A stretch of 49,859 nt of DNA from Saccoglossus kowalevskii (taxonomy: Eukaryota > Hemichordata > Enteropneusta > Harrimaniidae): the NCBI RefSeq assembly GCF_000003605.2, contig NW_003149656.1:1-49859 (forward strand). Reading direction: 5' to 3'. Numbering within the stretch: the stretch's first letter is position 1; every line of letters starts with the position of its first letter. The notes under the pieces were generated by a model. That model saw only the letters and a program-made list of their open reading frames with translations. It was not told the origin of the DNA and ran no database searches. Below are positions 1 to 49,859 of this stretch, piece by piece. The translations under genes were made by a program, and so were the position numbers.

Positions 1-41
1 AGTTCATCAGGAGGCTGTGGGTTCGAATTCCGCCGGAGATG
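1..41 (+). tRNA. tRNA-Arg, 3' part, cut by window edge
   Basis: This is the 3' end of an array tRNA: anticodon-stem end, variable loop, T arm with a GGTTCGA core and acceptor strand CGGAGAT followed by G. A T-run terminator follows at about 50-53. The T arm carries the CGCC variant also seen in the tRNA after copy 17. The first bases (AGTTCATCAG) differ from the usual AGTTATTCGG, so this copy may be damaged. Confidence 0.75.
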
Positions 42-398
42 GCTCTTCTTTTAAGTCACGATGGACATGTTTTGTTCAAATTGTCGTCAATAGTCTTAAC
101 ATATTGGACAGTTGTAGCTCTCCTCGGTACTAATAATTAGGAAAGACCGAGACCGTCGACTGAGATTAAAATATTCTGCACGGATTTTGATGTAATGAAC
201 CAAAAACAAAAATGGCTACTAATGGTATAAAAAGCCAACTGATTGTAGCGATACTAGGTGTTTGATAAGTGTTCTACACGAGCCTTTGTAAGATCAACCA
301 AAATAAAAAAATAATTACCTAATTCCATCAACATACATGTCCTTGCTTATCCCCAACGTCTACATGGAATGACGTTGAATGCTCTTTAACATGTTATT

Positions 399-1030
399 GA
401 AGCACCGTCACTCGACAAATGTTGGTGAGTTGAAACATAATCAACCAGAACAATCACAGAGTTAGTGAGTTTTCACAACCCGCGGATTATTAATTAGCAT
501 TCCAATTGTTAACACATTTGCCAATAGTTAACACATTTGCCACGATATTAGAAAGCCGGCATTTTTGAAAGAAAAGCAGTTCTCTATTGGCTTGTTTTGT
601 TCAATTTAACGTCAGTCTTCTGTCCGAATTAAACAGCAGTATCTTACCTAAGTGTCAATAATTAAAGAACACCAAAGAGAGAAGAGCGTCGGATGAGATT
701 TATAATTCCATACACATTTTGAAATGGTATACTCATTAATAAACACAACAAAATCGCCGCAGCCAGTAGACGTTTTTTTTTGTTTTGTCGAAGCGCCATC
801 ACTCGGTGAATACCGGCAAGTTCAATCATCAACAGCATTACACATCCGAGTTCCTGTGTCTTTTCACGTTATATGGAGTGTTAATTGGCATAACAACACT
901 GCGAGTTAACACATTTGTAGCGCAAGTAAACAGACGGCATTTTACAGAAGGGGGCGGCAATCCATTGACAAAGTTTTCTTGAATATCCTTACAAATGCGA
1001 AAATTGGTATAGGAATTCGAAACTATAAAT
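399..1030 (+). repeat. Ancient internal duplication in the spacer (blocks A and B)
   Basis: Block A starts with GAAGCACCGTCACTCG at 399 and block B with GAAGCGCCATCACTCG at 790. Both continue in the same order: a TTTTCACG motif, GTTAACACATTTG, a GCCGGCATTTTT/GACGGCATTTTA motif, and a CTATTGG/CCATTGA-T-rich segment. The offset is about 390 bases. The blocks are clearly diverged, so this duplication is much older than the spread of the array. Confidence 0.7.
508..541 (+). repeat. 15-base direct repeat, 19-base period, in block A
   Basis: GTTAACACATTTGCC occurs at 508-522 and again at 527-541, and a third related copy GTTAACACATTTG lies in block B near 904. The motif recurs at the same place in nearly every unit, sometimes with an A for the first G. 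It could be a binding site for a regulator, possibly a homeodomain protein because of its TTAA core, but no function can be shown here. Confidence 0.6.
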
Positions 1031-1102
1031 CAACCAAAACATACCACATGTGTATCATTGCTATACGCTTTCTCGTCCCATGCGTATCGTATAAAGAATA
1101 CT

Positions 1103-2050
1103 ATGGCATTACATATTGACAACACCCATTTTACAGCCAATGTTATGTTGAACTTATTACCGGTGTTAGATATTGCTGGTCGGTTTGATTGGAAGAATGT
1201 CTGCGGTTACGTAGATGGTAAATCGCACAGCAAAGGTAAGTAAATGTGCTCTACTTTAAATAATTATGTCTCACCGAATTAACTTCAAAATGGATTATAG
1301 TGGTTTAGGTCACGTAATGTTGTATCACGATTGCTACAGACACAAATATGTGTTTTTTTTATTTTTACAGGTAGTTATGTTGGCAGGAAATCAAGTCGCT
1401 ATATCTACAGCGAGACACAGTCGGTTTTATTAGAAGTAATATTTACAACTACTACGGAGTATCTAAATCGCGACATGCGCAAGCGTATCGCCATAATTAC
1501 CAACTTATCGGAAAAGTCAATTATGGTAAGTGAGAGCATTATGTATGCACCAAAGTATGTTATAATGTAAGCGAACAGTTTCTTGTTGTTCATTATACAA
1601 TAATCTATTTTATTCACTTTTCAGAAGTGGTTTCAGAATCGTCGGGGTCAAAAACGGAGGCAAGAACGGAAAAGAGATGCCGTGTTGTATGCTAAGCACC
1701 ATCAAGCACCAATACAAAAGTTGAAAGAATCGACGACGCGTTTTCCGTCCGTGCGAAGTCGAGGAATATCAGTGGACACTCGACTTGATGTCCTACCAGC
1801 AACGCCTTCCCTCAGTGAATATATTGGTGTTCCACAATCCAGTAGTACACCAAGGCATTGTAGTGATACGAAGATACAAAATTGCAGTACACATTCCAGT
1901 GGTATCCTGACAGACGTCTATCAAAGTGAAATAGAAATATGTAGTACACCTTGTAAAGACGTGTCATCAGATTTGTCATTTAATGGAATTACTGATTTAG
2001 ATCGTACTCTGTGTCCATTAGTCATTTGCGAAGCTTCATATTCTGTTTGA
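1103..2050 (+). CDS. Homeobox protein, array copy 1
   Basis: Predicted nuclear DNA-binding transcription factor of 237 residues. Coding exons are 1103-1235, 1371-1525 and 1625-2050; both introns start GTAAG and end ACAG or TCAG. The ATG is the first in frame after a TAG at 1010. The homeodomain spans residues 50-110: L65 and F69 in helix 1, Y75-L76, L90-S91-E92, then helix 3 with W98-F99, Q100, N101, R102 and R103 (the WFQNRR signature, Q at homeodomain position 50). F69 to W98 is 29 residues against the usual 28, giving a 61-residue domain. A basic tail (106-113) may be a nuclear localisation signal. The rest is Ser/Thr/Cys-rich with no recognised domain and no OAR motif. The intron between homeodomain positions 46 and 47 suggests PRD-class descent, but no orthologue is recognised. 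Residue 144 is Ile here, Lys in all other copies. Confidence 0.85.
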
Positions 2051-2100
2051 GAAAAGCATTTATTCTTGGTTAGTCATTTTAATTTCGTGTACATAATACG

Positions 2101-2122
2101 TTATAATAAAATATAAATAAAA
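2101..2122 (+). terminator. Polyadenylation signals of copy 1
   Basis: AATAAA at 2105-2110 is followed by a second AATAAA at 2116-2121, about 55 bases after the stop codon. The arrangement recurs at the same offset in the other units; copy 13 has TTAAAATAAA instead of TTATAATAAA, which keeps AATAAA. Copies 6, 9 and 21 carry a short TTTTGTTATTC replacement just after the first signal that removes the second. Confidence 0.7.
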
Positions 2123-2237
2123 AATACATATTGTGTATTCAATTATGAGTCAAGATCGAAAGGAACAGTGTGATCTGGTCAAACGTTGTGATGTAACAAA
2201 TAAAAATACCTTGCATACAAAGCTGGCCATATGCAGT

Positions 2238-2322
2238 GTCTCCGTGGCGCAACGGATAGCGCGTCGGACTTCTAGTTGAAACAGTTATTCGGAGGCTGTG
2301 GGTTCGAATCCCACCGGAGATG
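2238..2322 (+). tRNA. tRNA-Arg(UCU) with 12-base intron, after copy 1
   Basis: Cloverleaf read by eye: acceptor GTCTCCG with CGGAGAT (first pair G-U), discriminator G, D stem GCGC/GCGC, anticodon stem TCGGA/TTCGG, anticodon TCT at 2271-2273, intron 2275-2286, T arm GTGGG TTCGAAT CCCAC. The A box (TGGCGCAACGG) and B box (GGTTCGAATCC) match consensus, and a TTTT terminator follows near 2331. The mature length of 73 and the intron after position 37 match eukaryotic tRNA-Arg(UCU) genes. It would decode AGA and, by wobble, AGG. Confidence 0.92.
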
Positions 2323-3385
2323 GCTCTTCTTTTAAGTCACGATGGACATGTTTTGTTCAAATTGTCGTCAATAGTCTTAACATATTGGACAGTTGTAGCT
2401 CTCCTCGGTACTAATAATTAGGAAAGACCGAGACCGTCGACTGAGATTAAAATATTCTGCATGCATTTTGATGGAATGAACCAATATAAAAAAATGGCTA
2501 CTAATGGTATAAAAAGCCAACTGATTGTAGCAATACTAGGTGTTTGATATGTGTTCTACACGAGCCTTTGTAAGATCAACCGAAATATGAAAAAAATTAC
2601 CTAATTCCATCAACATACATGTCCTTGCTTATCCCCAACGTCTACATGGAATGACGTTGAATGCTCTTTAACATGTTATTGAAGCACCGTCACTCGACAA
2701 ATGTTGGTGAGTTGAAACATAATCAACCAGAACAATCACAGAGTTAGTGAGTTTTCACGACCCGCGGATTATTAATTAGCATTCCAATTGTTAACACATT
2801 TGCCAATAGTTAACACATTTGCCACGATATTAGAAAGCCGGCATTTTTGAAAGAAAAGCAGTTCTCTATTGGCTTGTTTTGTTCAATTTAACGTCAGTCT
2901 TCTGTCCGAATTAAACAGCAGTATCTTACCTAAGTGTCAATAATTAAAGAACACCAAAGAGAGAAGAGCGTCGGATGAGATTTATAATTCCATACACATT
3001 TTGAAATGGTATACTCATTAATAAACACAACAAAATCGCCGCAGCCAGTAGACGTTTTTTTTTTGTTTTGTCGAAGCGCCATCACTCGGTGAATACCGGC
3101 AAGTTCAATCATCAACAGCATTACACATCCGAGTTCCTGTGTCTTTTCACGTTATATGGAGTGTTAATTGGCATAACAACACTGCGAGTTAACACATTTG
3201 TAGCGCAAGTAAACAGACGGCATTTTACAGAAGGGGGCGGCAATCCATTGACAAAGTTTTCTTGAATATCCTTACAAATGCGAAAATTGGTATAGGAATT
3301 CGAAACTATAAATCAACCAAAACATACCACATGTGTATCATTGCTATACGCTTTCTCGTCCCATGCGTATCGTATAAAGAATACT
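2323..3385 (+). promoter_or_regulatory. Spacer and promoter region of copy 2
   Basis: No gene was found. Upstream TATAAAAAG is at 2508-2516 and core TATAAA at 3307-3312. Blocks A and B are both present. The sequence is almost identical to the spacer of copy 12 (25843-26905), including a CTGCATGCATTTT variant shared only by those two. Confidence 0.6.
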
Positions 3386-4333
3386 ATGGCATTACATATT
3401 GACAACACCCATTTTACAGCCAATGTTATGTTGAACTTATTACCGGTGTTAGATATTGCTGGTCGGTTTGATTGGAAGAATGTCTGCGGTTACGTAGATG
3501 GTAAATCGCACAGCAAAGGTAAGTAAATGTGCTCTACTTTAAATAATTATGTCTCACCGAATTAACTTCAAAATGGATTATAGTGGTTTAGGTCACGTAA
3601 TGTTGTATCACGATTGCTACAGACACAAATATGTGTTTTTTTTATTTTTACAGGTAGTTATGTTGGCAGGAAATCAAGTCGCTATATCTACAGCGAGACA
3701 CAGTCGGTTTTATTAGAAGTAATATTTACAACTACTACGGAGTATCTAAATCGCGACATGCGCAAGCGTATCGCCATAATTACCAACTTATCGGAAAAGT
3801 CAATTATGGTAAGTGAGAGCATTATGTATGCACCAAAGTATGTTATAATGTAAGCGAACTGTTTCTTGTTGTTCATTATACAATAATCTATTTTATTCAC
3901 TTTTCAGAAGTGGTTTCAGAATCGTCGGGGTCAAAAACGGAGGCAAGAACGGAAAAGAGATGCCGTGTTATATGCTAAGCACCATCAAGCACCAATACAA
4001 AAGTTGAAAGAATCGACGACGCGTTTTCCGTCCGTGCGAAGTCGAGGAAAATCAGTGGACACTCGACTTGATGTCCTACCAGCAACGCCTTCCCTCAGTG
4101 AATATATTGGTGTTCCACAATCCAGTAGTACACCAAGGCATTGTAGTGATACGAAGATACAAAATTGCAGTACACATTCCAGTGGTATCCTGACAGACGT
4201 CTATCAAAGTGAAATAGAAATATGTAGTACATCTTGTAAAGACGTGTCATCAGATTTGTCATTTAATGGAATTACTGATTTAGATCGTACTCTGTGTCCA
4301 TTAGTCATTTGCGAAGCTTCATATTCTGTTTGA
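3386..4333 (+). CDS. Homeobox protein, array copy 2
   Basis: Intact 237-residue copy with coding exons 3386-3518, 3654-3808 and 3908-4333 and canonical splice sites. The homeodomain is the common form (G at homeodomain position 54, E at 60). The only change from the majority protein is Pro205 to Ser in the C-terminal tail. It is nearly identical to copy 1 along its full length, including introns and upstream region, so these two are among the most recently separated neighbours. Confidence 0.85.
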
Positions 4334-4520
4334 GAAAAGCATTTATTCGTGGTTAGTCATTTTAATTTCGTGTACATAATACGTTATAATAAAATATAAA
4401 TAAAAAATACATATTGTGTATTCAATTATTAGTCAAGATCGAAAGGAACAGTGTGATCTGGTCAAACGTTGTGATGTAAAAATTAAAAATACCTTGCATA
4501 CGAAGCAGGCGATATGTAGT

Positions 4521-4605
4521 GTCTCCGTGGTGCAACGGATAGCGCGTCGGACTTCTAGTTGAAACAGTTATTCGGAGGCTGTGGGTTCGAATCCCACTGG
4601 AGATG
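4521..4605 (+). tRNA. tRNA-Arg(UCU), after copy 2
   Basis: Same fold, anticodon and 12-base intron as the tRNA at 2238. Two changes are tolerated by G-U pairing: C11 to T in the D stem and C66 to T at the base of the acceptor stem. Probably still functional. Confidence 0.87.
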
Positions 4606-5698
4606 GCTCTTCTTTTAAGTCACGATGGACATGTTTTGTTCAAATTGTCGTCAATAGTCTTAACATATTGGACAGTTGTAGCTCTCCTCGGTACTAATAA
4701 TTAGGAAAGACCGAGACCGTCGACTGAGATTAAAATATTCTGCACGCATTTTGATGGAATGAACCAATATAAAAAAAATGGCTACCAATGGTATAAAAAG
4801 CCAACTGGTTGTAGCGATACTAGTGTTTGATACGTGTTCTACACGAGCCTTTGTAGATCAACCGAAATATAAAAATAATTTACCTAATTCCATCAACATA
4901 CATGTCCTTGCTTTATCCCCACCGTCTACATGAAATGGACGTGGATGTGTTCTTTTACACAGTTTTGTGGAAAGCACCTGCCCCCTCGTTAATTGTTTGG
5001 TGAAGTGGAAAACAATATTCACCCGAACACAATCCACGGAGTTAGTGGAGTTTTCACCGAATCCGGCGGGATTTATTTAATTAGGCATTCCAATTATTTA
5101 ACAACATTTGCCAAAAATTAAACACAATTTGCCATGATATTAGAAAGCCGGCATTTTTGAAAAGAAAAAGCAGTTTCTCTATTGGATTGTTTTGTTCAAT
5201 TTAACGTCAGTGTTCTGTCCGAATTAAACAGCAGTATCTTACCTATGTATCAATAATTAAAGAACACCAACGAGAGAAGAGCGTCGGATGAGATTTATAA
5301 TTCCATACACATTTTGAAATGGTATACTCATTAATAAACACAACAAAATCGCCGCAGCCAGTAGACGTTTTTTTTTTGTTTTGTCGAAGCGCCATCACTC
5401 GGTGAATGCCGGCAAGTTCAATCATTAACAGCTTTACACATCCGCGTGCCTGTGTCTTTTCACGTTATATGGAGTGTTAATTGGCATAACAACACTGCGA
5501 GTTAACACATTTGAAGCGCAAGTAAACAGCCGGCATTTTACAGAAGGGGGCGGCAATCAATTGACAAAGTTTTCTTGAATATCCTTACAAATGCGAAAAT
5601 TGGTATAGGAATTCGAAACTATAAATCAACCAAAACATACCACATGTGTATCATTGCTACACGCTTTCTCGTCCCATGCGTATCGTATAAAGAATACT
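4606..5698 (+). promoter_or_regulatory. Spacer and promoter region of copy 3, rich in small indels
   Basis: No gene was found. Upstream TATAAAAAG is at 4792-4800 and core TATAAA at 5620-5625. Between about 4890 and 5180 this copy has many one-base insertions and several substitutions relative to every other unit (for example TTTATCCCCACC for TTATCCCCAAC, and expanded runs such as ATTTATTTAATTAGG). The rest of the spacer is normal. This is either local decay or uncorrected sequencing error. Confidence 0.55.
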
Positions 5699-6646
5699 AT
5701 GGCATTACATATTGACAACACCCATTTTACAGCCAATGTTATGTTGAACTTATTACGGGTGTTAGATATTGCTGGTCGGTTTGATTGGAAGAATGTCTGC
5801 GGTTACGTAGATGGTAAATCGCACAGCAAAGGTAAGTAAATGTGCTCTACTTTAAATAATTATGTCTCACCGAATTAACTTCAAAATGGATTATAGTGGT
5901 TTAGGTCACGTAATGTTGTATCACGATTGCTACTGACACAAATATGTGTTTTTTTTATTTTTACAGGTAGTTATGTTGGCAGGAAATCAAGTCGCTATAT
6001 CTACAGCGAAACACAGTCGGTTTTATTAGAAGTAATATTTACAACTACTACGGAGTATCTAAATCGCGACATGCGCTAGCGTATCGCCATAATTACCAAC
6101 TTATCGGAAAAGTCAATTATGGTAAGTGAGAGCATTATGTATGCACCAAAGTATGTTATAATGTAAGCGAACTGTTTCTTGTTGTTCATTATACAATAAT
6201 CTATTTTATTCACTTTTCAGAAGTGGTTTCAGAATCGTCGGGGTCAAAAACGGAGGCAAGAACGGAAAAGAGATGCCGTGTTATATGCTAAGCACCATCA
6301 AGCACCAATACAAAAGTTGAAAGAATCGACGACGCGTTTTCCGTCCGTGCGAAGTCGAGGAAAATCAGTGGACACTCGACTTGATGTCCTACCAGCAACG
6401 CCTTCCCTCAGTGAATATATTGGTGTTCCACAATCCAGTAGTACACCAAGGCATTGTAGTGATACGAAGATACAAAATTGCAGTACACATTCCAGTGGTA
6501 TCCTGACAGACGTCTATCAAAGTGAAATAGAAATATGTAGTACACCTTGTAAAGACGTGTCATCAGATTTGTCATTTAATGGAATTAATGATTTAGATCG
6601 TACTCTGTGTCCATTAGTCATTTGCGAAGCTTCATATTCTGTTTGA
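5699..6646 (+). pseudogene. Homeobox protein, array copy 3, nonsense in homeodomain
   Basis: Exons would be 5699-5831, 5967-6121 and 6221-6646 with good splice sites, but codon 82 is TAG (6077-6079) where other copies have AAG. Translation would stop inside helix 2 before the recognition helix, so no DNA-binding protein is expected. Other changes are Pro20 to Arg and Thr219 to Asn. The rest of the frame is still open, so the stop is probably recent, or an error in the sequence, given the indel-rich spacer just upstream. Confidence 0.8.
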
Positions 6647-6833
6647 GAAAAGCATTTATTCGTGGTTAGTCATTTTAATTTCGTGTACATAATACGTTAT
6701 AATAAAATATAAATAAAAAATACATATCGTGTATTCAATTATGAGTCAAGATGGAAAGGAACAGTGTGATCTGGTCAAACGTTGTGATGTAAAAAATAAA
6801 AATACCTTGCATACGAAGCAGGCGATATGCAGT

Positions 6834-6918
6834 GTCTCCGTGGCGCAACGGATAGCGCGTCGGACTTCTAGTTGAAACAGTTATTCGGAGGCTGTGGGTT
6901 CGAATCCCACCGGAGATG
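6834..6918 (+). tRNA. tRNA-Arg(UCU), first of pair after copy 3
   Basis: Consensus copy with no change in stems, anticodon or A and B boxes. It is the left member of a pair spaced 365 bases apart. The downstream T-run is interrupted here (CTTCATTTAAG instead of CTTCTTTTAAG), which leaves only TTT and may weaken RNA polymerase III termination. Confidence 0.9.
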
Positions 6919-7198
6919 GCTCTTCATTTAAGTCACGATGGACATGTTTTGTTCAAATTGTCGTCAATAGTCTTAACATATTGGAAAGTTGTAGCTCTCC
7001 TCGGTACTAATAATTAGGAAAGACCGAGACCGTCGACTGAGATTAAAATATTCTGCACGCATTTTGATGGAATGAACCAATATAAAAAAAATGGCTACCA
7101 ATGGTATAAAAAGCCAACTGGTTGTAGCGATACAAGGTGTTTGGTGTTGTGATGTAACAAATAAAAATATCTTGCATATGAAGCAGGCGGTATGCTGT

Positions 7199-7283
7199 GT
7201 CTTCGTGGCGCAACGGATAGCGCGTCGGACTTCTAGTTGAAACAGTTATTCGGAGGCTGTGGGTTCGAATCCCACCGGAGATG
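7199..7283 (+). tRNA. tRNA-Arg(UCU), second of pair after copy 3
   Basis: Right member of the duplicated tRNA pair. The acceptor strand is GTCTTCG, so one C-G pair becomes U-G; otherwise it matches consensus. Its 5' flank is a junction in which spacer sequence (GGTGTTTG) runs directly into the normal tRNA upstream flank (GTTGTGATGTAA), marking the end of the 365-base duplication. Confidence 0.88.
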
Positions 7284-8339
7284 GCTCTTCTTTTAAGTCA
7301 CGATGGACATGTTTTGTTCAAATTGTCGTCAATGGTCTTAACATATTGGACAGTTGTAGCTCTCCTCGGTGCTAATAATTAGAAAGACCGAGACCGTCGA
7401 CTGAGATTAAAATATTCTACACGGATTTTGATGTAATGAACCAAATACAAAAATGGCTACTAATGGTATAAAAAGCCAACTGATTGTAGCGATACTAGGT
7501 GTTTGATACGTGTTCTACACGAGCCTTTGTAAGATCAACCGAAATATAAAAATAATTACCTAATTCCATCAACATACATGTCCTTGCTTATCCCCAACGT
7601 CTACATGGAATGACGTTGAATGCTCTTTAACATGTTGTTGAAGCACCGTCACTCGGTAAATGTTGGTGAGTTGAAACATAATCAACCGGAACAATCACAG
7701 AGTTAGTGAGTTTTCACGATCCGCGGATTATTAATTAGCATTCCAATTATTAACACATTTGCCAAAAGTTAACACATTTGCCATGATATTAGAAAGCCGG
7801 CATTTTTGAAAGAAAAGCAGTTCTCTATTGGTGTCTTGTTCAATTTAACGTCAGTGTTCTGTCCGAATTAAACAGCAGTATCTTACTTAAGTGTCAATAA
7901 TTAAAGAACACCAAATAGAGAAGAGCGTCGGATGAGATTTATAATTCCATACACATTTTGAAATGGTATACTCATTAATAAACACAACAAAATCGCCGCA
8001 GCCAGTATACGTTTTTTTGTTTTGTCGAAGCGCCATCACTCGGTGAATGCCGGCAAGTTCAATCATTAACAGCTTTACACATCCGAGTGCCAGTGTCTTT
8101 TCACGTTATATGGAGTGTTAATTGGCATAACAACACTGTGAGTTAACACATTTGTAGCACAAGTAAACAGCCGGCATTTTACAGAAGGGGGCGGCAATCC
8201 ATTGACAAAGTTTTCTTGAATATCCTTACAAATGCGAAAATTGGTATAGGAATTCGAAACTATAAATCAACCAAAACATACCACATGTGTATCATTGCTA
8301 CACGCTTTCTCGTCCCATGCGTATCGTATAAAGAATACT
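7284..8339 (+). promoter_or_regulatory. Spacer and promoter region of copy 4
   Basis: No gene was found. Upstream TATAAAAAG is at 7467-7475 and core TATAAA at 8261-8266. Blocks A and B are present. Block A has the TATTGGTGTCTTG variant near 7830, also seen before copy 19, and a short T-run near 8012. Confidence 0.6.
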
Positions 8340-9286
8340 ATGGCATTGCATATTGACAACACCCATTTTACAGCCAATGTTATGTTGAACTTATTACGGG
8401 TGTTAGATACTGCTGGTCGGTTTGATTGGAAGAATGTCTGCGGTTACGTAGATGGTAAATCGCACAGCAAAGGTAAGTAAAGGTGCTCTACTTTAAATAA
8501 TTATGTCTCACCGAATTAACTTCAAAATGGATTATAGTGGTTTAGGTCACGTAATGTTGTATCACGATTGCTACAGACACAAATATGTCTTTTTTTATTT
8601 TTACAGGTAGTTATGTTGGCAGGAAATCAAGTCGCTATATCTACAGCGAAACACAGTCGGTTTTATTAGAAGTAATATTTACAACTACTACGGAGTATCT
8701 AAATCGCGACATGCGCAAGCGTATCGCCATAATTACCAAATTATCGGAAAAGTCAATTATGGTAAGTGAGAGCATTATGTATGCACCAAAGTATGTTATA
8801 ATGTAAGGGAACAGTTTCTTGTTGTTCATTATACAATAATCTATTTTATTCACTTTTCAGAAGTGGTTTCAGAATCGTCGGGGTCAAAAACGGAGGCAAG
8901 AACGGAAAAGAGATGCCGTGTTATATGCTAAGCACCATCAAGCACCAATACAAATGTTGAAAGAATCGACGACGCGTTTTCCGTCCGTGCGAAGTCGAGG
9001 AAAATCAGTGGACACTCGACTTGATGTCCTACCAGCAACGCCTTCCCTCAGTGAATATATTGGTGTTCCACAATCCAGTAGTACACCAAGGCATTGTAGT
9101 GATACGAAGATACAAAATTGCAGTACACATTCCAGTGGTATCCTGACAGACGTCTATCAAAGTGAAATAGAAATATGTAGTACACCTTGTAAAGACGTGT
9201 CATCAGATTTGTCATTTAATGGAATTACTGATTTAGATCGTACTCTGTGTCCATTAGTCATTTGCGAAGCTTCATATTCTGTTTGA
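8340..9286 (+). CDS. Homeobox protein, array copy 4
   Basis: Intact 237-residue copy; exons 8340-8472, 8607-8761 and 8861-9286. It differs from the majority at Pro20 to Arg, Ile24 to Thr, Asn89 to Lys (homeodomain position 39, between helices 2 and 3) and Lys128 to Met. Asn89 to Lys is shared with copy 15, and Pro20 to Arg with copies 3 and 16. The WFQNRR helix is unchanged. Two tRNA genes follow. Confidence 0.83.
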
Positions 9287-9473
9287 GAAAAGCATTTATT
9301 CGTGGTTAGTCATTTTAATTTCGTGTACATAATACGTTATAATAAAATATAAATAAAAAATACATATCGTGTATTCAATTATGAGTCAAGATGGAAAGGA
9401 ACAGTGTGATCTGGTCAAACGTTGTGATGTAAAAAATAAAAATACCTTGCATACGAAGCAGGCGATATGCAGT

Positions 9474-9558
9474 GTCTCCGTGGCGCAACGGATAGCGCGT
9501 CGGACTTCTAGTTGAAACAGTTATTCGGAGGCTGTGGGTTCGAATCCCACCGGAGATG
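9474..9558 (+). tRNA. tRNA-Arg(UCU), first of pair after copy 4
   Basis: Consensus copy with intact stems, TCT anticodon, 12-base intron and both internal promoter boxes, followed by a TTTT run. Confidence 0.92.
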
Positions 9559-9838
9559 GCTCTTCTTTTAAGTCACGATGGACATGTTTTGTTCAAATTG
9601 TCGTCAATAGTCTTACCATATTGGAAAGTTGTAGCTCTCCTCGGTACTAATAATTAGGAAAGACCGAGACCGTCGACTGAGATTAAAATATTCTGCACGC
9701 ATTTTGATGGAATGAACCAATATAAAAAAAATGGCTACCAATGGTATAAAAAGCCAACTGGTTGTAGCGATACAAGGTGTTTGGTGTTGTGATGTAACAA
9801 ATAAAAATATCTTGCATATGAAGCAGGCGGTATGCTGT

Positions 9839-9923
9839 GTCTTCGTGGCGCAACGGATAGCGCGTCGGACTTCTAGTTGAAACAGTTATTCGGAGGCTGT
9901 GGGTTCGAATCCCACCGGAGATG
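9839..9923 (+). tRNA. tRNA-Arg(UCU), second of pair after copy 4
   Basis: Carries the GTCTTCG acceptor variant, as at 7199. The 2.64-kb units of copies 3-4 and 4-5 are near duplicates of each other, so this tRNA and the one at 7199 probably share a recent origin. Confidence 0.88.
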
Positions 9924-10981
9924 GCTCTTCTTTTAAGTCACGATGGACATGTTTTGTTCAAATTGTCGTCAATGGTCTTACATATTGGACAGTTGTAGCT
10001 CTCCTCGGTGCTAATAATTAGAAAGACCGAGACCGTCGACTGAGATTAAAATATTCTACACGGATTTTGATGTAATGAACCAAATACAAAAATGGCTACT
10101 AATGGTATAAAAAGCCAACTGATTGTAGCGATACTAGGTGTTTGATACGTGTTCTACACGAGCCTTTGTTAGATCAACCGAAATATAAAAATAATTACCT
10201 AATTCCATCAACATACATGTCCTTGCTTATCCCCAACGTCTACATGGAATGACGTTGAATGCTCTTTAACATGTTGTTGAAGCACCGTCACTCGGTAAAT
10301 GTTGGTGAGTTGAAACATAATCAACCAGAACAATCACAGAGTTAGTGAGTTTTCACGATCCGCGGATTATTAATTAGCATTCCAATTGTTAACACATTTG
10401 CCAAAAGTTAACACATTTGCCATGATATTAGAAAGCCGGCATTTTTGAAAGAAAAGCAGTTCTCTATTGGATTGTTTTGTTCAATTTAACGTCAGTGTTC
10501 TGTCCGAATTAAACAGCAGTATCTTACTTAAGTGTCAATAATTAAAGAACACCAAAGAGAGAAGAGCGTCGGATGAGATTTATAATTCCATACATATTTT
10601 GAAATGGTATACTCATTAATAAACACAACAAAATCGCCGCAGCCAGTAGACGTTTTTTTTGTTTTGTCGAAGCGCCATCACTCGGTGAATGCCGGCAAGT
10701 TCAATCATTAACAGCTTTACACATCCGAGTTCCTGTGTCTTTTCACGTTATATGGAGTGTTAATTGGCATAACAACACTGCGAGTTAACACATTTATAGC
10801 GCAAGTAAACAGGCGGCATTTTACAGAAGGGGGCGGCAATCCATTGACAAAGTTTTCTTGAATATCCTTACAAATGCGAAAATTGGTATAGGAATTCGAA
10901 ACTATAAATCAACCAAAACATACCACATGTGTATCATTGCTACACGCTTTCTCGTCCCATGCGTATCGTATAAAGAATACT
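9924..10981 (+). promoter_or_regulatory. Spacer and promoter region of copy 5
   Basis: No gene was found. Upstream TATAAAAAG is at 10106-10114 and core TATAAA at 10903-10908, with blocks A and B intact. Block B reads ACATTTATAGCG where most copies have ACATTTGTAGCG, a variant shared with copy 21. Confidence 0.6.
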
Positions 10982-11928
10982 ATGGCATTACATATTGACA
11001 ACTCCCATTTTACAGCCAATGTTATGTTGAACATATTACCGGTGTTAGATATTGCTGGTCGGTTTGATTGGAAGAATGTCTGCGGTTACGTAGATGGTAA
11101 ATCGCACAGCAAAGGTAAGTAAATGTGCTCTACTTTAAATAATTATGTCTCACCGAATTAACTTCAAAATGGATTATAGTGGTTTAGGTCACGTAATGTT
11201 GTATCACGATTGCTACAGACACAAATATGTGTTTTTTTATTTTTACAGGTAGTTATGTTGGCAGGAAATCAAGTCGCTATATCTACAGCGAGACACAGTC
11301 GGTTTTATTAGAAGTAATATTTACAACTACTACGGAGTATCTAAATCGCGACATGCGCAAGCGTATCGCCATAATTACCAACTTATCGGAAAAGTCAATT
11401 ATGGTAAGTGAGAGCATTATGTATGCACCAAAGTATGTTATAATGTAAGCGAACTGTTTCTTGTTGTTCATTATACAATAATCTATTTTATTCACTTTTC
11501 AGAAGTGGTTTCAGAATCGTCGGGGTCAAAAACGGAGGCAAGAACGGAAAAGAGATGCCGTGTTATATGCTAAGCACCATCAAGCACCAATACAAAAGTT
11601 GAAAGAATCGACGACGCGTTTTCCGTCCGTGCGAAGTCGAGGAAAATCAGTGGACACTCGACTTGATGTCCTACCAGCAACGCCTTCCCTCAGTGAATAT
11701 ATTGGTGTTCCACAATCCAGTAGTACACCAAGGCATTGTAGTGATACGAAGATACAAAATTGCAGTACACATTCCAGTGGTATCCTGACAGACGTCTATC
11801 AAAGTGAAATAGAAATATGTAGTACACCTTGTAAAGACGTGTCATCAGATTTGTCATTTAATGGAATTACTGATTTAGATCGTACTCTGTGTCCATTAGT
11901 CATTTGCGAAGCTTCATATTCTGTTTGA
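10982..11928 (+). CDS. Homeobox protein, array copy 5
   Basis: Intact 237-residue copy; exons 10982-11114, 11249-11403 and 11503-11928. Changes from the majority are Thr8 to Ser and Leu18 to Ile, both in the N-terminal region outside the homeodomain. Thr8 to Ser is shared only with its right-hand neighbour, copy 6. The homeodomain and the C-terminal tail are the consensus form. Confidence 0.85.
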
Positions 11929-12115
11929 GAAAAGCATTTATTCGTGGTTAGTCATTTTAATTTCGTGTACATAATACGTTATAATAAAATATAAATAAAA
12001 AATACATATTGTGTATTCAATTATGAGTCAAGATCGAAAGGAACAGTGTGATCTGGTCAAACGTTGTGATGTAAAAAATAAAAATACCTTGCATACGAAG
12101 CAGGCGATATGCAGT

Positions 12116-12200
12116 GTCTCCGTGGCGCAACGGATAGCGCGTCGGACTTCTAGTTGAAACAGTTATTCGGAGGCTGTGGGTTCGAATCCCACCGGAAATG
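12116..12200 (+). tRNA. tRNA-Arg(UCU), after copy 5, acceptor mismatch
   Basis: Anticodon, intron and internal boxes are normal, but the 3' acceptor strand is CGGAAAT instead of CGGAGAT. This turns the C3-G70 pair into a C-A mismatch, so the product may be unstable. Confidence 0.82.
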
Positions 12201-13259
12201 GCTCTTCTTTTAAGTCACGATGGACATGTTTTGTTCAAATTGTCCTCAATGGTCTTAACATATTGGACAGTTGTAGCTCTCCTCGGTGCTAATAATTAGA
12301 AAGACCGAGACCGTCGACTGAGATTAAAATATTCTACACGGATTTTGATGTAATGAACCAAATACAAAAATGGCTACTAATGGTATAAAAAGCCAACTGA
12401 TTGTAGCGATACTAGGTGTTTGATACGTGTTCTACACGAGCCTTTGTAAGATCAAACGAAATATAAAAATAATTACCTAATTCCATCAACATACATGTCC
12501 TTGCTTATCCCCAACGTCTACATGGAATGACGTTGAATGCTCTTTAACATGTTGTTGAAGCACCGTCACTCGGTAAATGTTGGTGAGTTGAAACATAATC
12601 AACCGGAACAATCACAGAGTTAGTGAGTTTTCACGATCCGCGGATTATTAATTAGCATTCCAATTATTAACACATTTGCCAAAAGTTAACACATTTGCCA
12701 TGATATTAGAAAGCCGGCATTTTTGAAAGAAAAGCAGTTCTCTATTGGATTGTTTTGTTCAATTTAACGTCAGTCTTCTGTCCGAATTAAACAGCAGTAT
12801 CTTACCTAAGTGTCAATAATTAAAGAACACCAAAGAGAGAAGAGCGTCGGATGAGATTTATAATTCCATACACATTTTGAAATGGTATACTCATTAATAA
12901 ACACAACAAAATCGCCGCAGCCAGTAGACGTTTTTTTTGTTTTGTCGAAGCGCCATCACTCGGTGAATGCCGGCAAGTTCAATCATTAACAGCTTTACAC
13001 ATCCGAGTTCCTGTGTCTTTTCACGTTATATGGAGTGTTAATTGGCATAACAACACTGCCAGTTAACACATTTGTAGCGCAAGTAAACAGACGGCATTTT
13101 ACAGAAGGGGGCGGCAATCCATTGACAAAGTTTTCTTGAATATCCTTACAAATGCGAAAATTGGTATAGGAATTCGAAACTATAAATCAACCAAAACATA
13201 CCACATGTGTATCATTGCTACACGCTTTCTCGTCCCATGCGTATCGTATAAAGAATACT
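12201..13259 (+). promoter_or_regulatory. Spacer and promoter region of copy 6
   Basis: No gene was found. Upstream TATAAAAAG is at 12384-12392 and core TATAAA at 13181-13186. Blocks A and B are present. Block B reads CTGCCAGTTAACACA rather than CTGCGAGTTAACACA, as before copies 14, 15 and 18. Confidence 0.6.
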
Positions 13260-14212
13260 ATGGCATTACATATTGACAACTCCCATTTTACAGCCAATGT
13301 TATGTTGAACATATTACCGGTGTTAGATATTGCTGGTCGGTTTGATTGGAAGAATGTCTGCGGTTACGTAGATGGTAAATCGCACAGCAAAGGTAAGTAA
13401 ATGTGCTCTACTTTAAATAATTATGTCTCACCGAATTAACTTCAAAATGGATTATAGTGGTTTAGGTCACGTAATGTTGTATCACGATTGCTACAGACAC
13501 AAATATGTGTTTTTTTATTTTTACAGGTAGTTATGTTGGCAGGAAATCAAGTCGCTATATCTACAGCGAGACACAGTCGGTTTTATTAGAAGTAATATTT
13601 ACAACTACTACGGAGTATCTAAATCGCGACATGCGCAAGCGTATCGCCATAATTACCAACTTATCGGAAAAGTCAATTATGGTAAGTCAGAGCATTATGT
13701 ATGCACCAAAGTATGTTATAAATGTAAGCGAACTGTTTCTTGTTGTTCATTATATTATACAATAATCTATTTTATTCACTTTTCAGAAGTGGTTTCAGAA
13801 TCGTCGGATTCAAAAACGGAGGCAAAAACGGAAAAGAGATGCCGTGTTATATGCTAAGCACCATCAAGCACCAATACAAAAGTTGAAAGAATCGACGACG
13901 CGTTTTCCGTCCGTGCGAAGTCGAGGAAAATCAGTGGACACTCGACTTGATGTCCTACCAGCAACGCCTTCCCTCAGTGAATATATTAGTGTTCCACAAT
14001 CTAGTAGTACACCAAGGCATTGTAGTGATACGAAGATACAAAATTGCAGTACACATTCCAGTGGTATCCTGACAGACATCTATCAAAGTGAAATAGAAAT
14101 ATGTAGTACACCTTGTAAAAACGTGTCATCAGATTTGTCATTTAATGGAATTACTGATTTAGATCGTACTCTGTGTCCATTAGTCATTTGCGAAGCTTCA
14201 TATTCTGTTTGA
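13260..14212 (+). CDS. Homeobox protein, array copy 6, Ile54 homeodomain
   Basis: Intact 237-residue copy; exons 13260-13392, 13527-13681 and 13787-14212. Homeodomain position 54 (residue 104) is Ile instead of Gly and position 60 (residue 110) is Lys instead of Glu. Position 54 contacts bases in the major groove in known homeodomains, so binding preference may differ. Other changes are Thr8 to Ser, Leu18 to Ile, Gly164 to Ser, Val194 to Ile and Asp208 to Asn. The second donor is GTAAGTC and intron 2 carries ATTATATTATAC. The 3' half matches copies 9 and 21, while the 5' half matches copy 5, so the gene looks like a mosaic. Confidence 0.84.
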
Positions 14213-14408
14213 GAAAAGCATTTATTCGTGGTTAGTCATTCTAATTTCGTGTACATAATACGTTATAATAAAATATAAATTTTGTTATTCAAAATACATA
14301 TTGTGTATTCAATTATGAGTCAAGATCGAAAGGAACAGTGTGATCTGGTCAAACGTTGTGATGTAAAAAATAAAAAATACCTTGCATACGAAGCAGGCGA
14401 TATGCAGT

Positions 14409-14493
14409 GTCTCCGTGGCGCAACGGATAGCGCATCGGACTTCTAGTTGAAAAAGTTATTCGGAGGCTGTGGGTTCGAATCCCACCGGAGATG
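14409..14493 (+). tRNA. tRNA-Arg(UCU), after copy 6
   Basis: Folds normally with anticodon TCT. G26 is A and the intron reads TTGAAAAAGTT instead of TTGAAACAGTT. Neither change breaks a stem. The terminator run is TTTTT. Confidence 0.88.
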
Positions 14494-15552
14494 GCTCTTC
14501 TTTTTAGTCACGATGGACTTGTTTTGTTCAAATCGTCTTCAATAGTCTTAACATATTAGACAGTTGTAGCTCTCCTCGGTGCTAATAATTAGGAAAGACC
14601 GAGACCGTCGACTGAGATTACAATATTCTGCACGCATTTTGATGTAATGAACCAAATACAAAAATGGCTACTAATGGTATAAAAAAAGCCAACTGGTTGT
14701 AGCGATACTAGGTGTTTGATATATGTTCTACAGGAGCCTTTGTAGATCAACCGAAATATAAAATTATTACCTAATTCCATCAACATACATGTCCTTGCCT
14801 ATCCCCAACGTCTACATGGAATGACGTTGAATGCTCTTTAACAATGTTATTGAAGCGCCGTCACTCGGCAAATGTTGATGAGTGAAACATAATCAGCCGG
14901 AACAATCACAGAGTTAGTGAGTTTCACGACCCGCGGATTATTAATTAGCATTCCAATTGTTAACACATTTGCCAAAAGTTAACACATTTGCCATGATATT
15001 AGAAAGCCGGCATTTTTGAAAGAAAAGCAGTTCTCTATTGGATTGTTTTGTTCAATTTAACGTCAGTGTTCTGTCCGAATTAAACAGCAGTATCTTATCT
15101 AAGTGTCAATAATTAAAGAACACCAAATAGAGAAGAGCGTCGGATGAGATTTATAATTCCATCCACATTTTGAAATGGTATACTCATTAATAAACACAAC
15201 AAAATCGCCGCAGCCAGTAGACGTTTTTATTGTTTTGTCGAAGCGCCATCACTCGGTGAATGCCGGCAAGTTCAATCATTAACAGCTTTACACGTCCGAG
15301 TTCCTGTGTCTTTTCACGTTATATGGAGTGTTAATTGGCATAACAACACTGCGAGTTAACACATTTGTAGCGCAAGTAAACAGACGGCATTTTAAAGAAG
15401 GGGGCGGCAATCCATTGACAAAATTTTCTTGAATATCCTTACAAATGCGAAAATTGGTATAGGAATTCGAAACTATAAATCAACCAAAACATACCACATG
15501 TGTATCATTGCTACACGCTTTCTCGTCCCATGCGTATCGTATAAAGAATACT
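14494..15552 (+). promoter_or_regulatory. Spacer and promoter region of copy 7
   Basis: No gene was found. The upstream TATA is extended (TATAAAAAAAG, 14678-14688) and core TATAAA is at 15474-15479. In block B the TTTTACAGAAGG motif is TTTTAAAGAAGG, which would destroy the possible 5'-leader splice acceptor present in most units. Confidence 0.6.
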
Positions 15553-16501
15553 ATGGCATTACATATTGACAACACCCATTTTACAGCCAATGTTATGTTG
15601 AACTTATTACCGGTGTTAGATATTGCTGGTCGGTTTGATTGGAAGAATGTCTGCGGTTACGTAGATGGTAAATCGCACAGCAAAGGTAAGTAAATGTGCT
15701 CTACTTTAAATAATTATGTCTCACCGAATTAACTTCAAAATGGATTATAGTGGTTTAGGTCACGTAATGTTGTATCACGATTGCTACAGACACAAATATG
15801 TGGTTTTTTTTATTTTTACAGGTAGTTATGATGGCAGGAAATCAAGTCGCTATATCTACAGCGAGACACAGTCGGTTTTATTAGAAGTAATATTTACAAC
15901 TACTACGGAGTATCTAAATCGCGACATGCGCAAGCGTATCGCCATAATTACCAACTTATCGGAAAAGTCAATTATGGTAAGTGAGAGTATTATGTATGCA
16001 CCAAAGTATGTTATAATGTAAGCGAACAGTTTATTGTTGTTCATTATACAATAATCTATTTTATTCACTTTTCAGAAGTGGTTTCAGAATCGTCGGGGTC
16101 CAAAACGGAGGCAAGAACGGAAAAGAGATGCCGTGTTGTATGCTAAGCACCATCAAGCACCAATACAAAAGTTGAAAGAATCGACGACGCGTTTTCCGTC
16201 CGTGCGAAGTCGAGGAAAATCAGTGGACACTCGACTTGATGTCCTACCAGCAACGCCTTCCCTCAGTGAATATATTGGTGTTCCACAATCCAGTAGTACA
16301 CCAAGGCATTGTAGTGATACGAAGATACAAAATTGCAGTACACATTCCAGTGGTATCCTGGCAGACGTCTATCAAAGTGAAATAGAAATATGTAGTACAC
16401 CTTGTAAAGACGTGTCATCAGATTTGTCATTTAATGGAATTTCTGATTTAGATCGTACTCTGTGTCCATTAGTCATTTGCGAAGCTTCATATTCTGTTTG
16501 A
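15553..16501 (+). CDS. Homeobox protein, array copy 7, Pro55 homeodomain
   Basis: Intact 237-residue copy; exons 15553-15685, 15822-15976 and 16076-16501. Homeodomain position 55 (residue 105) is Pro instead of Gln. A proline in the recognition helix just after NRR is unusual and could kink or end the helix, so DNA binding may be impaired. Other changes are Val48 to Asp just before the homeodomain, Thr192 to Ala and Thr219 to Ser; the last two are shared with copy 8. Confidence 0.82.
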
Positions 16502-16688
16502 GAAAAGCATTTATTCGTGGTTAGTCATTTTAATTTCGTGTACATAATACGTTATAATAAAATATAAATACAAAATACATATTGTGTATTCAATTATGAG
16601 TCAAGATCGAAAGGAACAGTGTGATCTGGTCAAACGTTGTGATGTAAAAAATAAAAATACCTTGCATACGAAGCAGGCGATATGCAGT

Positions 16689-16773
16689 GTCTCCGTGGCG
16701 CAACGGATAGCGCGTCGGACTTCTAGTTGAAACAGTTATTCGGAGGCTGTGGGTTCGAATCCCACCGGAGATG
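16689..16773 (+). tRNA. tRNA-Arg(UCU), after copy 7
   Basis: Consensus copy: all stems pair, anticodon TCT, 12-base intron, A and B boxes and TTTT terminator intact. Confidence 0.92.
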
Positions 16774-17814
16774 GCTCTTCTTTTAAGTCACGATGGACAT
16801 GTTTTGTTCAAATTGTCGTCAATAGTCTTAACATATTGGACAGTTGTAGCTCTCATCGGTACTAATAATTAGGAAAGACCGAGACCGTCGACTGAGATTA
16901 AAATATTCTGCACGCATTTTGATGGAATGAACCAATATAAAAAAATGGCTACCAATGGTATAAAAAGCCAACTGGTTGTAGCGATACAAGGTGTTTAATA
17001 TGTGTTCTACACGAGCCTTTGTAAGATCAACCGAAATATTAAAATAATTACCTAATTCCATCAACATACATGTCCTTGCTTATCCCCAACGTCTACATGG
17101 AATGACGTTGAATGCTCTTTAACATGTTATTGAAGCGCCGTCACTCGGCAAATGTTGATGAGTTGAAACATAATCAACCAGAACAATCACAGAGTTAGTG
17201 AGTTTTCACGACCCGCGGATTATTAATTAGCATTCCAATTGTTAACACATTTGCCATGATATTAGAAAGCCGGCATTTTTGAAAGAAAAGCAGTTCTCTA
17301 TTGGATTGTTTTGTTCAATTTAACGTCAGTGTTCTGTCCGAATTAAACAGCAGTATCTTATCTAAGTGTCAATAATTAAAGAACACCAAATAGAGAAGAG
17401 CGTCGGATGAGATTTATAATTCCATACACATTTTGATATGGTACACTCATTAATAAACACAACAAAATCGCCGCAGCCAGTATACGTTTTTTTGTTTTGT
17501 CGAAGCGCCATCACTCGGTGAATGCCGGCAAGTTCAATCATTAACAGCTTTACACATCCGAGTTCCAGTGTCTTTTCACGTTATATGGAGTGTTAATTGG
17601 CATAACAACACTGCGAGTTAACACATTTGTAGCGCAAGTAAACAGACGACATTTTAAAGAAGGGGGCGGCAATCCATTGACAAAGTTCTCTTGAATATCC
17701 TTACAAATGCGAAAATTGGTATAGGAATTCGAAACTATAAATCAACCAAAACATACCACATGTGTATCATTGCTACACGCTTTCTCGTCTCATGCGTATC
17801 GTATAAAGAATACT
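16774..17814 (+). promoter_or_regulatory. Spacer and promoter region of copy 8
   Basis: No gene was found. Upstream TATAAAAAG is at 16959-16967 and core TATAAA at 17736-17741. Block A has lost one of its two GTTAACACATTTGCC repeats (only one at about 17240). Like copy 7, block B has TTTTAAAGAAGG in place of TTTTACAGAAGG. Confidence 0.6.
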
Positions 17815-18763
17815 ATGGCATTACATATTGACAACACCCATTTTACAGCCAATGTTATGTTGAACTTATTACCGGTGTTAGATATTGCTGGTCGGTTTGA
17901 TTGGAAGAATGTCTGCGGTTACGTAGATGGTAAATCGCACAGCAAAGGTAAGTAAATGTGCTCTACTTTAAATAATTATGTCTCACCGAATTAACTTCAA
18001 AATGGATTATAGTGGTTTAGGTCACGTAATGTTGTATCACGATTGCTACAGACACAAATATGTTTTTTTTTTTATTTTTACAGGTAGTTATGTTGGCAGG
18101 AAATCAAGTCGCTATATCTACAGCGTGACACAGTCGGTTTTATTAGAAGTAATATTTACAACTACTACGGAGTATCTAAATCGCGACATGCGCAAGCGTA
18201 TCGCCATAATTACCAACTTATCGGAAAAGTCAATTATGGTAAGTGAGAGCATTATGTATGCACCAAAGTATGTTATAATGTAAGCGAACAGTTTCTTGTT
18301 GTTCATTATACAATAATCTATTTTATTCACTTTTCAGAAGTGGTTTCAGAATCGTCGGGGTCAAAAACGGAGGCAAGAACGGAAAAGAGATGCCGTGTTA
18401 TATGCTAAGCACCATCAAACACCAATACAAAAGTTGAAAGAATCGACGACGCGTTTTCCGTCCGTGCGAAGTCGAGGAAAATCAGTGGACACTCGACTTG
18501 ATGTCCTACCAGCAACGCCTTCCCTCAGTGAATATATTGGTGTTCCACAATCCAGTAGTACACCAAGGCATTGTAGTGATACGAAGATACAAAATTGCAG
18601 TACACATTCCAGTGGTATCCTGGCAGACGTCTATCAAAGTGAAATAGAAATATGTAGTACACCTTGTAAAGACGTGTCATCAGATTTGTCATTTAATGGA
18701 ATTTCTGATTTAGATCGTACTCTGTGTCCATTAGTCATTTGCGAAGCTTCATATTCTGTTTGA
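17815..18763 (+). CDS. Homeobox protein, array copy 8
   Basis: Intact 237-residue copy; exons 17815-17947, 18084-18238 and 18338-18763. Changes are Glu59 to Val in the N-terminal part of the homeodomain, Ala124 to Thr, Thr192 to Ala and Thr219 to Ser. The recognition helix is the common Gly54 form. The C-terminal tail is the same type as in copy 7, including silent sites. Intron 1 ends in a longer T-run than most. Confidence 0.84.
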
Positions 18764-18950
18764 GAAAAGCATTTATTCGTGGTTAGTCATTTTAATTTCG
18801 TGTACATAATACGTTATAATAAAATATAAATACAAAATACATATTGTGTATTCAATTATGAGTCAAGATCGAAAGGAACAGTGTGATCTGGTCAAACGTT
18901 GTGATGTAAAAAATAAAAATACCTTGCATACGAAGCAGGCGATATGCAGT

Positions 18951-19035
18951 GTCTCCGTGGCGCAACGGGTAGCGCGTCGGACTTCTAGTTGAAACAGTTA
19001 TTCGGAGGCTGTGGGTTCGAATCCCACCGGAGATG
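18951..19035 (+). tRNA. tRNA-Arg(UCU), after copy 8
   Basis: Normal stems and anticodon. The D loop reads AACGGGTAGC rather than AACGGATAGC, one A to G change that leaves the GG pair and the D stem intact. Confidence 0.9.
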
Positions 19036-20101
19036 GCTCTTCTTTTAAGTCACGATGGACATGTTTTGTTCAAATTGTCGTCAATAGTCTTAACATATTG
19101 GACAGTTGTAGCTCTCCTCGGTACTAATAATTAGGAAAGACCGAGACCGTCGACTAAGATTAAAATATTCTGCACGCATTTTGATGGAATGAACCAATAT
19201 AAAAAAATGGCTACCAATGGTATAAAAAGCGAACTGGTTGTAGCGATACTAGGTGTTTGATATATGTTCTACAGGAGCCGTTTGTAAGATCAACCGAAAT
19301 ATAAAATTATTACATAATTCCATCAACATACATGTCCTTGCCTATCCCCAACGTCTACATGGAATGACGTTGAATGCTCTTTAACATGTTATTGAAGCGC
19401 CGTCACTCGGCAAATGTTGATGAGTTGAAACATAATCAACCAGAACAATCACAGAGTTAGTGAGTTTTCACGACCCGCGGATTATTAATTAGCATTCCAA
19501 TTGTTAACACATTTGCCAACAGTTAACACATTTGCCATGATATTAGAAAGCCGGCATTTTTGAAAGAAAAGCAGTTCTCTATTGGCTTGTTTTGTTCAAT
19601 TTAACGTCAGTGTTCTGTTCTGTCCGAATTAAACAGCAGTATCTTACCTAAGTGTCAATAATTAAAGAACACCAAATAGAGAAGAGCGTCGGATGAGATT
19701 TATAATTCCATACACATTTCGAAATGGTATACTCATTTTTAAACACAACAAAATCGCCGCAGCCAGTACACGTTTTTTTGTTTTGTCGAAGCGCCATCAC
19801 TCGGTGAATGCCGGCAAGTTCAATCATTAACAGCTTTACACATCCGAGTTCCTGTGTCTTTTCACGTTATATGGAGTGTTAATTGGCATAACAACACTGC
19901 GAGTTAACACATTTGTAGCGCAAGTAAACAGACGGTATTTTTACAGAAGGGGGCGGCAATCCATTGACAAAGTGTTCTTGAATATCCTTACAAATGCGAA
20001 AATTGGTATAGGAATTCGAAACTATAAATCAACCAAAACGTACCACATGTGTATCATTGCTACACGCTTTCTCGTCCCATGCGTATCGTATAAAGAATAC
20101 T
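19036..20101 (+). promoter_or_regulatory. Spacer and promoter region of copy 9
   Basis: No gene was found. Upstream TATAAAAAG is at 19221-19229 and core TATAAA at 20023-20028. Block A contains a 5-base duplication (GTTCTGTTCTGTCC near 19612), and block B reads GGTATTTTTACAG instead of GGCATTTTACAG. Confidence 0.6.
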
Positions 20102-21053
20102 ATGGCATTACATATTGACAACACCCATTTTACAGCCAATGTTATGTTGAACTTATTACCGGTGTTAGATATTGCTGGTCGGTTTGATTGGAAGAATGTC
20201 TGCGGTTTCGTAGATGGTAAATCGCACAGCAAAGGTAAGTAAATGTGCTCTACTTTAAATATTATGTCTCACCGAATTAACTTCAAAATGGATTATAGTG
20301 GTTTAGGTCACGTAATGTTGTATCACGATTGCTACAGACACAAATATGTTTTTTTTTTATTTTTACAGGTAGTTATGTTGGCAGGAAATCAAGTCGCCAT
20401 ATCTACAGCGAGACACAGTCGGTTTTATTAGAAGTAATATTTACAACTACTACAGAGTATCTAAATCGCGACATGCGCAAGCGTATCGCCATAATTACCA
20501 ACTTATCGGAAAAGTCAATTATGGTAAGTGAGAGCATTATGTATGCACCAAAGTATGTTATAATGTAAGCGAACAGTTTCTTGTTGTTCATTATATTATA
20601 CAATAATCTATTTTATTCACTTTTCAGAAGTGGTTTCAGAATCGTCGGATTCAAAAACGGAGGCAAAAACGGAAAAGAGATGCCGTGTTATATGCTAAGC
20701 ACCATCAAGCACCAATACAAAAGTTGAAAGAATCGACGACGCGTTTTCCGTCCGTGCGAAGTCGAGGAAAATCAGTGGACACTCGACTTGATGTCCTACC
20801 AGCAACGCCTTCCCTCAGTGAATATATTAGTGTTCCACAATCTAGTAGTACACCAAGGCATTGTAGTGATACGAAGATACAAAATTGCAGTACACATTCC
20901 AGTGGTATCCTGACAGACATCTATCAAAGTGAAATAGAAATATGTAGTACACCTTGTAAAGACGTGTCATCAGATTTGTCATTTAATGGAATTACTGATT
21001 TAGATCGTACTCTGTGTCCATTAGTCATTTGCGAAGCTTCATATTCTGTTTGA
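20102..21053 (+). CDS. Homeobox protein, array copy 9, Ile54 homeodomain
   Basis: Intact 237-residue copy; exons 20102-20234, 20369-20523 and 20628-21053. Homeodomain position 54 is Ile and position 60 is Lys, as in copies 6 and 21. Other changes are Tyr36 to Phe (shared with copies 10 and 21), Gly164 to Ser and Val194 to Ile. Intron 1 lacks one base (TTTAAATATTATG), and intron 2 has the ATTATATTATAC form. The 3' untranslated region carries the TTTTGTTATTC variant of this sub-lineage. Confidence 0.84.
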
Positions 21054-21249
21054 GAAAAGCATTTATTCGTGGTTAGTCATTCTAATTTCGTGTACATAAT
21101 ACGTTATAATAAAATATAAATTTTGTTATTCAAAATACATATTGTGTATTCAATTATGAGTCAAGATCGAAAGGAACAGTGTGATCTGGTCAAACGTTGT
21201 GATGTAAAAAATAAAAATTACCTTGCATACGAAGCAGGCGTTATGCAGT

Positions 21250-21334
21250 GTCTCCGTGGCGCAACGGATAGCGAGTCGGAATTCTAGTTGAAAAAGTTAT
21301 TCGGAGGCTGTGGGTTCGAATCCCACCGGGGATG
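21250..21334 (+). tRNA. tRNA-Arg-like gene after copy 9, degraded
   Basis: Anticodon TCT and the intron are recognisable, but C25 is A (breaks a D-stem pair), C32 is A in the anticodon loop, and the acceptor strand is CGGGGAT (A-U pair becomes G-U). Probably a weakened gene or a pseudogene. Confidence 0.75.
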
Positions 21335-21977
21335 GCTCTTCTTTTAAGTCACGATGGACTTGTTTTGTTCAAATCGTCGTCAATAGTCTTAACATATTAG
21401 ACAGTTGCAGCTCTCCTCGTTGCTAATAATTAGGAAAGACCGAGACCGTCGACTGAGATTAAAATATTCTGCACGCATTTTGATGTAATGAACCAAATAC
21501 AAAAATGGCTACTAATGGTATAAAAAGCCAACTGGTTGTAGCGATACTAGGTGTTTGATATATGTTCTATTCGAGCTTATGTAAAATCAAGCGATTTTGA
21601 AATGGTATACTCATTTTTAAACACAACAAATTCGCCGCAGTCAGTATACGTTTTTTTGTTTTGTCGAAGCGCCATCACTCGGTGAATGCCGGCAAGTTCA
21701 ATCATTAACAGCTTTACACATCCGAGTTCCAGTGTCTTTTAACTTTATATGGAGTGTTAATTGGCATAACAACACTGCGAGTTAACACATTTGTAGCGCA
21801 AGTAAACAGACGGCATTTTACAGAAGAGGCTGCAATCCATTGACAAAGTTTTCTTGAATATCCTTACAAATGCGAAAATTGGTATAGGAATTCGAAACTA
21901 TAAATCAACCAAAACGTACCACATGTGTATCATTGCTACACGCTTTCTCGTCCCATGCGTATCGTATAAAGAATACT
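21335..21977 (+). promoter_or_regulatory. Shortened spacer and promoter region of copy 10
   Basis: No gene was found. Upstream TATAAAAAG is at 21519-21527 and core TATAAA at 21899-21904. A deletion of about 400 bases joins ATCAAGCGA to TTTTGAAATGG near 21592, removing block A entirely while leaving block B and the core promoter. This explains the 1876-base unit. Confidence 0.65.
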
Positions 21978-22923
21978 ATGGCATTACATATTGACAACAC
22001 CCATTTTACAGCCAATGTTATGTTGAACTTATTACCGGTGTTAGATATTGCTGGTCGGTTTGATTGGAAGAATGTCTGCGGTTTCGTAGATGGTAAATCG
22101 CACAGCAAAGGTAAGTAAATGTGCTCTACTTTAAATAATTATGTCTCACCGAATTAACTTCAAAATGGATTATAGTGGTTTAGGTCACGTAATGTTGTAT
22201 CACGATTGCTACAGACACAAATATGTTTTTTTTATTTTTACAGGTAGTTATGTTGGCAGGAAATCAAGTCGCTATATCTACAGCGAGACACAGTCGGTTT
22301 TATTAGAAGTAATATTTACAACTACTACGGAGTATCTAAATCGCGACATGCGCAAGCGTATCGCCATAATTACCAACTTATCGGAAAAGTCAATTATGGT
22401 AAGTGAGAGCATTATGTATGCACCAAAGTATGTTATAATGTAAGCGAACAGTTTCTTGTTGTTCATTATACAACAATCTATTTTATTCACTTTTCAGAAG
22501 TGGTTTCAGAATCGTCGGAGTCAAAAACGGAGGCAAGAACGGAAAAGAGATGCCGTGTTATATGCTAAGCACCATCAAGCACCAATACAAAAGTTGAAAG
22601 AATCGACGACGCGTTTTCCGTCCGTGCGAAGTCGAGGAAAATCAGTGGACACTCGACTTGATGTCCTACCAGCAACGCCTTCCCTCCGGGAATATATTGG
22701 TGTTCCACAATCCAGTAGTACACCAAGGCATTGTAGTGATACGAAGATACAAAATTGCAGTACACATTCCAGTGGTATCCTGACAGACGTCTGTCAAAGT
22801 GAAATAGAAATATGTAGTACACCTTGTAAAGACGTGTCATCAGATTTGTCATTTAATGGAATTACTGATTTAGATCGTACTCTGTGTCCATTAGTCATTT
22901 GCGAAGCTTCATATTCTGTTTGA
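21978..22923 (+). CDS. Homeobox protein, array copy 10, Ser54 homeodomain
   Basis: Intact 237-residue copy; exons 21978-22110, 22244-22398 and 22498-22923. Homeodomain position 54 is Ser, with Glu at 60. Other changes are Tyr36 to Phe, Ser160 to Arg and Tyr195 to Cys; the last two are shared only with copy 13, about 7.5 kb away. In this copy intron 2 happens to stay open in the frame of exon 3 (TACAACAATC replaces TACAATAATC), but the acceptor and donor are intact, so splicing is still the better reading. Confidence 0.84.
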
Positions 22924-23110
22924 GAAAAGCATTTATTCGTGGTTAGTCATTTTAATTTCGTGTACATAATACGTTATAATAAAATATAAATAAAAAATAC
23001 ATATCGTGTATTCAAATATGAGTCAAGATGGAAAGGAACAGTGTGATCTGGTCAAACGTTGTGATGTAAAAAATAAAAATACCTTGCATACGAAGCAGGC
23101 GATATGCAGT

Positions 23111-23195
23111 GTCTCCGTGGCGCAACGGATAGCGCGTCGGACTTCTAGTTGAAACAGTTATTCGGAGGCTGTGGGTTCGAATCCCACCGGAGATG
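23111..23195 (+). tRNA. tRNA-Arg(UCU), first of pair after copy 10
   Basis: Consensus copy, followed by a TTTT terminator and then by the 365-base duplicated segment. Confidence 0.92.
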
Positions 23196-23475
23196 GCTCT
23201 TCTTTTAAGTCACGATGGACATGTTTTGTTCAAATTGTCGTCAATAGTCTTAACATATTGGACAGTTGTAGCTCTCCTCGGTACTAATAATTAGGAAAGA
23301 CCGAGACCGTCGACTGAGATTAAAATATTCTGCACGCATTTTGATGGAATGAACCAATATAAAAAAAATGGCTACCAATGGTATAAAAAGCCAACTGGTT
23401 GTAGCGATACAAGGTGTTTGGTGTTGTGATGTAACAAATAAAAATATCTTGCATATGAAGCAGGCGATATGCAGT

Positions 23476-23560
23476 GTCTCCGTGGCGCAACGGATAGCGC
23501 GTCGGACTTCTAGTTGAAACAGTTATTCGGAGGCTGTGGGTTCGAATTCCACCGGAGATG
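23476..23560 (+). tRNA. tRNA-Arg(UCU), second of pair after copy 10
   Basis: Stems and anticodon are intact. One T-arm change (C61 to T) makes a G-U pair and alters the last part of the B box. Its acceptor strand is the normal GTCTCCG, unlike the second copies at 7199 and 9839. Confidence 0.88.
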
Positions 23561-24622
23561 GCTCTTCTTTTAAGTCACGATGGACATGTTTTGTTCAAAT
23601 TGTTCTCAATGGTCTTAACATATTGGACAGTTGTAGCTCTCCTCGGTGCTAATAATTAGAAAGACCGAGACCGTCGACTGAGATTAAAATATTCTACACG
23701 GATTTTGATGTAATGAACCAAATACAAAAATGGCTACTAATGGTATAAAAAGCCAACTGATTGTAGCGATACTAGGTGTTTGATACGTGTTCTACACGAG
23801 CCTTTGTAAGATCAACCGAAATATAAAAATAATTACCTAATTCCATCAACATACATGTCCTTGCTTATCCCCAACGTCTACATGGAATGACGTTGAATGC
23901 TCTTTAACATGTTGTTGAAGCACCGTCACTCGGTAAATGTTGGTGAGTTGAAACATAATCAACCGGAACAATCACAGAGTTAGTGAGTTTTCACGATCCG
24001 CGGATTATTAATTAGCATTCCAATTATTAACACATTTGCCAAAAATTAACACATTTGCCATGATATTAGAAAGCCGGCATTTTTGAAAGAAAAGCAGTTC
24101 TCTATTGGATTGTTTTGTTCAATTTAACGTCAGTGTTCTGTCCGAATTAAACAGCAGTATCTTACCTATGTATCAATAATTAAAGAACACCAACGAGAGA
24201 AGAGCGTCGGATGAGATTTATAATTCCATACACATTTTGAAATGGTATACTCATTAATAAACACAACAAAATCGCCGCAGCCAGTAGACGTTTTTTGTTT
24301 TGTTTTGTCGAAGCGCCATCACTCGGTGAATACCGGCAAGTTCAATCATCAACAGCATTACACATCCGAGTTCCTGTGTCTTTTCACGTTATATGGTGTG
24401 TTAATTGGCATAACAACACTGCGAGTTAACACATTTGTAGCGCAAGTAAACAGACGGCATTTTACGGAAGGGGGCGGCAATCCATTGACAAAGTTTTCTT
24501 GAATATCCTTACAAATGCGAAAATTGGTATAGGAATTCGAAACTATAAATCAACCAAAACATACCACATGTGTATCATTGCTACACGCTTTCTCGTCCCA
24601 TGTGTATCGTATAAAGAATACT
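23561..24622 (+). promoter_or_regulatory. Spacer and promoter region of copy 11
   Basis: No gene was found. Upstream TATAAAAAG is at 23744-23752 and core TATAAA at 24544-24549. Block A and block B are present. Block B is of the ATACCGGCAAG type shared with copies 1, 2, 12 and 21, and its start-proximal T-run is interrupted by a G. Confidence 0.6.
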
Positions 24623-25570
24623 ATGGCATTACATATTGACAACACCCATTTTACAGCCAATGTTATGTTGAACTTATTACCGGTGTTAGATATTGCTGGT
24701 CGGTTTGATTGGAAGAATGTCTGCGGTTACGTAGATGGTAAATCGCACAGCAAAGGTAAGTAAATGTGCTCTACTTTAAATAATTATGTCTCACCGAATT
24801 AACTTCAAAATGGATTATAGTGGTTTAGGTCACGTAATGTTGTATCACGATTGCTACAGACACAAATATGTTTTTTTTTAATTTTTACAGGTAGTTATGT
24901 TGGCAGGAAATCAAGTCGCTATATCTACAGCGAGACACAGTCGGTTTTATTAGAAGTAATATTTACAACTACTACGGAGTATCTAAATCGCGACATGCGC
25001 AAGAGTATCGCCATAATTACCAACTTATCGGAAAAGTCAATTATGGTAAGTGAGAGCATTATGTATGCACCAAAGTATGTTATAATGTAAGCGAACAGTT
25101 TCTTGTTGTTCATTATACAATAATCTATTTTATTCACTTTTCAGAAGTGGTTTCAGAATCGTCGGAGTCAAAAACGGAGGCAAGAACGGAAAAGAGATGC
25201 CGTGTTATATGCTAAGCACCATCAAGCACCAATACAAATGTTGAACGAATCGACGACGCGTTTTCCGTCCGTGCGAAGTCGAGGAAAATCAGTGGACACT
25301 CGACTTGATGTCCTACCAGCAACGCCTTCCCTCAGTGAATATATTGGTGTTCCACAATCCAGTAGTACACCAAGGCATTGAAGTGATACGAAGATACAAA
25401 ATTGCAGTACACATTCCAGTGGTATCCTGACCGACGTCTATCAAAGTGAAATAGAAATATGTAGTACACCTTGTAAAGACGTGTCATCAGATTTGTCATT
25501 TAATGGAATTACTGATTTAGATCGTACTCTGTGTCCATTAGTCATTTGCGAAGCTTCATATTCTGTTTGA
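24623..25570 (+). pseudogene. Homeobox protein, array copy 11, C-terminal nonsense
   Basis: Exons are 24623-24755, 24891-25045 and 25145-25570 with good splice sites. Codon 175 is TGA (25379-25381) instead of TGT, so a 174-residue protein with the whole homeodomain but without the last 63 residues is predicted. Other changes are Arg83 to Ser (homeodomain position 31, normally a basic phosphate contact), Gly54 to Ser, Lys128 to Met and Lys130 to Asn. It might make a truncated DNA-binding protein; the loss of Arg83 makes full function less likely. Confidence 0.78.
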
Positions 25571-25757
25571 GAAAAGCATTTATTCGTGGTTAGTCATTTT
25601 AATTTCGTGTACATAATACGTTATAATAAAATATAAATAAAAAATACATATTGTGTATTCAATTATGAGTCAAGATCGAAAGGAGCAGTGTGATCTGGTC
25701 AAACGTTGTGATGTAAAAAATAAAAATACCTTGCATACGAAGCAGGCGATATGCAGT

Positions 25758-25842
25758 GTCTCCGTGGCGCAACGGATAGCGCGTCGGACTTCTAGTTGAA
25801 AAAGTTATTCGGAGGCTGTGGGTTCGAATCCCACCGGAGATG
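25758..25842 (+). tRNA. tRNA-Arg(UCU), after copy 11
   Basis: All stems, anticodon TCT and both promoter boxes are intact. The intron has the TTGAAAAAGTT form. Confidence 0.92.
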
Positions 25843-26905
25843 GCTCTTCTTTTAAGTCACGATGGACATGTTTTGTTCAAATTGTCGTCAATAGTCTTAA
25901 CATATTGGACAGTTGTAGCTCTCCTCGGTACTAATAATTAGGAAAGACCGAGACCGTCGACTGAGATTAAAATATTCTGCATGCATTTTGATGTAATGAA
26001 CCAATATAAAAAAATGGCTACTAATGGTATAAAAAGCCAACTGATTGTAGCAATACTAGGTGTTTGATATGTGTTCTACACGAGCCTTTGTAAGATCAAC
26101 CAAAATAAAAAAAAAATTACCTAATTCCATCAACATACATGTCCTTGCTTATCCCCAACGTCTACATGGAATGACGTTGAATGCTCTTTAACATGTTATT
26201 GAAGCACAGTCACTCGACAAATGTTGGTGAGTTGAAACATAATCAACCAGAACAATCACAGAGTTAGTGAGTTTTCACGACCCGCGGTTTATTAATTAGC
26301 ATTCCAATTGTTAACACATTTGCCAATAGTTAACACATTTGCCACGATATTAGAAAGCCGGCATTTTTGAAAGAAAAGCAGTTCTCTATTGGCTTGTTTT
26401 GTTCAATTTAACGTCAGTCTTCTGTCCGAATTAAACAGCAGTATCTTACCTAAGTGTCAATAATTAAAGAGCACCAAAGAGAGAAGAGCGTCGGATGATA
26501 TTTATAATTCCATACACATTTTGAAATGGTATACTCATTAATAAACACAACAAAATCGCCGCAGCCAGTAGACGTTTTTTTTTTGTTTTGTCGAAGCGCC
26601 ATCACTCGGTGAATACCGGCAAGTTCAATCATCAACAGCATTACACATCCGAGTTCCTGTGTCTTTTCACGTTATATGGAGTGTTAATTGGCATAACAAC
26701 ACTGCGAGTTAACACATTTGTAGCGCAAGTAAACAGACGGCATTTTACAGAAGGGGGCGGCAATCCATTGACAAAGTTTTCTTGAATATCCTTACAAATG
26801 CGAAAATTGGTATAAGAATTCGAAACTATAAATCAACCAAAACATACCACATGTGTATCATTGCTATACGCTTTCTCGTCCCATGCGTATCGTATAAAGA
26901 ATACT
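25843..26905 (+). promoter_or_regulatory. Spacer and promoter region of copy 12
   Basis: No gene was found. Upstream TATAAAAAG is at 26028-26036 and core TATAAA at 26827-26832. It is nearly identical to the spacer of copy 2, 23.5 kb to the left, and carries a longer A-run near 26106. Confidence 0.6.
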
Positions 26906-27853
26906 ATGGCATTACATATTGACAACACCCATTTTATAGCCTATGTTATGTTGAACTTATTACCGGTGTTAGATATTGCTGGTCGGTTTGATTGGAAGAA
27001 TGTCTGCGGTTACGTAGATGGTAAATCGCACAGCAAAGGTAAGTAAATGTGCTCTACTTTAAATAATTATGTCTCACCGAATTAACTTCAAAATGGATTA
27101 TAGTGGTTTAGGTCACGTAATGTTGTATCACGATTGCTACAGACACAAATATGTGTTTTTTTTTATTTTTACAGGTAGTTATGTTGGCAGGAAATCAAGT
27201 CGCTATATCTACAGCGAGACACAGTCGGTTTTATTAGAAGTAATATTTACAACTACTACGGAGTATCTAAATCGCGACATGCGCAAGCGTATCGCCATAA
27301 TTACCAACTTATCGGAAAAGTCAATTATGGTAAGTGAGAGCATTATGTATGCACCAAAGTATGTTATAATGTAAGCGAACAGTTTCTTGTTGTTCATTAT
27401 ACAATAATCTATTTTATTCACTTTTCAGAAGTGGTTTCAGAATCGTCGGGGTCAAAAACGGAGGCAAAACGGAAAAGAGATGCTCGTGTTATATGCTAAG
27501 CACCATCAAGCACCAATACAAAGTTGAAAGATCGACGACGCGTTTTTCGTCCGTGCGAAGTCGAGGAAAATCAGTGGACACTCGACTTGATGTCCTACCA
27601 CGCAACGCCTTCCCTCAGTGAATATATTGGTGTTCCACAATCCAGTAGTACACCAAGGCATTGTAGTGATACGAAGATACAAAATTGCAATACACATTCC
27701 AGTGGTATCCTGGCAGACGTCTATCAAAGTGAAATAGAAATATGTAGTACACCTTGTAAAGACGTGTCATCAGATTTGTCATTTAATGGAATTACTGATT
27801 TAGATCGTACTCTGTGTCCATTAGTCATTTGCGAAGCTTCATATTCTGTTTGA
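26906..27853 (+). pseudogene. Homeobox protein, array copy 12, indel cluster in exon 3
   Basis: Exons would be 26906-27038, 27175-27329 and 27429-27853. Five one-base indels fall between about 27465 and 27605 (three losses and two gains). The first two restore the frame, but the third creates TGA at 27525-27527, giving about 128 residues: the homeodomain is nearly complete (last residue changed to Asn) and the tail is lost. Thr11 to Ile and Asn13 to Tyr are unique. Exons 1 and 2 are otherwise normal. The clustering of indels in so young a copy may reflect sequence error. Confidence 0.75.
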
Positions 27854-28040
27854 GAAAAGCATTTATTCGTGGTTAGTCATTTTAATTTCGTGTACATAAT
27901 ACGTTATAATAAAATATAAATACAAAATACATATTGTGTATTCAATTATGAGTCAAGATCGAAAGGAACAGTGTGATCTGGTCAAACGTTGTGATGTAAA
28001 AAACAAAAATACCTTGCATACGAAGCAGGCGATATGCAGT

Positions 28041-28125
28041 GTCTCCGTGGCGCAACGGATAGCGCGTCGGACTTCTAGTTGAAACAGTTATTCGGAGGCT
28101 GTGGGTTCGAATCCCACCGGAGATG
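28041..28125 (+). tRNA. tRNA-Arg(UCU), first of pair after copy 12
   Basis: Consensus copy; stems, TCT anticodon, intron, A and B boxes and TTTT run are intact. Confidence 0.92.
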
Positions 28126-28405
28126 GCTCTTCTTTTAAGTCACGATGGACATGTTTTGTTCAAATTGTCGTCAATAGTCTTAACATATTGGACAGTTGTA
28201 GCTCTCCTCGGTACTAATAATTAGGAAAGACCGAGACCGTCGACTGAGATTAAAATATTCTGCACGCATTTTGATGGAATGAACCAATATAAAAAAAATG
28301 GCTACCAATGGTATAAAAAGCCAACTGGTTGTAGCGATACAAGGTGTTTGGTGTTGTGATGTAACAAATAAAAATATCTTGCATATGAAGCAGGCGATAT
28401 GCAGT

Positions 28406-28490
28406 GTCTCCGTGGCGCAACGGATAGCGCGTCGGACTTCTAGTTGAAACAGTTATTCGGAGGCTGTGGGTTCGAATCCCACCGGAGATG
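28406..28490 (+). tRNA. tRNA-Arg(UCU), second of pair after copy 12
   Basis: Consensus sequence, with no decay despite being the duplicated member. The downstream run is CTTCTTTAAAG, so only TTT remains as terminator, which may allow some read-through. Confidence 0.9.
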
Positions 28491-29531
28491 GCTCTTCTTT
28501 AAAGTCACGATGGACATGTTTTGTTCAAATTGTCGTCAATGGTCTTAACATATTGGACAGTTGTAGCTCTCCTCGGTGCTAATAATTAGAAAGACCGAGA
28601 CCGTCGACTGAGATTAAAATATTCTACACGCAAATACAAAAATGGCTACTAATGGTATAAAAAGCCAACTGATTGGAGCGATACTAGGTGTTTGATACGT
28701 GTTCTACACGAGCCTTTGTAAGATCAACCGAAATATAAAAATAATTACCTAATTCCATCAACATACATGTCCTTGCTTATCCCCAACGTCTACATGGAAT
28801 GACGTTGAATGCTCTTTAACATGTTGTTGAAGCACCGTCACTCGGTAAATGTTGGTGAGTTGAAACATAATCAACCAGAACAATCACAGAGTTAGTGAGT
28901 TTTCACGATCTGCGGATTATTAATTAGCATTCCAATTATTAACACATTTGCCAAAAGTTAACACATTTGCCATGATATTAGAAAGCCGGCATTTTTGAAA
29001 GAAAAGCAGTTCTCTATTGGCTTGTTTTGTTCAATTTAACGTCAGTCGTCTGTCCGAATAAAACAGCAGTATCTTACCTAAGTGTCAATAATTAAAGAAC
29101 ACCAAAGAGAGAAGAGCGTCGGATGAGATTTATAATTCCATACACATTTTGAAATGGTATACTCATTAATAAACACAACAAAATCGCCGCAGCCAGTAGA
29201 CGTTTTTTTTGTTTTGTCGAAGCGCCATCACTCGGTGAATACCGGCAAGTTCAATCATTAACAGCTTTACACATCCGAGTTCCTGTGTCTTTTCACGTTA
29301 TATGGAGTGTTAATTGGCATAACAACACTGCGAGTTAACACATTTGTAGCGCAAGTAAACAGACGGCATTTTACAGAAGGGGGCGGCAATCCATTGACAA
29401 AGTTTTCTTGAATATCCTTACAAATGCGAAAATTGGTATAGGAATTCGAAACTATAAATCAACCAAAACATACCACATGTGTATCATTGCTACACGCTTT
29501 CTCGTCCCATGCGTATCGTATAAAGAATACT
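28491..29531 (+). promoter_or_regulatory. Spacer and promoter region of copy 13
   Basis: No gene was found. A small deletion joins CTACACG to CAAATACAAA near 28630; the same deletion occurs before copy 17. Upstream TATAAAAAG is at 28656-28664 and core TATAAA at 29453-29458. Confidence 0.6.
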
Positions 29532-30480
29532 ATGGCATTACATATTGACAACACCCATTTTACAGCCAATGTTATGTTGAACATATTACCGGTGTTAGAT
29601 ATTGCTGGTCGGTTTGATTGGAAGAATGTCTGCGGTTACGTAGATGGTAAATCGCACAGCAAAGGTAAGTAAATGTGCTTTACTTTAAATAATTATGTCT
29701 CACCGAATTAACTTCAAAATGGATTATAGTGGTTTAGGTCACGTAATGTTGTATCACGATTGCTACAGACACAAATATGTGTTTTTTTTTATTTTTACAG
29801 GTAGTTATGTTGGCAGGAAATCAAGTCGCTATATCTACAGCGAGACACAGTCGGTTTTATTAGAAGTAATATTTACAACTACTACGGAGTATCTAAATCG
29901 CGACATGCGCAAGCGTATCGCCATAATTACCAACTTATCGGAAAAGTCAATTATGGTAAGTGAGAGCATTATGTATGCACCAAAGTATGTTATAATGTAA
30001 GCGAACAGTTTCTTGTTGTTCATTATACAATAATCTATTTTATTCACTTTTCAGAAGTGGTTTCAGAATCGTCGGAGTCAAAAACGGAGGCAAGAACGGA
30101 AAAGAGATGCCGTGTTATATGCTAAGCACCACCAAGCACCAATACAAAAGTTGAAAGAATCGACGACGCGTTTTCCGTCCGTGCGAAGTCGAGGAAAATC
30201 AGTGGACACTCGACTTGATGTCCTACCAGCAACGCCTTCCCTCCGGGAATATATTGGTGTTCCACAATCCAGTAGTACACCAAGGCATTGTAGTGATACG
30301 AAGATACAAAATTGCAGTACACATTCCAGTGGTATCCTGACAGACGTCTGTCAAAGTGAAATAGAAATATGTAGTACACCTTGTAAAGACGTGTCATCAG
30401 ATTTGTCATTTAATGGAATTACTGATTTAGATCGTACTCTGTGTCCATTAGTCATTTGCGAAGCTTCATATTCTGTTTGA
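29532..30480 (+). CDS. Homeobox protein, array copy 13, Ser54 homeodomain
   Basis: Intact 237-residue copy; exons 29532-29664, 29801-29955 and 30055-30480. Homeodomain position 54 is Ser. Ser160 to Arg and Tyr195 to Cys are shared only with copy 10, and Leu18 to Ile with copies 5, 6, 14, 15, 17 and 18. Exon 3 therefore groups with copy 10 while exon 1 groups with copy 14, another sign of exchange between units. Confidence 0.84.
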
Positions 30481-30667
30481 GAAAAGCATTTATTCGTGGT
30501 TAGTCATTTTAATTTCGTGTACATAATACGTTAAAATAAAATATAAATAAAAAATACATATCGTGTATTCAATTATGAGTCAAGATGGAAAGGAACAGTG
30601 TGATCTGGTCAAACGTTGTGATGTAAAAAATAAAAATACCTTGCATACGAAGCAGGCGATATGCAGT

Positions 30668-30752
30668 GTCTCCGTGGCGCAACGGATAGTGCGTCGGACT
30701 TCTAGTTGAAACAGTTATTCGGAGGCTGTGGGTTCGAATCCCACCGGAGATG
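30668..30752 (+). tRNA. tRNA-Arg(UCU), after copy 13
   Basis: One D-stem change (C23 to T) is tolerated as a G-U pair; the rest is consensus. Confidence 0.9.
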
Positions 30753-31811
30753 GCTCTTCTTTTAAGTCACGATGGACATGTTTTGTTCAAATTGTCGTCA
30801 ATGGTCTTAACATATTGGACAGTTGTAGCTCTCCTCGGTGCTAATAATTAGAAAGACCGAGACCGTCGACTGAGATTAAAATATTCTACACGGATTTTGA
30901 TGTAATGAACCAAATACAAAAATGGCTACTAATGGTATAAAAAGCCAACTGATTGTAGCGATACTAGGTGTTTGATACGTGTTCTACACGAGCCTTTGTA
31001 AGATCAACCGAAATATAAAAATAATTACCTAATTCCATCAACATACATGTCCTTGCTTATCCCCAACGTCTACATGGAATGACGTTGAATGCTCTTTAAC
31101 ATGTTGTTGAAGCACCGTCACTCGGTAAATGTTGGTGAGTTGAAACATAATCAACCAGAACAATCACAGAGTTAGTGAGTTTTCACGATCCGCGGATTAT
31201 TAATTAGCATTCCAATTATTAACACATTTGCCAAAAGTTAACACATTTGCCATGATATTAGAAAGCCGGCATTTTTGAAAGAAAAGCAGTTCTCTATTGG
31301 CTTGTTTTGTTCAATTTAACGTCAGTCTTCTGTCCGAATTAAACAGCAGTATCTTACCTAAGTGTCAATAATTAAAGAACACCAAAGAGAGAAGAGCGTC
31401 GGATGAGATTTATAATTCCATACACATTTTGAAATGGTATACTCATTAATAAACACAACAAAATCGCCGCAGCCAGTAGACGTTTTTTTTGTTTTGTCGA
31501 AGCGCCATCACTCGGTGAATGCCGGCAAGTTCAATCATTAACAGCTTTACACATCCGAGTTCCTGTGTCTTTTCACGTTATATGGAGTGTTAATTGGCAT
31601 AACAACACTGCCAGTTAACACATTTGTAGCGCAAGTAAACAGACGGCATTTTACAGAAGGGGGCGGCAATCCTTTGACAAAGTTTTCTTGAATATCCTTA
31701 CAAATGCGAAAATTGGTATAGGAATTCGAAACTATAAAGCAACCAAAACATACCACATGTGTATCATTGCTACACGCTTTCTCGTCCCATGCGTATCGTA
31801 TAAAGAATACT
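30753..31811 (+). promoter_or_regulatory. Spacer and promoter region of copy 14
   Basis: No gene was found. Upstream TATAAAAAG is at 30936-30944 and core TATAAA (followed by GC instead of TC) at 31733-31738. Blocks A and B are intact. Confidence 0.6.
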
Positions 31812-32758
31812 ATGGCATTACATATTGACAACACCCATTTTACAGCCAATGTTATGTTGAACATATTACCGGTGTTAGATATTGCTGGTCGGTTTGATTG
31901 GAAGAATGTCTGCGGTTACGTAGATGGTAAATCGCACAGCAAAGGTAAGTAAATGTGCTCTACTTTAAATAATTATGTCTCACCGAATTAACTTCAAAAT
32001 GGATTATAGTGGTTTAGGTCACGTAATGTTGTATCACGATTGCTACAGACACAAATATGTGTTTTTTTATTTTTACAGGTAGTTATGTTGGCAGGAAATC
32101 AAGTCGCTATATCTACAGCGAGACACAGTCGGTTTTATTAGAAGTAATATTTACAACTACTACTGAGTATCTAAATCGCGACATGCGCAAGCGTATCGCC
32201 ATAATTACCAACTTATCGGAAAAGTCAATTATGGTAAGTGAGAGCATTATGTATGCACCAAAGTATGTTATAATGTAAGCGAACTGTTTCTTGTTGTTCA
32301 TTATACAATAATCTATTTTATTCACTTTTCAGAAGTGGTTTCAGAATCGTCGGGGTCAAAAACGGAGGCAAGAACGGAAAAGAGATGCCGTGTTATATGC
32401 TAAGCACCATCAAGCACCAATACAAAAGTTGAAAGAATCGACGACGCGTTTTCCGTCCGTGCGAAGTCGAGGAAAATCAGTGGACACTCGACTTGATGTC
32501 CTACCAGCAACGCCTTCCCTCAGTGAATATATTGGTGTTCCACAATCCAGTAGTACACCAAGGCATTGTAGTGATACGAAGATACAAAATTGCAGTACAC
32601 ATTCCAGTGGTATCCTGACAGACGTCTATCAAAGTGAAATAGAAATATGTAGTACACCTTGTAAAGACGTGTCATCAGATTTGTCATTTAATGGAATTAC
32701 TGATTTAGATCGTACTCTGTGTCCATTAGTCATTTGCGAAGCTTCATATTCTGTTTGA
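31812..32758 (+). CDS. Homeobox protein, array copy 14
   Basis: Intact 237-residue copy; exons 31812-31944, 32079-32233 and 32333-32758. Leu18 to Ile is the only change from the majority protein. One silent change is visible in exon 2 (ACTGAG for ACGGAG). Two tRNA genes follow, both with weakened D-arm features. Confidence 0.86.
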
Positions 32759-32945
32759 GAAAAGCATTTATTCGTGGTTAGTCATTTTAATTTCGTGTAC
32801 ATAATACGTTATAATAAAATATAAATAAAAAATACATATTGTGTATTCAATTATGAGTCAAGATCGAAAGGAACAGTGTGATCTGGTCAAACGTTGTGAT
32901 GTAAAAAATAAAAATACCTTGCATACGAAGCAGGCGATATGCAGT

Positions 32946-33030
32946 GTCTCCGTGGCGCAACGAATAGCGCGTCGGACTTCTAGTTGAAAAAGTTATTCGG
33001 AGGCTGTGGGTTCGAATCCCACCGGAGATG
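32946..33030 (+). tRNA. tRNA-Arg(UCU), first of pair after copy 14
   Basis: Stems and anticodon are intact, but the D loop reads AACGAATAGC. One of the two conserved G bases that pack against the T loop is A, which may weaken tertiary folding. Shared with the tRNA at 35431. Confidence 0.85.
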
Positions 33031-33310
33031 GCTCTTCTTTTAAGTCACGATGGACATGTTTTGTTCAAATTGTCGTCAATAGTCTTAACATATTGGACAG
33101 TTGTAGCTCTCCTCGGTACTAATAATTAGGAAAGACCGAGACCGTCGACTGAGATTAAAATATTCTGCACGCATTTTGATGGAATGAACCAATATAAAAA
33201 AAATGGCTACCAATGGTATAAAAAGCCAACTGGTTGTAGCGATACAAGGTGTTTGGTGATGTGATGTAACAAATAAAAATATCTTGCATATGAAGCAGGC
33301 GGTATGCTGT

Positions 33311-33395
33311 GTCTCCATGGCGCAACGGATAGCTCGTCGGACTTCTAGTTGAAAAAGTTATTCGGGGGCTGTGGGTTCGAATCCCACCGGAGATG
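33311..33395 (+). tRNA. tRNA-Arg-like gene, second of pair after copy 14, degraded
   Basis: Anticodon TCT is kept. G7 is A (A-C mismatch with C66), G24 is T (breaks a D-stem pair), and an extra G-rich change lies before the variable loop (TTCGGGGGC). The terminator run is also altered (GTTCTGCTTTTAAG, TTTT kept). It belongs to a decayed sub-type with 35796 and 44174. Confidence 0.75.
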
Positions 33396-34296
33396 GTTCT
33401 GCTTTTAAGTCACGATGGATTTGTTTTGTTAAAATCGTCGTCAATAGTCTTAACATATTGGACAGTTATAGCTCTCCTCGGTGCTAATAATTAGAAAGAC
33501 CGAGACCGTCGACTGAGATTAAAATATTCTACACGGATTTTGATGTAATGAACCAAATACAAAAATGGCTACTAATGGTATAAAAAGCCAACTGATTGTA
33601 GCGATACTAGGTGTTTGATATGTGTTGTACACGAGCCTTTGTAAGATCAACCGAAATATAAAAATTATTACCTAATTCCATCAACATACATGTCCTTGCT
33701 TATCCCCACATTTGCCAATAGTTAACAAATTTGCCACGATATTAGAAAGCCGGCATTTTTGAAAGAAAAGCAGTTCTCTATTGGCTTGTTTTGTTCAATT
33801 TAACGTCAGTCTTCTGTCCGAATTAAACAGCAGTATCTTACCTAAGTGTCAATAATTAAAGAACACCAAAGAGAGAAGAGCGTCGGATGAGATTTATAAT
33901 TCCATACACATTTTGAAATGGTATACTCATTAATAAACACAACAAAATCGCCGCAGCCAGTAGACGTTTTTTTTTGTTTTGTCGAAGCGCCATCACTCGG
34001 TGAATGCCGGCAAGTTCAATCATTAACAGCTTTACACATCCGAGTTCCTGTGTCTTTTCACGTTATATGGAGTGTTAATTGGCATAACAACACTGCCAGT
34101 TAACACATTTGTAGCGCAAGTAAACAGCCGGCATTTTACAGAAGGGGGCGGCAATCCATTGACAAAGTTTTCTTGAATATCCTTACAAATGCGAAAATTG
34201 GTATAGGAATTCGAAACTATAAAGCAACCCAAACATACCACATGTGTATCATTGCTACACGCTTTCTCGTCCCATGCGTATCGTATAAAGAATACT
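33396..34296 (+). promoter_or_regulatory. Spacer and promoter region of copy 15, partial block A deletion
   Basis: No gene was found. Upstream TATAAAAAG is at 33579-33587 and core TATAAA at 34218-34223. About 155 bases are missing near 33709, where TTATCCCCA runs straight into CACATTTGCC. This removes the 5' half of block A and one of the two GTTAACACATTTGCC repeats. Confidence 0.65.
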
Positions 34297-35243
34297 ATGG
34301 CATTACATATTGACAACACCCATTTTACAGCCAATGTTATGTTGAACATATTACCGGTGTTAGATATTGCTGGTCGGTTTGATTGGAAGAATGTCTGCGG
34401 TTACGTAGATGGTAAATCGCACAGCAAAGGTAAGTAAATGTGCTCTACTTTAAATAATTATGTCTCACCGAATTAACTTCAAAATGGATTATAGTGGTTT
34501 AGGTCACGTAATGTTGTATCACGATTGCTACAGACACAAATATGTGTTTTTTTATTTTTACAGGTAGTTATGTTGGCAGGAAATCAAGTCGCTATATCTA
34601 CAGCGAGACACAGTCGGTTTTATTAGAAGTAATATTTACAACTACTACGGAGTATCTAAATCGCGACATGCGCAAGCGTATCGCCATAATTACCAAATTA
34701 TCGGAAAAGTCAATTATGGTAAGTGAGAGCATTATGTATGCACCAAAGTATGTTATAATGTAAGCGAACAGTTTCTTGTTGTTCATTATACAATAATCTA
34801 TTTTATTCACTTTTCAGAAGTGGTTTCAGAATCGTCGGGGTCAAAAACGGAGGCAAGAACGGAAAAGAGATGCCGTGTTATATGCTAAGCACCATCAAGC
34901 ACCAATACAAAAGTTGAAAGAATCGACGACGCGTTTTCCGTCCGTGCGAAGTCGAGGAAAATCAGTGGACACTCGACTTGATGTCCTACCAGCAACGCCT
35001 TCCCTCAGTGAATATATTGGTGTTCCACAATCCAGTAGTACACCAAGGCATTGTAGTGATACGAAGATACAAAATTGCAGTACACATTCCAGTGGTATCC
35101 TGACAGACGTCTATCAAAGTGAAATAGAAATATGTAGTACACCTTGTAAAGACGTGTCATCAGATTTGTCATTTAATGGAATTACTGATTTAGATCGTAC
35201 TCTGTGTCCATTAGTCATTTGCGAAGCTTCATATTCTGTTTGA
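34297..35243 (+). CDS. Homeobox protein, array copy 15
   Basis: Intact 237-residue copy; exons 34297-34429, 34564-34718 and 34818-35243. Changes are Leu18 to Ile and Asn89 to Lys (homeodomain position 39, in the turn before helix 3), the latter shared with copy 4. The recognition helix is the common Gly54 form. Its downstream tRNA pair is nearly identical to that of copy 14, so the 3' parts of these units are close relatives. Confidence 0.84.
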
Positions 35244-35430
35244 GAAAAGCATTTATTCGTGGTTAGTCATTTTAATTTCGTGTACATAATACGTTATAAT
35301 AAAATATAAATAAAAAATACATATTGTGTATTCAATTATGAGTCAAGATCGAAAGGAACAGTGTGATCTGGTCAAACGTTGTGATGTAAAAAATAAAAAT
35401 ACCTTGCATACGAAGCAGGCGATATGCAGT

Positions 35431-35515
35431 GTCTCCGTGGCGCAACGAATAGCGCGTCGGACTTCTAGTTGAAAAAGTTATTCGGAGGCTGTGGGTTCGA
35501 ATCCCACCGGAGATG
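35431..35515 (+). tRNA. tRNA-Arg(UCU), first of pair after copy 15
   Basis: Same AACGAATAGC D-loop change as at 32946; all stems pair and the anticodon is TCT. Confidence 0.85.
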
Positions 35516-35795
35516 GCTCTTCTTTTAAGTCACGATGGACATGTTTTGTTCAAATTGTCGTCAATAGTCTTAACATATTGGACAGTTGTAGCTCTCCTCG
35601 GTACTAATAATTAGGAAAGACCGAGACCGTCGACTGAGATTAAAATATTCTGCACGCATTTTGATGGAATGAACCAATATAAAAAAAATGGCTACCAATG
35701 GTATAAAAAGCCAACTGGTTGTAGCTATACAAGGTGTTTGGTGATGTGATGTAACAAATAAAAATATCTTGCATATGAAGCAGGCGGTATGCTGT

Positions 35796-35880
35796 GTCTC
35801 CATGGCGCAACGGATAGCTCGTCGGACTTTTAGTTGAAAAAGTTATTCGGAGGCTGTGGGTTCGAATCCCACCGGAGATG
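35796..35880 (+). tRNA. tRNA-like gene with UUU anticodon, second of pair after copy 15
   Basis: The anticodon triplet at 35829-35831 is TTT instead of TCT, a lysine-type anticodon on an arginine tRNA body. The same change creates a TTTT run (35828-35831) inside the gene that could stop RNA polymerase III early. The A7-C66 mismatch and the G24 to T D-stem break are also present. Most likely a pseudogene. Confidence 0.75.
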
Positions 35881-36936
35881 GTTCTGATTTTAAGTCACGA
35901 TGGATTTGTTTTGTTAAAATCGTCGTCAATGGTCTTAACATATTGGACAGTTATAGCTCTCCTCGGTGCTAATAATTAGAAAGACCGAGACCGTCGACTG
36001 AGATTAAAATATTCTACACGGATTTTGATGTAAGGAACCAAATACAAAAATGGCTACTAATGGTATAAAAAGCCAACTGATTGTAGCGATACTAGGTGTT
36101 TGATATGTGTTCTACACGAGCCTTTGTAAGATCAACCGAAATATAAAAATTATTACCTAATTCCATCAACATACATGTCCTTGCTTATCCCCAACGTCTA
36201 CATGGAATGACGTTGAATGCTCTTTAACATGTTGTTGAAGCACCGTCACTCGGTAAATGTTGGTGAGTTGAAACATAATCAACCGGAACAATCACAGAGT
36301 TAGTGAGTTTTCACGATCCGCGGATTATTAATTAGCATTCCAATTGTTAACACATTTGCCAAAAGTTAACACATTTGCCATGATATTAGAAAGCCGGCAT
36401 TTTTGAAAGAAAAGCAGTTCTCTATTGGAGTCTTGTTCAATTTAACGTCAGTGTTCTGTCCGAATTAAACAGCAGTATCTTACTTAAGTGTCAATAATTA
36501 AAGAACACCAAATAGAGAAGAGCGTCGGATGAGATTTATAATTCCATACACATTTTGAAATGGTATACTCATTAATAAACACAACAAAATCGCCGCAGCC
36601 AATATACGTTTTTTTGTTTTGTCAAAGCGCCATCACTCGGTGAATGCCGGCGAGTTCATCATTAACAGCTTTACACATCCGAGTGCCAGTGTCTTGTTCA
36701 CGTTATATGGAGTGTTAATTGGCATAACAACACTGCGAGTTAACACATTTGTAGCACAAGTAAACAGCCGGCATTTTACAGATGGGGGCGGCAATCCATT
36801 GACAAAGTTTTCTTGAATATCCTTACAAATGCGAAAATTGGTATAGGAATTCGAAACTATAAATCAACCAAAACATACCACATGTGTATCATTGCTACAC
36901 GCTTTCTCGTCCCATGCGTATCGTATAAAGAATACT
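35881..36936 (+). promoter_or_regulatory. Spacer and promoter region of copy 16
   Basis: No gene was found. Upstream TATAAAAAG is at 36064-36072 and core TATAAA at 36858-36863. Block B has several private changes (GCCGGCGAGTTCATC, CAGTGTCTTGTTCACG, TTTTACAGATGG). Confidence 0.6.
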
Positions 36937-37883
36937 ATGGCATTGCATATTGACAACACCCATTTTACAGCCAATGTTATGTTGAACTTATTACGGGTGT
37001 TAGATATTGCTGGTCGGTTTGATTGGAAGAATGTCTGCGATTACGTAGACGGTAAATCGCACAGCAAAGGTAAGTAAATGTGCTCTACTTTAAATAATTA
37101 TGTCTCACCGAATTAACTTCAAAATGGATTATAGTGGTTTAGGTCACGTAATGTTGTATCACGATTGCTACAGACACAAATATGTGTTTTTTTATTTTTA
37201 CAGGTAGTTATGTTGGCAGGAAATCAAGTCGCTATATCTACAGCGAGACACAGTCGGTTTTATTAGAAGTAATATTTACAACTACTACGGAGTATCTAAA
37301 TCGCGACATGCGCAAGCGTATCGCCATAATTACCAACTTATCGGAAAAGTCAATTATGGTAAGTGAGAGCATTATGTATGCACCAAAGTATGTTATAATG
37401 TAAGCGAACAGTTTCTTGTTGTTCATTATACAATAATCTATCTTATTCACTTTTCAGAAGTGGTTTCAGAATCGTCGGGGTCAAAAACGGAGGCAAGAAC
37501 GGAAAAGAGATGCCGTGTTATATGCTAAGCACCACCAAGCACCAATACAAAAGTTGAAAGAATCGACGACGCGTTTTCCGTCCGTGCGAAGTCGAGGAAA
37601 ATCAGTGGACACACGACTTGATGTCCTACCAGCAACGCCTTCCCTCAGTGAATATATTGGTGTTCCACAATCCAGTAGTACACCAAGGCATTGTAGTGAT
37701 ACGAAGATACAAAATTGCAGTACACATTCCAGTGGTATCCTGACAGACGTCTATCAAAGTGAAATAGAAATATGTAGTACACCTTGTAAAGACGTGTCAT
37801 CAGATTTGTCATTTAATGGAATTACTGATTTAGATCGTACTCTGTGTCCATTAGTCATTTGCGAAGCTTCATATTCTGTTTGA
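36937..37883 (+). CDS. Homeobox protein, array copy 16
   Basis: Intact 237-residue copy; exons 36937-37069, 37204-37358 and 37458-37883. Changes are Pro20 to Arg (shared with copies 3 and 4) and Gly35 to Asp (unique), both N-terminal to the homeodomain. The homeodomain and C-terminal tail are the majority form. The pyrimidine tract of intron 2 has one C (CTATCTTATTCAC). Confidence 0.85.
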
Positions 37884-38070
37884 GAAAAGCATTTATTCGT
37901 GGTTAGTCATTTTAATTTCGTGTACATAATACGTTATAATAAAATATAAATAAAAAATACATATTGTGTATTCAATTATGAGTCAAGATCGAAAGGAACA
38001 GTGTGATCTGGTCAAACGTTGTGATGTAAAAAATAAAAATACCTTGCATACGAAGCAGGCGATATGCAGT

Positions 38071-38155
38071 GTCTCCGTGGCGCAACGGATAGCGCGTCGG
38101 ACTTCTAGTTGAAACAGTTATTCGGAGGCTGTGGGTTCGAATCCCACCGGAGATG
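38071..38155 (+). tRNA. tRNA-Arg(UCU), after copy 16
   Basis: Consensus copy with intact stems, TCT anticodon, 12-base intron and terminator. Confidence 0.92.
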
Positions 38156-39197
38156 GCTCTTCTTTTAAGTCACGATGGACATGTTTTGTTCAAATTGTCG
38201 TCAATAGTCTTAACATATTGGACAGTTGTAGCTCTCCTCGGTACTAATAATTAGGAAAGACCGAGACCGTCGACTGAGATTAAAATATTCTACACGCAAA
38301 TACAAAAATGGCTACTAATGGTATAAAAAGCCAACTGATTGTAGCGATACTAGGTGTTTGATACGTGTTCTACACGAGCCTTTGTAAGATCAACCGAAAT
38401 ATAAAAATAATTACCTAATTCCATCAACATACATGTCCTTGCTTATCCCCAACGTCTACATGGAATGACGTTGAATGCTCTTTAACATGTTGTTGAAGCA
38501 CCGTCACTCGGTAAATGTTGGTGAGTTGAAACATAATCAACCAGAACAATCACAGAGTTAGTGAGTTTTCACGATCTGCGGATTATTAATTAGCATTCCA
38601 ATTATTAACACATTTGCCAAAAGTTAACACATTTGCCATGATATTAGAAAGCCGGCATTTTTGAAAGAAAAGCAGTTCTCTATTGGCTTGTTTTGTTCAA
38701 TTTAACGTCAGTCTTCTGTCCGAATTAAACAGCAGTATCTTACCTAAGTGTCAATAATTAAAGAACACCAAAGAGAGAAGAGCGTCGGATGAGATTTATA
38801 ATTCCATACACATTTTGAAATGGTATACTCATTAATAAACACAACAAAATCGCCGCAGCCAGTAGACGTTTTTTTTGTTTTGTCGAAGCGCCATCACTCG
38901 GTGAATGCCGGCAAGTTCAATCATTAACAGCTTTACACATCCGAGTTCCTGTGTCTTTTCACGTTATATGGAGTGTTAATTGGCATAACAACACTGCGAG
39001 TTAACACATTTGTAGCGCAAGTAAACAGACGGCATTTTACAGAAGGGGGCGGCAATCCATTGACAAAGTTTTCTTGAATATCCTTACAAATGCGAAAATT
39101 GGTATAGGAATTCGAAACTATAAATCAACCAAAACATACCACATGTGTATCATTGCTACACGCTTTCTCGTCCCATGCGTATCGTATAAAGAATACT
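38156..39197 (+). promoter_or_regulatory. Spacer and promoter region of copy 17
   Basis: No gene was found. It shares the CTACACGCAAATACAAA deletion with copy 13. Upstream TATAAAAAG is at 38322-38330 and core TATAAA at 39119-39124. Confidence 0.6.
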
Positions 39198-40149
39198 ATG
39201 GCATTACATATTGACAACACCCATTTTACAGCCAATGTTATGTTGAACATATTACCGGTGTTAGATATTGCTGGTCGGTTTGATTGGAAGAATGTCTGCG
39301 GTTACGTAGATGGTAAATCGCACAGCAAAGGTAAGTAAATGTGCTTTACTTTAAATAATTATGTCTCACCGAATTAACTTCAAAATGGATTATAGTGGTT
39401 TAGGTCACGTAATGTTGTATCACGATTGCTACAGACACAAATATGTGTTTTTTTATTTTTACAGGTAGTTATGTTGGCAGGAAATCAAGTCGCTATATCT
39501 ACAGCGAGACACTGTCGGTTTTATTAGAAGTAATATTTACAACTACTACGGAGTATCTAAATCGCGACATGCGCAAGCGTATCGCCATAATTACCAACTT
39601 ATCGGAAAAGTCAATTATGGTAAGTGAGAGCATTATGTATGCACCAAAGTATGTTATAATGTAAGCGAACAGTTTCTTGTTGTTCATTATATTATACAAT
39701 AATCTATTTTATTCACTTTTCAGAAGTGGTTTCAGAATCGTCGGAGTCAAAAACGGAGGCAAAAACGGAAAAGAGATGCCGTGTTATATGCTAAGCACCA
39801 TCAAGCACCAATACAAAAGTTGAAAGAATCGACGACGCGTTTTCCGTCCGTGCGAAGTCGAGGAAAATCAGTGGACACTCGACTTGATGTCCTACCAGCA
39901 ACGCCTTCCCTCAGTGAATATATTAGTGTTACACAATCTAGTAGTACACCAAGGCATTGTAGTGATACGAAGATACAAAATTGCAGTACACATTCCAGTG
40001 GTATCCTGACAGACGTCTATCAAAGTGAAATAGAAATATGTAGTACACCTTGTAAAGACGTGTCATCAGATTTGTCATTTAATGGAATTACTTATTTAGA
40101 TCGTACTGTGTGCCCATTAGTCATTTGCGAAGCTTCATATTCTGTTTGA
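39198..40149 (+). CDS. Homeobox protein, array copy 17, most divergent intact copy
   Basis: Intact 237-residue copy; exons 39198-39330, 39465-39619 and 39724-40149. Homeodomain position 54 is Ser and position 60 is Lys, a combination seen only here. Further changes are Leu18 to Ile, Gln61 to Leu in helix 1, Gly164 to Ser, Pro166 to Thr, Asp220 to Tyr and Leu225 to Val. Intron 2 has the ATTATATTATAC form of copies 6, 9 and 21. It looks like an intermediate or recombinant between the Ser54 and Ile54 groups. Confidence 0.84.
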
Positions 40150-40338
40150 GAAAAGCATTTATTCGTGGTTAGTCATTTTAATTTCGTGTACATAATACGT
40201 TATAATAAAAATATAAATAAAAAATACATATTGTGTATTCAATTATGAGTCAAGATGGAAAAGGAACAGTGTGATCTGGTCAAACGTTGTGATGTAAAAA
40301 ATAAAAATACCTTGCATACGAAGCAGGCGGTATGCAGT

Positions 40339-40423
40339 GTCTCCGTGGCGCAACGGATAGCGCGTCGGACTTCTAGTTGAAACAGTTATTCGGAGGTTGT
40401 GGGTTCGAATCCCGCCGGAGATG
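40339..40423 (+). tRNA. tRNA-Arg(UCU), after copy 17
   Basis: T-arm change CCCGC (U-G pair) and C48 to T in the variable region; other parts are consensus. The CGCC signature is shared with the partial tRNA at the left window edge, and the spacer that follows also resembles the one at 42-300. Confidence 0.9.
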
Positions 40424-41483
40424 GCTCTTCTTTTAAGTCACGATGGACATGTTTTGTTCAAATTGTCGTCAATAGTCTTAACATATTGGACAGTTGTAGC
40501 TCTCCTCGGTACTAATAATTAGGAAAGACCGAGACCGTCGACTGAGATTAAAATATTCTGCACGGATTTTGATGTAATGAACCAAAAACAAAAATGGCTA
40601 CTAATGGTATAAAAAGCCAACTGATTGTAGCGATACTAGGTGTTTGATACGTGTTCTACACGAGCCTTTGTTAGATCAACCGAAATATAAAAATAATTAC
40701 CTAATTCCATCAACATACATGTCCTTGCTTATCCCCAACGTCTACATGGAATGACGTTGAATGCTCTTTAACATGTTGTTGAAGCACAGTCACTCGGTAA
40801 ATGTTGGTGAGTTGAAACATAATCAACCAGAACAATCACAGAGTTAGTGAGTTTTCACGATCCGCGGATTATTAATTAGCATTCCAATTATTAACACATT
40901 TGCCAAAAGTTAACACATTTGCCATGATATTAGAAAGCCGGCATTTTTGAAAGAAAAGCAGTTCTCTATTGGCTTGTTTTGTTCAATTTAACGTCAGTCT
41001 TCTGTCCGAATTAAACAGCAGTATCTTACTTAAGTGTCAATAATTAAAGAACACCAAAGAGAGAAGAGCGTCGGATGAGATTTATAATTCCATACACATT
41101 TTGAAATGGTATACTCATTAATAAACACAACAAAATCGCAGCAGCCAGTAGACGTTTTTTTTGTTTTGTCGAAGCGCCATCACTCGGTGAATGCCGGCAA
41201 GTTCAATCAATAACAGCTTTACACATCCGAGTTCCTGTGTCTTTTCACGTTATATGGAGTGTTAATTGGCATAACAACACTGCCAGTTAACACATTTGTA
41301 GCGCAAGTAAACAGACGGCATTTTACAGAAGGGGGCGGCAATCCATTGACAAAGTTTTCTTGAATATCCTTACAAATGCGAAAATTGGTATAGGAATTCG
41401 AAACTATAAAGCAACCAAAACATACCACATGTGTATCATTGCTACACGCTTTCTCGTCCCATGCGTATCGTATAAAGAATACT
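40424..41483 (+). promoter_or_regulatory. Spacer and promoter region of copy 18
   Basis: No gene was found. Upstream TATAAAAAG is at 40608-40616 and core TATAAA at 41405-41410. Blocks A and B are complete, so the truncated gene that follows still has a whole promoter region. Confidence 0.6.
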
Positions 41484-41867
41484 ATGGCATTACATATTGA
41501 CAACACCCATTTTACAGCCAATGTTATGTTGAACATATTACCGGTGTTAGATATTGCTGGTCGGTTTGATTGGAAGAATGTCTGTGGTTACGTAGATGGT
41601 AAATCGCACAGCAAAGGTAAGTAAATGTGCTTTACTTTAAATAATTATGTCTCACCGAATTAACTTCAAAATGGATTATAGTGGTTTAGGTCACGTAATG
41701 TTGTATCACGATTGCTACAGACACAAATATGTGTTTTTTTTATTTTTACAGGTAGTTATGTTGGCAGGAAATCAAGTCGCTATATCTACAGCGAGACACG
41801 GTATAAAAAGCCAACTGATTGTAGCGATACTAGGTGTTTGATATGTGTTCTACACGAGCCTTTGTAA
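41484..41867 (+). pseudogene. Homeobox protein, array copy 18, truncated and fused to spacer
   Basis: Exon 1 (41484-41616) and the start of exon 2 (from 41752) are normal, but at about 41799 exon 2 runs into spacer sequence that starts GGTATAAAAAGCC. The rest of the homeobox, intron 2, exon 3, the tRNA and about 200 bases of the next spacer are missing, about 1.09 kb in all. The frame stays open to TAA at 41865-41867, giving an 82-residue product with only the first 11 or so homeodomain residues. It cannot bind DNA as a homeodomain. Confidence 0.85.
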
Positions 41868-42674
41868 GATCAACCGAAATATAAAAATTATTACCTAATT
41901 CCATCAACATACATGTCCTTGCTTATCCCCAACGTCTACATGGAATGACGTTGAATGCTCTTTAACATGTTGTTGAAGCACCGTCACTCGGTAAATGTTG
42001 GTGAGTTGAAACATAATCAACCGGAACAATCACAGAGTTAGTGAGTTTTCACGATCCGCGGATTATTAATTAGCATTCCAATTATTAACACATTTGCCAA
42101 AAGTTAACACATTTGCCATGATATTAGAAAGCCGGCATTTTTGAAAGAAAAGCAGTTCTCTATTGGTGTCTTGTTCAATTTAACGTCAGTGTTCTGTCCG
42201 AATTAAACAGCAGTATCTTACATAAGTGTCAATAATTAAAGAACACCAAATAGAGAAGAGCGTCGGATGAGATTTATAATTCCATACACATTTTGAAATG
42301 GTATACTCATTAATAAACACAACAAAATCGCCGCAGCCAGTATACGTTTTTTTGTTTTGTCGAAGCGCCATCACTCGGTGAATGCCGGCAAGTTCAATCA
42401 TTAACAGCTTTACACATCCGAGTGCCAGTGTCTTTTCACGTTATATGGAGTGTTAATTGGCATAACAACACTGCGAGTTAACACATTTGTAGCACAAGTA
42501 AACAGCCGGCATTTTACAGAAGGGGGCGGCAATCCATTGACAAAGTTTTCTTGAATATCCTTACAAATGCGAAAATTGGTATAGGAATTCGAAACTATAA
42601 ATCAACCAAAACATACCACATGTGTATCATTGCTACACGCTTTCTCGTCCCATGCGTATCGTATAAAGAATACT
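41800..42674 (+). promoter_or_regulatory. Spacer and promoter region of copy 19, no tRNA before it
   Basis: This spacer begins at the deletion junction, with the upstream TATAAAAAG (41802-41810) as its first element; core TATAAA is at 42596-42601. It is the only boundary between two gene copies in the window without any tRNA. Block A has the TATTGGTGTCTTG variant seen before copy 4. Confidence 0.65.
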
Positions 42675-43622
42675 ATGGCATTGCATATTGACAGCACCCA
42701 TTTTACAGCCAATGTTATGTTGAACTTATTACCGGTGTTAGATATTGCTGGTCGGTTTGATTGGAAGAATGTCTGCGGTTACGTAGATGGTAAATCGCAC
42801 AGCAAAGGTAAGTAAATGTGCTCTACTTTAAATAATTATGTCTCACCGAATTAACTTCAAAATGGATTATAGTGGTTTAGGTCACGTAATGTTGTATCAC
42901 GATTGCTACAGACACAAATATGTTTTTTTTTTATTTTTACAGGTAGTTATGTTGGCAGGAAATCAAGTCGCTATATCTACAGCGAGACACAGTCGGTTTT
43001 ATTAGAAGTAATATTTACAACTACTACGGAGTATCTAAATCGCGACATGCGCAAGCGTATCGCCATAATTACCAACTTATCGGAAAAGTCAATTATGGTA
43101 AGTGAGAGCATTATGTATGCACCAAAGTATGTTATAATGTAAGCGAACAGTTTCTTGTTGTTCATTATACAATAATCTATTTTATTCACTTTTCAGAAGT
43201 GGTTTCAGAATCGTCGGGGTCAAAAACGGAGGCAAGAACGGAAAAGAGATGCCGTGTTATATGCTAAGCACCATCAAGCACCAATACAAAAGTTGAAAGA
43301 ATCGACGACGCGTTTTCCGTCCGTGCGAAGTCGAGGAAAATCAGTGGACACTCGACTTGATGTCCTACCAGCAACGCCTTCCCTCAGTGAATATATTGGT
43401 GTTCCACAATCCAGTAGTACACCAAGGCATTGTAGTGATACGAAGATACAAAATTGCAGTACACATTCCAGTGGTATCCTGACAGACGTCTATCAAAGTG
43501 AAATAGAAATATGTAGTACACCTTGTAAAGACGTGTCATCAGATTTGTCATTTAATGGAATTACTGATTTAGATCGTACTCTGTGTCCATTAGTCATTTG
43601 CGAAGCTTCATATTCTGTTTGA
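42675..43622 (+). CDS. Homeobox protein, array copy 19
   Basis: Intact 237-residue copy; exons 42675-42807, 42943-43097 and 43197-43622. Asn7 to Ser is the only change from the majority protein. It follows the truncated copy 18 and precedes an expanded cluster of four tRNA genes, so both of its flanks are rearranged although the gene itself is intact. Confidence 0.86.
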
Positions 43623-43809
43623 GAAAAGCATTTATTCGTGGTTAGTCATTTTAATTTCGTGTACATAATACGTTATAATAAAATATAAATAAAAAATACA
43701 TATTGTGTATTCAATTATGAGTCAAGATCGAAAGGAACAGTGTGATCTGGTCAAACGTTGTGATGTAAAAAATAAAAATACCTTGCATACGAAGCTGGCG
43801 ATATGCAGT

Positions 43810-43894
43810 GTCTCCGTGGCGCAACGGATAGCGCGTCGGACTTCTAGTTGAAACAGTTATTCGGAGGCTGTGGTTTCGAATCCCACCGGAGATG
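43810..43894 (+). tRNA. tRNA-Arg(UCU), first of four after copy 19
   Basis: G53 is T (GTGGT TTCGAAT CCCAC), which breaks the last T-stem pair and alters the B box. Other arms are consensus. Transcription by RNA polymerase III may be reduced. Confidence 0.82.
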
Positions 43895-44173
43895 GCTCTT
43901 CTTTTAAGTCACGATGGACATGTTTTGTTCAAATTGTCGTCAATAGTCTTAACATATTGGACAGTTGTAGCTCTCCTCGGTACTAATAATTAGGAAAGAC
44001 CGAGACCGTCGACTGAGATTAAAATATTCTGCACGCATTTTGATGGAATGAACCAATATAAAAAAATGGCTACCAATGGTATAAAAAGCCAACTGGTTGT
44101 AGCGATACAAGGTGTTTGGTGATGTGATGTAACAAATAAAAATATCTTGCATATGAAGCAGGCGGTATGCTGT

Positions 44174-44258
44174 GTCTCCATGGCGCAACGGATAGCTCGT
44201 CGGACTTCTAGTTGAAAAAGTTATTCTGAGGCTGTGGGTTCGAATCCCACCGGAGATG
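44174..44258 (+). tRNA. tRNA-Arg-like gene, second of four after copy 19, degraded
   Basis: Anticodon TCT is kept. G7 is A, G24 is T, and G42 is T in the anticodon stem (TTCTG), so three stems carry a mismatch. Related to the decayed copies at 33311 and 35796. Confidence 0.72.
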
Positions 44259-44641
44259 GCTCTGATTTTAAGTCACGATGGATTTGTTTTATTAAAATTG
44301 TCGTCAATGGTCTTAACATATTGGACAGTTATAGCTCTCCTCGGTGCTAATAATTAGGAAAGACCGAGACCGTCGACTGAGATTAAAATATTCTACACGG
44401 ATTTTGATTTAATGAACCAATATAAAAAAAATGGCTACTAATGGTATAAAAAGCCAACTGATTGTAGCGATACTAGGTGTTTGGTGTTGTGATGTAACAA
44501 ATAAAAATATCTTGCATATGAAGCAGGCGGTATGCTGTGTCTCAATGGTATGCTGTGTCTCGAAAGGAACAGTGTGATCTGGTCAAACGTTGTGATGTAA
44601 AAAATAAAAATACCTTGCATACGAATCTGGCGATATGCAGT
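44259..44641 (+). other. Rearranged tRNA flank with tRNA 5' fragments
   Basis: This holds normal tRNA 3' flank with TATAAAAAG at about 44446-44454, then a second-tRNA 5' flank ending in a broken tRNA start (GTCTCAATGG at 44539). A short repeat of TATGCTGTGTCTC follows, and the sequence then joins GAAAGGAACAGTG, which normally lies about 80 bases before a tRNA. No gene was seen. Confidence 0.65.
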
Positions 44642-44726
44642 GTCTCCGTGGCGCAACGGATAGCGCGTCGGACTTCTAGTTGAAACAGTTATTCGGAGGC
44701 TATGGGTTCGAATCCCACCGGAGATG
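44642..44726 (+). tRNA. tRNA-Arg(UCU), third of four after copy 19
   Basis: Arms are consensus except G49 to A (ATGGG), an A-C mismatch at the base of the T stem. The variant is shared with 45007. The 3' flank reads GAGATGCTTCTTCTTTTAAGTCGCG, with TTTT kept. Confidence 0.85.
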
Positions 44727-45006
44727 CTTCTTCTTTTAAGTCGCGATGGATTTGTTTTGTTCAAATTGTCGTCAATAGTCTTAACATATTGGACAGTTGT
44801 AGCTCTCCTCGGTACTAATAATTAGGAAAGACCGAGACCTTCGACTGAGATTAAAATATTCTGCACGCATTTTGATGGAATGAACCAATATAAAAAAAAT
44901 GGCTTCCAATGGTATAAAAAGCCAACTGGTTGTAGCGATACAAGGTGTTTGGTGTTGTGATGTAACAAATAAAAATATCTTGCATATGAAGCAGGCGGTA
45001 TGCTGT

Positions 45007-45091
45007 GTCTCCATGGCGCAACGGATAGCGCATCGGACTTCTAGTTGAAAAAGTTATTCGGAGGCTATGGGTTCGAATCCCACCGGAGATG
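45007..45091 (+). tRNA. tRNA-Arg-like gene, fourth of four after copy 19
   Basis: Anticodon TCT. It combines A7 (mismatch with C66), A26 and A49 (mismatch with C65). The D stem is intact, unlike 44174. Function is doubtful. Confidence 0.76.
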
Positions 45092-46149
45092 CTTCTTCTT
45101 TTAAGTCGCGATGGATTTGTTTTGTTAAAATCGTCGTCAATGGTCTTAACATATTGGACAGTTATAGCTCTCCTCGGTGCTAATAATTAGAAAGACCGAG
45201 ACCGTCGACTGAGATTAAAATATTCTACACGGATTTTGATGTAATGAACCAAATACAAAAATGGCTACTAATGGTATAAAAAGCCAACTGATTGTAGCGA
45301 TACTAGGTGTTTGATACGTGTTCTACACGAGCCTTTGTAAGATCAACCGAAATATAAAAATAATTACCTAATTCCATCAACATACATGTCCTTGCTTATC
45401 CCCAACGTCTACATGGAATGACGTTGAATGCTCTTTAACATGTTGTTGAAGCACCGTCACTCGGTAAATGTTGGTGAGTTGAAACATAATCAACCGGAAC
45501 AATCACAGAGTTAGTGAGTTTTCACGATCCGCGGATTATTAATTAGCATTCAAATTGTTAACACATTTGCCAAAAGTTAACACATTTGCCATGATATTAG
45601 AAAGCCGGCATTTTTGAAAGAAAAGCAGTTCTCTATTGGAGTCTTGTTCAATTTAACGTCAGTGTTCTGTCCGAATTAAACAGCAGTTTCTTACCTATGT
45701 GTCAATAATTAAAGAACACCAACAAGAGAAGAGCGTCGGATGAGATTTATAATTCCATACACATTTTGAAATGGTATACTCATTAATAAACACAACAAAA
45801 TCGCCGCAGCCAGTAGACGTTTTTTTTTGTTTTGTCGAAGCGCCATCACTCGGTGAATGCCGGCAAGTTCAATCATTAACAGCTTTACACATCCGAGTTC
45901 CTGTGTCTTTTCACGTTATATGGAGTGTTAATTGGCATAACAACACTGCGAGTTAACACATTTGTAGCGCAAGTAAACAGACGGCATTTTACAGAAGGGG
46001 GCGGCAATCCATTGACAAAGTTTTCTTGAATATCCTTACAAATGCGAAAATTGGTATAGGAATTCGAAACTATAAATCAACCAAAACATACCACATGTGT
46101 ATCATTGCTACACGCTTTCTCGTCCCATGCGTATCGTATAAAGAATACT
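45092..46149 (+). promoter_or_regulatory. Spacer and promoter region of copy 20
   Basis: No gene was found. Upstream TATAAAAAG is at 45275-45283 and core TATAAA at 46071-46076. Blocks A and B are present; block A has TATTGGAGTCTTG, as before copy 16. Confidence 0.6.
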
Positions 46150-47097
46150 ATGGCATTACATATTGACAACACCCATTTTACAGCCAATGTTATGTTGAAC
46201 TTATTACCGGTGTTAGATATTGCTGGTCGGTTTGATTGGAAGAATGTCTGCGGTTACGTAGATGGTAAATCGCACAGCAAAGGTAAGTAAATGTGCTCTA
46301 CTTTAAATAATTATGTCTCACCGAATTAACTTCAAAATGGATTATAGTGGTTTAGGTCACGTAATGTTGTATCACGATTGCTACAGACACAAATATGTGT
46401 TTTTTTTATTTTTACAGGTAGTTATGTTGGCAGGAAATCAAGTCGCTATATCTACAGCGAGACACAGTCGGTTTTATTAGAAGTAATATTTACAACTACT
46501 ACGGAGTATCTAAATCGCGACATGCGCAAGCGTATCGCCATAATTACCAACTTATCGGAAAAGTCAATTATGGTAAGTGAGAGCATTATGTGTGCACCAA
46601 AGTATGTTATAATGTAAGCGAACAGTTTCTTGTTGTTCATTATACAATAATCTATTTTATTCACTTTTCAGAAGTGGTTTCAGAATCGTCGGGGTCAAAA
46701 ACGGAGGCAAGAACGGAAAAGAGATGCCGTGTTATATGCTAAGCACCATCAAGCACCAATACAAAAGTTGAAAGAATCGACGACGCGTTTTCCGTCCGTG
46801 CGAAGTCGAGGAAAATCAGTGGACACTCGACTTGATGTCCTACCAGCAACGCCTTCCCTCAGTGAATATATTGGTGTTCCACAATCCAGTAGTACACCAA
46901 GGCATTGTAGTGATACGAAGATACAAAATTGCAGTACACATTCCAGTGGTATCCTGACAGACGTCTATCAAAGTGAAATAGAAATATGTAGTACACCTTG
47001 TAAAGACGTGTCATCAGATTTGTCATTTAATGGAATTACTGATTTAGATCGTACTCTGTGTCCATTAGTCATTTGCGAAGCTTCATATTCTGTTTGA
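46150..47097 (+). CDS. Homeobox protein, array copy 20, consensus protein
   Basis: Intact 237-residue copy; exons 46150-46282, 46418-46572 and 46672-47097. No residue departs from the majority sequence, so this is the best single reference for the family in this window: homeodomain 50-110 with Gln50, Asn51, Gly54, Gln55 and Glu60. Differences are confined to non-coding positions such as TGTGCACC in intron 2 and TTTGTGGATAG in the 3' untranslated region. Confidence 0.87.
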
Positions 47098-47284
47098 GAA
47101 AAGCATTTATTTGTGGATAGTCATTTTAATTTCGTGTACATAATACGTTATAATAAAATATAAATAAAAAATACATATTGTGTATTCAATTATGAGTCAA
47201 GATCGAAAGGAACAGTGTGATCTGGTCAAACGTTGTGATGTAAAAAATAAAAATACCTTGCATACGAAGCTGGCGATATGCAGT

Positions 47285-47369
47285 GTCTCCGTGGCGCAAC
47301 GGATAGCGCGTCGGACTTCTAGTTGAAACAGTTATTCGGAGGCTGTGGGTTCGAATCCCACCGGAGATG
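47285..47369 (+). tRNA. tRNA-Arg(UCU), first of pair after copy 20
   Basis: Consensus copy, complete with intron, internal boxes and TTTT terminator. Confidence 0.92.
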
Positions 47370-47649
47370 GCTCTTCTTTTAAGTCACGATGGACATGTTT
47401 TGTTCAAATTGTCGTCAATAGTCTTAACATATTGGACAGTTGTAGCTCTCCTCGGTACTAATAATTAGGAAAGACCGAGACCTTCGACTGAGATTAAAAT
47501 ATTCTGCACGCATTTTGATGGAATGAACCAATATAAAAAAAATGGCTACCAATGGTATAAAAAGCCAACTGGTTGTAGCGATACAAGGTGTTTGGTGTTG
47601 TGATGTAACAAATAAAAATATCTTGCATATGAAGCAGGCGGTATGCTGT

Positions 47650-47734
47650 GTCTTCGTGGCGCAACGGATAGCGCGTCGGACTTCTAGTTGAAAAAGTTAT
47701 TCGGAGGCTGTGGGTTCGAATCCCACCGGAGATG
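47650..47734 (+). tRNA. tRNA-Arg(UCU), second of pair after copy 20
   Basis: Has the GTCTTCG acceptor strand (U-G pair), like 7199 and 9839, and the TTGAAAAAGTT intron form. Otherwise intact. Confidence 0.88.
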
Positions 47735-48796
47735 GTTCTTCTTTTAAGTCACGATGGATTTGTTTTGTTAAAATCGTCGTCAATGGTCTTAACATGTTGG
47801 ACAGTTGTAGCTCTCCTCGGTGCTAATAATTAGAAAGACCGAGACCGTCGACTGAGATTAAAATATTCTACACGGATTTTGATGTAATGAACCAAATACA
47901 AAAATGGCTACTAATGGTATAAAAAGCCAACTGATTGTAGCGATACTAGGTGTTTGATATATGTTCTACACGAGCCTTAGTAAGATCAACCGAAATATAT
48001 AAATAATTACCTAATTCCATCAACATACATGTCCTTGCTTATCCCCAACGTCTACATGGAATGACGTTGAATGCTCTTTAACATGTTGTTGAAGCACCGT
48101 CACTCGGTAAATGTTGGTGAGTTGAAACATAATCAACCGGAACAATCACAGAGTTAGTGAGTTTTCACGATCCGCGGATTATTAATTAGCATTCCAATTG
48201 TTAACACATTTGCCAAAAGTTAACACATTTGCCATGATATTAGAAAGCCGGCATTTTTGAAAGAAAAGCAGTTCTCTATTGGATTGTTTTGTTCAATTTA
48301 ACGTCAGTGTTCTGTCCGAATTAAACAGCAGTATCTTACCTATGTATCAATAATTAAAGAACACCAACGAGAGAAGAGCGTCGGATGAGATTTATAATTC
48401 CATACACATTTTGAAATGGTATACTCATTAATAAACACAACAAAATCGCCGCAGCCAGTAGACGTTTTTTTTTTTGTTTTGTCGAAGCGCCATCACTCGG
48501 TGAATACCGGCAAGTTCAATCATCAACAGCATTACACATCCGAGTTCCTGTGTCTTTTCACGTTATATGGAGTGTTAATTGGCATAACAACACTGCGAGT
48601 TAACACATTTATAGCGCAAGTAAACAGACGGCATTTTACAGAAAGGGGCGGCAATCCATTGACAAAGTTTTCTTGAATATCCTTACAAATGCGAAAATTG
48701 GTATAAGAATTCGAAACTATAAACCAACCAAAACATACCACATGTGTATCATTGCTACACGCTTTCTCGTCCCATGTGTATCGTATAAAGAATACT
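47735..48796 (+). promoter_or_regulatory. Spacer and promoter region of copy 21
   Basis: No gene was found. Upstream TATAAAAAG is at 47918-47926 and core TATAAA at 48718-48723. The T-run in block B is among the longest in the window (near 48466). Confidence 0.6.
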
Positions 48797-49776
48797 ATGG
48801 CATTACATATTGACAACACCCATTTTACAGCCAATGTTATGTTGAACTTATTACCGGTGTTAGATATTGCTGGTCGGTTTGATTGGAAGAATGTCTGCGG
48901 TTTCGTAGATGGTAAATCGCACAGCAAAGATAAGTAAATGTGCTCTACTTTAAATAATTATGTCTCACCGAATTAACTTCAAAATGGATTATAGTGGTTT
49001 AGGTCACGTAATGTTGTATCACGATTGCTACAGACACAAATATGTTTTTTTTTTATTTTTACAGGTAGTTATGTTGGCAGGAAATCAAGTCGCCATATCT
49101 ACAGCGAGACACAGTCGGTTTTATTAGAAGTAATATTTACAACTACTACAGAGTATCTAAATCGCGACATGCGCAAGCGTATCGCCATAATTACCAACTT
49201 ATCGGAAAAGTCAATTATGGTAAGTGAGAGCATTATGTATGCACCAAAGTATGTTATAATGTAAGCGAACAGTTTCTTGTTGTTCATTATATTATACAAT
49301 AATCTATTTTATTCACTTTTCAGAAGTGGTTTCAGAATCGTCGGATTCAAAAACGGAGGCAAAAACGGAAAAGAGATGCCGTGTTATATGCTAAGCACCA
49401 TCAAGCACCAATACAAAAGTTGAAAGAATCGACGACGCGTTTTCCGTCCGTGCGAAGTCGAGGAAAATCAGTGGACACTCGACTTGATGTCCTACCAGCA
49501 ACGCCTTCCCTCAGTGAATATATTAGTGTTCCACAATCTAGTAGTACACCAAGGCATTGTAGTGATACGAAGATACAAAATTGCAGTACACATTCCAGTG
49601 GTATCCTGACAGACATCTATCAAAGTGAAATAGAAATATGTAGTACACCTTGTAAAGACGTGTCATCAGATTTGTCATTTAATGGAATTACTGATTTAGA
49701 TCGTACGTACTCTGTGTCCATTAGTCATTTGCGAAGCTTCATATTCTGTTTGAGAAAAGCATTTATTCGTGGTTAG
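48797..49776 (+). pseudogene. Homeobox protein, array copy 21, donor loss and frameshift
   Basis: Exon 1 is 48797-48929, exon 2 49065-49219 and exon 3 starts at 49324. The first donor is ATAAGT instead of GTAAGT, so intron 1 is unlikely to be removed normally; reading through it gives a stop after SKDK at 48937. Exon 3 carries a 4-base duplication (GTACGTAC near 49705) that changes the last 13 or so residues and moves the stop from 49753 to 49776. The homeodomain is the Ile54/Lys60 type of copies 6 and 9, and Tyr36 is Phe. Confidence 0.82.
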
Positions 49777-49859
49777 TCATTCTAATTTCGTGTACATAAT
49801 ACGTTATAATAAAATATAAATTTTGTTATTCAAAATACATATTGTGTATTCAATTATGA
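49777..49859 (+). other. 3' flank of copy 21, cut by window edge
   Basis: AATAAA at about 49808 is followed by the TTTTGTTATTC variant of the copy 6/9/21 group. The expected tRNA would lie just beyond the window. Confidence 0.6.

Follow-up and report, generated by a model that had tools for sequence, protein, structure and literature searches.

A tandem repeat unit holding a homeobox gene and a tRNA-Arg gene in Saccoglossus kowalevskii

What kind of locus repeats a homeobox gene and a tRNA gene together along an entire contig, and which of the two forms its core? The question is raised by contig NW_003149656.1 of the hemichordate Saccoglossus kowalevskii, analysed here over its full 49,859 nucleotides (the window). 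The order and the code of the mitochondrial genes likewise indicate a hemichordate. Our answer, held with modest confidence, is that the contig is probably a tRNA-Arg(UCU) tandem array of the Hydractinia kind, in which the homeobox gene is a passenger.

Extent and anatomy of the array

The window is array from end to end (1..49859, plus strand, as are all features below). BLAST finds 21 homeobox copies (exon 1 21 times, exon 3 20 times), 20 of full length and one truncated; ARAGORN finds 29 whole tRNA genes, all on the plus strand, and Rfam likewise detects 29, whose scores of 34.6-56.6 bits all exceed its gathering threshold of 29, to which BLAST adds a fragment, the 3' part of a tRNA-Arg gene (10..43). 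An earlier note on this DNA had counted at least 21 homeobox and 29 whole tRNA genes, and had proposed a macrosatellite uniting an intron-bearing single-homeodomain gene with an intron-bearing tRNA-Arg gene; the counts are borne out, and the proposal is supported. Its assignment of all 29 tRNAs to arginine holds for the 27 that ARAGORN types as Arg(tct), but not for one typed Lys(ttt) and one with an odd anticodon loop. Similarly, the homeobox and tRNA-Arg(TCT) genes are indeed oriented head to tail throughout, but simple alternation is seen in 11 of the 20 gaps between adjacent homeobox genes, the other nine holding two tRNAs (seven gaps), four (one) or none (one).

The reference repeat unit spans 2283 bp (2237..4519). 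It begins with a tRNA-Arg(TCT) gene (2238..2322; Rfam 54.5 bits, also called by ARAGORN) whose anticodon loop is interrupted by a 12-nt intron; the gene possesses box A and box B and has a T-run behind it, the TTTT shortly 3' of the gene (2330..2333) being a likely Pol III terminator. Spacer A follows (2325..3384; pi 0.031 over 57 near-full-length copies) and includes, about 80 bp upstream of the ATG, a TATAAA (3307..3312) that is likely part of a Pol II promoter and whose 17-bp context is invariant in 48 of 57 copies. The homeobox gene consists of exon 1 (3386..3518), intron 1 (3519..3653), exon 2 (3654..3808), which encodes the homeodomain through position 46, intron 2 (3809..3907), and exon 3 (3908..4333) with KWFQNRR, the tail and the stop. 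Spacer B (4334..4519; pi 0.0195 over 60 near-full-length copies) closes the unit and contains AATAAA motifs, probably acting as poly(A)-type signals (4388..4404). What had been called near-identical introns and spacers amounts, against one reference unit, to 93-100% identity for introns and about 92-99% for full spacers, with exons at 97-100%.

Besides the reference copy, single tRNA-Arg genes recognized by Rfam lie at 4521..4605, 12116..12200, 14409..14493, 16689..16773, 18951..19035, 21250..21334, 25758..25842, 30668..30752 and 38071..38155, and the gene with the odd anticodon loop at 40339..40423 (ARAGORN, Rfam). Rfam pairs occupy 6834..7283 (6834-6918 and 7199-7283, 365 bp apart), 9474..9923 (9474-9558, 9839-9923), 23111..23560 (23111-23195, 23476-23560), 28041..28490 (28041-28125, 28406-28490), 32946..33395 (32946-33030, 33311-33395) and 47285..47734 (47285-47369, 47650-47734). 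A further pair, at 35431..35880, joins an Arg gene (35431-35515) to the one called Lys, anticodon TTT (35796-35880; ARAGORN, Rfam), and a run of four tRNA-Arg genes, starting at 43810, 44174, 44642 and 45007, fills 43810..45091 (Rfam). The spacer between paired tRNAs measures about 275 bp, as against about 2.2 kb, homeobox gene included, elsewhere; all 30 pairs have a tRNA-to-tRNA spacing of 360-366 bp and share a single junction. The 2.28-kb unit can be read as two parts, a 365-bp tRNA unit and a homeobox cassette of about 1.9 kb.

Beyond the window, five additional contigs are array end to end, 154,833 bp in all, and two large contigs run into array at their ends; pattern matches across the genome number 65 for the homeobox gene and 96 for the tRNA. 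Such copy number and identity exclude a chance origin of the array. Could a few real copies instead have been multiplied by misassembly or by unmerged haplotypes? The confinement of the array to six short contigs devoid of unique sequence, plus two contig ends, would fit, as would the closest pairs of homeobox copies, which differ by 0.1% within a contig and 0.2% between contigs. However, the average divergence between units is about 1.4% for the homeobox gene and 3% for spacer A, and none of the 313 matches of at least 3 kb within and between array contigs exceeds 99.3% identity; the contigs are therefore not plain duplicates of one another, and we regard such an artefact as extremely improbable.

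The homeobox gene and variation among its copies

An intact 237-residue frame with GT/AG at both introns is present in 16 of the 20 spliced full-length window copies, namely copies 1 (1103..2050), 2 (the reference, 3386..4333), 4 (8340..9286), 5 (10982..11928), 6 (13260..14212), 7 (15553..16501), 8 (17815..18763), 9 (20102..21053), 10 (21978..22923), 13 (29532..30480), 14 (31812..32758), 15 (34297..35243), 16 (36937..37883), 17 (39198..40149), 19 (42675..43622) and 20 (46150..47097). Premature stops interrupt copies 3 (5699..6646) and 11 (24623..25570), a frameshift copy 12 (26906..27853), and a broken donor plus frameshift copy 21 (48797..49753); with copy 18, truncated in exon 2 (41484..41802), this reproduces the 16 of 21 intact frames and splice sets of the earlier note. 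The protein matches the PF00046 profile at 42.8 bits (curated cut-off 22.9), has WFQNRR in its recognition helix, and contains one homeodomain (residues 51-108) with one extra residue, which rules out a DUX-type double homeobox. Its best relatives among solved homeodomains, all weak, are Hox-A13, PRH/HHEX, GSX2, OTX2, DUX4 and Hox-B13. PRD-class homeobox genes commonly carry a phase-0 intron that separates homeodomain position 46 from position 47, though such an intron also occurs outside that class; intron 2, in phase 0, splits the homeodomain at this very place (counted from W48).

Is the protein, then, what keeps the array? The main rival to our reading is a homeobox macrosatellite resembling D4Z4/DUX4 or mouse Dux, in which many fast-evolving copies would deliver a burst of a germ-line or early-embryo factor, silenced elsewhere, with the tRNAs as passengers or chromatin boundaries. 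Consistent with it, 43 of 58 near-full-length copies are intact, splice sites included, and TATA and poly(A)-type signals are retained in most copies. Stop codons are weakly depleted (2 premature stops in 58 copies against 7.1 expected, P=0.05), and pi falls from 0.031 in spacer A to 0.0137 in the gene and 0.0115 in the 110 bp upstream of it. Residue 104, which is homeodomain position 54 in the numbering anchored at W48, is frequently variant, with S or I in 15 of 58 copies; a tandem array of homeobox genes occurs at least once more in the same genome, with no tRNA in the portion read; and barrier activity is reported, in an extract of PMC4041453, for the mouse counterpart of the human 1q23.3 tRNA repeat. 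Against this rival stands the pattern of variation. The non-synonymous/synonymous ratio relative to neutral is 0.99 in 18 window copies, and in the 58 copies 106 amino-acid-altering changes accompany 30 silent ones (ratio to neutral 1.12, P=0.62), while pi in introns (0.009-0.017) is no higher than in exons (0.011-0.017). With a neutral amino-acid/silent ratio and introns that match exons in uniformity, protein-level selection, at which the earlier note had hinted, is unsupported. Furthermore, all tRNA-Arg(TCT) genes found lie in the array, which makes the tRNA an implausible candidate for a dispensable passenger. On balance, we consider a homeobox macrosatellite of this kind unlikely.

The near-neutral ratio would also suit a largely neutral composite satellite, built by amplification and unequal exchange, in which neither gene is selected for number and frames are open only because the copies are young. 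In keeping with this, 87 of 136 coding variants are private to one copy, and the mean distance between window copies, 0.0093-0.0133 at 1 to 11 steps apart, is nearly independent of their spacing. However, three genome-wide patterns found the tRNA family nowhere else and two other tRNA families are arrayed as well; the tRNA copies are therefore unlikely to be idle, and a largely neutral satellite appears decidedly unlikely.

The tRNA genes as the apparent core

In a genome-wide search with at most two mismatches, all 96 matches of the tRNA-Arg(TCT) pattern belonged to the array or its margin: the six array contigs account for 95, and the remaining one is on contig C4526, where it sits within array sequence; with a second pattern, allowing variable gaps, all 76 matches did so, and a pattern for an intron-less gene, which had no positive control, gave one match, with anticodon TTT. 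These three patterns, which a very divergent tRNA-Arg(UCU) gene could escape, revealed no tRNA-Arg(TCT) gene outside the array and its edges, and the genome searches made for the homeobox gene likewise located no copy beyond them. On the six array contigs, the 96 tRNA BLAST matches correspond to 85 ARAGORN tRNAs, of which 78 are Arg(tct) and seven have another or odd anticodon.

Tandem arrangement recurred in both further tRNA families tried. Arg(ACG) yielded 263 pattern matches, and among the 100 listed, 96 lie on contigs with at least three listed matches; a sample shows a 484-bp repeat with five tRNAs per 2.2 kb. Lys(CTT) yielded 16, of which 15 share a single contig, and its sample repeats itself in self-BLAST every 500-530 bp or so at 91-96% likeness, TRF, which covers periods up to 500 only, listing no repeat there. 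The homeobox motif is absent from both samples. The tRNA side thus looks like the core of the array, a role overlooked in the earlier note: the tRNA-Arg(TCT) genes found all lie here, and two other families are arrayed.

Our reading as a tRNA array with a homeobox passenger suggests an evolutionary scenario. Like the rDNA and 5S arrays, this one would provide its product, a single kind of tRNA, in many copies. An ancestral unit of about 365 bp, tRNA plus spacer, may have come first, with the tRNA pairs as its surviving trace; a piece of about 1.9 kb bearing the homeobox gene would then have landed in the spacer, and unequal exchange would have spread the enlarged unit. No outgroup polarises this order, and the 365-bp spacing could also arise by loss of the cassette. 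Selection, if any, would act mainly on tRNA dose, leaving the homeobox protein under little or no constraint; the passenger gene may nonetheless be transcribed. Several observations count against the passenger role: the intact majority of homeobox copies and their shortage of stops, residues 90-103, at the start of the recognition helix, with zero amino-acid change (P=0.002 for this stretch, 0.14 for such a stretch anywhere), the lower variation of gene and upstream 110 bp relative to spacer A, and the further homeobox array. The same applies to the tRNAs, which vary at least as much as the homeobox gene does (pi 0.018-0.022 for first and 0.041-0.044 for second tRNAs) and include the seven deviant anticodons.

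A bolder possibility, which we deem highly improbable, is that tRNA-Arg(UCU) dosage is physically locked to the dosage of a homeobox transcription factor, the Pol III gene serving as boundary between Pol II genes, and that a DUX-like early-embryo factor thereby arose outside mammals within an essential-tRNA array. If so, each unit gained would mean one more tRNA-Arg(UCU) gene and one more homeobox gene. 

All three tRNA families tried are arrayed in this deuterostome, one with a developmental-type gene in its unit. This offers a natural test of two things: the fate of a protein gene copied and homogenised for external reasons, and whether the homeobox genes of macrosatellites start as passengers.

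Relation to known tandem arrays

Arrays of tRNA genes and of homeobox genes are each already known, and a macrosatellite unit with both seems undescribed, no account of such a unit having been found in open-access full texts. The comparisons below refer to extracts of the cited papers. With D4Z4/DUX4, mouse Dux and DUXC (PMC3004920) the locus shares a tandemly repeated homeobox gene. DUXC is itself tandem and intron-bearing, with splice sites inside its homeoboxes, a precedent for tandem homeobox genes with introns. The DUX arrays differ in their double homeobox, where ours encodes a single homeodomain with an extra residue, in their occurrence in placental mammals, and in that the extract mentions no tRNA in the unit.

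Tandem tRNA arrays are termed unusual or uncommon beyond Entamoeba in extracts of PMC11067881 and PMC4041453. In Entamoeba (PMC2888827, PMC4041453) tRNA genes likewise form tandem repeat units, but the organism is a protist and the extracts mention no protein gene in the unit. The human 1q23.3 tRNA VNTR (PMC4041453) is, like the array here, a macrosatellite with tRNA genes in every unit, head to tail; its 7.3-kb unit is GC-rich, with several tRNAs, a CTCF site and, in the extract, no other transcript reported, whereas ours has 37-39% GC, as a rule a single tRNA-Arg gene or two, and a homeobox gene whose frame is open in most copies. In Hydractinia, tRNA and other RNA genes stand in tandem arrays (PMC11067881). 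That animal belongs to a different phylum, and the extract mentions no protein-coding gene in the spacer, where ours holds one of three exons. Common to both are many near-identical tRNA copies, evenly spaced and head to tail (here 29 in the window and 96 genome-wide), homogeneous spacers whose length ranges from hundreds of bases into the thousands (here about 275 bp or 2.2 kb), and further arrayed tRNA families in the same genome, here Arg(ACG) and Lys(CTT).

Composition and extent of the array

What is the array made of, and how far does it extend? In the window, ARAGORN, Rfam and BLAST agree with the earlier note on a head-to-tail alternation of 21 homeobox copies, 20 of them full length, with 29 whole tRNA genes, and add one tRNA fragment; all lie on the + strand. 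Its reading that frame and all splice sites are intact in 16 of the 21 homeobox genes likewise stands. The basic unit of 2283 bp (reference unit 2237..4519) consists of the tRNA, a spacer A of ~1060 bp, the homeobox gene of ~950 bp and a spacer B of 186 bp that leads to the next tRNA. The number of tRNAs between successive homeobox genes varies: among the 20 gaps in the window, 11 hold one, seven hold two, one holds four and one holds none. The window and five further contigs which are wholly array (C1193, C3844, C2584, C3211 and C4681) total 154,833 bp; across these six, the distance inside tRNA pairs is 360-366 bp in all 30 pairs, one additional tRNA-tRNA interval being 468 bp. Plain duplicates among the contigs were rejected, as no match exceeds 99.3% identity across 3 kb.

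Two larger contigs contain edges of the array. C1554 (576,650 bp) terminates in it, with the array start falling within intron 1, and C4526 (123,112 bp) does so with a tRNA flanked by spacer pieces, the gene being mostly absent. Both edges are left-hand and in the same orientation, and a comparison of the two flanks revealed no resemblance outside array sequence. Two such same-sided edges with unlike flanks suggest either two arrays or a single array with an inversion.

The tRNA of the reference unit agrees with the box A and box B consensus, is followed by a T-run and contains a 12-nt intron within the anticodon loop. ARAGORN predicts 85 tRNAs across the six contigs, namely 78 Arg(tct), three Lys(ttt), three Pyl(cta) and one undefined; one of the Lys(ttt) calls, which includes an 'intron' of 377 bases, lacks credibility. 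Altered anticodons are seen in the window tRNAs at 35796-35880 and 40339-40423, one of which reads TTT (Lys) in an Arg-type body. Genome-wide, a pattern from the D arm to the anticodon, with up to two mismatches, matches 95 times on the six contigs and once at the C4526 edge. BLAST likewise gives 96 tRNA matches on the six contigs, of which all but three entered the tRNA flank profiles. A second pattern, which allows variable gaps but no mismatch, matches 76 times, always on these contigs or at this edge, and an intron-less Arg(TCT) pattern yields a single match, with anticodon TTT; tRNA-Arg(UCU) genes of very different sequence could evade all three patterns.

The homeobox protein has 237 residues and a single homeodomain at residues 51-108 (42.8 bits), which exceeds the 57-position profile by one residue and is split between positions 46 and 47 by the phase 0 intron 2. 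Its relatives of solved structure are weak and mixed, comprising Hox-A13, PRH, GSX2, OTX2 and DUX4. Searches of the 572-Mb genome (4830 contigs, the window being bases 1-49859 of C3970) for a parent gene outside the array found none. In a DNA search, all 40 scored candidates out of 69 lie on array contigs. A 36-base pattern from exon 3, searched with three mismatches or fewer, has 65 matches, all on array contigs or at the array edge: 20 in the window, 44 on the five other contigs and one at the end of C1554. With exon 2 as protein, for which all 69 candidates were scored, 67 of the 68 reported matches are array or edge, the sole non-array match on C1050 being weak (38%, E=0.48) and containing a stop. 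A retrotransposed or processed origin of the homeobox gene was rejected, since both introns are kept in 20 of 20 full-length window copies, and retroelements of the small-RNA Helenus/Ajax type, weighed from the description in PMC10886601 alone, were dropped, as no LTR layout was noticed. Inspection by eye of the edges of the cassette, the ~1.9 kb stretch with the homeobox gene, gave no clear target-site duplication or terminal repeats.

Variation among the copies

Do the open frames reflect selection to keep the protein, as the earlier note had hinted? Our counts comprise 58 of the 66 gene matches on the six contigs, those covering at least 90% of the gene; the eight partial ones, at contig ends or truncated, were left out. 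Frame and splice sites are intact in 43 of the 58 copies, and 40 distinct proteins are found. We observe 103 missense, 2 nonsense, 1 stop loss and 30 silent changes, where the pooled mutation spectrum predicts 95.7, 7.1, 0.4 and 32.8, respectively. Amino-acid and silent changes are therefore at a neutral ratio, which takes away the support for such selection among the copies; the depletion of stops (2 against 7.1 expected, P=0.05) is the lone pointer to it, and no stronger than a hint. Residues 90-103 show no amino-acid change, the chance of such a gap somewhere being 0.14; as this gap in the recognition helix was noticed post hoc and loses significance when such stretches are sought anywhere in the protein, we rejected it as a mark of constraint. 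Variation is frequent at residues 104, 105 and 110. The common protein variants (window 3929-3949, and equivalent codons elsewhere) lie directly behind the WFQNRR motif. Residue 104 is homeodomain position 54, counted from W48, a position that can contact DNA in known homeodomains.

Along the unit, variation is uneven. Spacer pi was calculated from near-full-length BLAST pieces, 57 of 105 for spacer A and 60 of 88 for spacer B, so that the short pair spacers between tRNAs ~365 bp apart lie outside these figures. It amounts to 0.031 in spacer A and 0.0195 in spacer B, compared with 0.0137 in the homeobox gene, where exons (0.0113-0.0171) and introns (0.0092 and 0.0172) are alike. In the final 110 bp of spacer A, where a TATAAA is kept in at least 55 of the 57 copies, pi drops to 0.0115. 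As exons resemble introns and the low values include these upstream 110 bp, the lowered variation belongs to the entire gene region rather than to the protein, with repair, exchange or selection as candidate causes. In the window, neighbouring homeobox copies are hardly closer in sequence than distant ones; such a weak dependence of likeness on distance fits exchange across the array.

Origin of the unit and other arrays in the genome

We consider a tRNA array with a homeobox passenger the most likely reading, built on the common unit, the confinement of both genes to the array by the searches made, the neutral protein change and the existence of other tRNA arrays. An ancestral tRNA unit of 365 bp would have acquired a homeobox cassette of ~1.9 kb (2283 - 365), and unequal exchange would then have spread the enlarged unit; array size may have been maintained for tRNA supply, with the homeobox gene carried along. 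With one common junction and several common differences from the majority long spacer, the pair spacers look like a single lineage, representing either the ancestral state or a deletion.

For the tRNA side of this reading, two comparison families were tried, Arg(ACG) and Lys(CTT). The Arg(ACG) pattern has 263 matches, and among the 100 listed, 96 share their contig with two or more other listed matches; a 2.2-kb sample (C3521:500-2700) is a 484-bp tandem repeat with five tRNAs. Of 16 Lys(CTT) matches, 15 are on C4166 (129,674 bp), where a 2.2-kb sample (C4166:2400-4600) contains three genes at spacings of 502 and 527 bp. TRF, with a longest period of 500, listed no repeat in the latter sample; its self-BLAST gives repeats at the gene spacings, 91-96% alike across long stretches. 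As both families are arrayed, tandem arrays seem to be a usual form of tRNA genes in this genome. Neither sample contains a WFxNxR motif or a homeobox-gene match; what distinguishes the TCT array is its long unit containing a gene.

Speaking against a passenger, however, the tRNA is no more uniform than the homeobox gene, most homeobox frames are open, and the genome holds another tandem homeobox array, on C2714 (10,208 bp), where the 4.2 kb inspected (C2714:1-4200) contain no tRNA. This second array has six homeobox matches in alternating orientation, from two different homeobox genes at ~3.8-3.9 kb per pair, and C4084 has at its start (within C4084:1-1500) a stretch of 527 bp with 98% identity to it. 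Divergent homeobox genes occur elsewhere, with two matches on C837 and two on C472; the C472 pair is 77-80% alike and has an intron near the equivalent homeodomain position.

Source organism and known systems

Contig C4830 (17,037 bp) is mitochondrial; with its genes identified by visual inspection, nd5 adjoins cob. In COX1, nine ATA codons align to cattle I (5), V (3) and L (1), never to M, the single AAA codon is at K, and TGA is at W in seven of nine cases. In the account of PMC2697986, ATA=Ile is common to echinoderms and hemichordates, AAA=Asn is echinoderm-specific, and adjacent nd5 and cob are found in hemichordates and Xenoturbella. Gene order and code thus make a hemichordate the likely source. 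COX1 is encoded on the other strand from the adjacent ND1 and COX2, a placement from which the usual deuterostome mitochondrial order differs.

How does the array compare with known systems? Older work reportedly dealt with tDNA repeats of Xenopus laevis. In 2010, Entamoeba was given as the only known source of tRNA tandem repeats (PMC2888827); animal tandem tRNA arrays have been described in Hydractinia (PMC11067881), and human 1q23.3 is presented as a tRNA macrosatellite (PMC4041453). Mammals have tandem homeobox genes, with DUXC containing introns (PMC3004920). Text searches of open-access full texts brought up no fitting description of a unit that joins a homeobox gene to a tRNA gene. As far as these sources describe them, the Hydractinia arrays and human 1q23.3 share with the array here the tandem arrangement with tRNA genes, whereas here a homeobox gene lies inside the unit.
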